Positions 1 to 64,000 of a stretch of DNA of 64,000 nt are shown piece after piece. The DNA is taken from NCBI RefSeq assembly GCF_009223885.1, contig NZ_CP045144.1, forward strand, positions 2,654,001 to 2,718,000. Direction: 5' to 3'. Position numbers and translations under genes: made by a program. The notes beneath the pieces are model-generated. The model did no database searches. It was given only the letters and a program-made list of their open reading frames with translations, and had not been told where the DNA came from. Source of the DNA: Ancylobacter sp. TS-1. GTDB taxonomy: Bacteria; Pseudomonadota; Alphaproteobacteria; Rhizobiales; Xanthobacteraceae. Positions within the stretch are counted from its first letter, which is position 1. Each line of letters starts with the position of its first letter.

Positions 1-2
1 TC

Positions 3-533
3 TCGCGCCTTCTGCACTGGCTGATGGCGGCGATGATCCTCGCCATGCTGTTCATCGGCATCGGCATGGTGTCGTCGCTGGCCGATTATCACTGGCTGCT
101 GTCCATCCACCGGCCGCTCGGCATCGCCATACTGGCGCTGGTGGCGGTGCGTCTGGCCAACCGGCTGATCAACCCGCCCCCGCCGCTGCCGGCCGACATG
201 CCGGCGCCGATGCGGCTGGCCGCGCATGCCTCCCATGTCGCGCTCTATGCTCTGATGTTCGCCGTGCCGCTGGTCGGCTGGGCGATGCTGTCGGCGGCGC
301 GCTACCCCGTGGTGCTCTACGGCACGCTCACCCTGCCGCCGATCCTGCCGCAGAACGCCATGGCCTATGCGTGGCTGAGGGAGACCCACACGGTGCTGGC
401 CTTCGCGCTGTTCGCCGTCTTCCTGCTCCACCTTGCCGCCGCGCTCGCCCATGGCCTGGTGTTTCGCGACGGCGTGCTGCCCAGCATGGCCTCGCTGCGC
501 GCCGGGCGCGGTCCCGCCGGCGAGCGGGGCTGA
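3..533 (+). CDS. Cytochrome b561 family protein (5' end outside window)
   Basis: The reading frame is already open at the first base, so the N-terminus lies outside the window and about 176 residues are visible. It is a membrane b-type cytochrome domain of the bacterial b561 (CybB) family, which passes electrons from quinol or a partner dehydrogenase. The first visible residues (RLLHWLMA) match the family's N-terminal haem-ligand region; later histidines appear in SIHRPLG, AAHASHVALY and LRETHTVLAF within four hydrophobic helices (about residues 10-25, 40-55, 75-98 and 128-150). No partner gene is visible because the upstream region is missing. It converges on the AraC gene. Family assignment is firm; the electron donor is unknown. 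Confidence 0.85.
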   Translation, partial: SRLLHWLMAAMILAMLFIGIGMVSSLADYHWLLSIHRPLGIAILALVAVRLANRLINPPPPLPADMPAPMRLAAHASHVALYALMFAVPLVGWAMLSAARYPVVLYGTLTLPPILPQNAMAYAWLRETHTVLAFALFAVFLLHLAAALAHGLVFRDGVLPSMASLRAGRGPAGERG

Positions 534-543
534 GCGCCGCGCG

Positions 544-578
544 CAAGAAAAAGACCCCGGCTCGCGAGAGCCGGGGTC
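544..578 (-). terminator. Intrinsic terminator of the AraC-type gene
   Basis: A perfect 11-bp stem (553-563 with 568-578) closes a GCGA tetraloop. On the minus strand it is followed at once by TTTTTCTT, a proper U-tract. It therefore ends transcription of the regulator at 634-1515 and probably also blocks read-through from the convergent b561 gene. Confidence 0.85.
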
Positions 579-633
579 AAGTGGGGCTCCGGGGAAAGAG
601 CCTGGGGGAAGGAAGAGAAGGTCGGCGCAGCGG

Positions 634-1515
634 TCAGTTGCGGGCGCGGTTGGCGCAGCGCCACTGATAGGGGGTGTCGCCCACGAAACGACGGAACACG
701 GTGGTGAAGTGCGCCTGGGTCTGGAAGCCGACCGCGAGCGCGATCTCCACCAGCGGATCGCGGGTTTCCAGCAGCATCTGCTGGGCGCGCTCGACGCGGC
801 GGCGCAGCAGGAATTCGTGCGGGCGCATGCCGGTGGCGACGCGGAACTGGGCGGCGAAGTGCATGCGGCTGAGACCGGCGGCGGCGGCCATGCCGGCCAG
901 CGTGACGCTCTCGCCGATATTCTCCTCGATATAGGCGGTGACACGCTTGAACCGCCACTTGGGCAGGCCGGATTTGGGCCGGCGCGGCGCGGTGGCCGGG
1001 GTCTCGGTGGGAGCCTCGATCCGGCCGATTTCGTCGGCGCGGGGGGCGTCCTGCGTCTGCGCGCCGCCAAGGTCCGGCGTGCTGAGCAGGCGGGTGACGA
1101 TGGCGAGGCGCAGCGCGTCGGCATAGAGCCCGCCGAATTCGCGGCCCTCATGCTCGGCCGCCTCGAGAGCCCGCGACAGGCGGCGGACCACCGGGTCGGC
1201 GGCGTGTGTGCCCGTGTCCCGGCCATGGCCGGAAAGCAGCCCGGCGCAGCGGCCCATGCCGTCCGGCGTGACCTCGAGGCGGATCGTCTCGGCCTCGTCG
1301 CCAAAGGCGAAATCGGGGGTCGCCGCCGAGGCGGTACCGATGGCGACCACGACGCCCATATGGCCGAGGCGCACCGAGAAGCCGTCGTCCGGCAGATCGG
1401 ACGGGGCGGGTCGGCGGGCGGGGGCGGCAAGGCCGGCGAGGGAATAGGTGGAAACCGGCGCGTCGGCACGGCGCGACTGGAAACGGCTTGCGGTCGGCGA
1501 AACGTGAATCGACAT
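634..1515 (-). CDS. AraC family transcriptional regulator
   Basis: A 293-residue regulator with a C-terminal AraC double helix-turn-helix of about 100 residues: the stretch from WRFKRVTAYIEENIGE through GLSRMHFAAQFR to the second helix around VGFQTQAHFTTVFRRFVGDTPYQWR is textbook. The first 190 residues resemble no ligand domain that I recognise. The frame stays open about 100 codons further upstream. I chose the ATG at 1515 because GGAG sits 8 nt before it and because the extra upstream peptide is Arg/Pro-rich and shadow-like. It is transcribed away from the EmrAB-type efflux genes, so it probably controls them; that link is inferred from position. Confidence 0.85.
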   Translation of the reverse strand: MSIHVSPTASRFQSRRADAPVSTYSLAGLAAPARRPAPSDLPDDGFSVRLGHMGVVVAIGTASAATPDFAFGDEAETIRLEVTPDGMGRCAGLLSGHGRDTGTHAADPVVRRLSRALEAAEHEGREFGGLYADALRLAIVTRLLSTPDLGGAQTQDAPRADEIGRIEAPTETPATAPRRPKSGLPKWRFKRVTAYIEENIGESVTLAGMAAAAGLSRMHFAAQFRVATGMRPHEFLLRRRVERAQQMLLETRDPLVEIALAVGFQTQAHFTTVFRRFVGDTPYQWRCANRARN

Positions 1516-1838
1516 GGCCTGGACTCCATCGTCCTCGAAGCGGGAGGCGGGGCCGGACATTGCGTGGGGAAGAGGTCGGCCCGGGAGGGCTGAGCACCTT
1601 CTCCGGCGGCCCGTCCGGGCAGCGCCTGGTGATGGAATGAAGACTATCGACCGGGGGAAATGCCTCCATTCTACGTGGGTTTGGCGCCCTATATGATGAG
1701 TTTGCACGGTCCATACTTTGGTATGGTCGGGGCCGGCGACGCGGGTGCGTTTGAGAAAGCCGCGTGGCGAGGGGAAAGACCCGCCGGTGGGGGCGGCGCA
1801 GCTTTCGGTGAACATCACCCGAACGCTGGAGCGACGCC
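1516..1838. promoter_or_regulatory. Divergent promoter region, AraC gene / efflux operon
   Basis: About 320 bp without a gene separate the two divergent starts. Within it, 1711-1726 is a perfect 6-bp inverted repeat with a 4-bp spacer (CCATAC-TTTG-GTATGG), a plausible operator, in a locally AT-richer patch. No confident -35/-10 pair could be picked by eye. Confidence 0.4.
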
Positions 1839-3035
1839 ATGAACGCAGCCACAGACCCGGCCAAGCTGGATGCCCGCCCGTTGGCGACGCCTCCGGCCGA
1901 CCTGCCGCTCTCCACCCCGCCCCTTGCCACTGATCGTCTTGCCGCCGCGCCCCCGGCCGGGACGCCCGCCGCCCACACCGCCGGCCGGCTGCGGCGCCGC
2001 GTCCTGATCGGCGTCGGGGCGCTCGCGCTCATATCCGCGCTGTCATTTGCCGGCTATGAATACTGGACGACGTGGCGCTTCGAGGTGTCGACGGACGACG
2101 CCTATGTGCAGGCGGATGTCGTTACGATCGCGCCGCAGGTCTCGGGCTACCTGACCACGGTCAACGTCACCGACAACCAGGCCGTACACAAGGGCGACGT
2201 CCTCGCTACCATCGATCCGCGCGACTATCAGGCGGCGGTCGACCAGGCGAGCGCCGACGTGGCGCAGGCCCGCGCCACCATCGACGACCACGCCGCGCAG
2301 ATCGACGAGCAGCAGGCGCTCATCGCCGAGGCAAAGGCGCAGATCGAGTCCGACCAGGCCGCCCTCACCTTCGCGCAGCAGAACAACGAGCGCTTCGCCA
2401 AGCTGGCCAAGGACGGCTACGGGCCGATTGAGACGGCCCAGCAGACCGTGTCGCAGATCGGCCAGGCGCAGGCCGTGCTGGCGCGCGACACCGCCGCGCT
2501 CGACGCCGCGCAGAAGCAGGTGGCGACGCTTACCGCCCAGCTTGCCGAGGCGCGCGCGACCCTTGGCCATAACGAGGCGGCGCTCGACACCGCGCGGCTG
2601 AACCTCGGCTACACCGTGCTGCGCGCGCCGGTCGACGGCGTGGTGGGCGCCCGCACGCTGCGGGTCGGCCAGTTCGTCGAGCCCGGCAACCAGCTCCTCG
2701 CCGTGGTGCCGCTGCAGGCGACCTACATCATCGCCAACTACAAGGAGACGCAGCTCACCGACGTTCAGCCGGGCCAGCCTGTGACCGTCTCGGTCGACAC
2801 CTTCCCCGGCGTCGGCGTGCGTGGCTTCGTCACCAGCCTCGCCCCGGCGAGCGGGCAGGAATTCGCCCTGCTGCCGCCCGACAACGCCACCGGCAACTTC
2901 ACCAAGATCGTCCAGCGCATCCCGGTGCGGGTCGACATCGACCCCACCGATCCGCTCGCCGGCCGCCTGCGCCCCGGCATGTCGGTGACGACAACCATCC
3001 GCGTCGACGGCGCCCCCGCCGGCACGGCACGCTGA
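1839..3035 (+). CDS. HlyD/EmrA-type periplasmic membrane-fusion subunit of a drug efflux pump
   Basis: A 398-residue membrane-fusion protein linking an inner-membrane exporter to the outer membrane. Residues 1-47 are a Pro/Ala-rich cytoplasmic tail, and one membrane anchor follows at about 51-68. Next come the first half of a biotinyl-lipoyl domain (TDDAYVQADVVTIAPQVSGY), a long Ala/Gln-rich coiled-coil hairpin (about 130-245), the second lipoyl half (LRAPVDGVVGARTLRVGQFV) and the beta-barrel (about 290-385). GGAG lies 7 nt before the ATG. The gene is 11 bp from the DHA2 transporter, the classic EmrA-EmrB arrangement. The exported compounds cannot be told from the sequence. Confidence 0.93.
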   Translation: MNAATDPAKLDARPLATPPADLPLSTPPLATDRLAAAPPAGTPAAHTAGRLRRRVLIGVGALALISALSFAGYEYWTTWRFEVSTDDAYVQADVVTIAPQVSGYLTTVNVTDNQAVHKGDVLATIDPRDYQAAVDQASADVAQARATIDDHAAQIDEQQALIAEAKAQIESDQAALTFAQQNNERFAKLAKDGYGPIETAQQTVSQIGQAQAVLARDTAALDAAQKQVATLTAQLAEARATLGHNEAALDTARLNLGYTVLRAPVDGVVGARTLRVGQFVEPGNQLLAVVPLQATYIIANYKETQLTDVQPGQPVTVSVDTFPGVGVRGFVTSLAPASGQEFALLPPDNATGNFTKIVQRIPVRVDIDPTDPLAGRLRPGMSVTTTIRVDGAPAGTAR

Positions 3036-3046
3036 GGAGCCCCGCC

Positions 3047-4624
3047 ATGGCCAATGCCGTCGCCCTCCCCCCCGGCGCCTTGCCGGTGCCCGCTGCCCGC
3101 CCGCAGGGCGCCAGCCTCGCCACCTGGATCGCCGTGTGCGGCTGCTTGCTCGGCGCCCTGATCGCGGTACTGGACATCCAGATCACCAATTCCTCGCTGC
3201 CGCAGATCGAGGGCGGCATCGGCACAGGCTCCGACAACGGCACCTGGATCTCCACCTCCTATCTGATCGGCGAGATCATCATGATCCCGCTGACCGACTA
3301 CTTCACGCGGGTGTTCGGCTTCCGCCGCTTCATCCTCGCCGCGACCAGCCTGTTCCTCGTCTTCTCGATCGCCTGCGCCTTCGCCACCAATCTGAACCAG
3401 ATGATCGCCTCGCGCGGGCTGCAGGGTTTCTTCGGCGGCTGCCTCATCCCGCTCGCCTTCACCAGCGTGCTCACCCGGCTGCCGGCGCACCAGCGACCCA
3501 TCGGGCTCGCCGCCTTCGCGCTCACCGCCACCTTCGGCCCGGCCATCGGCCCGACCGTCGGCGGCTATCTCACCGAGCAATATGGCTGGCCCACCATCTT
3601 CTTCATCAACCTCGTTCCCGGCGCGGCGATGCTGGGGCTGCTCATGCCGACGCTGGAGCGGAGCCCGATGCGGCTCTCCCTGCTGCGCGAGGGCGACTGG
3701 TGGGGCATCGCCTTCATGGCGGTCGGCCTCGCCTGCCTGCAGACCGTGCTCGACGAGGGCAACAAGGACGACTGGTTCGGCTCGCCGCTCATCGTGCGGC
3801 TGTCGGTCATCGCGGCGGTGTGCCTCGCCGTCTTCATCGTCATCGAGTTCCGGGTGGAAAAGCCGATCATCCAGCTTCGCCTGCTGGCGCGGCGCAACTT
3901 CGCGCTCGGCATCCTCGCCAACACCATCGTCGGCTTCGCGCTGTTCGGCTCGGTCTATGTGCTGCCGACCTATCTCGACGCGGTGCAGGGCTACAGCGCG
4001 CAGCAGATCGGCGCGGTTCTCGGCTGGGTGGGACTGCCGCAGCTCCTCATCATCCCCTTCGTGCCGGCGCTGATGAAGCGCATCGACGCGCGGCTTATGG
4101 TGATGATCGGCCTCGCCATCTTCGCGGCGAGCTGCTTCATGAACACCCATCTGAGCTTCGACGATGGCGGCGACCAGCTCATGACCACCAACATCGTGCG
4201 CGCGTTCGGCCAGGCCATCGTGCTCTCGCCGCTCGCCAACATCACCATGTCCGGCATGCCGGCGGAATTCTCCGGCCAGGCGTCGGGGCTGTTCAACATG
4301 ATGCGCAGCCTGGGCGGCGCCATCGGCACGGCGATCCTCGCCACCATCATCACCAAGCGCGAGCAGTTCCATTCCAACATCATCGGCCAGTCGGTCACGC
4401 CCTATGGCGGGACGGTGCGCGCCTACCTGACCGACATGCAGCACTACTTCATGAGCCACGGCATGACGGACCCTGCGAGCGCCTATCACCAGGCGCAGAT
4501 ACAGCTCGGCCAGCTGGTGCACCAGCAGGCGCTGATCATGGGATTCTCCGACACCTTTGCCGTGCTCGGCAGCGTGCTTCTCGTCGCCGCGGCCGCCGTC
4601 GCCCTCACCCGCCGGCCGGCCTGA
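3047..4624 (+). CDS. DHA2 family MFS drug transporter (EmrB-type)
   Basis: A 525-residue, 14-helix proton-drug antiporter of the DHA2 family. Visible marks are the helix-1 motif LGALIAVLDIQITNSSLPQI, GTWISTSYLIGEIIMIPL in helix 2, and the helix-5 antiporter motif region ATFGPAIGPTVGGYL. The length equals that of E. coli EmrB (about 512). GAGGAG immediately precedes the ATG and overlaps the end of the upstream membrane-fusion gene, implying one mRNA and coupled translation. With the HlyD protein it should form an inner-membrane pump that needs a TolC-like channel encoded elsewhere. Confidence 0.94.
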   Translation: MANAVALPPGALPVPAARPQGASLATWIAVCGCLLGALIAVLDIQITNSSLPQIEGGIGTGSDNGTWISTSYLIGEIIMIPLTDYFTRVFGFRRFILAATSLFLVFSIACAFATNLNQMIASRGLQGFFGGCLIPLAFTSVLTRLPAHQRPIGLAAFALTATFGPAIGPTVGGYLTEQYGWPTIFFINLVPGAAMLGLLMPTLERSPMRLSLLREGDWWGIAFMAVGLACLQTVLDEGNKDDWFGSPLIVRLSVIAAVCLAVFIVIEFRVEKPIIQLRLLARRNFALGILANTIVGFALFGSVYVLPTYLDAVQGYSAQQIGAVLGWVGLPQLLIIPFVPALMKRIDARLMVMIGLAIFAASCFMNTHLSFDDGGDQLMTTNIVRAFGQAIVLSPLANITMSGMPAEFSGQASGLFNMMRSLGGAIGTAILATIITKREQFHSNIIGQSVTPYGGTVRAYLTDMQHYFMSHGMTDPASAYHQAQIQLGQLVHQQALIMGFSDTFAVLGSVLLVAAAAVALTRRPA

Positions 4625-4636
4625 GCCCCTACCGGC

Positions 4637-4662
4637 GCCGTGCGATTCCGCCATCGCACGGC
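4637..4662. terminator. Stem-loop after the efflux operon
   Basis: A perfect 10-bp inverted repeat (4637-4646 with 4653-4662, 6-nt loop) starts 12 bp after the transporter stop codon. There is no U-tract, so it may act as an mRNA 3'-end stabiliser or Rho-associated hairpin rather than a canonical intrinsic terminator. Confidence 0.45.
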
Positions 4663-4775
4663 ACGGGGGAAAGACCGCGCCGTCTCCCGCCGGCAATCTC
4701 GCGCCCTCGCCCGTGCTCGCCTAGAGTAACGCCGTCCGGAAACGCCGGCGGAGCCTGCCCGGCACGGGGGAGACG

Positions 4776-6260
4776 ATGTTCATCTCGAAAGGCGCCAACG
4801 TGGACGAGAGGCCGTCAAGCCGGTGGTTCATGCCGGTCATCGCCGCCCTGCTTGCGGCGGCGATCTTCATGATCGACACCTTCTCCTCGCTCGATATGGC
4901 GATCGCGGTCCTCTACGTGGTCGTGGTGCTGCTCTCGGCGACCTATTCCGACCGCCGCAGCCTGCTGGTCATCGCCGGCCTGTGCGTCGGCCTCACCGTC
5001 CTCAGCTTCGTCATCATGCATGCCGACGACGTCGACATCGGCTCGACCATGCGCGCGCTGGTGTCGATCTCCGCCATCACGGTGACGACGCTGCTGTGCC
5101 TGGAGAACCAGATCGCCACCCAGTCGCTGCGTTCGCAGGCGGACCTTCTGGATCTCACCCATGACGGCATTTTCGTGCGCGACACCTCCGACACCGTGCT
5201 CTACTGGAGCCACGGCGCCGAGCGGCTCTATGGCTGGACGCGCCAGGAAGCCGTCGGCCAGCCGGCCAGCGCCCTGCTGAAGACCGTCTTCCCCGAGCCG
5301 CTCGCCGACATCCGTTCCGAACTGTTCGCCACCGGCCGCTGGGAGGGCGAGCTCGTCCACACCCGCAAAAGCGGCGAGCAGGTCACGGTGATGAGCCGTT
5401 GGTCGCTCCAGCGCGACGAGAAGGGCCGCCCGCTGGCGGCGATGGAGACCAACAGCGACATCAGCGAGCACAAGAAGGCCGAGAACGCGCTCAACCAGAC
5501 CCGGGCGGAACTGGCCCATGTCACCCGCGTCACCACCATGGGCGAGCTTACCGCCTCCATCGCCCACGAGGTCAACCAGCCGCTGGCGGCAGTGGTGACG
5601 AATGGCGAGGCGTGCCTGCGCTGGCTCGGCCGCGCCGAACCCGATGTCGGCGAGGCGCGCGCCTCGGTCGAGCGCATGATCGCCAATGGACGGCGCGCCA
5701 GCGACGTCGTCGCACGTCTGCGCTCGCTCGCCCGGCGCGACGAGCCGGAGAAATTCCCGGTCCACGTCAACGAGGTGATCGACGAGGTGCTGCCGCTGAT
5801 CGAGAGCGAGCGCACCGGGCAGCATGTGGCGCTCGATCTGGCGCTCGCCGACACGCTGCCGCCGGTTCTCGGCGACCGCGTGCAGCTTCAGCAGGTGGTG
5901 CTCAACCTGATGCTCAACGCCGTGCAGGCGATGGCCGCCATCCGTGCGGAGCGCCGGCAGCTCTGGATCGCCACGCGCCTCGAGCCCCGCCCGGACGGGG
6001 GCTGCGTCGTCGTCGAGGTGCGCGACAGCGGGCCGGGTGTCGACGCCGAGAGCCTTCCCAAGCTTTTCAACGCCTTCTACAGCACCAAGAAGGATGGCAT
6101 GGGCATGGGGCTTTCCATTTCACGCTCGATCATCGAGGCGCATGGCGGCCGCATCGCCGCCGCCCGCGCCGATCAGGGCGGCATGCTGTTCACGGTCGCG
6201 CTTCCGGCGTCCGGGGACGAACCGACAAAGAGCCACCTGCCGAAGGAAAGAGTGTCGTGA
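4776..6260 (+). CDS. Membrane PAS-domain sensor histidine kinase (FixL-like output)
   Basis: A 494-residue sensor kinase. Four hydrophobic helices lie within residues 17-110, a PAS domain at about 122-230 (THDGIFVRDTSDTVLYWSHGAERLYGW), the HisKA box with phospho-acceptor His264 (ELTASIAHEVNQPL), and a HATPase domain with N box (LNLMLNAVQAM), G1 (DSGPGV) and G2 (GMGMGLSI). The kinase core is of the FixL/DctB class. The PAS lacks an obvious haem-binding context, so oxygen sensing is not implied. Its stop codon overlaps the GTG of the next gene (GTGA), so the kinase and its regulator are translationally coupled. Confidence 0.92.
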   Translation: MFISKGANVDERPSSRWFMPVIAALLAAAIFMIDTFSSLDMAIAVLYVVVVLLSATYSDRRSLLVIAGLCVGLTVLSFVIMHADDVDIGSTMRALVSISAITVTTLLCLENQIATQSLRSQADLLDLTHDGIFVRDTSDTVLYWSHGAERLYGWTRQEAVGQPASALLKTVFPEPLADIRSELFATGRWEGELVHTRKSGEQVTVMSRWSLQRDEKGRPLAAMETNSDISEHKKAENALNQTRAELAHVTRVTTMGELTASIAHEVNQPLAAVVTNGEACLRWLGRAEPDVGEARASVERMIANGRRASDVVARLRSLARRDEPEKFPVHVNEVIDEVLPLIESERTGQHVALDLALADTLPPVLGDRVQLQQVVLNLMLNAVQAMAAIRAERRQLWIATRLEPRPDGGCVVVEVRDSGPGVDAESLPKLFNAFYSTKKDGMGMGLSISRSIIEAHGGRIAAARADQGGMLFTVALPASGDEPTKSHLPKERVS

Positions 6261-6913
6261 TCAGCCGAGCGCCCGCCCGTCCGCCCGCGCCGCCCGCCGA
6301 CCCGCTCGTCATCGTCGTCGACGACGATGCGGGGTTGCGGGAGGCGCTCTCCAGCCTGTTCCGCTCGGTCGGGCTGCAGGTGCAGCTCTTTGCCTCGACG
6401 GCCGAGCTGACCGCGCAGAAGCTGGCGGACGTGCCGCGCTGCCTCGTGCTCGACATCCGCCTGCCGGGCGTCAGCGGCCTCGATTTCCAGAGCCAGCTCG
6501 CCCGGCTCGACATCGACATGCCGATCATCTTCATGACCGGCCACGGCGATATCCCGATGACCGTGCGGGCGATGAAGGCGGGGGCGGTCGACTTCCTCAC
6601 CAAGCCGTTCCGCGACCAGGACATGCTCGACGCGGTGGCCACCGCCATCGCCGTCGACCGCGAGCGGCGCGAGGCGCACAAGGCGGTCTCCGGCGTGCAG
6701 GCGCTCTACGAGACGCTGAGCCCGCGCGAGAAGCAGGTGATGGCGCTCGTCACCTCGGGCCTGATGAACAAGCAGGTCGCCGCCGAGGTCGGCCTGAGCG
6801 AGATCACGGTGAAGATCCACCGCGGCCATGTGATGCGCAAAATGGGCGCCCAGTCGCTCGCCGATCTGGTGCGGATGGCCGAAACGTTGGGTCTTTCCAG
6901 CTCAAAGAGATAA
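6257..6913 (+). CDS. FixJ-family (NarL/LuxR-type) response regulator
   Basis: A 218-residue regulator starting at a GTG that overlaps the kinase stop by 4 bp, with AAGGAAAG about 7 nt upstream. Residues 16-135 form a receiver domain with the acidic pocket (VVDDD), phospho-acceptor Asp66 (LVLDIRLPG), Thr (MTGHGDIPM) and Lys (LTKPF). Residues 150-212 form a LuxR helix-turn-helix (LSPREKQVMALV then NKQVAAEVGLSEITVKIHRG). It is the evident partner of the kinase just upstream. FixJ-class regulators activate transcription as dimers after phosphorylation; the targets here are unknown. Confidence 0.93.
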   Translation: MISRAPARPPAPPADPLVIVVDDDAGLREALSSLFRSVGLQVQLFASTAELTAQKLADVPRCLVLDIRLPGVSGLDFQSQLARLDIDMPIIFMTGHGDIPMTVRAMKAGAVDFLTKPFRDQDMLDAVATAIAVDRERREAHKAVSGVQALYETLSPREKQVMALVTSGLMNKQVAAEVGLSEITVKIHRGHVMRKMGAQSLADLVRMAETLGLSSSKR

Positions 6914-6938
6914 TTCGACAAACCTGCGTATAATTCGA
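6910..6938. repeat. Direct repeat ATAATTCGA, 20 bp apart, between two response-regulator genes
   Basis: Two identical 9-bp copies start at 6910 and 6930, exactly two helical turns apart, just after the FixJ-like gene and upstream of the lone receiver gene. The spacing suits a dimeric activator bound on one face, so this is a possible self-controlled promoter. The second copy overlaps a TATAAT sequence. Confidence 0.4.
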
Positions 6939-7018
6939 AGAAGGGCGGCTCGGGTCTATATCTGGCGCAACCCGACAGCGCAGCGCCGCTCCGGAAGCTC
7001 CAGACGAGGTGTCCAGAA

Positions 7019-7405
7019 GTGTCCTCCATTCCGATGATCACGATCATCGATGACGACGAGTCCGTGCGGACCGCCACCGAAAGCCTTGTCCGCTCGCTCG
7101 GCTTCACCGCGCGTACCTTCGCCTCGGCCGAGGATTTTCTTGCCTCGCCGCTGCGGGGCGAGACCGATTGCGTGATCACCGACGTGCAGATGCCGGGCAT
7201 GAGCGGCGTCGAGCTTCAGAGCCACCTGCGCGCCCATGGCGACCGCACCCCGCTGATCTTCATCACCGCCTTTCCCGAGGAGCGCATCCGCCGTCAGGTC
7301 GATGCCGGCGGCGCCTTCGGCTTTCTCGCCAAGCCCTTCGACGGCAACGCCATGATCGACTGCCTCGACCGGGCGCTCGGCGTGCGCAACGGCGCCGACG
7401 CCTGA
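7019..7405 (+). CDS. Single-domain response regulator (receiver only)
   Basis: 128 residues containing only a CheY-like receiver: IIDDDESVR acidic pocket, phospho-acceptor Asp55 (VITDVQMPGMSG), Thr in FITAF and Lys in FLAKPF. There is no output domain. The GTG at 7019 has CGAGG about 9 nt upstream; an ATG at 7034 is an alternative. It sits 105 bp after a FixJ-like regulator and the receiver itself is FixJ-like. It may be a phosphate sink or a competitor for the kinase, as lone receivers often are; that role is inferred. Confidence 0.9.
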   Translation: MSSIPMITIIDDDESVRTATESLVRSLGFTARTFASAEDFLASPLRGETDCVITDVQMPGMSGVELQSHLRAHGDRTPLIFITAFPEERIRRQVDAGGAFGFLAKPFDGNAMIDCLDRALGVRNGADA

Positions 7406-7447
7406 GCCGACTCCCATGCGGCGGCGGATGACCGCGCCGCATTCCGC

Positions 7448-8005
7448 GTGCATCATCGCGCCGACATGCTCGTTCCCCGTCCCTCTTCCGGCGCGCGCCG
7501 GCGCCACCCGCTGCTGGTCGTCCCCGCCTTCCTGTTCCGGCTGGTCTGCGCCCTCGTCATCATCCTCGACGAGCTGGTGCGGCCGATCTATCGCCCGCTC
7601 CTCGCCCGCCTCGCGGCGCTGCGCATCATGCAGGCCTTCGAGCGCTGGGTCGCGCGCCTGCACCCCTTCGCGGTGCTGGCCCTGCTGGCCATTCCCTACG
7701 CCATCGTCGAGCCGCTGAAATTCGTCGGCCTGATCTGGATCGCCAATGGCTGGGAAAAGCGCGGCACCGCGCTGTTCCTGGTCGCCTATCTCGTCAGCTT
7801 CGTGGTGATCGAGCGCGTCTTCACCGCCGGGCGCGGCCAGCTCATGACCATACCGTGGATGGCGTGGGTGATCGTGACGGCGAGCGCGGTGCAGCGGCGC
7901 ATCTACGAGACCCTGCATCTCGACGCGGTGAAACGGCGGATCGCCGGGCAGCTGCGCCGCCTGCGCGCCGGACTGCGCGCGTGGCTGCGAGCTTGGCGGC
8001 GCTGA
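7448..8005 (+). CDS. Conserved small membrane protein of unknown function
   Basis: 185 residues with hydrophobic stretches at about 22-42, 70-88, 105-122 and 130-142, a basic N-terminus and a very Arg-rich C-terminal tail (about 150-185). I recognise no functional motif. Hydrophobic, basic proteins of this kind occur across Hyphomicrobiales as uncharacterised proteins. The start is either GTG 7448 or ATG 7466; no strong ribosome-binding site decides. It ends 25 bp before the convergent lipase gene. Confidence 0.65.
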   Translation: MHHRADMLVPRPSSGARRRHPLLVVPAFLFRLVCALVIILDELVRPIYRPLLARLAALRIMQAFERWVARLHPFAVLALLAIPYAIVEPLKFVGLIWIANGWEKRGTALFLVAYLVSFVVIERVFTAGRGQLMTIPWMAWVIVTASAVQRRIYETLHLDAVKRRIAGQLRRLRAGLRAWLRAWRR

Positions 8006-8030
8006 CCGGCGGCCACCCCACCGCGCGGTC

Positions 8031-9281
8031 CTAACGCCGCGCCGTGTCCACCTGCCCGCAATCGCTGACCGGCCGCGCGCCCGACAGGCGGGCTGCGAGC
8101 CAGCCGGTCGCCCCGCCGGCGCTGGCGATCTCGGCGCCGCCATGGTCGGCGAAGGGCACTTCCTGATAGTCGAGCGCCACGCCGTCATGGCACAGGCGGC
8201 GGGCGAAATCGCGGGTGGCGGCGGGCGCGACCAGATCGTCGGCGTCGCCCTGCGCGAGGTAGACCGGCGCGCCTTGCCGCGCCGGCACCGAATTGGCCGC
8301 GATCAGCCGGCGCCATTCGGCGCGCTGCGTGGCGCCGGGCACAAGCAGCCCGCCCTCGCCGGCATAGGCGGCGGCGGCAAGACCGAGGGTCACCCGTTCG
8401 GGCAGGTCGGAGCTGCACAGCGAGGCGATGTGCTCCAGCGTCGGCATCGCCTGCGGGCGCACCACCTCGCCGATCGGCAGCCGGTAGGTGCGGCTCCAGG
8501 TGACCGCGGCGAAGGAGGCGACCACCTGCCCGGCCAGCGAGCCGATGTCGCCATTGAGAAGCCGGCGCAGCTCGGTCGGCGCGGAGACGGCGGCGACGCC
8601 CTCCAGCCGAAGCTCGGGGGCGTAGCTGCGCGCCACCGCCCCGGTGAACAGCGCCGCCTGCCCGCCTTCCGAGAAGCCCCAGCTGGCGAAGCGGCGGCCG
8701 GCCCGCAGGCCGGGCAGCGCCCGCGCGGCACGCACCGCGTCGATCATCGCATGCGCCTCGCTGGCGCCGACGAGATAGGGATGCTCGCGGCCGGCGCCGA
8801 GGCCCTGATAGTCGGTGGCGACCACCACGTCGCCATCGGCCAGCAGGCTCCCCAGCCCGGCGATCCGGGCGAAGTCGCGCTGGGGGAAGCGCGACGGCGC
8901 GCAGACCGGCGCGATGCCGGTGGTGCCGTGGCCCCATGTGACGACCGGGTGCGGCCCGGCGCCGGCCGGCGGCGCGGCGACGACGCCGGAGACGACGACC
9001 GGCTGGCCGGCGGCCCCGCGCGAACGGTAGAGAATGCGGTAGGCCGCCGCCGCGCCCCCGGGCGGGGCGACCGGCTCGGCGCGAAGGAGGGTGCCGGGCG
9101 GCCCGGCGATCTCGGAGGGGGCGACCGCGTAGAAGTCGGACGCCGCGCCGGCCTGCGCGGGCGCGGCCAGCAGGGAGAGCACCATCGCGCCAAGGCAGAT
9201 CGCCGTCGCGGGCGTGCGGCTGAACGTGTTCGACGTCATCTTGTTCGACGTCACCTTGTTCGACGTCACCTCGCGCGGCAT
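8031..9281 (-). CDS. Secreted lipase/esterase (alpha/beta hydrolase, secretory-lipase type)
   Basis: A 416-residue exported hydrolase. A Sec signal peptide lies at about residues 22-44, after an unusual repetitive leader, with hydrophobic core AICLGAMVLSLLAAPAQA. The mature protein has an oxyanion-side motif VTWGHGTTG, the nucleophile elbow GFSEGG (Ser), an Asp in LAQGDADDLV and a His in FADHGG, consistent with the secretory lipase (LIP) family that cleaves acyl esters. GAGGG stands about 9 nt before the ATG at 9281; starting at 9341 or 9239 is possible. The substrate is unknown. It is transcribed toward the small membrane protein gene. Confidence 0.85.
   Translation of the reverse strand: MPREVTSNKVTSNKMTSNTFSRTPATAICLGAMVLSLLAAPAQAGAASDFYAVAPSEIAGPPGTLLRAEPVAPPGGAAAAYRILYRSRGAAGQPVVVSGVVAAPPAGAGPHPVVTWGHGTTGIAPVCAPSRFPQRDFARIAGLGSLLADGDVVVATDYQGLGAGREHPYLVGASEAHAMIDAVRAARALPGLRAGRRFASWGFSEGGQAALFTGAVARSYAPELRLEGVAAVSAPTELRRLLNGDIGSLAGQVVASFAAVTWSRTYRLPIGEVVRPQAMPTLEHIASLCSSDLPERVTLGLAAAAYAGEGGLLVPGATQRAEWRRLIAANSVPARQGAPVYLAQGDADDLVAPAATRDFARRLCHDGVALDYQEVPFADHGGAEIASAGGATGWLAARLSGARPVSDCGQVDTARR
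9226..9270. repeat. Three 15-bp in-frame tandem repeats in the lipase leader
   Basis: Copies starting at 9226, 9241 and 9256 share TTGTTCGACGTCACC; the first has two mismatches. On the minus strand they encode consecutive VTSNK-type pentapeptides between the start codon and the signal-peptide core. Each unit contains the palindrome GACGTC. Such arrays change copy number easily by slippage. Confidence 0.85.
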
Positions 9282-9575
9282 GGCCGGGCCCTCGCCTGTC
9301 GCCCGGCGGAGCGCCGGGCCGCACCGCCCCATCGGCGGCATGCCATTGGGACGCGCCGGTGCTCCCGCGTCTTTTCATTCCGCAGCGTCACGTTTGAAGG
9401 TGGCCGAATACGCAACCGGCCGCCATCGGCGCCGCACCTAACCGAAGATATGAGTCAACCAGCCCAAGTCGTCATCCGGCCACGCCTCGGGATGATTTCG
9501 GCCCGCCGCGCCGCCCCCTAGCTTGGAAACACGACGGGACACCCCCCCGGTCCCGGCGATCCCAGGAGAACTGTC

Positions 9576-9770
9576 ATGAACAAGATCATCGCGCTCGCCA
9601 TCCTGTCGGCCACCGTCGCCATGGGCGCGGCTTCCGCCGAGGCGGCCACCTATTCCTACCAGCCGTCCAAGACTGTCGTGTTCGAGGGCCGCAACGCCGC
9701 CGTCGCCACCGACAATGCCGCGACCGCCATTCGCGAGCAGGTCGAGGGCAACGCCCGCACGACCCGGTGA
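9576..9770 (+). CDS. Small secreted protein of unknown function
   Basis: A 64-residue protein with a clean Sec signal peptide (MNKIIALAILSATVAMGAASAEA, cleavage after about 23) and a mature part of only about 41 residues without cysteine. AGGAGA lies 7 nt before the ATG, a strong ribosome-binding site. I know no function. It stands alone, with a terminator hairpin downstream at 9847, so it is probably monocistronic. Confidence 0.75.
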   Translation: MNKIIALAILSATVAMGAASAEAATYSYQPSKTVVFEGRNAAVATDNAATAIREQVEGNARTTR

Positions 9771-9846
9771 CATTTTGCGGGCGACAGCCTGCAGCTGATA
9801 TCCCGCACCCTCGCCCCGCGCACCCCCCGGCGCGGACGGTGGTCCC

Positions 9847-9880
9847 TCGGCCCGGTCGCAAGACCGGGCCGATCGCGTTT
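9847..9880. terminator. Bidirectional terminator hairpin
   Basis: An 11-bp perfect stem (9847-9857 with 9862-9872) closes a GCAA tetraloop between the small secreted-protein gene and the convergent TetR gene. The downstream tract TCGCGTTT is a weak U-tract, so it may serve both directions. Confidence 0.65.
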
Positions 9881-9892
9881 GCGGGGGCAGGC

Positions 9893-10507
9893 TCAGTCCG
9901 CCGTCCCTCGCCCGGAACCCAGCGCCGCGCGCACCAGCACCGCGGCGGCACGGCCGGCGCTGTGCATGTAGCTGGCGTCGCGATTGAGCAGCACCACGGC
10001 GAAGGCGCCGTCGATCAGCAGCATCACCTGCCGCGCCAGTTCGCGGGCGGCCGCGAGATCAAGGTCCTCCGGCGCCCCGGAGCCGGCGAACAGCGCGCAC
10101 AGCCAGTCCTCCACCCGCCGCTTGTGGGCGCGCGCGGCGCGCATCGCGGGATGGCCGGGCAGGTTCACCAATTCGACCGAGGTGCGCAGGAAGCCGCAGC
10201 CCTTCCAGCGCGCGCTGAGGGCCGCGGCCGCCAGAGCGCCGAACAGCGCCTCGATACGGGCGGCGACGTCGCCCTCGGCCTGCGCGTAGTGGCGCTGGAA
10301 CCAGGCGAGGTTCGGCTGGTCGCGCCGCTCCAGGGAGGCGGCGATCAGGTCGTCCTTGCTGCGAAAATGATAATATAGCGTGCGCTTGGTGACGCCGGCC
10401 TTCGCCGCCACCGCGTCCACGCTGACGGCGCGGATGCCCTCGCCGTGGAACAGCCTCCCGGCCGCCTGAAGGATGCGCTCGCGCGTCGGTGCGGGGACGG
10501 TCTCCAT
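9893..10507 (-). CDS. TetR family transcriptional regulator
   Basis: 204 residues with the N-terminal TetR helix-turn-helix (TRERILQAAGRLFHGEGIRAVSVDAVAAKAGVTKRTLYYHFRSKDDL, written here as one recognisable block) and an all-helical ligand domain after about residue 60. The start at 10507 gives the family's usual N-terminus (METVPAPTRERIL); an extra 12 codons upstream would overlap the operator. It is divergent from the hydrolase at 10604 and probably represses it and itself through the palindrome at 10517-10538. The inducing ligand is unknown. Confidence 0.9.
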   Translation of the reverse strand: METVPAPTRERILQAAGRLFHGEGIRAVSVDAVAAKAGVTKRTLYYHFRSKDDLIAASLERRDQPNLAWFQRHYAQAEGDVAARIEALFGALAAAALSARWKGCGFLRTSVELVNLPGHPAMRAARAHKRRVEDWLCALFAGSGAPEDLDLAAARELARQVMLLIDGAFAVVLLNRDASYMHSAGRAAAVLVRAALGSGRGTAD

Positions 10508-10516
10508 CCGGCCAAG

Positions 10517-10538
10517 GTATACTGACCAGTGAATATAC
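10517..10538. promoter_or_regulatory. Probable TetR operator
   Basis: An inverted repeat with outer arms GTATA (10517-10521) and TATAC (10534-10538) and an inner ACTG-AC-CAGT core (10521-10530) lies 10 bp upstream of the TetR start codon and about 65 bp upstream of the hydrolase start. Size and shape are typical of TetR-family operators; binding is inferred. Confidence 0.6.
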
Positions 10539-10603
10539 AGCAACGCCGCGCCGCCCTATGCAGGGTCGTCCGGGCGGCGGCCCGGCAGGACCGGGAGAGG
10601 AGC

Positions 10604-11533
10604 ATGGTCGCGATCACACCCGAGACGATCGAGATCGCCTGCGGCGACGGCGTCGTGCTCGGCGGCCATTTCTGGCCCGGCGCCGGACACGCGGCGGGCA
10701 ACGGGGCGGTGCTGGTCAATCCGGCGACCGGCGTGCTGGCGCGCTATTACCACCGCTATGCGCGCTTCCTCGCCGGCCACGGCTTCGACGTGCTGACCTA
10801 TGACTATCGCGGCATCGGCGCCTCGCGGCCGGCGCGGATGCGCGGATGCCGCTATCGCTGGCGCGACTGGGGCGAGCGCGACGTCGACGCCGCGCTGCGC
10901 GTACTCGCCGGGCGGGCGCGGCCCGGGCCGCTCGCCGTGGTGGGGCACAGCATTGGCGGCTTCCTGCCCGGCCTCGCGCCGGCCGGGCACCGCATCGACC
11001 GCATGCTCACCGTCGGCGCGCAATATGCGTGGTGGGCGGACTACGCGCCCGGCCACCGGCTCGGCCTGCTCGCCCGCTGGCACCTCGCCATGCCGGCGGC
11101 GACCGCGCTGTTCGGCTATTTCCCGGGTCGGCGGCTCGGATGGCTGGAAGACCTGCCGGCCGGCGTCGCCCGCGAATGGGCCTTTCGCGGGCCCCGTTTC
11201 GAGACCAGCCATCCGCGCGCCGAGCGGGCGGCGGTCGTCGAGCGCATGGCCCATGTGCGCGCGCCGATCCTCGCCGTCGGTGTCTCGGACGACCCCTTCG
11301 GCACGGTGCCGGCGCTGTCCCGCGCCCTTGCCTACTATGCCGGCGCCGCGCGCACCCAGGTCGAGATCGACCCGGCCGATTACGGACGCGACGCGCTCGG
11401 CCATTTCAGCCTGTTCCACGACAGCCACGCCGCCGGCTTCTGGCTGGACACGCTGATCTGGCTGCGCGACGGGCGCAACCCGTGGCCGGACCGCGTGGTG
11501 GCGCGCAGGGAGCCGGGGGAAGGCGGCGGCTAG
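10604..11533 (+). CDS. Alpha/beta hydrolase (COG4757-like)
   Basis: 309 residues, cytosolic (no signal peptide). An alpha/beta-hydrolase fold is shown by [13 protein letters not shown] after strand 4 and the nucleophile elbow [12 protein letters not shown] (Ser). A late His (LGHFSLFH) and an Asp around DDPFGTV complete a plausible triad. It resembles the predicted serine-hydrolase family COG4757. GAGAGGAG is 2-3 nt from the ATG at 10604. The divergent TetR gene suggests it is induced by a small ligand. Its stop codon overlaps that of the convergent manB gene in a shared CTAG. Confidence 0.82.
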
Positions 11534-12891
11534 CCGGCCCGGATCAGCCCGGTCAGCTCCGCCACCCGGCGCCCGATCTCGCCCCCGTCGCCGCGCGCCT
11601 CCACATTCAGGCGCAGCAGCGGCTCGGTGTTGGAGCGGCGCAGGTTCAGCCGCCAGTCGGCGAAGGCCAGCGAGATGCCGTCGGTCTCGTCGCGCGCCGG
11701 CCCCTGCCCGGCGAACGCCGCCTCGACGCGGGCGATGGCGGCGCCGGGATCGTCGAGGCGGAAATTGATCTCGCCCGAGGAAGGGAAGGCCGCCATGCGC
11801 TCGGAGACCAGCTCGGACAGACTCTCCCCGGTGCGGCCCATCAGCTCGGCCACCAGCAGCCAGGGAATCATGCCGGAATCGCAGGCCATGAAGTCGCGGA
11901 AATAATGGTGCGCCGACATCTCGCCGCCATAGACCGCGCCGGTGTCGCGCAGCGCCTGCTTGAGGAAGGCGTGGCCGGTGCGCGCCTGCACGGCGTGCCC
12001 GCCGGCGCCCACCACCACATCCTGCGTGTTCCACACCACGCGCGGATCGTGGACGATGGTGGCGCCCGGCTCCTTGGACAGGAACACCGCCGCCAGCAGG
12101 CCGACAATGTACTCGCCGGGAATGAAGCGGCCGGACTGGTCGAACAGGAAGCAGCGGTCGAAATCGCCGTCCCAGGCGACGCCCATATCGGCGCCGGCCG
12201 CCACCACCGCCTCGCCGGTGACCGGCTGGTTCTCCGGCAGCAGCGGGTTGGGAATGCCGTTCGGGAACGTCCCGTCCGGCTCGTGATGCAGCCGCACGAA
12301 GCGCAGCGGCGCCCCGCGCGATTCCAGCGCGGCGGCAATGGCGTCGAAGGTCGGGCCGGCGGCGCCGTTGCCGGCGTTCACCAGAATGGTCAGCGGGCGC
12401 AGCCGCGCGAGGTCGACGAAGGAGAGCACGCGCTCGACATAGGCGGCGCGGGCGCCAGTGGCCGGGCGCACCGAGCCGCCCGGCCGGGGCGCGGGCTCCG
12501 GGCCTTCCGCCAGCGCCTGCACGGCGGCAAGCCCGGTCGCCGTGTCGAGCGGGGCCGAGCCCGCCCGCACCAGCTTCATGCCGTTATAGTCCATCGGGTT
12601 GTGCGAGGCCGTCACCTCGATGCCGCCATCGGCCGCGAAATGGGTCACGGCGAAGTACATTTCCTCGGTGCCGCACAGGCCGAGATCGAGCACCTCCACG
12701 CCCCCGGCGAGCAGGCCCTCGATGCAGGCATCCGCCAGCGCCTGCGAGGAGGCGCGGCAGTCGCGCCCGATCACCACGCGCCGGGCGGAGAGAGCCTCGA
12801 CGAAGGCGCGCCCGATCCGGCGGGCGATGTCCTCGTTCAGTTCGGCGCCGAGGCGTCCGCGAATGTCATAGGCCTTGAAGCAGGTAAGCAT
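11530..12891 (-). CDS. manB: Phosphomannomutase/phosphoglucomutase
   Basis: A 453-residue alpha-D-phosphohexomutase interconverting mannose-6-P and mannose-1-P (often glucose phosphates too) for GDP-sugar synthesis. The active-site serine loop [12 protein letters not shown], metal loop DGDFDR, sugar loop GEMSAHHYF and phosphate-binding [11 protein letters not shown] are all present in order. The start at 12891 gives the family's N-terminus [11 protein letters not shown], matching E. coli CpsG. It is divergent from manC at 13032, so both steps to GDP-mannose are encoded side by side. The 3' end overlaps the convergent hydrolase by 4 bp. Confidence 0.93.
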
Positions 12892-13031
12892 GGCGCAGTC
12901 CCGGAAAAGCCGCATCCTGCCGCTAACCCCGGCGACAGAGCCCGGTCAAGCCAATTCGGGCTCCTCGCTTTTCCATTGCGGCGCGGCAGGGTAGCCTCGC
13001 CATACCTTCCTCCAGGCAGCGAATCGCCCCC

Positions 13032-14480
13032 GTGAGCGTCTCCAATCTGTACCCCGTCATCCTGTGCGGCGGCTCCGGCACGCGGCTCTGGCCGCTGTCG
13101 CGCAAGAGCTTCCCGAAGCAGTTCGTGAAGCTCGGCGAAGGCGAGACGCTCTTCCAGGCGGCGGCGCGGCGGACCAGCGGCCCCAACATCCGCCCGCCGA
13201 TCATCATCACCAATTCCGATTTCCGCTTCATCGTGACGGAGCAGCTCGCCGAGGCTGGGATCGAGCCGGGCGCCATCCTCATCGAGCCGAGCCCGCGCAA
13301 CACCGCCCCCGCCATCCTCGCCGCCGTGCAGTATCTGGCGGCGCGCGACCCGGAGGCGGCGCTGCTGGTGATCCCGTCCGACCAGGTGATGCCCGACCGC
13401 GATACCTTCGGCGCCGTGGTCGAAGCCGGGCTGGCCGCCGCTGCGCGGGACCGGATCGTCACCTTCGGCATCCGCCCGACCCGGCCCGAAACCGGCTATG
13501 GCTGGCTGGAGCTTGAGCATCTGCCGGAAGGCGGCGCCCCCTCCGCCGTCGCGCTCAGGCGCTTCGTCGAGAAGCCGCCCGCCGACCGCGCCGCCGCCAT
13601 GCTCGCCGACGGACGCTACCTGTGGAATGCCGGCATCTTCCTGATGACCGTGCGCACCGCCCTGTCCGCCTTCCAGGCGCACGCGCCGGCGATGCTGGCG
13701 CCGGTGAAGCAGGCGGTCGAGGAGGCGGGCGCCGATCTCGGCTTCCTGCGGCTGGCGCCCGATCCCTGGCAGCGGGCGGAGGAGATTTCGGTCGACTACG
13801 CCATCATGGAGCGGGCCTCCAATCTGGATGTCGTGCCCTTCGACGGCGCATGGTCGGATCTGGGCGACTGGGCCTCCGTGCTGCGCGAGGGCCATCCCGA
13901 TGCCGACGGCGTCGCCGCCTTCGGTCCGGTGACGGCGATCGACTGCGCCGACACGCTGCTGCGCTCGGAGGCCGAGGGGCTCGAACTGGTCGGCATCGGC
14001 CTGAAGGACCTGCTGGTCGTCGCCATGCCCGACGCGGTGCTGGTGGCCGACCGCAGCCGGGCGCAGGAGGTCAAGCAGGCGGTGTCCGCGCTGAAGGCCA
14101 AGGGCGCGCGGCAGGCCGAGCACTTCGCCCGCGACCACCGGCCCTGGGGCTGGTTCGAGACGCTGGCGCTCGGCGAGCGCTTCCAGGTGAAGCGCATCGT
14201 CGTCCATCCCGGCGCCGCACTGTCGCTGCAAAGCCATTTCCACCGCGCCGAGCACTGGATCGTGGTCTCCGGCACGGCGCGGGTGACGGTGAACGACGAG
14301 GTGCAACTGGTGGCCGAGAACCAGTCCGTCTACGTGCCGCTGGGCGCGGTGCACCGGATGGAAAATCCCGGCAAGGTGCCGATGGTGCTCATCGAGGTGC
14401 AGACCGGCACCTATCTCGGCGAGGACGACATCGTGCGCTACGAAGACGTCTATGCGCGCGGGCAGGGTGCGAAGGGCTGA
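13032..14480 (+). CDS. manC: Mannose-1-phosphate guanylyltransferase / mannose-6-phosphate isomerase
   Basis: A 482-residue bifunctional type-II enzyme (AlgA/ManC/CpsB). The N-terminal nucleotidyltransferase has the GTP loop CGGSGTRLWPLSRKSFPKQF, the motif PSDQVM and the FVEKPP sugar-phosphate motif. The C-terminal cupin-fold isomerase (about 360-480) has the metal-binding HPGAALSLQSHFHRAEHW. Translation starts at GTG 13032. It makes GDP-mannose from mannose-1-P and supplies mannose-1-P precursors with ManB. A glycosyltransferase follows 73 bp later, pointing to extracellular polysaccharide or glycolipid assembly. Confidence 0.94.
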   Translation: MSVSNLYPVILCGGSGTRLWPLSRKSFPKQFVKLGEGETLFQAAARRTSGPNIRPPIIITNSDFRFIVTEQLAEAGIEPGAILIEPSPRNTAPAILAAVQYLAARDPEAALLVIPSDQVMPDRDTFGAVVEAGLAAAARDRIVTFGIRPTRPETGYGWLELEHLPEGGAPSAVALRRFVEKPPADRAAAMLADGRYLWNAGIFLMTVRTALSAFQAHAPAMLAPVKQAVEEAGADLGFLRLAPDPWQRAEEISVDYAIMERASNLDVVPFDGAWSDLGDWASVLREGHPDADGVAAFGPVTAIDCADTLLRSEAEGLELVGIGLKDLLVVAMPDAVLVADRSRAQEVKQAVSALKAKGARQAEHFARDHRPWGWFETLALGERFQVKRIVVHPGAALSLQSHFHRAEHWIVVSGTARVTVNDEVQLVAENQSVYVPLGAVHRMENPGKVPMVLIEVQTGTYLGEDDIVRYEDVYARGQGAKG

Positions 14481-14553
14481 TGCCCCGCACTCCTGCCGCG
14501 CCGGCTGTGGGGGGGCCGAACGCAGTCTCGACGATCCCGCCAGGCGAGTCCCG

Positions 14554-15723
14554 ATGGCGAAACTAGGTCTCATCGGCCGGATGCGCAGAGTGCTGCGCGT
14601 GCGGGCCAATTGTCCGCCCGATGCGGTGACGCCCTGCTGGCTGCACGGAGGGCGGCTGCCGTTCGGACTCGACGTCGTCGGCTATCTGCGCGCCGAGATC
14701 GGGCTGGGCGAGGCCGCCCGCCTGATCGTCCGTGCCGTCGACGCGGCCGGGCTGCCGACCAGCCCGATCGACATCTGGCTCCCCGGCCGCGACGCCGACC
14801 GCTCGCTCGACGCGCGCATCGGGCAGCCGGCGCGCCACGCGGCGACGCTCACGGTTTCCGGCGCGCTCGACCTGCCCGAGATGGCCGAGCGGCTCTGCCG
14901 GGGCCGCACCAACATCCACTACACGTTCTGGGAACTGCCGAAGACGCCCGAGGAGTTGGGGCCGGCCTTCGACCGTTTCGACGCCTGCTGGGCGCCGACC
15001 ACCTTCGTGCGCGACGTGCTGGTCGCCTCGCAGACGCGCCCGGTCCATCTCGTGCCGCAGCCCGTGGCGTTGCCGGAAGAGGCGCCCGCGCCGCCGGATT
15101 TTCGCGGTCCGCTCCGCATCCTGACCTTCTTCGACTATGAATCGGCCATGGTGCGGAAGAACCCGCAGGCGGCCATCGCGGCGTTCCGGCTGGCCTTTCC
15201 GACCGGGCGCGAGGAGGCGCGGCTGCTGGTCAAGACGCGCGGCAGGTCGGGCCCGCAGGCCCGCGCCGATCTGGCCCGGCTCGCGGCACAGGACCCCCGC
15301 ATCACCGTCGTCGACGACACCGTCTCCCGCGACGAGATGGCGGCGCTGACGCAGGCCTGCGACGTGTTCCTGTCGCTGCATCGCTCGGAGGGCTTCGGGC
15401 TCGGCAATGCCGAGGCGCTCGCCCGCGGCAAGGCGGTCGTCACCACCGATTTCGGCGGAACCCGCGATTTCATCACGCCAGAGACCGGCTATCCCGTCGA
15501 ATACCGCACCGTGCCGGTGCCCCCCGGCGCCTATCCGGGTGCGGACGGCAGCCACTGGGCCGAGCCCAACATCGCCCACGCCGCCCAGATGCTGCGCGAC
15601 ATCCACGACGACCCCGCCGCCGCCGCGCGCCGGGCGCAGGCCGGCTACCGGCTTCTCCGGCGCAACCACTCCTTCGCCGCCGTCGGCGCGCGCATCGCCG
15701 AGCTGATGGAGCCGCTGCGCTGA
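14554..15723 (+). CDS. Glycosyltransferase (GT4-like, group 1)
   Basis: 389 residues with a GT-B fold. The N-terminal half contains GLDVVGYLRAEIGLGEAARL, a motif common in rhizobial GT4 proteins encoded with polysaccharide genes. The C-terminal half has the donor-binding signature SLHRSEGFGLGNAEALARGKAVVTTDFGG with the E-x7-E acidic pair. No membrane segment or signal peptide is seen. Downstream of manC it probably transfers mannose or a derived sugar from GDP-sugar to a lipid-linked or polysaccharide acceptor; donor and acceptor are inferred. The frame is open upstream; ATG 14554 has GGCGAG at a suitable distance. Confidence 0.85.
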   Translation: MAKLGLIGRMRRVLRVRANCPPDAVTPCWLHGGRLPFGLDVVGYLRAEIGLGEAARLIVRAVDAAGLPTSPIDIWLPGRDADRSLDARIGQPARHAATLTVSGALDLPEMAERLCRGRTNIHYTFWELPKTPEELGPAFDRFDACWAPTTFVRDVLVASQTRPVHLVPQPVALPEEAPAPPDFRGPLRILTFFDYESAMVRKNPQAAIAAFRLAFPTGREEARLLVKTRGRSGPQARADLARLAAQDPRITVVDDTVSRDEMAALTQACDVFLSLHRSEGFGLGNAEALARGKAVVTTDFGGTRDFITPETGYPVEYRTVPVPPGAYPGADGSHWAEPNIAHAAQMLRDIHDDPAAAARRAQAGYRLLRRNHSFAAVGARIAELMEPLR

Positions 15724-15730
15724 ACGCCGG

Positions 15731-17488
15731 TCAGGGCGCAGCCGCGAGCGCGGCGCGCCAGCCGCCCCCGCCGGTGATGTCGCGCGCCCCTGCCATTACA
15801 TGCGCTTCGCACAGAAAGCCCTTCACCGCGCTGGCGTCCTCCAGCACCACCGTTCCGATGGTGAGCGGGGCCGGAACGCCGGCGATGAAGTCGCCGAACG
15901 CCGCGCGCGGCAGCGACCAGATCTCGACCTCGATGGCGGCGCCTCCCTCCGCGGCGCGCACCAGCCCCGGCCGGGCCGGCGGGCCGCCGGGCAGCGCGTA
16001 GAGCCGGTAGGCCGGCGCGGTGCGCACACCGCGCAGAAAGCGCCCACCGCGCATGACAAGCTCATGGTTCAGCGGCAGTCCCGACATATGCGCCCCGCAC
16101 ACGGCGAGCGCGATTTCGTCCGGGCCCGCCTCGGTGGCCATCACGGGTGCCGCGCTGCCGCCGCGCTCGACGAGGAGGGCCAGCGCGGCGGCGCGGGCAT
16201 CCTCGCCCGCGCGCGCCAGCACGGTCAGGCTGCCCGGGCGGCCATCCGCGCGCGGGCCGGTCGGCACGGCGATGCCGCACATGTCCAGCAGATTGACGAA
16301 GTTGGTATAGGTGCCAAGCCGGGCATTCGGACCGAACGGATCGGCGGCGATCTCGTCCAGCGTGACGAAGCACGGCATGGTCGGCACGCAGACGAGCGAC
16401 ACCGCGCCCAGCGCCTCCTCGCACCGGCGCTTCAGTTCCCGCAGCCGGTAGAGGCCGCGAAACGCGTCGACCGCACTGAGGCCGGCGCCGCCGGCGAGAA
16501 TGGCGCGGGTCGTCGGATGCAGCGTCTCCGGCGCGCGGGCGAGCCGGTCGCCGACGGCGGCGAGGCGCTCGGCGACCCACGGCCCGGCATAGAGCATCGC
16601 GGCCACCGCGTAGAAGGGCGAGAAGTCGATGCGGCGGACCCGGGCCCCCCGCGCCGCCAGTTTTTCCAGCGTGGCCTCGAAATGACCCGCCTGCGCGGTG
16701 TCGCCGAAGGTGCGCAGGCTCGCCGCGTCCGGCGCGGCGACCTCGACCGGGGGCGGCAGCGGCGAGAGGCGCTGGCGTGGCAGCGGGCGCGACCACGGGT
16801 CGGCGGCGTCATAGCCGGCGGCCAGTTCGAACAGTTCCCACGCCTCCGTGACGCTGGCGGCGAAGAGCGAGACGGTATCGAGCGTGCGGCAGGCCGGCAC
16901 CATGCCGGTCGAGGACAGCGCGCCCAGTGTCGGCTTCAGCCCGACAATGTCGTTGAAGGCGGCCGGCACGCGGCCCGAGCCCGCCGTGTCGGTGCCGAGC
17001 GAAAAGGCGACCAGCCCCTGCGCCACCGCCACCGCCGAGCCGGAGGAGGAGCCGCCGGGCACCAGCGCCGGATCGACCGCGTTGCGCGGCACCGGATAGG
17101 GCGTGCGCACGCCCACCAGGCCGGTGGCGAACTGGTCGAGATTGGTCTTTCCCAGGCAGATCGCGCCGGCCGCGCGCAACCGGGCGACGACGCCGGCATC
17201 CGATTCCGCGACATGGATAAAGTCCGGGCAGGCCGCCGTGGTCGGCATGCGCGCCACGTCGATATTGTCTTTCACCGCATAGGGAATGCCCCAGAGCGGG
17301 CGCCCGTCAGGTGTGCCGAGGGCGCGCGCCTCGCCGAGCGCGGCATGGCGGGCCTCGTAGAGAAAGATGCCGGGATCGGCCAGCGCGTCGAGCCGGCGGA
17401 ACGCCTCCTCGACCACCGCCTCGGGGGTGACGCCGCGCGCATAGGCGGCGCGCAGGGACTCCAGCGTGAAGGCGAGGTCGGCGAGCAT
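15731..17488 (-). CDS. atzF: Allophanate hydrolase (AtzF-type amidase)
   Basis: 585 residues that hydrolyse allophanate to CO2 and ammonia, the last step of urea-carboxylase and cyanuric-acid pathways. The amidase-signature core has the Lys-Ser-Ser triad: Lys in AVKDNIDV, Ser in GGSSSGSAVA and Ser in DTAGSGRVP. The C-terminal domain after about 440 (MSGLPLNHELVMRGGRFL) is the extra domain typical of AtzF-like enzymes. The start is uncertain between 17488 and 17566. No urea carboxylase or biuret hydrolase gene is adjacent, so it may serve amide turnover supplied from elsewhere. It is divergent from a LysR regulator. Confidence 0.9.
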   Translation of the reverse strand: MLADLAFTLESLRAAYARGVTPEAVVEEAFRRLDALADPGIFLYEARHAALGEARALGTPDGRPLWGIPYAVKDNIDVARMPTTAACPDFIHVAESDAGVVARLRAAGAICLGKTNLDQFATGLVGVRTPYPVPRNAVDPALVPGGSSSGSAVAVAQGLVAFSLGTDTAGSGRVPAAFNDIVGLKPTLGALSSTGMVPACRTLDTVSLFAASVTEAWELFELAAGYDAADPWSRPLPRQRLSPLPPPVEVAAPDAASLRTFGDTAQAGHFEATLEKLAARGARVRRIDFSPFYAVAAMLYAGPWVAERLAAVGDRLARAPETLHPTTRAILAGGAGLSAVDAFRGLYRLRELKRRCEEALGAVSLVCVPTMPCFVTLDEIAADPFGPNARLGTYTNFVNLLDMCGIAVPTGPRADGRPGSLTVLARAGEDARAAALALLVERGGSAAPVMATEAGPDEIALAVCGAHMSGLPLNHELVMRGGRFLRGVRTAPAYRLYALPGGPPARPGLVRAAEGGAAIEVEIWSLPRAAFGDFIAGVPAPLTIGTVVLEDASAVKGFLCEAHVMAGARDITGGGGWRAALAAAP

Positions 17489-17650
17489 GGCGAAGCCTGG
17501 GGCGCGAGTGATCGAGGGGAGACGGGCGAGGAAAGGCGGGCCCGTGTTCTGCTGAACGCCGTCCATCCTGCCCGTCTGACCCCGTTCGCGAAAACTGCTA
17601 TGAATTCACCGATGCGTTGCACAAAATGCACCGCTCCTGGGAATGCCGCG

Positions 17651-18562
17651 ATGCGCCACCTCTATTCGCTGCGCCTGATCGAAGCGGTGGCCCGCGCCGG
17701 CTCCATGCGCCGCGCGGCCGAGGACGCCAACATCACCGCCTCGGCGCTCAACCGCCGCATCAGGCGCTTCGAGGCCGAGTTCGGCGTCGAGCTGTTCGAG
17801 CGCCTGCCCGGCGGCGTCCGGCTCAACCCAGCGGGCGAACTGCTGCTCCAGCACTATCGCGCCACCCTGTCCGACCTTGCCCGCGTGCAGGGACAGGTGG
17901 CGGACCTCTCGGGCGAGCGGCGCGGCCATATCTCGATGGCCTGCTCGCAGGCCCTGCTGCCCTATTTCCTGCCCGAGCAGATCGCCGCCTACCGCGCCGA
18001 CCATCCCGGCGTGACCTTCAGCGTGAAGGTGCGCGACCGTGCCGAAGCCGAGGCCGAGCTTGCCTCCTATGCCAGCGACATCGCCCTGGTGTTCGAGCCC
18101 ATCTATCTCGTCGACTTCGAGGTGATCGAGATGGTGCCGCAGCCGGTGCATGCGGTGATGGCCGCCGACCATCCGCTGGCCGCGCAGGCCGAATTGCGGC
18201 TGCGCGACTGCCTCGACGGCCCGCATGTAGCGCCGGCGGCCAAGTTCGGCGTGCGCCATCTGCTCGACTTTGCCGCCCGCAAGGGCTCGCGCCGGGTCGC
18301 CCCGATCGTCGAGACCGAGAGCTTCGAGCTGATCCGCCACTACGTGCTGCACGAGCGCGCGGTGGGCTTCCAGATTCCCATCGGCCTGCGCGATCCCGGC
18401 GACGGCTCGCTGGTGTTCCGCCCCATCGCGGCGCGCGACCTGCCGGTCGGCAACCTGTTTCTCGGCCAGATGCGCGGGCGCTCGCTCCCCGTCGCCTCGG
18501 CCCGCTTCGCCGTGCGCCTCGCCGCCGCGCTGAAGGCCTACCGCACGCCCGGCGCCGGCTGA
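17651..18562 (+). CDS. LysR family transcriptional regulator
   Basis: 303 residues. The N-terminal winged helix reads LRLIEAVARAGSMRRAAEDANITASALNRRIRRFEAEFGVELF, and the C-terminal LysR substrate-binding domain starts at about 90 (RGHISMACSQALLPYFLPEQIAAY). ATG 17651 gives the usual LysR N-terminus; in-frame ATGs at 17600 and 17612 are possible but make a Cys-containing extension. It is divergent from the allophanate hydrolase, the classical LysR-target arrangement, so it probably controls that gene. The inducer is unknown. Confidence 0.9.
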   Translation: MRHLYSLRLIEAVARAGSMRRAAEDANITASALNRRIRRFEAEFGVELFERLPGGVRLNPAGELLLQHYRATLSDLARVQGQVADLSGERRGHISMACSQALLPYFLPEQIAAYRADHPGVTFSVKVRDRAEAEAELASYASDIALVFEPIYLVDFEVIEMVPQPVHAVMAADHPLAAQAELRLRDCLDGPHVAPAAKFGVRHLLDFAARKGSRRVAPIVETESFELIRHYVLHERAVGFQIPIGLRDPGDGSLVFRPIAARDLPVGNLFLGQMRGRSLPVASARFAVRLAAALKAYRTPGAG

Positions 18563-18570
18563 AGCCACGC

Positions 18571-19545
18571 TCAGGCGTCCTCCATCTCGCTTTCGGGAAG
18601 AAAGGCTCGTCCCCGCGCCTGCCGGCGGATCACCTGCGGCGGCTGGCCGAAGGCGCGCAGGAAGGCGCGGCGCATGCGGTCGCGGTCGGCGAAGCCGGTC
18701 TCGCGCGCCACCGCGTCGATGGAATGGCCGGTGTCCTCCATCAGCGCCCGGGCCACCTCCAGCCGCAGGTTCTCCACCGCCTTGGCCGGCGACTGGCCGG
18801 TCTCGGCGTGGAAGGCACGGCTGAACTGGCGCGGCGACAGGTTCGCCACCCCTGCGAGGTCCTCGACGCCGAGCCGGCCCGCAAGGTTCCGCCGCGCGAA
18901 GGTGAGCACCTTCTGGATGCGGTCGGAGGTCGGCTCCAGTTCCAGCAGCGAGGAGAACTGCGACTGCCCGCCCGCCCGGCGATGGTACAGCACCAGCTTG
19001 CGCGCCACCGCGCGCGCCGCCTCCATGCCGAGATCCTCCTCGATCAGGGCAAGCGCAAGGTCGATGCCGGCGCTCATGCCGGCCGAGGTCCAGACATGGC
19101 CGTCGGCGATGAAGATGCGGTCTTCCTCCACCTTCACCGCGGGGTAGCGCTGCTGCAATTCGCGCGCGCGCACCCAGTGGGTGGTGACGCGCCGCCCGTC
19201 GAGCAGCCCGGCGGCGGCGAGCACGAAAGCACCGAGGCACGGCGCGGCGAGGCGGCGCGCCTGCCCGGCCACGCGGCGCACGAAGTCGACGGTGGCGGGG
19301 CTCGCCTCGTCCATGCTGGCGCCAAACACCAGGAGATCGTAGCGGGCATCGCTTGGCGCGGTCGTCATCACCTCGAATCCCTGCGAGGTGCGCACCGGCC
19401 CGCCCTGCTCGGACAGAAAGTCGAGCGCATAGGCCGCCGGCTCGCCGCGCGCGACGGCCGACATGTTGGCCATCTCGAAGGCGGTGCTGACGGCGAAGCC
19501 CATCGGCGAGTAGCCCTCGCTGAGCACAAAGCCGATCCGGCGCAT
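18571..19545 (-). CDS. GlxA-type AraC regulator with DJ-1/PfpI domain
   Basis: 324 residues: an N-terminal class-I glutamine-amidotransferase/DJ-1-like domain (about 1-180, with CLGAFVLAAAGLLDGRRVTTHW) joined to a C-terminal AraC double helix-turn-helix (about 215-310, SPRQFSRAFHAETGQSPAKAVENLRLE). The nucleophile-elbow position keeps Cys (APCLGAFV). Regulators of this architecture often control catabolism of quaternary amines or amino acids (GbdR, CdhR, ArgR types), known family behaviour rather than proof here. It is divergent from the SDR at 19654 across about 108 bp, its likeliest target. Confidence 0.9.
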   Translation of the reverse strand: MRRIGFVLSEGYSPMGFAVSTAFEMANMSAVARGEPAAYALDFLSEQGGPVRTSQGFEVMTTAPSDARYDLLVFGASMDEASPATVDFVRRVAGQARRLAAPCLGAFVLAAAGLLDGRRVTTHWVRARELQQRYPAVKVEEDRIFIADGHVWTSAGMSAGIDLALALIEEDLGMEAARAVARKLVLYHRRAGGQSQFSSLLELEPTSDRIQKVLTFARRNLAGRLGVEDLAGVANLSPRQFSRAFHAETGQSPAKAVENLRLEVARALMEDTGHSIDAVARETGFADRDRMRRAFLRAFGQPPQVIRRQARGRAFLPESEMEDA

Positions 19546-19653
19546 GGCGTACTCCCGAATGTCCTAAAACGCCGCATCTATGACATTTCAGACAGACGGC
19601 GACAAGCCTATGGTCCTCCCAACGCCCGATGACGGGCGACATGGAGAACGATC

Positions 19654-20457
19654 ATGAGCACGACTCACAAGGGCACGGCCCTCATCACCGGCGCGTCGGG
19701 CGGCATCGGCGCTCTTTATGCCGAACGTCTGGCCCGGCGCGGCTACGACCTCATCCTGGTCGCGCGCAATGTCGAGCGGCTGCAGGCGGTGGCCCGCCGC
19801 ATCACCGACGCCACCGGCCGCGCGGTCAATGTGGTCGCCGCCGATCTCGGCGGGACGGACGGGCTGGCGCAGGTGGAGACGCTGCTGCGCGAGCATGCCG
19901 GCATCACGCTTCTGGTCAACAATGCCGGCTTCGGCTCCGCCGCGCTGCTGCTCGATTCCGACGTCGCGCGCATGCAGGAGATGATCGACGTGAACGTCAC
20001 CGCGCTGACGCGGCTGACCTATGCCGCCGCGCCCGGCTTCGTGGCGCGTGGAAACGGCGCCATCATCAACATCGCCTCCATCTCGGCGATCGCGCCGGAG
20101 CTGCTCAACGGCGTCTACGGCGCCAGCAAGGCTTATGTGCTCGCCTTCACCCAGTCGCTTCAGCATGAACTGGCCGGCAAGGGCGTGCGCGTGCAGGTCG
20201 TGCTCCCCGGCGCCACCGCCACCGAGTTCTGGGACGTCGCCGGCATTGGCGGCCACGGCAACCTGCCGGAGGGTTGGGTGATGAGTGCGGCCGATCTGGT
20301 GGACGCGGCGCTCACCGGCTTCGACGCCGGCGAGGTCGTCACCATCCCGCCGTTGCAGGACGGCGAGGAATGGAACGCCTATGAGGCCGCCCGCCGCACC
20401 ATGTCCGGCCATCTCGGCGTCGCCACCCCGGCGCCGCGCTACCGCAAGGCCGCCTGA
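19654..20457 (+). CDS. Short-chain dehydrogenase/reductase (SDR)
   Basis: 267 residues of the classical SDR family: cofactor loop TGASGGIGALYAERLARRG, the structural NNAG (LLVNNAGFGS), catalytic Ser in IASISAIA and the YxxxK motif (VYGASKAYVLAF). The Arg-rich strand-2 end (LVARNVERL) favours NADP(H). GGAGAA is 5 nt from the ATG. The substrate is unknown; this subtype (COG0300-like) reduces carbonyl compounds. The divergent GlxA-type regulator suggests inducible expression. Confidence 0.9.
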   Translation: MSTTHKGTALITGASGGIGALYAERLARRGYDLILVARNVERLQAVARRITDATGRAVNVVAADLGGTDGLAQVETLLREHAGITLLVNNAGFGSAALLLDSDVARMQEMIDVNVTALTRLTYAAAPGFVARGNGAIINIASISAIAPELLNGVYGASKAYVLAFTQSLQHELAGKGVRVQVVLPGATATEFWDVAGIGGHGNLPEGWVMSAADLVDAALTGFDAGEVVTIPPLQDGEEWNAYEAARRTMSGHLGVATPAPRYRKAA

Positions 20458-20486
20458 ACGGTTGCCCGAACGGCCGGGTTTGCAAC

Positions 20487-20513
20487 GGTACGGGCGCTCA
20501 CAGCGCCCGTACC
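20487..20513. terminator. Perfect 12-bp stem-loop between convergent SDR and flavin-reductase genes
   Basis: Stem 20487-20498 pairs with 20502-20513 around a CAC loop. It straddles the stop codon of the flavin-reductase gene (its last four codons form one arm). Neither strand has a U-tract, so it is a terminator-like hairpin of uncertain strength. Confidence 0.45.
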
Positions 20514-20998
20514 CGCGAGCCCAGCGTGTCGAACTGCCCGCCGGCATAGATCAGCGGGTGCAGCGGCCCTTCCGGCAGGTGGATGGCGACCACCCGGCCG
20601 AGAAAGATGGTGTGGCTGTGTACGCTCACCTTCTCGGCCAGCTCGCAGTCGAAGCTCGCCAGCGCCCCGACGAGGGCCGGCGCGCCGGTCGCCAGCGCGC
20701 GCCACTCATGGGTGCTGAAGCGCATATGGCGGTGCGCCGAGGACGAGAACGCCTTGGCAAGCTCCAGCTCCGGCTCGCCCAGCAGATTGACGCAGAAGCT
20801 GCCCGAGCGGTCGATGACGTCGTGGCAGGAGACGTTGCGGTTCACGCAGACGAGCAGGGTCGGCGTCGGATCGGCGGCCACCGAGGTGACCGAGGTGGCG
20901 ACGAAACCGTGCGGCTGGCCCTCGTCGAGGGTAGTGATCACGGACACGCCGGCGGCGAGGCGCCGCATGCCCTGTTTGAAATCGGCTGGATCGATCAT
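20498..20998 (-). CDS. Flavin reductase of the HpaC/RutF family
   Basis: A 166-residue flavin reductase domain protein that supplies reduced FMN or FAD to two-component monooxygenases, using NAD(P)H. Diagnostic segments are FKQGMRRLAAGVSVITTL, GFVATSVTSVAADPTPTLLVCVN, SGSFCVNLL and the C-terminal HPLIYAGGQFDTL. The ATG at 20998 has GGAG 6 nt upstream; a GTG at 21010 with GGAGGG 8 nt upstream is equally good (4 residues longer). Two luciferase-like monooxygenases further right need such a partner, and no other flavin reductase is encoded here. It is divergent from the aldehyde dehydrogenase. Confidence 0.88.
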   Translation of the reverse strand: MIDPADFKQGMRRLAAGVSVITTLDEGQPHGFVATSVTSVAADPTPTLLVCVNRNVSCHDVIDRSGSFCVNLLGEPELELAKAFSSSAHRHMRFSTHEWRALATGAPALVGALASFDCELAEKVSVHSHTIFLGRVVAIHLPEGPLHPLIYAGGQFDTLGSRVRAL

Positions 20999-21122
20999 GA
21001 CGAACTCCACGTCGCGACCCTCCGGCCGCGTTGGAGCCGCTTGCGCAAGTCGCGTGCCAGTGCCGGGAATGCGGGAAACGCAGCGGTTTCCGGCCCGGCG
21101 TCTCGCCGCCGGCTGCGACAGA

Positions 21123-21140
21123 TGTCGCTGATCTGAGACG
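21123..21140. promoter_or_regulatory. Putative upstream activator site (UAS), TGTCGC-N6-GAGACG
   Basis: An 18-bp inverted repeat of the same form as sites at 30212, 38660, 38682, 41752, 46581 and 46670. It ends 143 bp before the sigma-54 promoter of the aldehyde dehydrogenase, a usual distance for enhancer-binding proteins. Binding by one of the two AcoR-like activators in this window is inferred. Confidence 0.55.
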
Positions 21141-21283
21141 CCGGCGCCGCCTCCCGCCCGCCAGCGGGTCGGGGCGCCCTCACCCGGCCGCCGCACGCAA
21201 ATCCAGCCGCCGCACGGGCTCGCACGGCCCGCCTGCCGACGCGCGACGTGGCGCCCACGCGCATGTGGGCACCCGGATGCCGG

Positions 21284-21299
21284 TGGCACGCCTCTTGCG
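21284..21299 (+). promoter_or_regulatory. Sigma-54 (-24/-12) promoter of the aldehyde dehydrogenase gene
   Basis: TGGCACGCCTCTTGCG matches the RpoN consensus TGGCACG-N4-TTGCW at every defined position except the final W. Transcription should start near 21311, about 26 nt before the ATG. Confidence 0.88.
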
Positions 21300-21336
21300 G
21301 TCTGTTCCCATCCCTTTCGTTTGCGAAAGCACGGTC

Positions 21337-22824
21337 ATGACCATCAACGTGAATCCCGTCGCCGACATCATCACGCCGCTTCCCAAGCAGCTCCTGATCG
21401 ACGGCAAATTCGTCCCCTCGCTCTCGGGCAAGACCTTCAAGACCTTCAACCCGGCGACCGGCCAGGTGCTGGCCGAGGTCTCCGAGGGCGGCGCCGCCGA
21501 CATCGACCTCGCCGTCGCGGCGGCCCGGCGCGCCTTCAACGGCCCGTGGAGCCGCTTCACCCCGTTCCAGCGCCAGGCGCTGCTGCTGCGCTTCGCCGAC
21601 CTGGTTGAGAAGCATTTCGAGACGCTGGCCCATATCGACGTGCTCGACATGGGCGCGCCGATCACCTCGATGTACGCCCGCCGCCAGCGCGCGCTCGGCC
21701 TGCCGCGCTTCTATGCCGGCATGTGCACGGTGATCGCCGGCGGCACGCTGCCCAACTCCATGCCCGGCGAGGTGTTCACCTACACGCTGAAGGAGCCGGT
21801 CGGCGTGGTCGGCGCCATCACGCCGTGGAACGCCCCGCTCACCTCCACCATCTGGAAGATCGCCCCGGTGCTCGCCACCGGCTGCACCATGGTGCTGAAG
21901 CCCGCCGAGGACGCGCCCCTCACCGCGCTGCGTCTCGGCGAGCTGCTGCTGGAGGCGGGCGTGCCGGAAGGCGTCGTCAACATCGTGCCGGGCTTCGGCC
22001 ACATCGCCGGCGACGCGCTGGCCCGCCACATGGACGTCGACAAGGTGGCCTTCACCGGCTCGGACGTCACCGGCCGCAAGGTCATCGAGGCGTCGAAGAG
22101 CAACATCAAGCGGGTGACGCTGGAACTCGGCGGCAAGTCGCCGGACATCATCTTCGCCGATTGCGACATGGACACCGCCGTCGCCGGCGCCGGCATGGGC
22201 GTGTTCGCCAATACCGGGCAGATCTGCTGCGCCGGCACGCGCCTGCTGATCCAGCGGCCGATCTACGAGGAGTTCGTCGCCCGCGTCTCCGACTATGCGA
22301 AGTCGCTCAAGGTCGGCAACGGCCTCGACCCGGCGACGCAGATCGGCCCGGTGGTCAACGCCAAGCAGCTCGACCGCGTGACCGGCTACATGGAGATCGG
22401 TCTCGGCGAGGGTGTCACCGCCGCTGCCGGCGGCAAGCGCATCACCGAGGGCGCGCTGAAGGACGGCTATTTCTTCGAGCCGACCGTGCTCTCCGGCGTG
22501 ACCAACGACATGCGCATCGCCCAGGAGGAGATCTTCGGCCCGGTGGCCGCCGCCATCCCCTTCGACACGCTGGAGGAAGCGGCCGCCATCGCCAACGACA
22601 CCGTGTTCGGCCTCGGCGGCGGCGTGTGGACCTCCAACGTCACCACCGCCCACCGCATCGCCAAGGCGATCCGCGCCGGCACGGTATGGATCAACACTTA
22701 TGGCGGGCTCGACCCGGTGGTGCCGTTCGGCGGTTACAAGACCAGCGGCTATGGCCGCGAATCCGGCACCGAGCATCTCGACGCCTATCTGGAAACCAAG
22801 TCGGTGGTCCTCAAGCTGGGCTGA
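21337..22824 (+). CDS. NAD(P)-dependent aldehyde dehydrogenase
   Basis: A 495-residue ALDH-superfamily enzyme oxidising an aldehyde to its acid. Signs are the cofactor segment PWNAPLTSTIWKIAPVLATG, KPAEDAPLTALRLGEL, FTGSDVTGR, catalytic Glu in LELGGKSP, catalytic Cys in NTGQICCAGTR and EEIFGPVAA. The frame is open upstream, but a sigma-54 promoter at 21284-21299 places the start at ATG 21337. Under the same promoter class as the monooxygenase and alcohol-oxidase genes to the right, it likely oxidises aldehydes released by them. A strong terminator follows, so it is monocistronic. Confidence 0.95.
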   Translation: MTINVNPVADIITPLPKQLLIDGKFVPSLSGKTFKTFNPATGQVLAEVSEGGAADIDLAVAAARRAFNGPWSRFTPFQRQALLLRFADLVEKHFETLAHIDVLDMGAPITSMYARRQRALGLPRFYAGMCTVIAGGTLPNSMPGEVFTYTLKEPVGVVGAITPWNAPLTSTIWKIAPVLATGCTMVLKPAEDAPLTALRLGELLLEAGVPEGVVNIVPGFGHIAGDALARHMDVDKVAFTGSDVTGRKVIEASKSNIKRVTLELGGKSPDIIFADCDMDTAVAGAGMGVFANTGQICCAGTRLLIQRPIYEEFVARVSDYAKSLKVGNGLDPATQIGPVVNAKQLDRVTGYMEIGLGEGVTAAAGGKRITEGALKDGYFFEPTVLSGVTNDMRIAQEEIFGPVAAAIPFDTLEEAAAIANDTVFGLGGGVWTSNVTTAHRIAKAIRAGTVWINTYGGLDPVVPFGGYKTSGYGRESGTEHLDAYLETKSVVLKLG

Positions 22825-22847
22825 GTCCCGGCGCACCGATGCGAGAC

Positions 22848-22892
22848 GGAAGGCCCGGCAAGGCTCAGCGCCCCGCCGGGCCTTTCCTTTTC
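22848..22892 (+). terminator. Intrinsic terminator of the aldehyde dehydrogenase gene
   Basis: Stem 22850-22859 pairs perfectly with 22875-22884 (extended by G-U and G-C pairs) around a 15-nt loop, followed by TTTCCTTTTC. It also abuts the end of the convergent MFS gene. Confidence 0.8.
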
Positions 22893-24069
22893 AGTGCCGC
22901 ACGCCGCGCGGAATGACGAAGCGCACCGCGGCGGCGATCAGCAGCGCGCCCACGGTGAGCATCAGGAAGGCGGCGCGCATGCCCTGCGCATGCGCCACGA
23001 AGCCGATCAGCGGCGGCCCGAACAGGCCGCCGCCATAGGCGATGGTCACCGTCATGGCGATGCCGGCATTGGGCGGGATGCCGGGCATGCGCCCGCTCAA
23101 AGAGAAGAAGATCGGCACCAGATTGGCGATGCCGAGGCCGGCGATGGCGAAGCCCGGCAGCGCCGCCAGCATGGTCGGTGCCCAGACGATGATGGCGACG
23201 CCGACAAAGGCGATGGCGCCGGAGATCTGGATCGTCGTCACCGCGCCGAGGCGGCGCACGATGCGGTCGCCGAACAGCCGTCCGCCGGTCATGGCGAGCG
23301 AGAAGGACGCCACGCCATAGGCCGCCATCGCCGGCGCCGTGGCGGTCGCCTGCACGAGGTAGAGCGCGCCCCAGTCGATCAGCGCCAGCTCGATGACGAA
23401 GGCCAGCACGGTGAGGATGCCGATCCCCAGCATGGTCAGATTGGGAAGCTGGAAGATCGAGCCGCCGGTGACCTCGCGTACATGGGCTTCCGGCAGCCAG
23501 AGCCACGGCACGGCGGCGAAGGCGAGCGCCACCAGAATGACGCTGGCGAGGCCGAGGCCGGCCGGCACGCTCAGCCCCAGCCCGATCAGCACGCCGCCGG
23601 ACAGCGCGCCGACCACGTTGCCCAGGCTGAAGAAGGCGTGCGCCGAGGACATGATCGGCCGGCCCAGCTCGCGCTCCAGCGCCGAGGCATGCGAGTTCAT
23701 GCACACGTCGAGGAAGCCGAAGCACAGGCCGATGAGATAGGCCGAGAGCGCCAGCACCGGCATGGTGGTGCCGAGCGCCGGGCCGAAGGCGGCCGCCGCG
23801 AAGGCGATGCCCGACAGTGCGCCGGCGCGCAGCGGCCCGAGGCGCGGGCGCAGCACCCCCGCCAGCGGCATGCCGCACAGGCAGCCGATCGACACGCACA
23901 GCAGCACGAGGCCGACCTGCGCATCGTCGAGCCCTGCCCGCGCCTTGAGGATCGGAAGATAGGTCGCCCAGACCGTCAGCCCGGCGCCGCCGACGAAGAA
24001 AATCACGCTCACGGCAATACGCGACGCGGCGAGCGCACGATGCTCCCGCGCGGCGATCGACTCACTCAT
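22891..24069 (-). CDS. MFS transporter, YbjJ-like
   Basis: A 392-residue, 12-helix major facilitator resembling E. coli YbjJ and fucose-permease-like carriers: VGGAGLTVWATYLPILKARAGLDDAQVG at the N-terminus, the LGFLDV/MNSHAS region at about 125-140 (GLCFGFLDVCMNSHASALE), and GIPPNAGIAMTVTIAYGGGLFGPPLIG in the second half. The family's substrates are mostly unknown. ATG 24069 is the natural start. A -24/-12-like sequence at 24126-24141 on the minus strand lies just upstream, so it may belong to the neighbouring sigma-54 regulon. Confidence 0.88.
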   Translation of the reverse strand: MSESIAAREHRALAASRIAVSVIFFVGGAGLTVWATYLPILKARAGLDDAQVGLVLLCVSIGCLCGMPLAGVLRPRLGPLRAGALSGIAFAAAAFGPALGTTMPVLALSAYLIGLCFGFLDVCMNSHASALERELGRPIMSSAHAFFSLGNVVGALSGGVLIGLGLSVPAGLGLASVILVALAFAAVPWLWLPEAHVREVTGGSIFQLPNLTMLGIGILTVLAFVIELALIDWGALYLVQATATAPAMAAYGVASFSLAMTGGRLFGDRIVRRLGAVTTIQISGAIAFVGVAIIVWAPTMLAALPGFAIAGLGIANLVPIFFSLSGRMPGIPPNAGIAMTVTIAYGGGLFGPPLIGFVAHAQGMRAAFLMLTVGALLIAAAVRFVIPRGVRH

Positions 24070-24125
24070 GCTACGTCCCAACCGAACTCGCGGACGGCGG
24101 TGCCGCCCGTCTTCCGCCCCCGCAC

Positions 24126-24141
24126 GGCACAATATGTGCCA
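24126..24141 (-). promoter_or_regulatory. Candidate sigma-54 promoter of the MFS gene (or palindromic operator)
   Basis: On the minus strand the sequence reads TGGCACATATTGTGCC: a perfect TGGCAC -24 element with the -12 GC at the right distance (GTGC instead of TTGC). It is about 57 bp upstream of the MFS start. Because it is also palindromic it could instead be a repressor site. Confidence 0.5.
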
Positions 24142-24346
24142 TCCGGCATACCACCAGCCATGCCACTCGCCGCGCCGATTCGGCACGGGCGGAAGGGCCT
24201 GCCTACACCATTGCGGGCCGCAGGGAAGCCGGCCCTCCCCGCCCGGCGCGGCCTGCGTCTCGCCGGGAATTCGCGCCGTCGCAGAATCTCAACCCGCGAC
24301 GTGAGATGGCGCCGGCAACCGCCCGCCGGCGGCGGGTTTGCGGCGC

Positions 24347-24362
24347 CGGACCGGAACTTGCT
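24347..24362 (+). promoter_or_regulatory. Weak -24/-12-like sequence before GMC oxidoreductase 1
   Basis: CGGACCGGAACTTGCT keeps GG and TTGCT at the correct spacing but only part of the -24 box. A second imperfect match lies at 24327-24342. In GC-rich DNA such matches arise by chance, so this is low confidence. Confidence 0.25.
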
Positions 24363-24407
24363 ACGCGGCGCCGCGCCTGCGCCAGCCATCTGTTTCGGGG
24401 GAACGCG

Positions 24408-26003
24408 ATGCATGACTATGTGATTGTCGGTGGCGGCTCGGCCGGCTGCGTCCTCGCCGCGCGGCTGTCGGAGGATCCCGCCGTCTCGGTGCTGCTGCTG
24501 GAGGAGGGCCCGCGCGACCGCTCGCCCTACATCCACATCCCCGCCATGGTCTACAAGACCGCCACCGGCGCCCTGCTCCAGCGGGTGCCGTGGGAGCCGG
24601 CCAACGGCGCCTCGGGCGGGGTCGCCGCACCCCACATGGTGCAGGCCCGCGTGCTTGGCGGCGGCTCGTCGGTCAACGGCATGGTCTATGTGCGCGGCAT
24701 ACCGAGCGATTTCGACGGCTGGGCGGCGCAGGGAGCGGAAGGCTGGGACTATGCCGGCGTGTTGCCTTATTTCAAACGCGCCGAAAGCAATGACAGCTTC
24801 GGCGGCGACGCCCACGGCACCGACGGCCCGCTCTGGGTGTCGAGCCAGCCGTCGCCGCACCCGCTGACCAGAGCGTGGCTGAAGGCCTGCCAGGAATTCG
24901 GCATCCCGCCGGTGGCCGACTTCAATAGCGGGGTGCAAACCGGCTGCGGCGTCTACCAGATCACCGCCCGCAACGGCCGGCGCGCCTCCACCGCCGTCAC
25001 CTATCTCAAGCCCGCGCGCAAACGGGCCAACCTCACCGTGCGCACCGGCTGCCGGGCGACGCGCGTGCTGATCGAGAAGGGCCGCGCCACCGGCGTCGAA
25101 TATGCGCGCGGCACAAGCCGCGAGACGGTGCGGGCGCGCGAGGTGATCCTTTCCGCCGGCGCCATCCAGTCGCCGCGCCTGCTGCTCCAATCCGGCATCG
25201 GCCCGGCCGCCCATCTGCGCCGCGTCGGCGTCGAGGTGGCGCACGACCTGCCCGGCGTCGGGCGCGGCCTTCAGGACCATATGGACGTCTATCTCGTGCA
25301 CGAACTCGCCGGCACGGAGAGCTACGACGTCTACCGCCGTTTCCACCGCAAGATCGGCGCCGGCCTGCACTGGCTGCTGTTCCGGCGCGGGCCGCTGTGC
25401 TCGAACCTGATCGAAGGCGGCGCCTTCTGGTGGGGCGACAGGGAGCTGCCCGACCCCAACCTCCAGTTCCACTTCCTGCCCGGCACCGGCATCGAGGAGG
25501 GCGTGCAGCCCGCCGCCAGCGGCTGCGGCTCGACGCTGAACATCTGCCTCACCCGCCCGCGCTCGCGCGGCGTGGTCGAACTGACCTCGGCCGACCCCTT
25601 CGCGCCGCTGCGGGTGGCGCCGAACTATTTCGGCGACCCCTACGACCTTGACTGCATGGCGGAGGGCATAAGGCTCGGCCAGGAAATCATGGCGCAGCCC
25701 TCCATCGCCCGCCACGTCGCCCGCGAGCAGCTTCCCGGCGCGCCGCTGCGCACGCTCGAGGAGCGCCGCGCCTATGTGCTCGGGCGCGCGCAGGGCGCGC
25801 TGCACCCGGTCGGCACCTGCCGGATCGGCGTCGACGCGATGGCGGTGGTCGACCCCGCCCTGCGGGTGCGCGGCATCGAGGGGCTCAGGGTAGCGGACGC
25901 CTCGGTTATGCCCTCCACACCCTCGGGCAACACCAACGCCGCGACCATCATGGTGGCGGAGAAGGCGGCCGCGACGATCCGCGGCGGGGCGCGCATCCCC
26001 TGA
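24408..26003 (+). CDS. GMC family FAD oxidoreductase 1 (choline-dehydrogenase-like)
   Basis: A 531-residue glucose-methanol-choline flavoprotein oxidising an alcohol to an aldehyde. It has the FAD-binding GGGSAGCVLAARLSED at residue 7, GMC signature 1 (ARVLGGGSSVNGMVYVRG), signature 2 (SAGAIQSPRLLLQSGIG), and the C-terminal active-site His (LHPVGTCRIG) and Asn (SGNTNAATIM). GGGGGAA precedes ATG 24408. It closely resembles GMC 2 at 33499. Transcribed toward the ABC operon but separated from it by that operon's own sigma-54 promoter. Confidence 0.93.
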   Translation: MHDYVIVGGGSAGCVLAARLSEDPAVSVLLLEEGPRDRSPYIHIPAMVYKTATGALLQRVPWEPANGASGGVAAPHMVQARVLGGGSSVNGMVYVRGIPSDFDGWAAQGAEGWDYAGVLPYFKRAESNDSFGGDAHGTDGPLWVSSQPSPHPLTRAWLKACQEFGIPPVADFNSGVQTGCGVYQITARNGRRASTAVTYLKPARKRANLTVRTGCRATRVLIEKGRATGVEYARGTSRETVRAREVILSAGAIQSPRLLLQSGIGPAAHLRRVGVEVAHDLPGVGRGLQDHMDVYLVHELAGTESYDVYRRFHRKIGAGLHWLLFRRGPLCSNLIEGGAFWWGDRELPDPNLQFHFLPGTGIEEGVQPAASGCGSTLNICLTRPRSRGVVELTSADPFAPLRVAPNYFGDPYDLDCMAEGIRLGQEIMAQPSIARHVAREQLPGAPLRTLEERRAYVLGRAQGALHPVGTCRIGVDAMAVVDPALRVRGIEGLRVADASVMPSTPSGNTNAATIMVAEKAAATIRGGARIP

Positions 26004-26082
26004 GCCCGGCCGTTTCACCCGTGTCCGTCGCGCGGTGAGACTCCTGCGACAGCATTCTCAGAACCGGCGACGGGTAACATGT

Positions 26083-26095
26083 TAAGTATTTGAAA
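26083..26095 (-). promoter_or_regulatory. IHF-like site upstream of ABC operon 1
   Basis: The minus strand matches WATCAANNNNTTR at all but one position. It lies between TCTC/GAGAC-type half-sites (26037-26060) and the -24/-12 promoter, where IHF bending is common in sigma-54 promoters. Inferred from sequence likeness only. Confidence 0.35.
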
Positions 26096-26124
26096 TAGAT
26101 ATACAATATGTCAGAAACGGGCGC

Positions 26125-26140
26125 TGGCATGCCTCTTGCT
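26125..26140 (+). promoter_or_regulatory. Sigma-54 promoter of ABC transporter operon 1
   Basis: TGGCATGCCTCTTGCT matches the RpoN consensus with one change (T for C at position 6). The expected start is near 26152, leaving a leader of about 47 nt. Half-sites GAGACT, GCGACA and TTCTCA at 26037-26060 lie upstream but do not form a clean 18-bp UAS. Confidence 0.85.
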
Positions 26141-26198
26141 GCCCCCGTTGTGGAAGTCGCGGCTCAAAATCACGCAGGCTCACAACAAGGGGAACAGC

Positions 26199-27371
26199 AT
26201 GGTCGACAAGCCTATCGGGCGCCCGTTCGGGAGCGCCAATATTCTTCGCAACGACGTCCTGTCCCGTCGCGGCTTCCTGGGAACCTCGCTCGCCCTCGGC
26301 GCCGGCGCGGCGGCCGGTGCCACGCTCGGCGCCTGGCCCGGACCGGCTTCGGCGGCCGGCGGCGACCTCAAGATCATGGCCTGGGAAGGCTTCACCATGG
26401 ACGCCGAGCTGAAGGCCTGGCGCGAGGCCAACAAGGTGCAGGTGGACGCCGCCATCATCAGCACGCAGGACGACGTCCACGCCAAGCTGATCGGCTCCAA
26501 TCCGGTGCGCCTCGATCTCGCCGAATATTCGCAGGGCTTCGAGCGCTTCTATGTCGACGAGCTGAAGATCGTGAAGCCGCTCGACATCGCCCGGGTGCCG
26601 AACTTCACGCCCGAGAACATCTATCCCGAGTTCTACCAGGCGCCGACCTGGTACTGGGACAAGACCCATTTCGCCATTCCGTGGATCTGGGGCCTCAACG
26701 CCCTCGTCTACAACCCGGCGATGACCAAGCCGATCACCTCCTACAAGGACCTGCTGGCGCCGGAGCTGAAGGGCAAGCTGACCTTCTGCGACGACACCAT
26801 CGCCACCTGGCCGATGATCGCCCGCCTCGCCGGCCTCGGACCGAAATTCCCCAACATCACCAAGGAAGAGCTGAAGACCGCGTTCGAGGGGCTCGGCCCC
26901 TATCGCGACCAGTGCCGCGTCTTCGGCGCGTCCAATGGCGACGTCATCTCGCTCTTCGCCTCGGGCGAGATCGCCGCCTGCTTCTCGGTGTGGAGCGGCA
27001 CGCCGGTGGAAACCGCCAAGCGCGGTGTGAAGACGGTCTACACCGTCCCCGCCGAGGGCGCGGTCATGTGGTGCGACGCCTGGTTCATGCCGATCAGCGT
27101 GCAGAATGTCGACGCCGCCTACGGCTTCATGAACGAGGCCATCACCGCCAAGGCCCAGGCCGAGGTGGCGAAGGCGGTCAATGGCGGCGCGGTCAACAAG
27201 CACGCCCCGGCGCTGATGGATGCCGACACCAAGGCGCTGTTCGACTACAGCAACCTGCCGCAGGTGTTCGCCAAGTCGCCGCTCCAGGGCCAGCCGCCGC
27301 GCGTCTCAGACACCTATGCCACCTATGATGAGTGGACTCAGGCCTGGACCGACTTCAAGTCCTCGTTCTGA
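26199..27371 (+). CDS. ABC importer 1: periplasmic substrate-binding protein (PotD-like)
   Basis: A 390-residue extracellular solute-binding protein of the spermidine/putrescine class. A twin-arginine signal peptide (LSRRGFLGTSLALGAGAAAG, about residues 22-52) predicts Tat export of a folded protein. The mature part begins DLKIMAWEGFTM and keeps the family's LIGSNPVRLDLAEYSQGF and GLNALVYNPAMTKP segments. GGGGAA is 4 nt from ATG 26199. First gene of a four-gene importer operon driven by the sigma-54 promoter at 26125. The ligand is unknown; the family binds polyamines, other cations and small organic compounds. Confidence 0.92.
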   Translation: MVDKPIGRPFGSANILRNDVLSRRGFLGTSLALGAGAAAGATLGAWPGPASAAGGDLKIMAWEGFTMDAELKAWREANKVQVDAAIISTQDDVHAKLIGSNPVRLDLAEYSQGFERFYVDELKIVKPLDIARVPNFTPENIYPEFYQAPTWYWDKTHFAIPWIWGLNALVYNPAMTKPITSYKDLLAPELKGKLTFCDDTIATWPMIARLAGLGPKFPNITKEELKTAFEGLGPYRDQCRVFGASNGDVISLFASGEIAACFSVWSGTPVETAKRGVKTVYTVPAEGAVMWCDAWFMPISVQNVDAAYGFMNEAITAKAQAEVAKAVNGGAVNKHAPALMDADTKALFDYSNLPQVFAKSPLQGQPPRVSDTYATYDEWTQAWTDFKSSF

Positions 27372-27405
27372 TCCGCGCCGGCGCCTTTCGGAGAATGTGT
27401 TGGGA

Positions 27406-28278
27406 ATGATGAAGATCAGCCGTCACGAGCGGATGGGACTGGCCCTGGTGGCCCCGTCCTTCCTCTTCCTCCTCGTCTTCTTCATCGTTCCCGCCATCCT
27501 TCTCTTCGTCTGCAGCTTCTGGATGGCGCAGGCGTTCCGGCTGATTCCGGCCTTCACCCTCGACAATTACGCCCGTGCGCTCTCCAGCACCGGCTTCTAT
27601 TTCCTGACCTGGAACGCGCTGAAGAACGGCCTGTGCACGGCGATACTCACCGTCGCGCTCAGCTTCCCGGCGGCCTATTTCATCGTCTACCGCACGCGCG
27701 GCAACCTGCTGTTCTACCTGATCCTGGTCTCGTGGTTCTCCAGCTACCTCGTGCGCATCTATGCCTGGCGCGTGATCCTCGGCTCCAACGGGCTGATCAA
27801 CACGACGCTGATGCAGCTCGGGCTCATCAGCGAGCCGATCGAGGTGCTGCTGTTCAGCCCCTTCGCCACCATCCTCACCCTGACCCACATCATGCTGCCC
27901 TTCGGCCTGCTGCTGCTGGTCTCGGCGCTCCGCGACGTGAAGAAGGAATATGTCGAGGCGGCGCGTGACCTCGGCGCCAGCAACGCCGAGGTGCTGACCC
28001 GGGTGATCCTGCCCATGTGCTACAAGGGCGTGGTCGGCGCCTTCATGTTCACCTTCGTCATCTCGGCCGGCGACTTCGTCACCCCGCAGCTGCTCGGCGG
28101 GCGCGACGGCATGACCACCGGCATCCTCATCGCCAACCAGTTCAGGACCGCCGGCAACTGGCCGTTCGGCGCCGCCATGGCCTTCCTGCTGCTGGTGGCG
28201 TTCCTGATTGTCTACGTCGCCTTCGTGCGGCTGCTCGATCTCCTGCGGCTCGCCCCGGGCCGCCGGTTCCACGATTGA
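27406..28278 (+). CDS. ABC importer 1: permease subunit A (PotB-like)
   Basis: A 290-residue inner-membrane permease with six helices and the ATPase-contact EAA loop VEAARDLGASNAEVLTRVILP at about 195. It follows the binding-protein gene by 34 bp. Start at ATG 27406; a TTG at 27400 with GGAGAA at better spacing is an alternative. It should pair with subunit B and the ATPase to import the ligand of the PotD-like protein. Confidence 0.93.
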   Translation: MMKISRHERMGLALVAPSFLFLLVFFIVPAILLFVCSFWMAQAFRLIPAFTLDNYARALSSTGFYFLTWNALKNGLCTAILTVALSFPAAYFIVYRTRGNLLFYLILVSWFSSYLVRIYAWRVILGSNGLINTTLMQLGLISEPIEVLLFSPFATILTLTHIMLPFGLLLLVSALRDVKKEYVEAARDLGASNAEVLTRVILPMCYKGVVGAFMFTFVISAGDFVTPQLLGGRDGMTTGILIANQFRTAGNWPFGAAMAFLLLVAFLIVYVAFVRLLDLLRLAPGRRFHD

Positions 28279-28309
28279 GACGCGCCGTCTCGCCGCGCAC
28301 GGAGGTCTC

Positions 28310-29104
28310 ATGCTGAGATTCTATGTCTGGCTCTATGTGGCGTTCCTCTACGCGCCCATCGCCATCATCACGCTGTTCAGCTTCCACTCCTCGCCGAGCC
28401 TCACCTTTCCGTTCGAGGGGGTGAGCCTGCGCTGGTACGCGAAGATCTTCTCCGACACGACCTTCCTCAACTCGCTGTGGAACAGCCTGATCGTCGGCGC
28501 CAGCACCGCCGCCATCACCACCGTGCTCGGCTCGCTGACCGCGCTCGGCCTCGCCCGGCTGAAAGGGCGCATCCAGACCGTGTTCGGCCTGCTCGCCTTC
28601 GGGCCGGTGGCGCTGCCGGGCCTGTTCCTCGGCATCGCGCTGGTGATGCTGTTCTCGCAGATCGGGCTGCAGCGCTCGCTGGTGACAGTCACCATCGCGC
28701 ATGTGCTGTTCACCCTGCCCTTCTTCATCGAGGCGGTGCGCTCGCGGATCGAATATTTCGACCTCTCGCTCGAGGAGGCCGCGCGCGATCTCGGCGCCAC
28801 GCCGCTCCAGAGCTTCCGGCTGGTGACGCTGCCGATCATCGGCCCGACCATCGGCGGCGCGGCGATCCTGTCCTTCGCCCTGTCCTTCGACGAGTTCATC
28901 ATCACCGTCTTCGTCAGCGGCAACGACACCACCCTGCCGCTCACCATCTGGTCGATGATGCGCCGCGCCGTCAGCCCGGACATCAACGCCGCCTCCGTCA
29001 TCTCCCTCGGCCTGTCGATCGGGATGATCCTGATCGGCGGCCTGCTGGTCTGGTACCAGCGCCGGCTTGCCCTCGGCGCACGCGCGAAGGACATCGAAAC
29101 ATGA
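28310..29104 (+). CDS. ABC importer 1: permease subunit B (PotC-like)
   Basis: A 264-residue permease, six helices, EAA loop LEEAARDLGATPLQSFRLVTLP at about 155-175 (a family-typical position). GGAGG sits 5 nt before ATG 28310. Its stop codon overlaps the ATG of the ATPase gene (ATGA). Typical PotC-like start MLRFYVWLYVAFLYAPIAI. Functions as the second half of the translocation pore; in importer 2 of this window the two halves are fused in one protein. Confidence 0.93.
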   Translation: MLRFYVWLYVAFLYAPIAIITLFSFHSSPSLTFPFEGVSLRWYAKIFSDTTFLNSLWNSLIVGASTAAITTVLGSLTALGLARLKGRIQTVFGLLAFGPVALPGLFLGIALVMLFSQIGLQRSLVTVTIAHVLFTLPFFIEAVRSRIEYFDLSLEEAARDLGATPLQSFRLVTLPIIGPTIGGAAILSFALSFDEFIITVFVSGNDTTLPLTIWSMMRRAVSPDINAASVISLGLSIGMILIGGLLVWYQRRLALGARAKDIET

Positions 29105-30198
29105 GCACGTCGAACATCGTCGAACTGTATGGAGTGACCAAGGCCTTCGGCGCGCTCACCGTCCTGCATGACATCGACCTCGGCATCCGCGAGGGCGAGA
29201 TCCTGACCCTGCTCGGCCCCTCGGGCTGCGGCAAGACCACGCTGATGAGGATCATCGCCGGCTTCGAGGCGACGACGCATGGCCGCGTCACCATCAAGGG
29301 CGCCGACGTGTCCTACCTGCCGCCCGACAGACGGCCGGTGAACATGGTGTTCCAGCGCTACGCGCTGTTCCCCCATCTCGACGTGTTCGACAACGTCGCC
29401 TTCGGCCTGCGCCTCAAGAAGTGGTCGAAGGAGCGCATCCGCGAGGCGGTGCAGCACATGCTGCACCTCGTGCAGCTCGACGAATATGGCAGCCGCTGGA
29501 TCCACGAGCTTTCCGGCGGGCAGGCCCAGCGCGTGGCGCTGGCGCGCGCGCTGGTCAACTCGCCCTCGGTGCTGCTGCTCGACGAGCCGCTGGCCGCGCT
29601 CGACCTGAAGATCCGCCATCACATGCTGGCCGAGCTCAAGCGCATCCACCAGGAGACCGGCACCACCTTCATCTACGTCACCCACGACCAGGACGAGGCG
29701 ACCATCCTGTCCGACCGCATCGTGCTGATGAACAAGGGTCGCATCGAGCAGATCGGCACGCCGGAGGAGATGTACGCGCATCCGCGCTCGCTGTTCTGCG
29801 CCCGCTTCCTCGGCGAGACCAACATCCTCTCCGGCGCGGTGAGTGCCACCGATTCCGACACGACCTATGTGAGCGTCGCCGCCGGCACGGCCAAGGTGCC
29901 GGCCAACGGCACCGCCGTGCTGCTCGGCCAGTCGGTCTCGCTCGCCATCCGGCCGGAGGCGCTGCAGGTCAGCCGGATCGGGCAGGAGGCGGCCACGCCG
30001 GGCGAAGCGGAGAACACGCTGGAAGGTGTCGTCGAGGACGTCGTGTTCATGGGCAGCCGGGTGCTCTACTCGATCCGCACCCCGGCCGAGACCATCAAGT
30101 ATCAGGAAACCCGCTCCGTCGACGGCTCCATGCTCGCCCGGGGCGAGCGGGTGCGGGCCAGCTGGCGCCCCGATGCCGCGGTGCTGCTGACGCGCTGA
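29101..30198 (+). CDS. ABC importer 1: ATP-binding subunit (PotA-like)
   Basis: A 365-residue ATPase. Walker A GPSGCGKTT, Q-loop VFQRYALFPH, signature LSGGQAQRVALARAL, Walker B VLLLDEPLAALD and the switch His in YVTHDQDEA occur in order. A C-terminal TOBE domain (about 280-365) is typical of PotA/FbpC. It overlaps the permease stop by 4 bp, so it is translationally coupled. Energises uptake by the operon's permeases. Confidence 0.95.
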   Translation: MSTSNIVELYGVTKAFGALTVLHDIDLGIREGEILTLLGPSGCGKTTLMRIIAGFEATTHGRVTIKGADVSYLPPDRRPVNMVFQRYALFPHLDVFDNVAFGLRLKKWSKERIREAVQHMLHLVQLDEYGSRWIHELSGGQAQRVALARALVNSPSVLLLDEPLAALDLKIRHHMLAELKRIHQETGTTFIYVTHDQDEATILSDRIVLMNKGRIEQIGTPEEMYAHPRSLFCARFLGETNILSGAVSATDSDTTYVSVAAGTAKVPANGTAVLLGQSVSLAIRPEALQVSRIGQEAATPGEAENTLEGVVEDVVFMGSRVLYSIRTPAETIKYQETRSVDGSMLARGERVRASWRPDAAVLLTR

Positions 30199-30211
30199 GC
30201 CGCGCGGCCCC

Positions 30212-30229
30212 GGTCTCACGGGCGCGAAA
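30212..30229. promoter_or_regulatory. Putative UAS upstream of monooxygenase operon A, GGTCTC-N6-GCGAAA
   Basis: This matches the window's recurring 18-bp inverted repeat, though with a weaker right arm. Two more GTCTCA half-sites follow at 30231 and 30247. It lies 86 bp upstream of the -24/-12 promoter. An imperfect IHF-like sequence (30285-30297, minus strand) lies between. Confidence 0.5.
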
Positions 30230-30315
30230 AGTCTCAACCGCCGATCGTCTCATCCGTTTCGGGCCGGCACCCCTCCCAATCATCGATAGCGTTGATTCTA
30301 CAAGATTTTTTCTTC

Positions 30316-30331
30316 TGGCACGGCGATTGCG
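30316..30331 (+). promoter_or_regulatory. Sigma-54 promoter of monooxygenase operon A
   Basis: TGGCACGGCGATTGCG fits TGGCACG-N4-TTGC perfectly. The predicted transcript starts near 30343, giving a leader of about 107 nt before the monooxygenase gene. Confidence 0.9.
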
Positions 30332-30450
30332 CAATTGACGGGGCGGTCGCAGGGCCGCGCGGGACCGCCCCCGATCCGGGCCGGTTCCGGTGAAACAGCA
30401 GCGATACCGCGCTTGCCCCGGATAGGGCGGAACGCGCCAGGGAGAGACAG

Positions 30451-31557
30451 ATGGACCTCGGCCTTTTCATGCAGCCGCTTCACAACCCGGAGCGGAGCAT
30501 CACCGACATGCTGGAGGAGGATCGCCAGGCCGCCATCCTCGCCGACAAGCTCGGCTATGCCGAGGTGTGGGTCGGCGAGCATTATTCGTCCAGCATCGAA
30601 CCCATCGTAAACCCGCTCCAGTTCTTCGCGACGCTGATCCACCAGACCGAGAAGATCAAGTTCGCGACCGGCGTGCTGGCGCTGCCGCAGCACCACCCGG
30701 CCAACATCGCCGGCGACGCGGCGCAGTTCGACCATCTCAGCAAGGGCCGCTTCATCATGGGCATCGGCCCGGGTGGGCTCGCCAGCGATTTCGAGCTGTT
30801 CGACATCATGGACAAGAACCGCGCCGAGATGCTGGTCGATTCCATCGACCTCATTCACAAGATCTGGTCGTCGGACGCGCCCTACAACATCAAGGGCAAG
30901 TACTGGCACATCAAAATCGAGGACACGGTGATCCCGAAGCTCGGCTTCGGGCCGATGGCCAAGCCCTACCAGAAGCCGTTCCCCGAAGTCGCCATCTCGG
31001 CGATGACCCCCCATTCCGGCAGCGCCCGGCAGGCCGGACTGCATGGCTGGGGCTTCGCCTCGGCCAACTTCATCCAGGAATGCTGGGTCAAGTCGCACTG
31101 GGAGCAGTACGTCATCGGCGCGGAGAAGGCCGGCCGCCGACCCGACCGCAACCGGTGGCGCGTCGCCCGCTCGGTGCTGGTCGCCGAATCGGATGCGCAG
31201 GCGGCGGATTATCTGGCGCGCGAGGGCAATTCCTACGCCTGGTACTACGACTTCGTGCTCGACGACATGCGCACCTACAACATCCTGCCCGTGCTCAAGC
31301 ATGACCCTTCCCTCCCCGACGAGGATGTCACGCTGAAATACTGCATGGATACGATGATCATCTCCGGCTCGCCGAAGACCGTGCTCGACAAGCTCGTCGC
31401 CCTCGTCGACTACCTCGGCGGCCCGTTCGGGACCCTGCTCCAGACCTTCAAGGAATGGGACGACCCGGCCATCCAGCAGAACTCCATGCGCCTGCTGGCG
31501 CAGGAGGTGATGCCCAAGCTCAACGCCTATTGCAGCACCAAGGTCGCCGCCGAGTGA
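30451..31557 (+). CDS. Luciferase-like FMN-dependent monooxygenase A (LLM class)
   Basis: A 368-residue flavin-dependent monooxygenase of the bacterial luciferase superfamily, close in layout to limonene-monooxygenase-type LLM proteins (N-terminus MDLGLFMQPLH, then ADKLGYAEVWVGEHYSSSIEP, FATGVLALPQHHPANIAGDAAQFDHLSKGRFIMGIGPGGL). Such enzymes take FMNH2 from a separate reductase and insert oxygen next to a C-C, C-N or C-S bond. GGAGAG precedes the ATG. First gene of an operon with RidA, two amine-oxidase-like flavoproteins and GMC 2. It is clearly paralogous to the monooxygenase at 41898. Substrate unknown. Confidence 0.92.
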   Translation: MDLGLFMQPLHNPERSITDMLEEDRQAAILADKLGYAEVWVGEHYSSSIEPIVNPLQFFATLIHQTEKIKFATGVLALPQHHPANIAGDAAQFDHLSKGRFIMGIGPGGLASDFELFDIMDKNRAEMLVDSIDLIHKIWSSDAPYNIKGKYWHIKIEDTVIPKLGFGPMAKPYQKPFPEVAISAMTPHSGSARQAGLHGWGFASANFIQECWVKSHWEQYVIGAEKAGRRPDRNRWRVARSVLVAESDAQAADYLAREGNSYAWYYDFVLDDMRTYNILPVLKHDPSLPDEDVTLKYCMDTMIISGSPKTVLDKLVALVDYLGGPFGTLLQTFKEWDDPAIQQNSMRLLAQEVMPKLNAYCSTKVAAE

Positions 31558-31566
31558 GACGGCCCG

Positions 31567-31592
31567 GTCCCCGCGCAACGGCGCGCGGGGAC
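31567..31592 (+). other. Stem-loop between monooxygenase A and ridA-like gene
   Basis: A perfect 10-bp stem (31567-31576 with 31583-31592) with a 6-nt loop begins 9 bp after the monooxygenase stop. There is no U-tract. In the middle of an operon it could stabilise the upstream mRNA segment and set different expression levels for monooxygenase and downstream genes. Confidence 0.5.
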
Positions 31593-31645
31593 GCCTTCCG
31601 CGATGGCCGCCTTCAACGTGAACATCCAGAAAACGCAGGACCAGC

Positions 31646-32008
31646 ATGCCTTCCGACAGTTCCATCCAGCGCTTCGATTCCAATGGCCGGCTCTCGCGGG
31701 TCGTGGTGCATAACGGCGTCGCCTATCTCTCCGGCGTCACCGCCAAGGAGAAGACGCCCGACGTCGCCGCCCAGACCGCCGACGTGCTGGCCCAGATCGA
31801 CGCCCATCTCGCCCGGCTCGGCTCCGACAAGAGCAAGATCCTGCGGGTCAATATCTGGCTGCACGACATGGGTCATTTCGACGCCATGAACCGCGTCTGG
31901 GACGCCTGGGTCGACACTGAGAACGCCCCCGCCCGCGCGACGGTGGAATCCCGCCTTGCCGGCCACGGCAGCAACCTCGTGGAGATGATGGCCACCGCCG
32001 TCCTGTGA
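31646..32008 (+). CDS. RidA family protein (YjgF/YER057c/UK114)
   Basis: 120 residues of the Rid superfamily, trimeric enzymes that hydrolyse reactive imines/enamines to ketones and ammonia. The core reads GVAYLSGVTAKEK, ADVLAQIDAHLARLGSDKSKILRVNIWLHDM and ends with NAPARATVESRLAG, which keeps the conserved Arg of active RidA proteins. Between a flavin monooxygenase and amine-oxidase-like flavoproteins it would be expected to clear imines made by those enzymes, as RutC-type members do in pyrimidine catabolism. That role is inferred from context. Confidence 0.93.
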   Translation: MPSDSSIQRFDSNGRLSRVVVHNGVAYLSGVTAKEKTPDVAAQTADVLAQIDAHLARLGSDKSKILRVNIWLHDMGHFDAMNRVWDAWVDTENAPARATVESRLAGHGSNLVEMMATAVL

Positions 32009-32060
32009 ACCGCACGGCGGCGCCGCCCGTAACGACCAAGGCGCCGTCGGGAGCCCGACG

Positions 32061-33488
32061 ATGACAGCAGTTTCCGGCACCGGCGCCGCCTCATGGTGGC
32101 TGTCCGAGGCGCTCGCCAGCGAGGGGGAAGCCCGCCCAGCCCAGCCCCTCGCTGGCGACGTGCGCGCGGACGTCGCCATCGTGGGGGGCGGCTTCACCGG
32201 CCTGTGGACCGCGCTGTCGCTGCGCCGACGGCGGCCGGACCTGCCGGTGACGCTGATCGAGCGCGACATCTGCGGCGCCGGCGCCAGCGGCAGGAGCGCC
32301 GGCAAGGTGCATGGCTACTGGACCTCGCTGCCGCGCCTCGCCCGCCTCGTCGGTCCCGACGCGGCCTGGGAGATGGCGCGCCTCGGCACGCGGGCGCAGC
32401 AGGCCATCGCCGCCTTCGTCGCGCAGTGCGGGCGCGACGTCTGGTGGCGCGAGGGTGGTGGCCTCAAGGTCTCGGCCGCGCCGGCGCAGGACGCGGCGCT
32501 CGACGCCGCCGCCAGCGCGATGGTGGCGCTGGGTGCCGCCGACAAGGCGCAGCGCCTCTCGCGCGCCGAGGTCGCCGGCATCTGCCGCTCGCCGGTGTTC
32601 CGCGCCGGAGTCCGTTATCCCGAGGAGGCGACGGTGCATCCCGCCCGTCTCGCCCGCGCCCTGCGCGCCGCCGCGCTCGAAGCGGGGGTGAACCTGCACG
32701 AGCACACGCCGATGCTCAGGCTCGCCGACGACAATGAGGGCGGCTGCCGCATCGCCACGCCGCAGGGCAGCCTCGCGGCGAACCGCGTCGTGCTGGCCAC
32801 CAATGTCGGCCAGATCGCCCATGGTGGCATCGGCCGGCGCTTCATGGCCTTCTCCAGCTACGCGCTGATGACCGAGCCGGCGCCCGAGCGCCTCGCCCGC
32901 GCCGGCTGGACCTCGCCGACCAGCATCGTCGACGCCCGCTCCTTCCTGCACTATGCCCGCCGCACACCGGACGGGCGGGTGCTGATGGGGACTGGCTCCG
33001 GCCCCATCGCCTATGGCGGGCGCGTCGAGGCGGCGGCGATGACCGATGACGCGGCCTCCCTCCGCCGCGCCGCGCGCGGGCTCAAGCGGCTGCTGCCCGG
33101 CCTTGCCGAGACGCCCGTCGCCGGACGCTGGGGCGGGGCGATCGACGTCTCCTCCGACCGTTTCCCCTATGCCGGCACGCTGCCCGGCGGGCGCGTCGCC
33201 TATGCGCTCGGCTATTCCGGCCATGGCGTCAATCCGAGCTGGATCATCGGCGAATGCCTCGCCTCGCTGGTGCTCGATATGCGCGACGAGTTCACCCGCT
33301 CGCCCTTCTGCACCCGCGCCCTGCCGGCTCTGCCGCCGGAGCCGGCGCGCTATCTCGGCGGATCGGCGATCCGCAGCGCGATTCTTGCCTGCGAGGAAGC
33401 CGAAGAAGACGACCGCCGCGCCCCGGCGCTGGCCCGTGCCGTCGCCGCCCTGCCCGGAATGTTCAATCTCACCATCGGAACGCGTTGA
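32061..33488 (+). CDS. FAD-dependent amine oxidase-like protein (PuuB-like, DAO fold)
   Basis: A 475-residue flavoprotein of the D-amino-acid-oxidase (DAO) fold. FAD dinucleotide motif DVAIVGGGFTGLWTALSLRR at about 37, then ICGAGASGRSAGKVHGYW, which corresponds to the SGRNGG region of gamma-glutamylputrescine oxidase (PuuB) relatives. The C-terminal GYSGHGVNPSW closes the flavin site. It would oxidise a secondary or primary amine to an imine, which the neighbouring RidA protein could hydrolyse. GGxSGR context suggests possible covalent or tight FAD; not provable here. Substrate unknown. Confidence 0.88.
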   Translation: MTAVSGTGAASWWLSEALASEGEARPAQPLAGDVRADVAIVGGGFTGLWTALSLRRRRPDLPVTLIERDICGAGASGRSAGKVHGYWTSLPRLARLVGPDAAWEMARLGTRAQQAIAAFVAQCGRDVWWREGGGLKVSAAPAQDAALDAAASAMVALGAADKAQRLSRAEVAGICRSPVFRAGVRYPEEATVHPARLARALRAAALEAGVNLHEHTPMLRLADDNEGGCRIATPQGSLAANRVVLATNVGQIAHGGIGRRFMAFSSYALMTEPAPERLARAGWTSPTSIVDARSFLHYARRTPDGRVLMGTGSGPIAYGGRVEAAAMTDDAASLRRAARGLKRLLPGLAETPVAGRWGGAIDVSSDRFPYAGTLPGGRVAYALGYSGHGVNPSWIIGECLASLVLDMRDEFTRSPFCTRALPALPPEPARYLGGSAIRSAILACEEAEEDDRRAPALARAVAALPGMFNLTIGTR

Positions 33489-33498
33489 CGGAGCCCAG

Positions 33499-35091
33499 AT
33501 GACCATCAGCTCATGCGACTACATCGTCGTCGGAGGCGGCTCGGCGGGGTGCACCATCGCCTCACGGCTCTCGGAGGATTCCGGCGCCTCGGTGGTGCTG
33601 TTCGAGTCCGGTCCCTCCGACCGCAACCCGTTCATCCACATGCCGGTGACCTACTACAAGACCCAGCGCATGCTGCGACGGATCCAGCTCGAGCCACTCA
33701 GGCACCAGTTCGACATGGCGCCCGACACCGGGCAGGCGCGGGTGCTGGGCGGCGGCTCCTCGGTCAACGCCATGGTCTACATACGCGGCAATCCGCAGGA
33801 CTATGACCGCTGGCAGGATTCCGGGGCGCAGGGCTGGTCCTATCGCGACGTGCTGCCCTATTTCAGAAAGGCGGAAGCGAACGAGAGCCTGTCCGGCGAG
33901 GCGCACGGCACCGAGGGCCCGCTTTCGGTCTCCGACCAGCGCTACACCAGCCCGCTGACCAAGGAATGGCTGAAAGCCTGCCAGGAGGCGGGGCTGCCCT
34001 ACAATGCCGACTTCAATTCCGGCGAGCAGGCCGGCTGCGGCCTCTACCAGGTGACCATGCGCGACGGGCGCCGGTGCAGCGCGGCGGTCGCCTATCTCAA
34101 ACCCGCGCGCGGGCGGAAGAATCTCACCGTTCTCACCGGCAAGCCGGTTCTGCGTATCCTGATCGAGAACAACCGCGCCGTCGGCGTCGAGTACCGCGAC
34201 GGGCGCGAGCGCAGGATCCTGCGCGCCGAGCGCGAGGTGGTGGTCTCCTCGGGCGCCATCGGCTCGCCGCGCCTGCTGCTGCTTTCCGGCATCGGCCCGG
34301 CGGACGACCTGAAGGGCGTCGGCGTCGAGGTGAAGCACGACCTGCCCGGCGTCGGCCAGAACCTGCAGGACCACACCGACTGCTTCCTGATCTACGACCT
34401 CAACGGTCCCTACAGCTACGACAAGTACAAGAAGCTGCACTGGCAGGCGGTGGCGGGGCTGGAATATGCGCTGTTCCGCTCCGGCCCGGTCGCCTCCAAT
34501 GTCTGCGAGGGCGGCGCCTTCTGGTGGGGCGATCAAACCGACCCGTTGCCCGACCTGCAATATCATTTCCTCGCCGGCGCCGGCGTCGAGGTCGGCGTCG
34601 ACGGCACGCCGAGCGGCAATGGCTGCACGCTCAACGTCTATGGCTGCCGCCCGCGCTCGCGCGGCACCGTCAGCCTGCGCTCGGCCGACCCCTCGGTGCC
34701 CCTGAGGATCGACGCCAACTACCTCGCCGACCCGCACGATGTCGAAGTGCTGATCGAGGGCGTGAAGAAGGGCGAGGAGATCATGTCGAAGCCCTCCATC
34801 GCCAAATACATCGCCGCCTCGCACAAGCCGTCCAAGCCGCTCAAGACCCACGCCGACTATGACGAGTACGTCCGGCGCGAGACGCAGGGCGCGCTGCACC
34901 TGTCCGGCGCCTGCAAGATGGGAACGGACGACATGGCGGTGGTCGACCCGCAGCTGCGCGTGCGCGGCGTCGACGGGCTGCGCGTCGCCGATTCCTCGAT
35001 CATGCCCTATGTCGTCTCCGGCAACCTGAACGGCCCGACCATCATGATCGGCGAGCGGGCGGCCGACTTCATCCGCGGCAACAAGTTCTGA
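33499..35091 (+). CDS. GMC family FAD oxidoreductase 2 (choline-dehydrogenase-like)
   Basis: A 530-residue GMC flavoprotein; the frame is open upstream but ATG 33499, 10 bp after the preceding stop with GGAG before it, gives the family start (DYIVVGGGSAGCTIASRLSED). Signature 1 is ARVLGGGSSVNAMVYIRG and signature 2 SSGAIGSPRLLLLSGIG. The active-site loop reads GALHLSGACKMG, keeping His but replacing the usual HPVGTC, and Asn is present in SGNLNGPTIM. It resembles GMC 1 through most of its length (for example KACQEAGLPYNADFNSGEQAGCG). Likely oxidises an alcohol group of the pathway substrate. Confidence 0.93.
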   Translation: MTISSCDYIVVGGGSAGCTIASRLSEDSGASVVLFESGPSDRNPFIHMPVTYYKTQRMLRRIQLEPLRHQFDMAPDTGQARVLGGGSSVNAMVYIRGNPQDYDRWQDSGAQGWSYRDVLPYFRKAEANESLSGEAHGTEGPLSVSDQRYTSPLTKEWLKACQEAGLPYNADFNSGEQAGCGLYQVTMRDGRRCSAAVAYLKPARGRKNLTVLTGKPVLRILIENNRAVGVEYRDGRERRILRAEREVVVSSGAIGSPRLLLLSGIGPADDLKGVGVEVKHDLPGVGQNLQDHTDCFLIYDLNGPYSYDKYKKLHWQAVAGLEYALFRSGPVASNVCEGGAFWWGDQTDPLPDLQYHFLAGAGVEVGVDGTPSGNGCTLNVYGCRPRSRGTVSLRSADPSVPLRIDANYLADPHDVEVLIEGVKKGEEIMSKPSIAKYIAASHKPSKPLKTHADYDEYVRRETQGALHLSGACKMGTDDMAVVDPQLRVRGVDGLRVADSSIMPYVVSGNLNGPTIMIGERAADFIRGNKF

Positions 35092-35099
35092 GGCGCGCC

Positions 35100-36353
35100 A
35101 TGACCACAGGACCCGAGGCCGACATCGTGATCATCGGCGCCGGCATCATCGGCCTCTCCGCCGGGCTGCTGCTCCAGCGCGCCGGCCGCAGCGTGACCGT
35201 GATCGATGCGCTGCCGCCGGGCACGGCGACCTCCGCCGGCAATGCCGGCCTGCTCAGCGCCGGCACCAACATGCCGGTGGCGCTGCCCGGCTTCTGGCGC
35301 AACGTGCCGGGCTGGCTGACCAATCCGAAAGGCCCGCTGGCGCTGCGCTATTCCTACCTGCCGACCGCCGCGCCCTGGCTGACGCGCTGGATCCTCGCCA
35401 GCCGCACCTCCACCGTATACGCCGCCTCGGATGCGCTGCGCGCGCTCCATCGCGACACCATGGACGGCTATCGCGACATGCTGGGGCCGGAGCTTTTCGC
35501 CGACCTCATTCGCACCGAAGGCAGCGTCAACGTCTTCTACAACGCGACGCCGGGCCGCAACGAGCCCTTCATCCGCCACCTGATCGAACGCCATTCCATC
35601 GCCGTCGACGATCTCGACCGCAAGGCGCTGGTCGACCTGTTCCCCGGCATCGGGCCGATCGCCCAGCGCGGGCTCTATTTCCCGCACAATGGCTGGACGG
35701 TGAATCCCGGACGGCTGACGCAGGCGGTCGGGCGGCTCTTCGTCGAGGCCGGCGGCACCATCGCCCATGAGCGGATATTCTCGGTACGCCCCGCCGAGGG
35801 CGGCTTCGAGCTGTTCGGCAATCTCGGCGACCGGCGCGCCCGCGCGGTCATTCTCGCCGCCGGCGCCTGGACCGGCCGGCTGCTCTCGCCCCTCGGCGTG
35901 AAGCTGCCGCTGGAGACCGAGCGCGGCTATCACCTGATGCTGGAGGACGCCACTATCGCCCCGAAGCTGCCGCTGCTGCTGCGCGACGGCGGCATGGCGA
36001 TCACCCCGATGGAGGGCGGCCTGCGCCTCGCCGGCACGGTGGAGATCGCCGGGCTCGACGCACCGCCCGACGAGAAGCGGGCGCGGCAATTGCTCGACCG
36101 GGCCCGGCTCGTCTTCCCGGGGCTGGAGGCGACCCGCTGGCGCAAATGGCTCGGCTTCCGCCCCTCGCTGCCGGACAGCGTGGCGGCCATCGGCCCGGCG
36201 CCCGGCGTGCCGGGGCTGTTCGTCGCCGCCGGCCACGGCCATACCGGCATGGTGGGGGCGAGCACGACGGCGCGGCTCATCCGCGACCTAGTGATCGGCA
36301 CGCCGCCCGCCATCGACCCCAAGCCCTACAGCCTGTCGCGCTTCAACCGTTGA
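35100..36353 (+). CDS. FAD-dependent oxidoreductase A (DadA-like amino-acid/amine dehydrogenase)
   Basis: A 417-residue DAO-fold flavoprotein close to D-amino-acid dehydrogenase DadA: FAD motif DIVIIGAGIIGLSAGLLLQRAG, then TSAGNAGLLSAG, GWTVNPGRLTQAVGRLF in the middle and GHGHTGMVGAS at the C-terminus. Such enzymes oxidise D-amino acids or secondary amines and feed electrons to the respiratory chain. Last gene of the operon starting at 30451, 8 bp after GMC 2. Paralogue of the protein at 40440. It ends 4 bp from the convergent activator gene. Confidence 0.88.
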   Translation: MTTGPEADIVIIGAGIIGLSAGLLLQRAGRSVTVIDALPPGTATSAGNAGLLSAGTNMPVALPGFWRNVPGWLTNPKGPLALRYSYLPTAAPWLTRWILASRTSTVYAASDALRALHRDTMDGYRDMLGPELFADLIRTEGSVNVFYNATPGRNEPFIRHLIERHSIAVDDLDRKALVDLFPGIGPIAQRGLYFPHNGWTVNPGRLTQAVGRLFVEAGGTIAHERIFSVRPAEGGFELFGNLGDRRARAVILAAGAWTGRLLSPLGVKLPLETERGYHLMLEDATIAPKLPLLLRDGGMAITPMEGGLRLAGTVEIAGLDAPPDEKRARQLLDRARLVFPGLEATRWRKWLGFRPSLPDSVAAIGPAPGVPGLFVAAGHGHTGMVGASTTARLIRDLVIGTPPAIDPKPYSLSRFNR

Positions 36354-36357
36354 TGGC

Positions 36358-38292
<1,935 letters not shown>

Positions 38293-38853
38293 CGCGCGGG
38301 ATCCCGTTCTTCATGTGAGGCCGGACCGTGACCGGCGCGCCAGGCACACACGGCCTGCTCACTTCCGAATGCTGCACCACAAGCACATAACGCTTTGGCA
38401 GATAACGTGAAATTCACGGGGCGCAGCTGAACGCGCCCAAGATATGACCCATGATGCGGCACGCCCATTTTTTTGGCAAGCCGTATTGTGTCGCCTTGCG
38501 TCACGCGCGGCGACTCGCGCTTGGCGCCCAGCGTATGACAGCCGCGCGACGTTCGCCAGTGGCGGGCGGCACGTCGCCCGCACGGCACCGCTCCGCCGGG
38601 GGGCGAGATCCCGGACGGGCGCGACAGACCCGGCACCGGCCGCTGAGACTCACAATCGACTTCTCAAAGATGAGAACAGATTGTCTCACAAGTGAGAAAT
38701 ACTCAAATATAGATTTCAAACTATACTTTAAACGTCGAGTGCAATATGAACTCGACTTGCGAATTCGATCCCATCCGCCGCTCCGGACGACGTGCACGCA
38801 CCGCGCCAATGCCGTGCAGGCTCCGGTCAGGCCAAGCCCCGGTTCCGCCCCCC
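38293..38853. promoter_or_regulatory. Divergent control region, activator 1 / GMC oxidoreductase 3
   Basis: About 560 bp without a supported gene and locally richer in A+T (especially 38650-38760). It contains two tandem activator palindromes at 38660-38699 and further TGAGAC-type half-sites at 38644. A TTGGCAAG...TTGTG sequence near 38470 has the wrong spacing for sigma-54. I find no good -24/-12 for either direction. Confidence 0.5.
38660..38699. promoter_or_regulatory. Two tandem putative UAS palindromes (TCTC-N6-GAGA)
   Basis: Site a is CTTCTC-N6-GAGAAC (38660-38677) and site b TGTCTC-N6-GAGAAA (38682-38699). They start 22 bp apart, about two helical turns, so two dimers would sit on one DNA face. 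They lie between activator 1 and GMC 3 and fit autoregulation and/or control of GMC 3; binding is inferred. Confidence 0.6.
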
Positions 38854-40437
38854 ATGCAGTTCGATTACATCGTCATCGGCTCGGGCTCGGGTGGCAGCGC
38901 CGTCGCCGGCCGCCTCGCCGAGGACGGGCGCTCCCGCGTCCTCGTGCTGGAAGCGGGCGGCTCCGACCGCCGGCTGCCGGTCCTGATGCCGGCGGCGACC
39001 TATCTCTACGCCATCGGCAACCCGCGCTACGACTGGCGGCTGAACTCGCAGCCGGACCCCTCGCGCGGCGGGCGCACCGACTACATGCCGCGCGGCAAGG
39101 TGCTCGGGGGCTCCTCCTCGATCAACGGCATGCTCTATGTGCGCGGTCAGCCGGAGGATTTCGACGGCTGGGCGGCGCAGGGCTGCGAGAGCTGGGACTT
39201 CGCCCGCGTGCGCCCCTATTTCCGCCGCGCCGAGGACAATGAGAACGGCGCCGACGCGGATCACGGCACCGGCGGGCCGGTGAGCGTGCAGAACCTGCGC
39301 ACCTCGCACCCGCTCTCCGACGCCTTCCTGCGCGCCGGCGTCGAGGCCGGGCTGGAGGAGACCTCCGACATCAACCGCCCGCCGCAGGGCGGCATCGGCT
39401 ACCTTCAGGCGACGCAGAAGAACGGCTGGCGCTGCAATGGCGCGCGCGCCTATCTCTGGCGCAAGCGGCCCAACCTCACCGTGCTGACGCACGCGCAGGC
39501 CCGGCGCATCCTGTTCGACGGCACCCGCGCCAGCGGGGTGATGTTCGACCGCAAGGGCGAGACCGTCACCGCCCATGCCGCGAAGGCGGTGGTGCTGAGC
39601 GCCGGCGCCTTCGGCTCGCCGCAGCTCCTCATGCTGTCCGGCGTCGGGCCGCAGGCGCAGCTACGGGAGCACGGCATCGACGTCGTGCACGACCTGCCGG
39701 GCGTCGGCGAGAACTTCCACGACCATCCCGGCACCAGCCACATCGCCTGGGTCGACCGGCCGACCTACAATGTGCAGCACACGCCCTGGCACGCGATGCT
39801 CTATGGCGCGCTGTGGCTGCTTGCCGGGCGCGGGCCGGGCACCACCCCGGACGCGCATGTGATGGCCTTCATCCGCTCGCAGCCGGACCTGCCGCGCTGC
39901 GACCTCGAAATCCACTTCACGCCGGCGGGCTACGACCTCACCGAGACCGGGCCGATCCTGTTCGACCGCCCGGCGGTGACGGCGCTGAACAACATCCACC
40001 GCCCCTATTCGCGCGGCCATGTGCGGCTCGCCAGCGCCGACCCCTTCGCCGCCCCGGCGATCCAGCCGAACCTGCTCGGCGACGCGCGCGACCTCGAGAC
40101 CCTCGTCATCGGCGCCAAGCGGCTGCGCGCCATCTTCGAGGCGCCCGCCATGGCCCGCCACGTGCTCGGCGAGTTCAAGCCGGGCCGCGAGGTACAGAGC
40201 GACGACGAGTGGGCCGCCTATGTCCGCGAGACGGCGATCGGCATCTACCACCCCGCCGGCACCTGCAAGATGGGCGTCGACCCGATGGCCGTGGTCGACC
40301 CGACGCTGAAGGTGCGCGGCCTCGAAAACCTCTACGTCGCCGACGCCTCGATCATGCCGGTCATCGTCAGCGGCAATCTCAACGCGAACTGCATCATGAT
40401 CGGCGAGCGATGCGCCGATTTCATCAAGGCGGCCTGA
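38854..40437 (+). CDS. GMC family FAD oxidoreductase 3
   Basis: A 527-residue GMC flavoprotein: FDYIVIGSGSGGSAVAGRLAEDG, signature 1 GKVLGGSSSINGMLYVRG, signature 2 SAGAFGSPQLLMLSGVG, active-site IYHPAGTCKMG and SGNLNANCIM. It is less similar to GMC 1 and 2 than these are to each other. ATG 38854 gives the normal N-terminus but lacks a clear ribosome-binding site; an ATG at 38746 would add a 36-residue basic leader. Followed without gap by the DadA-like gene at 40440, so both are probably one transcript. Confidence 0.92.
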   Translation: MQFDYIVIGSGSGGSAVAGRLAEDGRSRVLVLEAGGSDRRLPVLMPAATYLYAIGNPRYDWRLNSQPDPSRGGRTDYMPRGKVLGGSSSINGMLYVRGQPEDFDGWAAQGCESWDFARVRPYFRRAEDNENGADADHGTGGPVSVQNLRTSHPLSDAFLRAGVEAGLEETSDINRPPQGGIGYLQATQKNGWRCNGARAYLWRKRPNLTVLTHAQARRILFDGTRASGVMFDRKGETVTAHAAKAVVLSAGAFGSPQLLMLSGVGPQAQLREHGIDVVHDLPGVGENFHDHPGTSHIAWVDRPTYNVQHTPWHAMLYGALWLLAGRGPGTTPDAHVMAFIRSQPDLPRCDLEIHFTPAGYDLTETGPILFDRPAVTALNNIHRPYSRGHVRLASADPFAAPAIQPNLLGDARDLETLVIGAKRLRAIFEAPAMARHVLGEFKPGREVQSDDEWAAYVRETAIGIYHPAGTCKMGVDPMAVVDPTLKVRGLENLYVADASIMPVIVSGNLNANCIMIGERCADFIKAA

Positions 40438-40439
40438 GC

Positions 40440-41711
40440 ATGGCGACTTCCTCCACACACGGGCGGCGCACCGTCGCCGTCATCGGCGGCGGCGCGGTGG
40501 GCGTCGCCACCGCGAGCTTCCTGCTGCAGGACGGCCACGATGTGGTGCTGATCGAGCGCTTCGGCATCGGCGAGGGCGCCTCCTTCGGCAATGCCGGCGT
40601 CTTCGCGCCTTCCTCCGTGGTGCCGATGTCGATGCCCGGCACGCTGGCCAAGGTGCCCGGCTATCTGCTCGACCCGCTCGGGCCGCTGTCGATCCGCTGG
40701 CGCTACCTGCCGACGCTGGCGCCGTGGCTGGTGCGCTTCGTGCGGGCCGGCACCCAGGCCGGCGTGCGCGCGCAGGCCCGCGCCCTCACCCCGCTGCTGC
40801 ACGATTCCTACGGCGCCTGGCTGCCGCTGGTGCGCAATGCCGGCGGCGACGACCTGATCCGCCGCGACGGCTTCCTCGCCGTCTATCGCAGCCAGGCCGA
40901 TTTCGACGGCGACGCGCTCGGCTTCCAGCTTCGCCGCGACAATGGCATTGCCTTCGAGGTGCTGCGCGAGGACGAGCTCTGGCAGTTCGAGCCGAGCGTC
41001 TCGCACGACTACACGATCGGCGTGCTGTTCCCGCAGGCCGGCAACACGGTGAACCCGAACCGGCTGGTGCGCACCGTCGCCGAGCAGTTCCAGCGCGACG
41101 GCGGACGCCTCGTGCGGGCGCAGGCGCGCGGCTTCGCCCGCGAGGGCGTGACGCTGAAAGGCGTCGAGACCGATGCCGGCCTCATTCCCGCCGACGCCGC
41201 CGTGGTCGCGGCCGGCGCCCATTCGCGCACCCTCGCTGCGGGACTGGGCGACGATATCCCGCTCGACACCGAACGCGGCTACCACGTGCTGGTCGCCGAT
41301 CCCGAGACGCTGCCACGCCGGCCGATCCTCGACGCCAGCGCCAAATTCGTCTCGACCCCGATGGAGACCGGGCTGCGCATGGCCGGTACGGTCGAGTTCG
41401 CCGGGCTCGACGCGCCGCCGAACTGGACCCGCGCCGACCATCTGCTCACCCTCGGCCGGCGGCTGTTCCCCGGCCTGGCGCCGGCCTATCCGGAATCGCG
41501 GGTCTCGCGCTGGATGGGCTTCCGCCCCAGCATGCCGGATTCGCTTCCCGTGATCGGGCGCGCCGGCGCCACCCCGCACGTGGTCTACGCCTTCGGGCAC
41601 GGCCATGTCGGCCTCGCCTCGGCCGCGCGCACCGGCATGGCGGTGGCCGACCTCATCGCCGGCCGGCCGGCGCCCTTCGACCTCGCGCCCTTCGCGCCGA
41701 CCCGGTTCTGA
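40440..41711 (+). CDS. FAD-dependent oxidoreductase B (DadA-like)
   Basis: A 423-residue DAO-fold flavoprotein with FAD motif VAVIGGGAVGVATASFLLQDG, GEGASFGNAGVFAPSSVVPM, GNTVNPNRLVRTVAEQF and C-terminal FGHGHVGLASA. The layout and these segments align with the DadA-like protein at 35100, its paralogue in module A. It starts 2 bp after the GMC 3 stop and is expected to oxidise an amine or D-amino-acid-like group. A ribosome-binding site is weak, suggesting translational coupling to GMC 3. Confidence 0.88.
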   Translation: MATSSTHGRRTVAVIGGGAVGVATASFLLQDGHDVVLIERFGIGEGASFGNAGVFAPSSVVPMSMPGTLAKVPGYLLDPLGPLSIRWRYLPTLAPWLVRFVRAGTQAGVRAQARALTPLLHDSYGAWLPLVRNAGGDDLIRRDGFLAVYRSQADFDGDALGFQLRRDNGIAFEVLREDELWQFEPSVSHDYTIGVLFPQAGNTVNPNRLVRTVAEQFQRDGGRLVRAQARGFAREGVTLKGVETDAGLIPADAAVVAAGAHSRTLAAGLGDDIPLDTERGYHVLVADPETLPRRPILDASAKFVSTPMETGLRMAGTVEFAGLDAPPNWTRADHLLTLGRRLFPGLAPAYPESRVSRWMGFRPSMPDSLPVIGRAGATPHVVYAFGHGHVGLASAARTGMAVADLIAGRPAPFDLAPFAPTRF

Positions 41712-41751
41712 GGCGGCCCGGCAGGGCGGGCGCGGGCACCGTCTCGCGCCC

Positions 41752-41769
41752 TTTCTCCGCAATGAGACG
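41752..41769. promoter_or_regulatory. Putative UAS upstream of monooxygenase operon B, TTTCTC-N6-GAGACG
   Basis: One of the recurring 18-bp palindromes, 63 bp upstream of the -24/-12 promoter, with an additional CGTCTC half-site at 41740. A CATCAACGCGTTG sequence on the minus strand (41817-41829), close to an IHF consensus, lies just before the promoter. Confidence 0.55.
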
Positions 41770-41832
41770 GGCGGTCAGGAGCGGACACGGACCCGTCTGC
41801 GATTATTGTTGAATCACAACGCGTTGATGGTC

Positions 41833-41848
41833 TGGCACGGGCTTTGCC
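41833..41848 (+). promoter_or_regulatory. Sigma-54 promoter of monooxygenase operon B
   Basis: TGGCACGGGCTTTGCC fits TGGCACG-N4-TTGC at all core positions. Transcription should start near 41860, which excludes upstream in-frame starts and supports the GTG at 41898 as the translation start of the monooxygenase. Confidence 0.9.
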
Positions 41849-41897
41849 CAAATCCGTTTGCCGGCACGTGGCCGGTCGCAGTCAAGGGAGTCCGGTC

Positions 41898-43007
41898 GTG
41901 CTGCTTTCCTTCTTCATGATGCCGCTTCATTCGGTCGGCAGGGACTATGTCACCACGCTCGACGAGGACATCGAAGCCTTCAAGCTCGCCGACGAACTCG
42001 GCTTCGAGGAGGGCTGGGTCGGCGAACACTACTCGGCCTCGATCGAGCAGATCTCCTCGCCCCTGATGTTCCTCGCCCACATGGCGTCGCAGACCAAGCG
42101 CATCAAGCTCGGCACCGGCGTGATGACGCTGCCGCTCTACCACCCGGTGATGGCGGCCGCCCATGTCGCGCTGGCCGACCACCTCACGCGCGGCCGGCTC
42201 ATTCTCGGCATCGGCACCGGCGGCCTCGGCTCGGATTTCGAGCTGTTCAAGCTGGAGACCGCCGACCGCACCGCCATGATGCTCGACTCCATCGAGATCA
42301 TGAAGAAGATCTGGGCCTCCGATCCGCCGTACGACATCACCGGCACGTTCTGGGACGTGAAGCTGAGCAAGGTGAACTGGCCCGAGTTGGGCGTCGGCCC
42401 GATGCCGAAGACCTTCACCAAGCCGCATCCCCCGCTCGCCGTTTCGGTGTCGAGCCCCAATTCCGGCTCGATGCGCGTGGCCGCCCGCAACGGGTTCATG
42501 CCGATCTCGGCCAATTTCGTCGCTTCCTGGGTGGTGAAGACCCATTGGGAAACGTATTGCGACGAGATGGCCAAGCTCGGCAAGACGCCGGATGGCTCGC
42601 AGTGGCGCGTCGCCCGCTCCATCCATGTCGCCGACACCGATGCGGAAGCCGAGGCCATCGTGAAGGCGCCCGGCGGCGCCTATGACTGGTACTACGACTA
42701 CATGTACCAGGTGTATGAGCGCATGGGCGCCGGCGCCCTGCTCGCCCCGTTCCGCGACACCGACCCGGCCACCATCACCCACCAGATGGTGCGCGACAAT
42801 TTCGTGATCTATGGCAGCCCGGAAACGGTGGCGCGCAAGATTCTCGCGTTGCGCGAGGAAGTTGGTCCGTTCGGCACGCTGATGATGACGTCGCACGAAT
42901 GGGTGGACAAGCCGGCGATGCGCCGGTCCATGGAACTGCTTGCCAAGCGCGTCATGCCCGCCGTCAATGCGGCGCTCGGCGAAAACGTGCCGGCGATCGC
43001 GGTCTGA
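41898..43007 (+). CDS. Luciferase-like FMN-dependent monooxygenase B (LLM class)
   Basis: A 369-residue LLM monooxygenase paralogous to the one at 30451: LLSFFMMPLHSVGRDY, ADELGFEEGWVGEHYSASIEQ, LGTGVMTLPLYHPVMAAAHVALADHLTRGRLILGIGTGGLGSDFELF and GPFGTLMMTSHEW align segment by segment. The GTG at 41898 with AAGGGAG 7 nt upstream fits the sigma-54 transcription start. It needs an external FMN reductase (candidate at 20498). It is co-transcribed with an aldonolactone-oxidase-like flavoprotein. Substrate unknown but presumably related to that of monooxygenase A. Confidence 0.92.
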   Translation: MLLSFFMMPLHSVGRDYVTTLDEDIEAFKLADELGFEEGWVGEHYSASIEQISSPLMFLAHMASQTKRIKLGTGVMTLPLYHPVMAAAHVALADHLTRGRLILGIGTGGLGSDFELFKLETADRTAMMLDSIEIMKKIWASDPPYDITGTFWDVKLSKVNWPELGVGPMPKTFTKPHPPLAVSVSSPNSGSMRVAARNGFMPISANFVASWVVKTHWETYCDEMAKLGKTPDGSQWRVARSIHVADTDAEAEAIVKAPGGAYDWYYDYMYQVYERMGAGALLAPFRDTDPATITHQMVRDNFVIYGSPETVARKILALREEVGPFGTLMMTSHEWVDKPAMRRSMELLAKRVMPAVNAALGENVPAIAV

Positions 43008-43027
43008 GCAGGCGAAGGAAGAGCAAG

Positions 43028-44296
43028 ATGCCGAGCGTCGACAAGAGCGCCGTGCTGCAGCCCGGCAAGCTGTGGTGGAACTGGTTCGGGGAACAGTATT
43101 TCGTGCCGCGCTACACCGCGCGCCCGACCAGCGAGGAGGAGGTCTGCGCCATTGTGCGCGAGGCCCGCAAGCTCGGCCTGCCGATCCGCGCCAGCGGCGC
43201 GGGCCATTCCAACCCCGCCATCGTGCCGACGCCGGGCGTCCATATCGACTTCGACGACTTCAACCAGGTCGTCGCGGTCGACAAGGAGAAGCTGCAGGTC
43301 ACGGTGCGCCCCGGCATGCGCATCAGCGCGCTGACCAAATATCTGCGCGAGCAGGGCATGTCGCTCAACAACCAGGGCGACATCGACCGGCAGGCGGTGA
43401 TCGGCGCGATGATGACCGGCACCCACGGGGCGGGCAAGACGCTGCCCTGCCTCTCGGCGCAGCTCATCGGCGCGCGCATCGTCACGGCGGAGGGCGAACT
43501 GCGTGACCTCTCCCCGGCCGATGGCGAGCTGTTCAAGGCGTTCCGCACCTCGATCGGCATGTTCGGGCTGGTGGTCTCGCTGACCCTCCAGGCGGTGCCG
43601 TCCTACAATATCTACAAGCGTTCGTGGAACACCGACGCCGAGGACTGCCTCGACAATCTGCACGCCCTGCTCGACGCCAACCGGACCTTCTGGTTCTTCT
43701 GGCTGCCGCGCAAGGAATCGGCTGATCTCTACGAGCTGCCGGGCGGTGTGGTGCCCTCGAAGGCGACGCGCGACTTCGACATCTGCCACATGCGCACCTA
43801 CAACGCGGTGCCGGTGGCCGAGCCCGCGCCGCAGCTGGGGCCGGGCGAGGAATTCGACCATTCCTCGATCATCTACCCCAATGACTACATCCCGAACTTC
43901 CGCGAGATCGAATACGCCGTCCCCTTCGGCCGCTTCGAGGAGTGCTTCGCCGAGGTGCGGCAGATGTTCAAGACCAAGTACCCGGAGGCGATCTACCCGG
44001 TCGAATGCCGGGCGGTGAAGGGCGACGACACCTACCTGTCGGCCTATTCCGAGCGCGACGGCTACGCGCTCTCCATCTCCGGCCCGCTGGAGGAATGGAC
44101 CTGGGGCATGCTGCGCGACGCCGACGCCATCCTCGACCGCTACGATGCGCGCCCGCACTGGGGCAAGCACCACTTCATGACGCCGGAGCGGCTGGAGCGG
44201 ATCTATCCGAAATACGACGCCTTCAGGAAGCTACGGCGGGAGATGGACCCCGACGGGGTCTTTCTCAACGACCATCTGCGCATGCTGTTCGCCTGA
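43028..44296 (+). CDS. FAD-linked oxidase (D-arabinono-1,4-lactone oxidase-like, VAO fold)
   Basis: A 422-residue flavoprotein with an N-terminal FAD_binding_4 (VAO) domain: RPTSEEEVCAIVREARKLGLPIRASGAGHSN, where the GHS His is the usual covalent-FAD position, and TGTHGAGKTLPCLSAQ. The C-terminal ALO domain ends in HWGKHHFMTPERLERIYP and VFLNDHLRMLF, the hallmark of aldonolactone and alditol oxidases. Family members oxidise sugar alcohols or lactones at a CH-OH. GGAAGAG precedes ATG 43028; it lies 20 bp after monooxygenase B and ends at a strong terminator. Its role beside a monooxygenase is unexplained. Confidence 0.9.
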   Translation: MPSVDKSAVLQPGKLWWNWFGEQYFVPRYTARPTSEEEVCAIVREARKLGLPIRASGAGHSNPAIVPTPGVHIDFDDFNQVVAVDKEKLQVTVRPGMRISALTKYLREQGMSLNNQGDIDRQAVIGAMMTGTHGAGKTLPCLSAQLIGARIVTAEGELRDLSPADGELFKAFRTSIGMFGLVVSLTLQAVPSYNIYKRSWNTDAEDCLDNLHALLDANRTFWFFWLPRKESADLYELPGGVVPSKATRDFDICHMRTYNAVPVAEPAPQLGPGEEFDHSSIIYPNDYIPNFREIEYAVPFGRFEECFAEVRQMFKTKYPEAIYPVECRAVKGDDTYLSAYSERDGYALSISGPLEEWTWGMLRDADAILDRYDARPHWGKHHFMTPERLERIYPKYDAFRKLRREMDPDGVFLNDHLRMLFA

Positions 44297-44298
44297 GG

Positions 44299-44327
44299 AA
44301 CGGGCCGGCTTTGCCGGCCCGTTTTCA
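44299..44327 (+). terminator. Intrinsic terminator of monooxygenase operon B
   Basis: A perfect 11-bp stem (44299-44309 with 44313-44323) closes a TTT loop and runs into GTTTTC. It begins 3 bp after the stop codon of the FAD-linked oxidase. Confidence 0.9.
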
Positions 44328-44444
44328 TAAGCGGACCCATCATGCGCCCAGGGCGCCTTCGCGCCGGGCGGGAGGGAATTCGGGTTGACGATTAAAGTTT
44401 GTGCTGCGCAGAATTTGAGCGGGGGGACGGAACTGGAGCCCGCG

Positions 44445-46490
<2,046 letters not shown>

Positions 46491-46580
46491 GGCCGGGCCC
46501 GGCGCCGCCCGGCCGCCCGGCTTGGGGCATGCGGCTTTGGCGCGCGTGTACGCGCGCGCTTGGCGCACCCTCGCCGCGCA

Positions 46581-46598
46581 TGTCGCGCATCTGCGACA
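46581..46598. promoter_or_regulatory. Putative UAS, perfect palindrome TGTCGC-N6-GCGACA
   Basis: The most symmetrical copy of the recurring 18-bp site: both 6-bp arms are perfect inverted repeats. It lies 209 bp upstream of the -24/-12 promoter. Confidence 0.6.
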
Positions 46599-46669
46599 GC
46601 CCATGGCTCATTGATGCAACGTTGCGACCCCGGCGCAACCCGTCTCATCCCGTCCCGTAGACGCGAACA

Positions 46670-46687
46670 TGTCTCATTGATGAGGAC
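46670..46687. promoter_or_regulatory. Putative UAS, TGTCTC-N6-GAGGAC
   Basis: The second copy in this control region, 89 bp downstream of the first and 120 bp upstream of the -24/-12 promoter. The left arm matches the consensus exactly; the right arm reads GAGGACA with one inserted base. Confidence 0.55.
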
Positions 46688-46807
46688 ACGATCTTCTCCT
46701 TGTGCGACATCTTTATAGTGCCGAATATCGTATGGAATATTTCATTTACCGGATCATTCATCCCCGCCTGATCCGGTATCTTCTTGGGAGACAAGAATAT
46801 CTTGGTC

Positions 46808-46823
46808 TGGCACGATAGTTGCC
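46808..46823 (+). promoter_or_regulatory. Sigma-54 promoter of ABC transporter operon 2
   Basis: TGGCACGATAGTTGCC fits TGGCACG-N4-TTGC at all core positions. The transcript should start near 46835, about 32 nt before the first gene. Confidence 0.9.
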
Positions 46824-46866
46824 GAACCGGGGAACGGCCAGAAAGGTCCGAACACAGGGGATAAAA

Positions 46867-47970
46867 ATGACCTTCCAGAACGGAACTCCGGCGCCCTCGC
46901 GGCGCAGCATCATGAAAGGCATGGGCCTCGCGGCCGCCACGCTGGCGGCCCCCGGCGTCCTGCGTCGCGCCTATGCCGAAGAGCCCATCGTGCTGCTCAC
47001 CTGGGAGACCTATCACGACCCGGCGTGGTGCAAGGAATGGGGCGAGGCCAATGGCGTCGAGGTGAAGCCGGTGGTCATCGGCTCGGTCGACGAGCTGTTC
47101 TCGCAGCCCTTCTCCGGCGCCGTGCATCCCGACATCATGTATATCGAGACCGGCTCGCTGCCGCGCTTCAAGGAAGCCGGGCTGATCGTGCCCTTCGACA
47201 CCGCCAAGGTGCCGAACATCGCCAACATCACCTCCAAGCTGGACTGGAAGAAGTACACCAATGTCGGCGGCGAGATCGTCGGCGTGCCCTATAACTGGGG
47301 TACCCAGCCGCTGATGTTCAATGCCGACCTGATCAAGTCGCCGGACAGCTGGGCGGCGCTGTGGGACGAGAAGTACCGCGGCAAGGTCAACATCTTCGAC
47401 GACTGCACCATCGTCTTCCCGATGATCGCGCTCTATGTCGGCGCCAAGGACCCCTTCAACCTCACCGATGCCGATTTCGAGAAGTGCGAGAACGCGCTGC
47501 GCGCGTTGCGCAAGCAGGTGCGCACCATCGCGCGCGGCTTCGACGACGCGGTGACGATCTACGCCGCCGGCGACGCGGTGATCGGCTACTGCCAGAACAT
47601 CGCCGTCGTCACCTCGCTGCAGGACAAGGGCAAGAACTTCGACTACTCGCTGCCGAAGGAAGGCACCCCGACCTGGATCGACTGCACCGGCGTCTCCAAG
47701 AAGGGCAATCGCGACATCGTCTACAAGTTCATCAACGACAACCTGTCGACCAAGTGGCAGGCGCGCTTCATCGAGGCCTCGACCAATAACGGCGTGCTCA
47801 ACCTCGCCGAGGCCAAGGCGGGCGGCGTGAGCGAGAAAACGCTCAAGCGCACCAACATTCCGGATTCGCAGGCCAGCGACTTCTGGGACAAGCTCGTCAT
47901 CCTGCAGAAGCCCGAGGACTTCGAGCGCCGCCTGCAGATCTGGAACGACTTCAAGGCCGGCACGCTCTGA
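46867..47970 (+). CDS. ABC importer 2: periplasmic substrate-binding protein (PotD-like)
   Basis: A 367-residue solute-binding protein. The N-terminus carries SRRSIMKGMGLAAATLAAPGVLRRAYAEE, a twin-arginine-type signal peptide. The mature part starts VLLTWETYHDPAWCKEW and keeps the PotD-family segments HPDIMYIETGSLPRFKEAGLIVPFD and VPYNWGTQPLMFNADLI. GGGGAT precedes ATG 46867. First gene of importer operon 2, under its own sigma-54 promoter. It is only distantly similar to the binding protein at 26199, so the two importers may take different ligands. Confidence 0.92.
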   Translation: MTFQNGTPAPSRRSIMKGMGLAAATLAAPGVLRRAYAEEPIVLLTWETYHDPAWCKEWGEANGVEVKPVVIGSVDELFSQPFSGAVHPDIMYIETGSLPRFKEAGLIVPFDTAKVPNIANITSKLDWKKYTNVGGEIVGVPYNWGTQPLMFNADLIKSPDSWAALWDEKYRGKVNIFDDCTIVFPMIALYVGAKDPFNLTDADFEKCENALRALRKQVRTIARGFDDAVTIYAAGDAVIGYCQNIAVVTSLQDKGKNFDYSLPKEGTPTWIDCTGVSKKGNRDIVYKFINDNLSTKWQARFIEASTNNGVLNLAEAKAGGVSEKTLKRTNIPDSQASDFWDKLVILQKPEDFERRLQIWNDFKAGTL

Positions 47971-48009
47971 CGGGCGGACCCAGCTGACGCGAATATCGGA
48001 GCACGAGTG

Positions 48010-49081
<1,072 letters not shown>

Positions 49082-49089
<8 letters not shown>

Positions 49090-50809
49090 CATCGCCTCCG
49101 AGATCCCGATGTCCGCCGCCCGCCCCGCCTCCCTGCGCTCCTTCAGCCCCCTCGGCTGGCCGGTCTATGCCTGGTTCATCGCGCTGGTGCTGGTGCCGAA
49201 CCTGCTGCTGATCGGCACCAGCTTCCTGCGCACCTCGAACGGGCTGATCGTCTTCGACCCGTCCTTCGCCAGCTATCTCAGGCTGTGGAAGTCCGGCAGC
49301 TTCCAGTTCCTGCTCTTCAAGACGCTGGCCACCAGCTTCGGCGCCGCCGTCATCGGCTGCCTGATCGCCTACCCGATGGCCTATTACGCCGCCCGCGTGG
49401 TGCAGAAGAACCGCTCCATCCTCGTGCTGCTGGTCATCATCCCGCTCTGGATCAGCCTGCTGATGCGCGTCTTCGCCTGGCGCATGATCCTCGGCCAGAA
49501 CGGCATCCTCAATTCGGCGCTGGTCGGCAGCGGCGTGCTCGACCAGCCGAGCGAAGCCTTTCTCTACACCGGCTTCTCGGTGTTGCTGGCCTATACCTAC
49601 ATCTCGATTCCGTTCTGCTTCGTCGCCATCTTCACCGCGCTGGAGAAGATTCCGCACGCGCTGATCGAGGCCTCGCAGGACAGCGGCGCCTCGTCCTGGC
49701 AGACCTTCCGCCATGTGGTGTGGCCGCTGTCGCGGCCCAGCGTCGCCATCGGCTTCTCGCTCGCCTTCCTGATGACGGTCGGCGACTACGTCACCCCCTC
49801 CATGGTCGGCGGCATCGACGGCACCATGATCGGGATGGTGATCGCCTCGCAGTTCGGCATCGCCAACAACTGGCCCTATGGCTCGGCCATCGCGGTGTGC
49901 CTGATGGTGAGCGTCGGCCTCGTGCTGGCGCTGGTCATGTGGGCCGGCCAGACCCGGGGCGTGCTGATGGGCGACGAGGGCGCGCGCCCGCCGATCGCGC
50001 CGCAAAGGCTCACCTCCGGCCAGCGGCTGCTGCGCGCCGGCGCGGCGGTGGCGTTCTCCCTGCCCTATCTCTTCCTTTACGCCCCGCTCGCCATCATGGT
50101 GCTGATGTCGTTCAACGATTCCTCGGTGCAGACTTTTCCGCTGAGCGGCGCGACACTGCGCTGGTATGCCGATCTCGCCGACAACGCGACCATGCTGGAG
50201 GCGGTGCGGCGCAGCCTCGTCGTCGGCTTCTGCGTCGTCCTCGTCTCCACCGTCGCGGCGATCGGCTTCGCCTTCGCCCTGCATTACGGCCGGGTGCGGC
50301 GGGCGCGCTTCTTCGAGTTCGCGCTGGCGATCCCGGTCGCCATTCCCGGCGTGGTGCTCGGCATCGTCATGGTGCTGGCGACCCAGCTCGTGCAGATTCC
50401 CTCAGGCGTCGGCCGGGTGGTGATCGGGCAGGCGAGCTTCGTCATGCCGGTGATCCTGATGATCATCCTCGCCCGGCTGCGCCGGCTCGACGGGGCGCTC
50501 TTGGAAGCCTCCATGGATTCCGGCGCCAATCACTGGCAGAGCTTCGTCCACGTCATGTTCCCCTCCATACGGGGCGCGGTGATCGGCGGCGCGCTGCTCG
50601 GCTTCACCCTCTCGGCCGACGACGTGATGGTGACGCTGTTCCTGTCCGGCACCTCGCCGACCCTGCCGATCTGGGTGTGGAACCAGATGCGCTTCGGCTT
50701 CACCCCCTCGGTCAACGCCATCTTCACGCTGGTCGGCGTCGGCTCGCTGCTGGTGATCCTGATCTGCAACAGGCTGCTGTTCCGCGAGGCGCCACGCTCA
50801 GACGCCTGA
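49082..50809 (+). CDS. ABC importer 2: fused permease (PotB-PotC in one chain)
   Basis: A 575-residue double permease. Each half has six helices and its own EAA loop: EASQDSGASSWQTFRHVVWPL at about 200 and EASMDSGANHWQSFVHVMFPS at about 495. The linker (about 290-325, GDEGARPPIAPQRLTSGQRL) is hydrophilic and cytoplasmic. In importer 1 the same two subunits come from separate genes. No stop or frameshift is visible between the halves, so the fusion is genuine in this sequence. It completes importer 2 with the PotD- and PotA-like proteins just upstream. Confidence 0.93.
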
Positions 50810-50817
50810 CGACCAGA

Positions 50818-52236
50818 TCACGCTGGCGGCACTCGCGCCGCCAGCCCGTCGAGCGCGCGGGCGAGCACGTCGAATATCCTCGGCTCGAGCGACTGGGCGA
50901 CGTTGAACCGCATGAAGCCGCCGGCGGTTCCCGCGCGGCTGAACGCGTTGCCCGGTGCCAGCACCACGCCCTCCACCAGCGCCGCGCGGGCAAGCGCGGC
51001 CGCGTCGATGCCCTCGGGCAGCCGGCACCACAGGAACATGCCCGCCTTCGGCTCCAGCCAGGGCGTGACGCCGAGCGCGCGTAGCCGCCCGGCCGTCGCC
51101 TCCCTCGCGCCGGCAAGGCGCTGGCGAACGCCCTCCATGTGCCGGCGATAGCCGCCATCGGTGAGCGCGGCATGCGCCAGCGCCGCGTCGAGCCGCCCAC
51201 TGCCGAAGCCGGTGGCAATCTTCAGGTCGGTGAGGCTCTCCACCCAGTCCGCCCGCGCGGCGATGTAGCCGCAGCGCGCGGCGGCCGACAGCGTCTTGGA
51301 GAAGCTGCCGATCTGGATGACGCGCGAGAGCCCGTCAAAGGCGGCAAGGCGCGGCGCCGGCACGGTCTCGAAATCGGCGAAGATGTCGTCCTCGACGATG
51401 ACCAGCGCCGCCCGCTCGGCAAGCTGGAGCAGGCGGTGCGCCACCGCCGGGGACAGCGTCGCCCCGGTCGGGTTGTGGATCGCCGAATTGGTGATGTAGA
51501 GCCGGGGCGCGTGGGCTTCCAGCGCGGCGGCGAAGGCGTCGAGGTCGGGGCCGGTGGGCGTGTGGGGCACGCCGACGACCCGCGCCCTGTGCGCCTTCAG
51601 CAGCGCGTGGAAATTGAAGTAGCAGGGATCGTCGACCAGCACCGTGTCGCCCGGCTCGAGCAGGAAACGGCAGACGAGGTCGATGGCCTGCGTGCCGGAA
51701 TCGGTGAGCACGATCTGCTCCGGCGCGACCTCGACGCCGAGCCCGACCATGCGCCGGGCGAGCACGCCGCGCAGCCCGGCATGGCCGCGCGGGGTGGCGT
51801 AGTCGGCGAGTTCCGGGGCCGGCGCCCGCGCCAACGCGCGCAGCCCCCGCCGCAGGCCGGCCTCGAACATCCAGTCCGCCGGCAGCCAGCCGCAGCCGGG
51901 TTTCAGCACCTCGCCGCCGGCTTCCAGCGACTGGCGCGAGATCCACAGCGGGTCGATCTCGCGGTCGAGCCGCGGGCCGATCTGCGCCAGTGCCAGCGGC
52001 GCCGGCGGCCCGGCCACATAGAAGCCCGCGCCGGGCCGGGAGCGGATGACACCTTCCGCCGCGAGGCGCTCATAGGCCTCGACCACGGTGGAGACCGAGA
52101 CGCCCATCACCTTCGCCTGCGCCCGCACCGAGGGCAGGCGCGCGCCGGGCAGCAGGGCGCGGGCGGCGATCCGCCCCCGTATCGCCGCCATCACGGCCTC
52201 GATGCGGGTGAGCGGCGAAGGTGCGGGAGCGTCCAT
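50818..52236 (-). CDS. MocR-type transcriptional regulator (GntR HTH + aminotransferase domain)
   Basis: A 472-residue MocR protein. A GntR winged helix at residues 10-80 (LPGARLPSVRAQAKVMGVSVSTVVEAYERLAAEG) is followed by a class-I aminotransferase-like domain with the PLP Lys in GSFSKTLSAAARCGY, NPTGATLSPAVAH and the Asp in VEDDIFADFE. In characterised MocR proteins PLP and an amine act as effectors. It is divergent from the EamA carrier, and MocR genes often control adjacent exporters. It ends 8 bp from the convergent ABC permease gene. Confidence 0.93.
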   Translation of the reverse strand: MDAPAPSPLTRIEAVMAAIRGRIAARALLPGARLPSVRAQAKVMGVSVSTVVEAYERLAAEGVIRSRPGAGFYVAGPPAPLALAQIGPRLDREIDPLWISRQSLEAGGEVLKPGCGWLPADWMFEAGLRRGLRALARAPAPELADYATPRGHAGLRGVLARRMVGLGVEVAPEQIVLTDSGTQAIDLVCRFLLEPGDTVLVDDPCYFNFHALLKAHRARVVGVPHTPTGPDLDAFAAALEAHAPRLYITNSAIHNPTGATLSPAVAHRLLQLAERAALVIVEDDIFADFETVPAPRLAAFDGLSRVIQIGSFSKTLSAAARCGYIAARADWVESLTDLKIATGFGSGRLDAALAHAALTDGGYRRHMEGVRQRLAGAREATAGRLRALGVTPWLEPKAGMFLWCRLPEGIDAAALARAALVEGVVLAPGNAFSRAGTAGGFMRFNVAQSLEPRIFDVLARALDGLAARVPPA

Positions 52237-52259
52237 CCGTAATGCTCATATGGCCATAA

Positions 52260-52285
52260 CAGTCAGGACGAATTGTACTGGACTG
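52260..52285. promoter_or_regulatory. Inverted repeat CAGTC-N16-GACTG between MocR and EamA genes
   Basis: The repeat lies within the 128-bp divergent region, overlapping TACTGGACT/TCTCTGGT-like direct elements of the sort MocR proteins bind, next to the perfect palindrome TATGGCCATA (52249-52258). Candidate operator; binding is inferred. Confidence 0.4.
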
Positions 52286-52364
52286 TCTCTGGTGCGTCGA
52301 GGCGCCTGCGGCGAGAGAGGAAGGCGCGCGCCGCGCGGACGCGGCCGGAATCAGGAGCGGGCGG

Positions 52365-53357
52365 ATGGACAGATCGACCAGCGGCTGGATCAGCGGCTTC
52401 ATCGGAATGGCGATCTTCGCCGGCTCGCTGCCGGCAACCCGCGCGGCCGTCGCCGGCTTCTCGCCGCTGTTTCTCACCGGCGCGCGGGCCACCCTCGCCG
52501 GGCTGCTCGGCCTGATGCTGCTCGCTGTGCTGCGCCAGCACCGCCCGGCGCGGTCCGACCTTGTTCCGCTCGCGGTGGTCAGCTTCGGCGTTGTGGTCGG
52601 CTTCCCGCTGCTGACCGCCCTCGCCCTGCAATATGTCACCTCGGCGCATTCGCTGGTGTTCATCGGCCTGCTGCCGCTCTCGACTGCCCTGTTCGGCGTG
52701 CTGCGCGGCAGCGAGCGCCCGCACGCCGCGTTCTGGGCGTTCTCGCTGCTCGGCAGCGCGCCGGTGGTCGGCTACGCCGCCACGCAGGGACTGGCTACCT
52801 CCCCGGCCGGCGACCTGCTGATGCTGGCCGCCATCGTGGTCTGCGGGCTGGGCTATGCCGAGGGCGGGCGACTGTCGCGCCGGCTCGGCGGCTGGCAGGT
52901 CATCTGCTGGGCGCTGGTGATCGCGCTGCCGGTCATGGCGCCGCTCGCCCTTCTGGCGCCGACGCCGCCGCTGGCCGCCGTGGGCATGCCGGCCTGGATC
53001 GGCCTCGCCTATGTCTCGCTGTTCAGCATGCTGATCGGCTTCATGTTCTGGTACCGGGGCCTGGCGCTGGGCGGCATTGCCGCCGTCGGCCAGCTCCAGC
53101 TTCTGCAGCCCTTTCTCGGCCTCGGCATCGCCGCGCTGCTGCTGGGCGAGAGCGTGAGCGCCGGCATGCTCGGCGTGACGCTCGGCGTGGTGGCCTGCGT
53201 CGCCGGCGCACGGCGCTTCGCCGCCCCGGCGGGCGGTGGGAAGCCGGAATCGATGGGAAAAGATGGTGCGGGTGGTCGGACTCGAACCGACATATCCGTG
53301 AGGACGGCGGATTTTGAGTCCGCTGCGTCTACCAGTTCCGCCACACCCGCGCGGTGA
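52365..53357 (+). CDS. EamA/DMT family transporter (3' end antisense to tRNA-Leu)
   Basis: A 330-residue frame. Residues 1-285 are a ten-helix drug/metabolite transporter made of two EamA repeats (GFIGMAIFAGSLPATRAAVAGFSPLFLTGARA; LLGESVSAGMLGVTLGVVACVAGARR in the last helix). After about residue 290 there is no stop codon until past the tRNA-Leu gene on the other strand, so the last 31 or so residues (GGRTRTDISVRTADFESAAS...) are the antisense of that tRNA. Either the protein really has this tail or a stop was lost. Divergent from the MocR regulator, its likely controller. Confidence 0.85.
   Translation: MDRSTSGWISGFIGMAIFAGSLPATRAAVAGFSPLFLTGARATLAGLLGLMLLAVLRQHRPARSDLVPLAVVSFGVVVGFPLLTALALQYVTSAHSLVFIGLLPLSTALFGVLRGSERPHAAFWAFSLLGSAPVVGYAATQGLATSPAGDLLMLAAIVVCGLGYAEGGRLSRRLGGWQVICWALVIALPVMAPLALLAPTPPLAAVGMPAWIGLAYVSLFSMLIGFMFWYRGLALGGIAAVGQLQLLQPFLGLGIAALLLGESVSAGMLGVTLGVVACVAGARRFAAPAGGGKPESMGKDGAGGRTRTDISVRTADFESAASTSSATPAR
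53264..53350 (-). tRNA. tRNA-Leu (anticodon CAA)
   Basis: An 87-nt tRNA including encoded CCA. The acceptor stem pairs GCGGGTG with CACCCGC, the D-arm contains AACTGGTAGACGC, the anticodon arm GCGGA-CTCAAAA-TCCGC gives CAA at positions 34-36, a long class-II variable arm follows, and the T-arm is GGTTCGAGTCC. It reads UUG codons. It lies entirely within the 3' part of the opposite-strand EamA frame. Confidence 0.95.
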
Positions 53358-53434
53358 GTCTGTCTATAACGAATGCCGGCCGCCGCCAAGACGAGGCGAG
53401 GCGACTGGGGCCCCGCCACGCAGGCCCGCCCCTG

Positions 53435-53899
53435 TCAGGACGCCGGCTTGCAGCTGCCGAAGGCGCTCAGCGCCTTGCCGCCGGCCACGGTCATCAGCGT
53501 GGCGTCGGGCTTCGAGGTCGAGACCTGGATCGCCCAGGCGGTCATGTTGTCGTTGCCGTCGAGCACATAGCTGTCGCCGTCGCCGATCACGCTCTGGATC
53601 GAGCTGATATGGGGCAGCTTGTCGTCGCCGGTGCTGGCGATGATCTGCTCGCCGAAATGGATGAGGATCTTGGCCGGCAGGTCGATGGTGCCGAGTTCGG
53701 CCGAGGGCGCGCAGCCCTTGGCCTCGCAGACGAACACCTTGTCGAAGGTGCAGGCGAGCGGCGGCGGCAGCGTCTCGTCGGCCGGCGCCGGCTCGGGCAT
53801 GGCCGCGGAAGGATTGGCGGCGGCGGGACCGGCATCCTGCGCCTGCGCGCTCGCGAGGCCCAGCATCAGGCAGAAGGCGGTGGCGGTGGTCTTCAGCAT
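53435..53899 (-). CDS. Secreted protein of unknown function
   Basis: A 154-residue protein with a Sec signal peptide (MLKTTATAFCLMLGLASAQA), a Pro/Ala-rich linker (about 22-48) and a C-terminal domain with four cysteines (ACTFDKVFVCEAKGCAP and FGSC), which could form disulfides in the periplasm. I recognise no family. It is single and flanked by the tRNA and another small secreted-protein gene. Confidence 0.75.
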   Translation of the reverse strand: MLKTTATAFCLMLGLASAQAQDAGPAAANPSAAMPEPAPADETLPPPLACTFDKVFVCEAKGCAPSAELGTIDLPAKILIHFGEQIIASTGDDKLPHISSIQSVIGDGDSYVLDGNDNMTAWAIQVSTSKPDATLMTVAGGKALSAFGSCKPAS

Positions 53900-53962
53900 C
53901 GGGCGGGTCCTAGAGGCCGGTCCAGGCGCTTGACCGGAGATGAGGGAACGGCACGGCGGCCC

Positions 53963-54301
53963 TCAGTAGACCGGCGTGCGGCAGGGCGGATAAGGCGGCG
54001 CGCCGCAATAGCCCGGGCCATAGACCGGGCGCGGAGGCGGCGGCGGGTAATAGGCCGGCGGCGGGGGCGGCGGCGGGGCGTAGTAATAGGTCTTGGGCTG
54101 GGTCGCGGCGGTGACCGCCGAACCGACCAGCGCGCCCGCCACCAGACCGCCGATCAGGGCGCCGGTGGAGTTGCCGGCCCTGGCCGGCTGGCTCGCGGCC
54201 GTAAGGACCGGCAGGGCGATGGCGAGGGCGAGCGCCACGCGCATCAGGATGCCAGCCAGACCCGCTCTGCCGAGCGGCTTCATTCTGCCGAAGGGGCTCA
54301 T
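53963..54301 (-). CDS. Small exported glycine-zipper / Pro-Tyr-rich protein
   Basis: A 112-residue protein: signal peptide (residues 8-35, LMRVALALAIALPVLTAASQPARA), then a Gly/Ala-rich hydrophobic stretch GALIGGLVAGALVGSAVTAA with glycine-zipper spacing, and a C-terminal tail of Pro/Tyr runs (YYYAPPPPPPP, YYPPPPPRP). Start at ATG 54301 has GAGG 7 nt upstream. Glycine-zipper proteins often insert in the outer membrane or envelope. Function unknown. Confidence 0.75.
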   Translation of the reverse strand: MSPFGRMKPLGRAGLAGILMRVALALAIALPVLTAASQPARAGNSTGALIGGLVAGALVGSAVTAATQPKTYYYAPPPPPPPAYYPPPPPRPVYGPGYCGAPPYPPCRTPVY

Positions 54302-54612
54302 TTCCGACCTCGCGTGAATCGACGCCCCGACTATCGCGCAGCCCGCAGATGCCGACAAGCGGCGACGAGGGCGGCGCAATTGCGGCGCGCCGATGGCCAC
54401 CGTCGCACTACCATTTTGCCAAGTCTTTGCAATTGCACGATGATGACGCCGGAGCGGACGCGTCGGGACGCAGGGTAAGGTGCGAATCTCATCGCATCTT
54501 GGCCGTCTTCGCGCGGGAAGATCGCCATCGGTTGGCGAACCATACCGCCCGTGGCGCATTACCCACGGCGGGCCCGGCTCCGCATGGGAGCGGGACGACA
54601 GTGGAGGTTGAA
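54302..54612. other. Intergenic region between two small exported-protein genes
   Basis: About 310 bp between divergent starts. It is less GC-rich at 54400-54450 (TTTTGCCAAGTCTTTGCAATTG contains the repeat TTTGC/TTTTGCC), where promoters for both sides probably lie. I see no confident promoter hexamers, RNA or repeat. Confidence 0.3.
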
Positions 54613-54948
54613 GTGGACAGACGTGGTTTTCTGCTCGGTCTCGCCGGCCTGGCCGGCGCGGGTGCCGCCGCCGGCCTGATGCTCTCGCCGGCCGAGGCGA
54701 CCGTGCTCGGCCAGCTCCGGGATCTGCCCCCGGCCCGGACGCCGGAAGCGGCGCCGGAGATGGACGCCGCACCCGACGCCGACGCGACGGGCAACGAGCT
54801 TGCGGCCGCAACGACACCCGACGGCACGCCGATCGACAACGTGCAGTACTGGCGCCACCCGCGCGGGCGGCGCCGCCGGCGCGTCTGCGGCTGGCGCCGG
54901 GACCGCTGGGGCCGCCGCGTGCGCCGCTGCTGGTACGTCTGGCGTTGA
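54613..54948 (+). CDS. Small Tat-exported Arg/Trp-rich protein
   Basis: A 111-residue protein starting at GTG 54613 with GGAGG 5 nt upstream. The N-terminus DRRGFLLGLAGLAGAGAAAG is a twin-arginine signal. A low-complexity acidic middle follows (about 35-70), and the C-terminal 30 residues are extremely basic and aromatic (RRRRRVCGWRRDRWGRRVRR then CWYVWR) with two cysteines. I know no function; nucleic-acid, polysaccharide or membrane binding are possible. A strong terminator follows. Confidence 0.75.
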   Translation: MDRRGFLLGLAGLAGAGAAAGLMLSPAEATVLGQLRDLPPARTPEAAPEMDAAPDADATGNELAAATTPDGTPIDNVQYWRHPRGRRRRRVCGWRRDRWGRRVRRCWYVWR

Positions 54949-54980
54949 TGATCCGGGCCGGATGACGGCCCCGATGGATG

Positions 54981-55011
54981 AGGGCGCGGGCGTGGAGCCC
55001 GCGCCCTTTTT
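54981..55011 (+). terminator. Intrinsic terminator
   Basis: A perfect 11-bp stem (54981-54991 with 54997-55007), a 5-nt loop and TTTTT. It ends the Tat-exported small-protein gene. Confidence 0.9.
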
Positions 55012-55110
55012 CGCGAGGCGCGCCTCCTTGCCGTGGTGGACGCGGCCGGCCGCCGGCGCCAAGCTGGCACCCGCCGGCGCCTCCTTTCCGGCGACGCTCC
55101 GGGATCGGCG

Positions 55111-55548
55111 ATGACGACGGCCTTCCGACGCCTGAAATCCAGCTACGAGGCCCTCGGCCTCGCCATCGACTTTCTCACCCGCGAGGCGCCGTTCGACGGC
55201 TACCGGGCCGGCTTCCTCGCCGCCGCGATCAAGCACCAGCTGGCGAGCGGGTGCCATATCGCGGCCATTCGCGACGAGAAGCTGGTCGGCTATGCCGGCT
55301 GGATCCGCATCAACCGCGCCAGCGGCGACGCGTGGGTGAAGGGTGAGCTGGCCGAGCTGACCGCCGTGCCGCAGTCGCTCTACGACGCGGTGGCGCTCAC
55401 CGTGGTGCGCGCCGAGACCCGCGATGTCGTCACCGGGCTGATCCGTGGCTGCCGGCGTGCCGAGGCCGGGCAGCAGGTCTTCTTCAAGCGCGACTATTCC
55501 GCCGGCGCCGGCGGCGAGCGCCGCAGCACCGTGTTCAACGCCGGCTAG
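55111..55548 (+). CDS. Putative acyltransferase, weakly HlyC/RTX-activator-like
   Basis: A 145-residue cytosolic protein. The middle part (AAIKHQLASGCHIAAIRDEKLVGYAGWIRI, then KGELAELTAVPQSLYDAVALTVVRAE) resembles the layout of toxin-activating lysine acyltransferases, where a Q..+..++G+PVGY.SWA segment is typical, and the end has GQQVFFKRDY. The usual N-terminal catalytic His is not evident. No RTX toxin gene is nearby. A GNAT-like fold is the other possibility. Start at ATG 55111 with GGGAT upstream; the frame extends 26 codons further. Confidence 0.55.
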   Translation: MTTAFRRLKSSYEALGLAIDFLTREAPFDGYRAGFLAAAIKHQLASGCHIAAIRDEKLVGYAGWIRINRASGDAWVKGELAELTAVPQSLYDAVALTVVRAETRDVVTGLIRGCRRAEAGQQVFFKRDYSAGAGGERRSTVFNAG

Positions 55549-55563
55549 CGGCGTCCGCTGCCC

Positions 55564-56541
55564 TCAGGGGAAGGTGACGGTCAGCTTGAGGAACGGGCCG
55601 TGGATGAGCACGTCCGAATTGCCGGGGGTGAAGTCGCCATCGGGCTCGGCCGAGCGCACGGAAGGCGCCAGACCCCACCATTGCTGCACCTGGTAGCCGA
55701 GCGCGAGCGAGGCGCTGGAGTTGAAATTATAGGCGAGGGCCAGCGAGCCCTCGGCATTCCAGACCGGATCGGAGACGGCATCGCCACGGGTGGCGAACTC
55801 GTCATACCAGTTGCTGGCATAGGAAACGTCGCGGTCGGCGTCGGAGAACAGCACCGAGCCGGATACCGCATAGTTCAGCGAGAAGGCGCTCGCGCCGAGC
55901 ATGAGCTTTCCTTCGAGGCCGAGGCGCGGGCCGAAGGCCCAGAAATCCGCCGTGTTGCTCAGCGCGCCCTGGAAACCGCCATCGTCGAATCCGTAGCCCA
56001 CGCTCGTATTGGCGTGGAGGATGCGGACGCCGCCGAACAGGCGCATCGTGCTGCCATCGCCGAAGGGCACCTGGTAGCCGACATCGAGGTCGCCATACTG
56101 GAAATCGAGCTTGGTCTCGGCGAGCGTCCCGACCGAGCCGTCGACGCCGATGGACTGCGCGTCGTCGAAGCCGCTGGCGTTGAAGCTCGCCTTCCAGTCC
56201 CAGTTCTCGTCGATGGCATGGCCGATCGACAGGCCGAAATTATAGCCGTCATCGCCCGGCTCGAGCGAGGACAGGTTGCCCAGCTTGGTCGATTCGTCGG
56301 CGCTGAAGACATCCTGGCTGTCGTTGAACAGGTAGCCGCCCCAGGCGCTGGCGGTCCAGCTCGGCGCGGCCACCGGCGGTTCGCCGAAGGGCGGCGCCTT
56401 GGTCGGCGGGCCCGACACCGGCAGGTCCGACGCCCTCGCAGGCTCGGACATAAGGAGGCAGACCGCCAGCAGCGAGGCCGTCGCCAGCAATTCGGCGCGG
56501 CGCACGCCATAGGACGCACCGCTCTTGTCCATCGCCTGCAT
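55564..56541 (-). CDS. Outer-membrane beta-barrel protein (Lpg1974-like)
   Basis: A 325-residue exported protein: signal peptide at about 12-37 (LLATASLLAVCLLMSEPARA), a Pro-rich linker and then alternating-hydrophobic strands, ending in LKLTVTFP, with Phe near the C-terminus as in many outer-membrane barrels. The segments FGPRLGLEGKLML and ALAYNFNSSASLALGYQVQQWWG are typical of the Lpg1974 pore-forming family. The start is placed at ATG 56541; an earlier one at 56595 would add 18 residues. No neighbouring gene explains its substrate. Confidence 0.75.
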   Translation of the reverse strand: MQAMDKSGASYGVRRAELLATASLLAVCLLMSEPARASDLPVSGPPTKAPPFGEPPVAAPSWTASAWGGYLFNDSQDVFSADESTKLGNLSSLEPGDDGYNFGLSIGHAIDENWDWKASFNASGFDDAQSIGVDGSVGTLAETKLDFQYGDLDVGYQVPFGDGSTMRLFGGVRILHANTSVGYGFDDGGFQGALSNTADFWAFGPRLGLEGKLMLGASAFSLNYAVSGSVLFSDADRDVSYASNWYDEFATRGDAVSDPVWNAEGSLALAYNFNSSASLALGYQVQQWWGLAPSVRSAEPDGDFTPGNSDVLIHGPFLKLTVTFP

Positions 56542-56660
56542 TGTCGAGCCCCCGACCCCTTTCCGTAGAAGAAGCCGACGAGACACACAGAACAAGTAAT
56601 GCGTGCATGGCGCGTCTTCTCACCCGACGCTTTCTATGGAAGTGTGTCCACTTCACAACA

Positions 56661-58235
56661 ATGGTGAGATGCGTGACGGGTCCGGAAACGACCGCGCAGC
56701 GGCAGTTACAGCGCACGCTCTACCTCATCAACCCGCGCGAGCAGACCGCCGGATATTACGGCCTCGACGTCATCGAATCCTGGGCCGGGGTGCGCGGCGT
56801 CACCAATCTCGTCGATCTCACCACGCCGACGGTGGCGGCGCTGGTGCCCGAGGGCTGGCAGGTCGAGATCTGCGACGAGCGCATCCAGCCGGTCGATTTC
56901 GACCACAGGGCCGCCGTCGTCGGCCTCACCGGCAAGGTGTCCCAGCGCAGCCGGATGATCGAACTGGCGGGCGAGTTCCGCCGGCGCGGCAAGCTGGTTG
57001 TGGCCGGCGGGCCCTATGTCTCGCTCAACCCGTCCGATCTCGCCGCCCATGCCGACATCGTGGTGGAGGGCGAGATCGAGGAGATCGCCGGCGGCCTGTT
57101 CGACGACATCGCCGCCGGCACCTGGCGCGCCAGCTACACCGGCACGCGGCCCGACCTGACGCTCAGCCCGCCGCCGCGCTGGGACCTCTACCCGCTGCGC
57201 GGCGGGCTGGCGGCGCAGGTGCAGACCTCGCGCGGCTGCCCCTTCGAGTGCGAGTTCTGCGACGTCATCCAGTATCTCGGCCGCAAGCAGCGCTGGAAGG
57301 AGCCGGTGCAGGTCGTCGAGGAGCTGGAGATGCTCTACGCGGCGGGCTTCCGCGACATCCTGCTGGCCGACGACAACCTCACCGTGATGCGCAGACGGGC
57401 GCGCGCCCTGCTCGAGGCGATCCGCGAATGGAACGACCGCCGGCCCGGCGAGCGCGTGCGCTTCTCGAGCCAGCTCTCGGTCGACATCGCCCGCGACCGG
57501 CCCATGCTGGACCTTGCCGCCGCCGCCGGGCTGCGCATGGTCTTCGTGGGTGTGGAGACGCCCAACGAGGCGAGCCTGGCGGAGACGATGAAGCGCCAGA
57601 ACCTGCATGTCGATCTCGTCGAGGAGGTCACGAAGATCGTCAATGCCGGCATCATGGTGGTGAGCGGCATGATGGTGGGCTTCGACAATGACGACGAGGG
57701 CATCTTCGAGCGCCAGCTCGACTTCGCCGCGCGCCTGCCGGTCCCGCTCATCACGCCGAGCCTGCTGGTCGCGCCGCACGCGACGCCGCTCTATGCGCGG
57801 CTGGAGAAGGAAGGCCGGCTGGTGGAGGGCGCTCTCGACTATATCGGGGCGGGCAACATGTTCCGCACCAACATCGTGCCACGGCAGATGAGCCGGGAGA
57901 CGCTGGAGGACGGCGCCCGCCGGCTCCTGCTCCATCTCTACCGCCCGGCGGTCGTCCTCGACCGCCTCCGCCGCTTCGTCGAGAACTCGCCGACGCGGCC
58001 GGAGCCACGCCCGCGCCCATTCTTCGCCGGTCCGGTGGAGAACGCGCTGGCCCGGGGATTGATGCGGCTGGGCGATCGCGACGAGCCGGCTCTGCTCGGC
58101 TACCTGCACGAGACGACGGCCCGGCGCCCGGAAATGCGGGCGCAGCTACAGTATTTCTTCCTGCAGTACTGCCAGACCCGCCACAATATCGAGCAGCTGA
58201 AGCGGCAGGCGCCTGTATCGCCCGCGATGGCATGA
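56661..58235 (+). CDS. B12-binding-domain radical SAM protein (DUF4070 type)
   Basis: A 524-residue enzyme. Residues 15-165 are a cobalamin-binding-like Rossmann domain (GLTGKVSQRSRMIELAGEFRRRGKLVVAGGPYVSL). The radical-SAM core has the CxxxCxxC cluster in RGCPFECEFCDVIQYLGR, GFRDILLADDN and FVGVETPNEASL. The C-terminal part corresponds to DUF4070. Known relatives methylate or rearrange lipids and natural products; the substrate here is unknown. Start taken at ATG 56661; no good ribosome-binding site decides between it and 56607 or 56541. Divergent from the outer-membrane gene. Confidence 0.88.
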   Translation: MVRCVTGPETTAQRQLQRTLYLINPREQTAGYYGLDVIESWAGVRGVTNLVDLTTPTVAALVPEGWQVEICDERIQPVDFDHRAAVVGLTGKVSQRSRMIELAGEFRRRGKLVVAGGPYVSLNPSDLAAHADIVVEGEIEEIAGGLFDDIAAGTWRASYTGTRPDLTLSPPPRWDLYPLRGGLAAQVQTSRGCPFECEFCDVIQYLGRKQRWKEPVQVVEELEMLYAAGFRDILLADDNLTVMRRRARALLEAIREWNDRRPGERVRFSSQLSVDIARDRPMLDLAAAAGLRMVFVGVETPNEASLAETMKRQNLHVDLVEEVTKIVNAGIMVVSGMMVGFDNDDEGIFERQLDFAARLPVPLITPSLLVAPHATPLYARLEKEGRLVEGALDYIGAGNMFRTNIVPRQMSRETLEDGARRLLLHLYRPAVVLDRLRRFVENSPTRPEPRPRPFFAGPVENALARGLMRLGDRDEPALLGYLHETTARRPEMRAQLQYFFLQYCQTRHNIEQLKRQAPVSPAMA

Positions 58236-58272
58236 ACGCCCGGCAGCCGGTTCCCGGCGCGTAAAGGGCGGA

Positions 58273-58348
58273 TGGTGCCGCTTGTCAGACTCGAACTGAC
58301 GACCTCCGCATTACGAATGCGATGCTCTACCAACTGAGCTAAAGCGGC
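58273..58348 (-). tRNA. tRNA-Thr (anticodon CGT)
   Basis: A 76-nt tRNA with encoded CCA. Acceptor GCCGCTT pairs with AAGCGGC, D-arm GCTCAGTTGGTAGAGC, anticodon loop TTCGTAA (CGT at 34-36) and T-arm GTCAGTTCGAGTCTGAC are all complete. It reads ACG codons. Confidence 0.95.
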
Positions 58349-58447
58349 ACGCGCGGCTCTGATAGCCGCGAAGGCCCTTCATTTCAAGCGCCGCCATGCA
58401 GGCGACCGCGCCGGGGGTATCCAGGGAGCGGCGCTGCCCGCCGCCCG

Positions 58448-59425
58448 TCAGCCCCAGGGACCGCGCCGCGAGGCGCCGGAACCCGCGCCCGAGCGGCCCC
58501 ACACATTGCTGGAAGGACGCGCCGCCGGGCCGCGATCGGCACCGCCCCAGGCACCGGCGGAAGCCGCCGCGCCGGTCACGCCCATTTCCTGCGCCAGCGC
58601 CTGCAACGCGGCGATGCGGTTCTCGGTCGCCGGATGGGTGGAGAACAGGCTGTCCATCCGCTCGCCGGACAGCGGATTGATGATGAACATGTGCGCCGTC
58701 GCCGGGTTGTGCTCGGCCGGCATGTTCGGGATGGCATGCGCCGCATTGGCGATCTTCGCCAGCGCGGAGGCGAGCCAGAGCGGCTGGCCGCAAATCTGCG
58801 CGCCGGTGCGGTCGGCGACATATTCGCGCGAGCGCGAGACCGCCATCTGCACCACCATGGCGGCCAGCGGGGCAAGGATCATCATGGCGATGGTGCCGAC
58901 GACGCCGAACGGGTTGTTGTTGTTGCGCCCGCCGCCGAAGAACATGGCGAAGTTGGCCAGCATGGAGATGGCGCCCGCCAGCGTCGCGGTGATGGTCATG
59001 GTCAGCGTGTCGTAATGCTTGATGTGCGCCAGCTCGTGCGCCATCACGCCGGCCACCTCCTCGCGCGAGAGCGAATTGAGCAGGCCGGTGGTCGCCGCCA
59101 CCGCCGCGTTCTCAGGGTTGCGGCCGGTGGCGAAGGCGTTGGGCTGGGGATTCTCGATGATGTAGACGCGCGGCATGGGAAGCTCGGCACGCGCGGCCAG
59201 CGCCTCCACCATGGTGTAGAAATCCGGCGCGCTGGCACGGTCGACCTCGCGGGCGCCGTACATGGACAGCACCATACGGTCGGAATTCCAGTAGCTGAAC
59301 ACGTTCATGCCGGCGGCGACGAGCAGGGCCATCATCATGCCGGTCTGGCCACCCAGCAGGAAGCCGACGCCCATGAACAGCGCGGTCATGCCGGCCAGCA
59401 GGATGGCCGTGCGGAAATAGTTCAT
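58448..59425 (-). CDS. htpX: Membrane zinc metalloprotease HtpX (M48B)
   Basis: A 325-residue inner-membrane protease for membrane-protein quality control. Two N-terminal helices (about 5-45), zinc motif HELAH ([12 protein letters not shown] at about 128), two more helices (about 145-200) and the third ligand Glu in [15 protein letters not shown] are present in the HtpX order, and the start [21 protein letters not shown] is typical. The C-terminal 40 residues are a Gly/Ala/Arg-rich tail common in alphaproteobacterial HtpX. Divergent from the SdhAF4-like gene. Confidence 0.95.
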
Positions 59426-59590
59426 CGTTCCCTCGTGCGGCCGCCCGATGCGGCCGATGTCACCTTACGAAATGGGAAGCGGGTGCGGGTGCTTCAAGTT
59501 CGCCGCGCCAGACCTCGCGCCGCACGTCGCCCTCCTGCCCGGCGGCGCGCGACCTTGACGGGCAAGGCCGCGCGGTGGTTCCAATGGAGC

Positions 59591-59839
59591 ATGAGCCAGA
59601 CTGATCGCACCGCACCGACACTTCACCTCACTGGCCTCACTGGCCCGTCCGGGCAGGCTGATTCGCCCGCCCCGCGCCGGCCGCTTTCCCCCGCCGCCGA
59701 GCGGGCGCTGGCCGAGGCCGCCGCCCGTCGCGCCGCCGCCGCGCCAGTGGCCGGGCCGACAGAGATCGACGGCCGCGACGGCCCCGAGCCGGTGCGCTAC
59801 GGCGACTGGGAAGTGAAGGGCATCGCCACGGATTTCTGA
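59591..59839 (+). CDS. SdhAF4-like succinate dehydrogenase assembly factor (DUF1674)
   Basis: An 82-residue protein ending in PEPVRYGDWEVKGIATDF, the DUF1674 signature of the family that includes mitochondrial SDHAF4, which helps mature the flavinated SdhA subunit. The N-terminal 50 residues are Ala/Pro-rich and probably disordered. The frame is open far upstream; ATG 59591 gives a normal family length but its ribosome-binding site (GGAG) is very close. It is the only gene between htpX and the convergent arfB. Confidence 0.85.
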   Translation: MSQTDRTAPTLHLTGLTGPSGQADSPAPRRPLSPAAERALAEAAARRAAAAPVAGPTEIDGRDGPEPVRYGDWEVKGIATDF

Positions 59840-59873
59840 AGGACCGTCGAGGCAACGCGTCTTCGCGGCTACC

Positions 59874-59998
59874 GTCATCCCGGACGGCCGCAGGCCGATC
59901 CGGGATCGCATGCTGGAAAGGATCGTTTCGGAACCGAATCGTCGTCCCGGAATCGGTACGCGATCCCGGCTCTGCGGCTTCGCCTCGGCCGGGATGAC
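59874..59998. repeat. Intergenic palindromic repeat element (RPE/RIME-like)
   Basis: A 125-bp element bounded by GTCATCCCGG (59874-59883) and its exact inverse CCGGGATGAC (59989-59998), with internal copies of GATCCGGGATCGC/CGATCCCGG and GCGGCTTCGCCTCGGCCGG. This is the look of dispersed intergenic repeats in Hyphomicrobiales. It lies between convergent genes, where it could also fold as a transcription barrier. Copy number elsewhere cannot be seen from this window. Confidence 0.7.
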
Positions 59999-60003
59999 GT
60001 GTG

Positions 60004-60438
60004 TCAGTCCTCGCCCCCGCCACCGCCCGGCGTGTCGCGCCGCATCGCCTTGACGCCGGAACGCTTGGCCTTGCCTTCCAGCCGGCGCAGCTTGGAGCCG
60101 AGCGTCGGGCGGGTCGGCCGGCGGATGACCGGCGCGACCGATGCCTCGCGCACCATCTCGACCAGCCGGGCGAGCGCGTCGGCGCGGTTCTGCTCCTGCG
60201 TGCGGTAGCGCTGCGCCACCAGCACGATGACGCCCTCCTTGGTCAGCCGGCGGCCGGCGATGCGCTCCAGCCGGGCCTTGACGGCATCGGGCAGCGTCTT
60301 CGAGCCGCGCACGTCGAAGCGCAGCTGAACCGCGCTCGACACCTTGTTGACGTTCTGCCCGCCGGGACCGGAAGCGCGCACGAAGGTCTCGGCGATCTCG
60401 TCCTCGTCGAGCCAGAGGCGCGGCGTGACCGGGATCAT
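60004..60438 (-). CDS. arfB: Alternative ribosome-rescue factor / peptidyl-tRNA hydrolase ArfB
   Basis: A 144-residue RF-1-like protein releasing peptides from stalled ribosomes. The GGQ motif (VRASGPGGQNVNKVSSAVQLRFD) is at residue 26-28 and the C-terminal tail is rich in Arg/Lys (GSKLRRLEGKAKRSGVKAMRR), as needed to enter the empty mRNA channel. ATG 60438 gives the usual length (YaeJ is 140 aa). It is 26 bp past the start side of the cNMP-binding gene's end, so probably co-transcribed with it and cenR. Confidence 0.93.
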   Translation of the reverse strand: MIPVTPRLWLDEDEIAETFVRASGPGGQNVNKVSSAVQLRFDVRGSKTLPDAVKARLERIAGRRLTKEGVIVLVAQRYRTQEQNRADALARLVEMVREASVAPVIRRPTRPTLGSKLRRLEGKAKRSGVKAMRRDTPGGGGGED

Positions 60439-60463
60439 GGCCGGGGGATCGCGAAGGGCCCGG

Positions 60464-60952
60464 TCATGGCAGCAGCGGCCCGCCATCGATGGCGTCGAGA
60501 CGCTGACGCACCCGGTCGAGCTCGACCAGCGTCGCCGAAATCTGCGCGCTCAGCTCGTGCGTCAGCCGCCGCGCCGCGTCGGGATAGCTCTCGAGCGTGC
60601 GCAGAAAGACATTGCGCGGGATGCGCAGCACTTCGGAGGCGGTCAGCGCGGTGGCGTTGGCCGGGCGGCGCGTGTCGGTGAGCAGTGCCATCTCGCCGAG
60701 CAACCCCGGCGGCCCCACCCGCGCCGCCTGCCCGGGACGGCGGGCGAGCTGGGGATCGTCGCGGCTGACGGCGAAGGCGCCGTACAGCACCACATAGGCG
60801 CAATCGGCCGCCTCACCCTCGCGGAACAGCGTCTCGCCCTGCCCGACCGTGAAATGCTCCACGCTGATCGCGATGACGCGCAACGCCTCGCGGCCGATCA
60901 GGGCCAGAGTCGGTACGCGCTCCAGAAAGGCGATATCGTCCTCGATGGACAT
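60464..60952 (-). CDS. Cyclic-nucleotide-binding domain protein
   Basis: A 162-residue protein with a cNMP-binding fold (about 15-130): EHFTVGQGETLFREGEAADCAYVVLYGAFAV and the phosphate cassette region LLGEMALLTDTRRPANATALTASEVLRI. There is no DNA-binding domain, so it is an effector module and not a Crp-like regulator; a C-terminal coiled coil (about 135-158) may mediate partner binding. It follows the CenR-like regulator by 42 bp. In Brucella an equivalent gene lies next to otpR/cenR, which I recall from the literature and have not checked. Confidence 0.88.
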   Translation of the reverse strand: MSIEDDIAFLERVPTLALIGREALRVIAISVEHFTVGQGETLFREGEAADCAYVVLYGAFAVSRDDPQLARRPGQAARVGPPGLLGEMALLTDTRRPANATALTASEVLRIPRNVFLRTLESYPDAARRLTHELSAQISATLVELDRVRQRLDAIDGGPLLP

Positions 60953-60994
60953 TCGGCAGGCGAAACTCCACGGCCGGACGAATCACCGCCCCAC

Positions 60995-61681
60995 TCAGGG
61001 AAGCAATTTGTAGCCCCCGGCCTCGGTGGCAAGGAGATTGGGGTGCGAGGGGTCTTTCTCGATCTTCTGACGCAGGCGATAAATATGCGTCTCAAGGGTA
61101 TGAGTCGTCACGCCTGAATTGTAGCCCCAGACCTCCTGCAGCAGGATTTCCCGCGCCACCGGCTTCTTGCCGGCCCGGTACAGGTACCGAAGTATGGCGG
61201 TTTCCTTTTCCGTCAGCCGGATCTTCGAATTGCGCTCGGTCACCAGCAGCTTGGCGCCGGGCCGGAACGTGTAGGGGCCGATGGTGAACACCGCGTCCTC
61301 GCTCGCCTCGTGCGAGCGCAGCTGGGCGCGGATGCGCGCCAGCAGCACCGCGAAGCGGAACGGCTTGGCCACATAGTCGTTGGCCCCCGCCTCCAGCCCC
61401 ATAATGGTGTCGCTGTCGGTATCGTGGCCGGTCAGCATGATGACCGGCGCCTTGAAGCCGTGCTGGCGCATGACGCGCACGGCCTCGCGGCCGTCCTTGT
61501 CGGGCAGGCCGACATCCATCAGCACCAGATCGACGCGCTGCCCCTCGACCGCCTGGATGGCGGCCTGGGCGGAATCGGCGGCCACCACCTCGAACTCGTC
61601 ATAGAGCGAGAGCTGCTCGACCAGCGCGTCGCGCAGATCCTTGTCGTCGTCGACCACCAAAACTCGCTGAGCGTTCGCCAT
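60995..61681 (-). CDS. cenR: OmpR/PhoB-type response regulator, CenR-like
   Basis: A 228-residue regulator. Receiver at 1-120 with VVDDDKDLR, phospho-acceptor Asp in VLMDVGLPDKDGREA, Thr in MLTGHDTDSD and Lys in VAKPFRF. Winged helix at 130-228 (LTEKETAILRYLYRAGKKPVAREILLQEVWGYNSGVTTHTLETHIYRLRQKIE). The VEQLSLYDEFEVVAADS and GPYTFRPGAKLL segments match CenR/OtpR envelope regulators of Alphaproteobacteria. GGAAGG lies 4 nt before ATG 61681. No histidine kinase is adjacent, as is usual for cenR. Confidence 0.88.
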   Translation of the reverse strand: MANAQRVLVVDDDKDLRDALVEQLSLYDEFEVVAADSAQAAIQAVEGQRVDLVLMDVGLPDKDGREAVRVMRQHGFKAPVIMLTGHDTDSDTIMGLEAGANDYVAKPFRFAVLLARIRAQLRSHEASEDAVFTIGPYTFRPGAKLLVTERNSKIRLTEKETAILRYLYRAGKKPVAREILLQEVWGYNSGVTTHTLETHIYRLRQKIEKDPSHPNLLATEAGGYKLLP

Positions 61682-61862
61682 GTCGCCTTCCCGAAATACG
61701 CCTTCCGCGGGTCCGCTTCCCGAGGCACTTGTCCATGAGATGCCTCGCGTCCACTCTCGCGCGGCGATGGATGGAGCTGCCGTGCGTCCCGGAGTAGGCA
61801 GGCGGAACGCGTTCGGCAAGAGTCGGCGGACCCGGGCGACGAGATAGGAGCCCGTTCGTGAC

Positions 61863-62459
61863 GTGATCGTGAATGGAAAACGCGTGAAGAAGAAGTCCCT
61901 TCACAAAGAAAGGCGAGGGAAATCCCCCGCCGCGCGTACCGCCGTGACCCGTCTGCGGGTGGTTGCGCGGCCGGGAATGCGCCAGCGCGGCTGGCTGATC
62001 GCCGGCACCTGGGCGATGCCGGTGGCGCTGGGACGGGGCGGAATCCGCGCCGACAAGCGCGAGGGCGACGGCGCCACGCCGCGCGGTGTCTGGCATCCGC
62101 GCGAGCTGCGCTACCGTCCCGATCGCGGCCCGCGCCCGTCGACCCTCCTCTCCGTGCGCCGGACCCGGCGCGAGGACGGCTGGTGCGACGATCCGGCGGA
62201 CGGGCGCTACAATCGCCCGGTGCGCCTGCCCTTCCGGCCGTCTCACGAGGAAATGTGGCGCGCCGATGGGCTCTACGACCTCGTCGTCGTGCTCGATCAC
62301 AACACCCGCCCGCGCCGGGCGCGGCGCGGCTCCGCCGTGTTCCTGCATCTGGCACGCCCCGGCTTCGAGCCGACCGCCGGCTGTGTCGCCTTCCGCCGCG
62401 CCGACCTTCGGCGCTTGCTGGCGCGGATCGGCCCGCGCACCACGATCGAGATCGTCTAG
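61863..62459 (+). CDS. L,D-transpeptidase (YkuD domain)
   Basis: A 198-residue protein. The YkuD catalytic motif is FLHLARPGFEPTAGCVAFRRADL: His, then TxGC with the nucleophile Cys. The domain begins after a basic N-terminus (about 1-30) and no signal peptide is evident, so export is unclear; many alphaproteobacterial members annotated as L,D-transpeptidase look like this. They make 3-3 peptidoglycan crosslinks or attach proteins. The start is GTG 61863 or 61869; AGGAG is 12 nt upstream. The stop codon overlaps that of the convergent yggS in a shared CTAG. Confidence 0.8.
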   Translation: MIVNGKRVKKKSLHKERRGKSPAARTAVTRLRVVARPGMRQRGWLIAGTWAMPVALGRGGIRADKREGDGATPRGVWHPRELRYRPDRGPRPSTLLSVRRTRREDGWCDDPADGRYNRPVRLPFRPSHEEMWRADGLYDLVVVLDHNTRPRRARRGSAVFLHLARPGFEPTAGCVAFRRADLRRLLARIGPRTTIEIV

Positions 62460-63154
62460 CGGGTGCCGAAGATGGCGCTGCCGACCCGCACATAGGTCGC
62501 GCCGAGCGCAATGGCGGTCTCGTAGTCCCCGCTCATGCCCATGGAGAGCACGTCGAGCCCGTTGCGCCGCGCGATCTTCGCCAGAAGCGCGAAATGCGGC
62601 GCCGCCGGCTCGTCGGCCGGCGGGATGCACATGAGCCCCTCGATCGCCAGCCCGTGCGTCTGGCGGCAGGACTCGATGAAGGCGTCGGCCTCCTGCGGCA
62701 CCACGCCCGCCTTCTGCGGCTCCTCGCCGGTATTCACCTGCACCAGAAGGCGCGGCGGGCGGCGGGCGGGATCGCGCGCCAGCTCCTTCGCCAGCGCGGC
62801 GGCGAGCGAGGGGCGGTCCAGCGTGTGGATCACGTCGAACAGGTCGAGCGCCTCGCGCAGCTTGTTGGTCTGCAGCGGGCCGATCAGGTGCAGCTCGACA
62901 TCGGGGAAGCGTTCGCGCAGCGCCGGCCATTTGGCCTTCGATTCCTGCACGCGGTTCTCGCCGAACAGCCGCTGCCCGGCCTCGAGGACAGGCAATATGC
63001 TCTCCGGCCCGAAGGTCTTGGATACGGCGACAAGGCGCACCGAGGCGGGATCGCGCCCGGCATCGCCGCAGGCCCGGGCGAGGTTGGCGCGTACCTGCGC
63101 GAGGTTCGCCGCCACCGTGGCGGCAAAGGGAGCGTCAAGGTTCGACACCGTCAT
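62456..63154 (-). CDS. yggS: PLP homeostasis protein YggS/PROSC family
   Basis: A 232-residue PLP-binding TIM-barrel protein. The PLP lysine is in VRLVAVSKTFGPE (about residue 46), followed by FGENRVQESKAKW, HLIGPLQTNK, VNTGEEPQKAG and the C-terminal LSMGMSGDYETAIALGATYVRVGSAIFGTR. It carries and buffers pyridoxal phosphate and influences amino-acid homeostasis. Starts at ATG 63154. Confidence 0.95.
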   Translation of the reverse strand: MTVSNLDAPFAATVAANLAQVRANLARACGDAGRDPASVRLVAVSKTFGPESILPVLEAGQRLFGENRVQESKAKWPALRERFPDVELHLIGPLQTNKLREALDLFDVIHTLDRPSLAAALAKELARDPARRPPRLLVQVNTGEEPQKAGVVPQEADAFIESCRQTHGLAIEGLMCIPPADEPAAPHFALLAKIARRNGLDVLSMGMSGDYETAIALGATYVRVGSAIFGTR

Positions 63155-63323
63155 GTTCTGTCTGGCTCCGATCCGTTCTGGTGGCAGGCGCGGCGCGCGC
63201 CTACCAAGGCTTGCGCGACGCCTGCAAGCGGTTCCGTTTTCACGCCCCGGGCAGGTACATTTCCTTGCGGCAACCTCGCCCTTGTGTCTAGCTGGTCAGC
63301 GCATACGACATTAGAGCCTGATC

Positions 63324-64000
63324 GTGAACGACATCGACACAGGCGAGGGAGGTTCTGCGGATACCTTCGCGGCGCCCCTCCCGAGTCCTCCCGAAAGAAA
63401 GACCGTCAGTCTTCGCGTCCGGCTGCTGGCTATTGCCACGCTGGCGATGGCCCTGATCATTTGCGAAAGGTCCGTCAGCCTCGTCCAGCTGCACTACGAC
63501 AACATCGAGGCGGCGAAGAGCCGGGTGATGCAGATGCTGGACGGCAGCATCACCCACTACGAGGCGGCGATCGACAGCGCGCAGGCTGTCATGCAGACGC
63601 TGATCGTCAGCGGCGCGATCCGCCCGCCACCGCCGTTGGGCCTGCCGGCCGACGCGCAGAGCCCGCCGCCGAGCGATCCCGATCCCGCCCTCACCCCCGA
63701 GCTGCCGGGAGATTGCCACGCCTTTCCGCGCGTGCTGGAGAGCTTTTCGACCATTGAGTCGCTCACCATCGTCGCAACCAACGGCGTCGTGCTCTGCGGT
63801 ACCGCGCCCGGCAGCGCAGGTATCGACCTGTCCGGTCGCGACTATGTACGCATTGCCCTGCGCGGCCTGGAAACCGTCGAGGCGGTCCATCGCAGCTATG
63901 TCACCCATCGACCCACCCTCTACGCCGCCCGTCCGATCACGGCGCCCGGATACAAGGGCGTCACCGGCGTCCTCATCGCCCGGCTGAGCTCGGACGAACT
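63324..64000 (+). CDS. Membrane sensor protein, N-terminal part (dCache-like; 3' end outside window)
   Basis: A frame open from GTG 63324 to the last base, giving 225 visible residues. After a 30-residue cytoplasmic leader comes a membrane helix (about 36-52, VRLLAIATLAMALIICE) and then an extracytoplasmic domain with VSLVQLHYDNIEAAKSRVMQMLDGSI, TIESLTIVATNGVVLCGTAP, GIDLSGRDYVRIALRG and PTLYAARPITAPGYKGVTGVLIARL, the layout of a double-Cache ligand domain. The output (histidine kinase, GGDEF or methyl-accepting) lies past the window. The N-terminus is inferred: an ATG is not present near the start. Confidence 0.75.
   Translation, partial: MNDIDTGEGGSADTFAAPLPSPPERKTVSLRVRLLAIATLAMALIICERSVSLVQLHYDNIEAAKSRVMQMLDGSITHYEAAIDSAQAVMQTLIVSGAIRPPPPLGLPADAQSPPPSDPDPALTPELPGDCHAFPRVLESFSTIESLTIVATNGVVLCGTAPGSAGIDLSGRDYVRIALRGLETVEAVHRSYVTHRPTLYAARPITAPGYKGVTGVLIARLSSDE

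Follow-up and report, generated by a model that had tools for sequence, protein, structure and literature searches.

A predicted sigma-54 catabolic regulon with two paralogous activators and a shared enhancer-like palindrome in Ancylobacter sp. TS-1

Genes and activators of the island

The window is a stretch of 64,000 nucleotides of Ancylobacter sp. TS-1 (contig NZ_CP045144.1, positions 2,654,001 to 2,718,000). It contains an island of uptake and oxidation genes, whose features are summarized in Table 1.

Table 1. Coordinates of genes, predicted promoter sites and palindromic elements in the window.
Feature	Position	Strand	Details
Flavin reductase	20498..20998	-	ATG 20998, alternative GTG 21010; PF01613, E 2e-41
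P_red, sigma-54 promoter	21045..21059	-	TGGCACGCGACTTGC; exact match; ahead of flavin reductase gene
Enhancer-like palindrome between P_red and P_aldh	21123..21140		TGTCGCTGATCTGAGACG; 2 mismatches
P_aldh, sigma-54 promoter	21284..21298	+	TGGCACGCCTCTTGC; exact match
Aldehyde dehydrogenase (ALDH)	21337..22824	+	PF00171, E 5e-172
MFS transporter	22891..24069	-	PF07690; longest frame to 24186, likely ATG 24069
Degenerate sigma-54-like site before MFS gene	24127..24141	-	TGGCACATATTGTGC; score 10.0
GMC1, choline-dehydrogenase-like oxidoreductase (accessory module)	24408..26003	+	PF00732/PF05199
P_abc1, sigma-54 promoter	26125..26139	+	TGGCATGCCTCTTGC; one mismatch
ABC importer 1	26199..30198	+	SBP 26199-27371 (Tat signal), permeases 27406-28278 and 28310-29104, ATPase 29101-30198
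Three GTCTCA half-sites upstream of P_llmA	30212..30252		best palindrome 30212-30229, 3 mismatches
P_llmA, sigma-54 promoter	30316..30330	+	TGGCACGGCGATTGC; exact match
Operon A	30451..36353	+	LLM-A 30451-31557, RidA 31646-32008, DAO1 32061-33488, GMC2 33499-35091, DAO2 35100-36353; Pfam
EBP1, sigma-54 activator (DhaR/AcoR-type)	36358..38292	-	PF00158, E 1e-63; HTH_8; GAFTGA
Sigma-70-like promoter region of GMC3-DAO3	38662..38728	+	tandem palindromes 38662-38675 and 38682-38699; TATACTT 38722-38728
GMC3-DAO3 (core module)	38854..41711	+	GMC3 38854-40437, DAO3 40440-41711
Enhancer-like palindrome upstream of P_llmB	41752..41769		TTTCTCCGCAATGAGACG; 3 mismatches
P_llmB, sigma-54 promoter	41833..41847	+	TGGCACGGGCTTTGC; exact match
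Operon B	41898..44296	+	LLM-B to 43007 (probable start GTG 41898; PF00296, E 6e-47), ALO-type FAD oxidoreductase 43028-44296 (PF04030)
EBP2, sigma-54 activator (DhaR/AcoR-type)	44445..46490	+	PF00158, E 3e-60; GAFTGA
Enhancer-like palindrome upstream of P_abc2	46581..46598		TGTCGCGCATCTGCGACA; 1 mismatch; one of the two best in the genome
P_abc2, sigma-54 promoter	46808..46822	+	TGGCACGATAGTTGC; exact match
ABC importer 2	46867..50809	+	SBP 46867-47970, ATPase 48010-49089, fused permeases 49082-50809

Both luciferase-like monooxygenases, LLM-A and LLM-B, belong to PF00296, and the solved structure that each matches best in sequence is 4uwm (3,6-diketocamphane 1,6-monooxygenase). No NCBIfam LLM family reached its cut-off among the best 25 of 29 (LLM-A) or 25 of 30 (LLM-B); the best of these by E-value gave 86.5 bits against a cut-off of 166.9 for LLM-A and 99.9 against 412.9 for LLM-B. 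Only one flavin reductase was found in the island, in the core module, with RutF as best NCBIfam model, under cut-off. The ALDH is closest to the StyD/BADH models, again with scores under their cut-offs. ATPase 2 passes the TIGR01187 subfamily cut-off of 355.6 (361.2), whereas ATPase 1 lies below it (348.6), and no Pot equivalog cut-off was reached among the best 25 families for the five subunits scanned (permeases of importer 1 left out). A substrate was singled out neither by NCBIfam scans of 20 proteins nor by PDB sequence searches with LLM-A, LLM-B, the ALO-type protein, SBP1, SBP2, GMC2, DAO1 and the flavin reductase. Aminophosphonate oxidation was rejected, as DAO1 scores 354 against the TIGR03329 cut-off of 632.8; trigonelline-/homarine-type pathways, camphor and pyridoxine oxidation, considered in part for single-enzyme likeness, were unsupported.

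An earlier reading of the same DNA from sequence only had placed two AcoR-like enhancer-binding proteins in the island, and both were found where it had put them. EBP1 and EBP2 each carry the PF00158 AAA+ domain, a PF02954 HTH and GAFTGA; they are 44% identical and have similar recognition helices (SRATLYRRLK and SRATLYRKLQ). The GAF-domain sensor that this reading gave for such activators is named by Pfam in neither protein (E limit 10, with filters dropping most matches above about 0.1), and EBP1 gives a sub-threshold IclR_C match (E 0.0027). GAF-type folds do appear in the matches to the model of the activator N-terminus (EBP2; mean pLDDT 71), where DhaR(N) is closest, followed by IclR- and GAF-type folds. 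The best PDB match of this model is E. coli DhaR(N), with a Foldseek E of 1e-14 and an rmsd of about 15 A over the full length. The NCBIfam DhaR equivalog cut-off of 551 is reached by neither EBP2 (254.8 bits) nor EBP1 (240.9 bits), so neither is DhaR itself. Four other strong EBP genes occur elsewhere in the genome.

Sigma-54 promoter sites and their conservation

The genome contains one copy of rpoN (PF04552, E 1.5e-70). Five promoters of the type TGGCACG-N4-TTGC had been listed by the sequence-only reading, each just before an operon. All five were recovered at the given coordinates; four are exact, and the one at 26125 reads TGGCATG, with one mismatch. The -12 GC lies 20-120 nt ahead of the start codons of ALDH, ABC importer 1, LLM-A, LLM-B and ABC importer 2, where 20 nt applies to the earliest likely LLM-B start (GTG 41868) and becomes 50 nt with GTG 41898. 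The count of five was too low, as an additional exact minus-strand site, P_red, divergent from P_aldh, brings it to six. All six sites have GG and GC ten bases apart in a TGGCAC-N5-TTGC-type context and obtain matrix scores of 21.6-26.0 (21.4-25.8 when their own genome is left out of the matrix), compared to 10.0 for the next best in the window.

A genome-wide scan for the RpoN motif, proposed earlier as a check, gave 10 exact sites, 5 of them within these 25.8 kb, and 1 for the reversed-pattern control. The density of exact sites is thus far above that of the rest of the genome, and not equal to it, the outcome that had been named as speaking against the regulon. At the rest-of-genome rate a stretch of 25.8 kb would carry 0.033 sites (Poisson P about 3e-10, with the limits of the stretch set after the sites were seen). 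Loose sites are not enriched, neither in the window with up to 2 mismatches (19 sites, against an expectation of 29.4 from shuffles) nor in the whole genome with up to 1 mismatch (60, control 74), so that the site at 26125 draws its support from conservation in relatives and not from its score.

For comparison 16 clusters were used, namely the window and 15 others, 13 of the 16 (window included) being from the Ancylobacter group; the clusters are mutually related, and the conservation counts are not independent. P_red, P_llmB and P_abc2 have their sites in 16/16 clusters each, window included, and the rearranged clusters G139, G022 and G020 also keep them. Sites for P_abc1 and P_llmA are present in 6/6 clusters having the EBP1 module, and that of P_abc1 also in Hansschlegelia. 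P_aldh is found in 12/13 Ancylobacter-group clusters, the exception being G029. One-mismatch sites occur at the MFS gene start in 7 relatives. In the Ancylobacter group the 15-base cores are 85-96% identical, as compared to 35-68% for the ungapped 40-base flanks. Orthologs of LLM-B at >=70% identity carry the site in 16/16 cases (window included) and further orthologs in 4/4, in contrast to 0/14 fetched loci of the paralog control (42-48% identity, about 1.5 kb flank), none of which has a site upstream.

The 16 cluster regions contain 94 sites with no more than one mismatch, and 84 of these make up the promoter set; the invariance of their cores is partly a result of selection, because they were chosen as matches within one mismatch. 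Left out were G029 5411 (before MFS), G026 20033 (12 nt beside the RidA site) and eight sites to which no island gene was assigned (G010 7548, G002 3282, G002 9849, G023 4260, G139 14542, G022 7798, G022 31264 and G020 8671). One promoter that was retained, G139 4024, precedes genes without assignment.

The EBP1 module is present in 6 and absent in 7 of the 13 Ancylobacter-group clusters, window included. EBP2 is the sole window regulator retained in all 16 clusters; among these an AraC-type gene was found in the window only, and a MocR gene beside ABC2 in the window and G001 only.

A shared palindrome and the GMC3-DAO3 promoter

What is new here is a shared 18-bp enhancer-like palindrome, TGTCKCA-N4-TGMGACA, a predicted operator located about 60-230 nt upstream of the promoters, often as half-sites alone. 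GTCTCA or its complement TGAGAC occurs upstream in 81/84 promoters and in 5.7% of 3,200 random segments; the palindrome within 3 mismatches occurs in 76/84 promoters and in 49/2,400 random segments. When spacers of 0-11 were scored in the converging order only, a partner half-site was found at spacer 4 for 31/155 half-sites and at each other spacer for at most 1/155. The whole genome holds just two palindrome sites with at most one mismatch, both in the island, and looser palindromes with up to 3 mismatches are not enriched in it (329, control 397). Three promoters of the window have a poor full palindrome, with 4 mismatches at P_abc1 and 3 each at P_llmA and P_llmB, so that the support there comes mainly from half-sites. 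L113, one of the four distant LLM-B orthologs, lacks a half-site within the 320 nt searched. The exact palindrome core together with a sigma-54 site is present in 2/3 Pseudomonas relatives (L046 and L047); the site there, TGGCAYR-N4-TTGC, lies at the ALDH homologue, about 50 nt downstream of the end of the core.

No sigma-54 site was found before GMC3-DAO3 in 13 clusters. With leave-one-genome-out matrices the best scores in these segments were -16.4 to 2.8, compared to 11.2-26.6 for the listed promoters, and a sigma-54 promoter was rejected; the top score of 2.8 belongs to TGGCAGTAGCGTTGC, in G021 only, and each segment has 1-4 copies of the bare GG-N10-GC. A TATAC box lies 21-22 nt downstream of the second palindrome in 13/13 clusters. 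The tandem operator copies, 21-22 bp apart, would have positions of about -43 and -65 with the conserved TATACT taken as the -10 box. A tentative reading, which we consider possible but less likely than not, is that the EBP pair, both members bearing GAFTGA, might use one operator in two modes, opening the six sigma-54 promoters and acting at GMC3-DAO3 as a promoter-proximal regulator of main-sigma RNA polymerase. Some bEBPs are known from sigma-70 promoters, and those named in the available text of PMC10274813 and PMC3162934 (R. capsulatus and Caulobacter NtrC, TyrR and DhaR) are without intact GAFTGA. They resemble the present case in that an EBP-type operator lies ahead of a sigma-70-like promoter, whereas EBP1 and EBP2, unlike those named there, keep GAFTGA. 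The GMC3 promoter would be a test case for direct regulation of the main RNA polymerase by a GAFTGA-keeping activator.

Regulon model, alternatives and known systems

The local sigma-54 regulon joining uptake and oxidation that the sequence-only reading had proposed is supported by rpoN, the exact-site density, the sites conserved at orthologous genes in 15 related clusters and the shared element. Its five-promoter form has to be revised, as there are six promoters, GMC3-DAO3 has the element with no sigma-54 site found, and the genes form two modules, each with its own activator. Two related activators appear to control the uptake and oxidation genes of the 30-kb island together, turning them on as a single unit. 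We consider it highly probable from the sequence comparisons that this is a sigma-54 catabolic regulon made up of a core and an optional module, in which two DhaR/AcoR-type paralogs serve as activators and recognize the same operator. EBP1 and EBP2 seem, from their helices and the common half-sites, to share one DNA docking site, and we infer that they bind the palindrome; recognition helices of this type are common among Fis-type HTHs.

In the proposed mechanism a small molecule would enter via the two polyamine-type importers, and either it or one of its metabolites would bind to EBP1, EBP2 or both at the DhaR-like N-terminus. The activators, which seem to be expressed from their own sigma-70-type promoters, would sit on the palindromes through their similar Fis-type recognition helices, assemble into their ATPase ring and open the RNA polymerase-sigma-54 complex at P_red, P_aldh, P_abc1, P_llmA, P_llmB and P_abc2. 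Both luciferase-like monooxygenases would obtain their FMNH2 from the single flavin reductase, and the oxidized, probably nitrogen-containing, product would be processed further by the GMC, DAO, RidA and ALDH enzymes. The EBP1 module would be an optional addition to the EBP2 core.

A possible but clearly less likely arrangement is that of two separate regulons with separate inducers, EBP1 serving its own module alone (ABC1 and operon A) and EBP2 the core alone. The patchy occurrence of the EBP1 module, the identity of just 44% between the activators and a half-site arrangement at P_abc1 and P_llmA unlike that of the core promoters would fit it, but the GTCTCA/TGAGAC half-site is common to both modules, the recognition helices are similar, and the one flavin reductase found, for both monooxygenases, lies in the core. 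That the palindrome belongs to a different, unlinked regulator such as a repressor is rather improbable: a copy stands at the sigma-70-like GMC3 promoter, where a sigma-54 activator would have nothing to open, yet no other window regulator is kept in the clusters, and in Pseudomonas a similar element goes with an EBP. Still less likely is a nitrogen-scavenging regulon, with real sigma-54 promoters that answer mainly to nitrogen limitation under the control of NtrC or some other EBP of the genome. A nitrogen source as substrate would be in keeping with RidA, the polyamine-type importers and the three enzymes of amino-acid-oxidase type, and the other strong EBP genes of the genome could provide the activator; against this, the activator genes lie within the island and stay with it in the clusters, the promoters have a cluster-specific element in common, and this element does not resemble the usual NtrC site. 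Chance matches in a GC-rich genome, for which the unenriched loose motif counts might speak, are rejected as extremely improbable on the clustering of exact sites, the conservation, the paralog control and the shared element.

The island, read as one regulon with a core and an optional module, adds a new and conserved case to a form of bacterial gene control that is well known. AcoR-like activators are a recognized group, according to the available text of PMC3162934. EBP1 and EBP2 resemble AcoR of acetoin catabolism and E. coli DhaR in having the AAA+ domain followed by HTH_8 and in the best PDB match of the N-terminus model. E. coli DhaR is described in that text as sigma-70 dependent and without GAFTGA, which EBP1 and EBP2 have. 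Unlike the AcoR/DhaR systems, the island has two paralogs, one predicted operator and about seven operons around luciferase-like monooxygenases. Sigma-54 regulons of Clostridiales were reconstructed by comparative genomics and share with the island, as far as the available text of PMC6615313 goes, EBPs, UAS motifs and target operons of one pathway; they concern other pathways and another phylum, and the island motif occurs also at a promoter without a sigma-54 site. The Type II Baeyer-Villiger (diketocamphane) monooxygenases of the camphor plasmid are, in the available text of PMC4631483 and PMC6843404, two isoenzymes needing a flavin reductase. The island is similar in its two luciferase-like oxygenases with best match 4uwm, putative in their activity, but differs in that the reductase belongs to the same predicted regulon and the neighbors are GMC, DAO and polyamine-type ABC genes. 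No literature on this cluster was found among the matches listed, judged by titles and abstract openings.

With six predicted promoters and an operator predicted for DhaR/AcoR-type activators, the island offers a compact sigma-54 regulon that lends itself to testing, and genomes with one or two activators provide a natural comparison. Knowing the inducer would give a lead to the substrate of a monooxygenase pathway of the two-component luciferase type. Related clusters are found in Pseudomonas, too.

Gene content and predicted sigma-54 promoters

The island is a conserved new instance of an already known type of system. Sigma-54 promoter sequences, two genes with the domains of GAFTGA-bearing DhaR/AcoR-type activators (EBP1 and EBP2) and a common upstream element are present, and all recur in related clusters. 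The gene order is flavin reductase, ALDH, MFS, GMC1, ABC importer 1, operon A (LLM-A, RidA, DAO1, GMC2, DAO2) and EBP1 on the minus strand, followed by GMC3-DAO3, operon B (LLM-B and an ALO-type FAD oxidoreductase), EBP2, ABC importer 2 and a MocR-type regulator. The two luciferase-like monooxygenases, LLM-A and LLM-B, are 46% identical; the closest solved structure to both is 3,6-diketocamphane 1,6-monooxygenase (4uwm; E 2e-38 for LLM-A, 2e-42 for LLM-B), and neither reached an NCBIfam cut-off among the families listed. Both importers resemble Pot systems. The enzyme set allows a guess at a substrate bearing nitrogen and hydroxyl groups. Only the window and the related cluster G001 have the MocR gene next to the island; relatives (57-58%) lie farther away in G007 and G010.

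Positions of promoter sites and other features in the window
Feature	Position	Strand	Remarks
Flavin reductase promoter	21045-21059	minus	exact TGGCACG-N4-TTGC
ALDH promoter	21284		exact TGGCACG-N4-TTGC
Degenerate sigma-54-like site	24127-24141	minus	TGGCACATATTGTGC; ahead of MFS gene
P_abc1 (ABC importer 1)	26125		reads TGGCATG
Importer 1 solute-binding protein	26199-27371		Tat signal; NCBIfam TIGR01409 above cut-off
Two further half-sites	28276-28310		junction of importer 1 permease genes; no promoter site nearby
P_llmA (LLM-A)	30316		exact TGGCACG-N4-TTGC
EBP1	36358-38292	minus	
GMC3-DAO3 promoter region	38662-38728		
Palindrome, up to one mismatch	38682		
P_llmB (LLM-B)	41833		exact TGGCACG-N4-TTGC
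Interval between operon B and EBP2	44300-44445		GC-rich inverted repeat then Ts, terminator-like by eye; then conserved TTGACG stretch
EBP2	44445-46490	plus	
Palindrome, up to one mismatch	46581		
P_abc2 (ABC importer 2)	46808		exact TGGCACG-N4-TTGC
MocR-type regulator	50818-52236	minus	GntR and aminotransferase domains; adjoins importer 2

The sequence-only reading had claimed five promoters of the TGGCACG-N4-TTGC type. All five promoter-like sites are present, four of them exact and that of importer 1 deviating; a sixth, overlooked there, precedes the flavin reductase gene, divergent from the ALDH promoter. With a position matrix from all clusters, these six take the top ranks in the 64-kb window (21.6-26.0; next best 10.0), and they score 21.4-25.8 once their own genome is excluded from the matrix. 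Exact sites number ten in the genome (3.96 Mb, one contig), five of them inside 25.8 kb here, and the reversed-pattern control gave one. At the rest-of-genome rate 0.033 exact sites are expected in such a stretch (P ~3e-10, for a stretch delimited after the sites had been seen). In a coarse form of the proposed density check, with the whole genome taken in place of random intergenic regions, the outcome favours the sequence-only reading. Sites with up to two mismatches are not enriched in the window (19 vs 29.4 expected), nor are sites with up to one mismatch genome-wide (60 vs 74 in the control). The genome has one copy of rpoN and eight PF00158 matches; six matches are strong, at E 4.3e-53 or below, and two of these six lie in the island.

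The remaining five exact genomic sites were inspected through translations only. Those at L002, L004 and L011 stand at or shortly 5' of same-strand high-GC3 reading frames, that of L011 preceding a GntR-like gene and then a possible solute-binding protein; the L003 site overlaps a short frame at its start; near that of L010 no reading frame passed the filter.

Conservation and modular composition

Conservation was assessed in the window and 15 other clusters, with sites called at up to one mismatch. Counting the window, sites precede the flavin reductase, LLM-B and importer 2 genes in 16 of 16 cases each, and importer 1 and LLM-A in 6 of 6 each. The ALDH site occurs in 12 of the 13 Ancylobacter-group clusters, G029 being without one. 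Additional sites are found in some genomes before RidA (five) and, with one mismatch, at the MFS start (seven). Gene order is rearranged in G139, G022 and G020, yet the flavin reductase, LLM-B and importer 2 sites are retained. Within the Ancylobacter group, identity is 85-96% for the 15-base cores and 35-68% for ungapped 40-base flanks; because matching was how the sites were located, the spacer within them (64-100% identical) and their positions are fairer evidence than core identity. In the flank available, no upstream site was present at any of the 14 fetched paralog loci (42-48% identity), in contrast to the LLM-B orthologs (16/16, window counted); four further orthologs, of another family, have the site in 4/4.

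At 70% identity or above, LLM-B occurs in 14 of 29 genomes of the genus (own genome not counted), a patchy distribution; among 397 genomes sampled from the order (own genome counted), six have it at E 1e-130 or below, which makes it rare in that sample. Relatives of LLM-A occur in Ancylobacter koreensis (96%), A. moscoviensis, A. sonchi, A. mangrovi, Hansschlegelia, three Pseudomonas and two MAGs.

The module GMC1-ABC1-operon A-EBP1 is present in six of the 13 Ancylobacter-group clusters and missing from seven; by this pattern, EBP2 and the core can do without the second module, and EBP1 accompanies that module. All seven module-less clusters retain EBP2 in the core; four of the seven gave no GMC3 and G007 no MFS, and a RidA homologue with a site of its own is kept in five. 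Among the module-bearing clusters RidA was not found in G029, nor RidA and DAO1 in G003. EBP1 and EBP2 are 44% identical across nearly their whole length.

The common palindrome and the activators

A half-site (GTCTCA or its complement TGAGAC) is present in 81 of 84 upstream regions (-260 to -50), versus 5.7% of 3,200 segments taken at random from the same regions. For 31 of 155 distinct half-sites a converging partner (up to one mismatch) follows at spacer 4, with at most one at each other spacer from 0 to 11. The resulting enhancer-like palindrome, TGTCKCA-N4-TGMGACA, occurs within three mismatches at 76 of 84 promoters versus 49 of 2,400 random segments. Across all regions 63 palindromes have up to two mismatches; of these, 43 are no more than 300 bases from a listed sigma-54 site, 16 represent the GMC3/DAO3 element and four are elsewhere. 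The strain's own genome holds only two at up to one mismatch, both in the island; as the reversed pattern gives three, their place is telling and their number is not raised, and at up to three mismatches the genome shows no enrichment. In the window the half-site is found in 5/5 separate upstream regions versus 4.2% of segments outside the island, and the full palindrome is weak at P_abc1, P_llmA and P_llmB. Hansschlegelia (L044) has sites and half-sites ahead of importer 1 and LLM-A.

Parallel clusters exist in Pseudomonas sp. JM0905a (L045), P. lini (L046) and P. alliivorans (L047), with an EBP (38-41%), LLM-A (64%), ABC permeases, ATPase, GMC2 and DAO1, and in the latter two also MFS, ALDH and flavin reductase; TGGCA-type sites and cores of the palindrome accompany these genes. 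L046 and L047 carry an exact TCTCA-N4-TGAGA ending about 50 nt 5' of the ALDH homologue's TGGCAYR-N4-TTGC site; in L045 the palindrome cores close to the LLM-A promoter all have one mismatch. The Pseudomonas EBP helices SRATLYRKLK and SKATLYRKIK are similar to those of EBP1 and EBP2, and helices of this kind are widespread among Fis-type HTHs.

Pfam reported no GAF domain in EBP1 or EBP2 at an E limit of 10, with filters that drop most matches above ~0.1; EBP1 gave a sub-threshold IclR_C match. The EBP2 N-terminus was modelled (335 residues, 8 sequences, mean pLDDT 71), and its top three PDB matches are E. coli DhaR(N), from E 1.3e-14 on. The further matches listed are mostly IclR-type regulators, with some T4 antiholin-holin complex chains, and lower among them the GAF domains of NifA, PDE5A and CodY. 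Because the full-length rmsd to DhaR(N) is ~15 A, the likeness is one of domain order, not of placement. A TTGACG-containing stretch lies 5' of EBP2 in 9/9 clusters examined and a TTGCCA-containing stretch 5' of EBP1 in 4/5, both sigma-70-like by eye; EBP2 seems to be transcribed from a sigma-70-type promoter of its own.

In the proposed mechanism an activator would bind the inducer and form a ring on the palindromes, the sigma-54 polymerase would then be opened, and uptake, FMNH2 supply and oxidation would be expressed jointly. The sequence-only reading stands in its observation, with one site corrected and one promoter added, and its interpretation, common switching of uptake and oxidation by the substrate, is supported in part. 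EBP-specific UAS motifs have already been reconstructed in Clostridiales (PMC6615313). No paper on this cluster was found by title or abstract opening in the open-licence literature, an absence that is weak evidence.

The predicted promoter of GMC3-DAO3

The GMC3 promoter is the one unexplained feature and could make the regulon a variant of the known type. No conserved sigma-54 site is present there: the best scores in the 13 clusters, with leave-one-out matrices, range from -16.4 to 2.8, the latter in G021 alone. TGTCTCA-N4-TGAGA lies upstream in 13/13 clusters (first base C in one), with a second, similar palindrome 21-22 bp further upstream in all 13, the distance in the window being 22 bp. 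TATACTT follows 21-22 nt downstream of the palindrome in 12/13, and TATACGT in G002. Taking TATACT as the -10 box would put the palindrome centres near -43 and -65, where promoter-proximal activators sit. Either the EBPs would directly regulate a sigma-70 promoter, or another regulator would use the operator as well. In passages of PMC3162934 and PMC10274813, the EBPs named as active at sigma-70 promoters are without an intact GAFTGA. Four relatives that gave no GMC3 match have this palindrome-TATACTT block ahead of DAO3.
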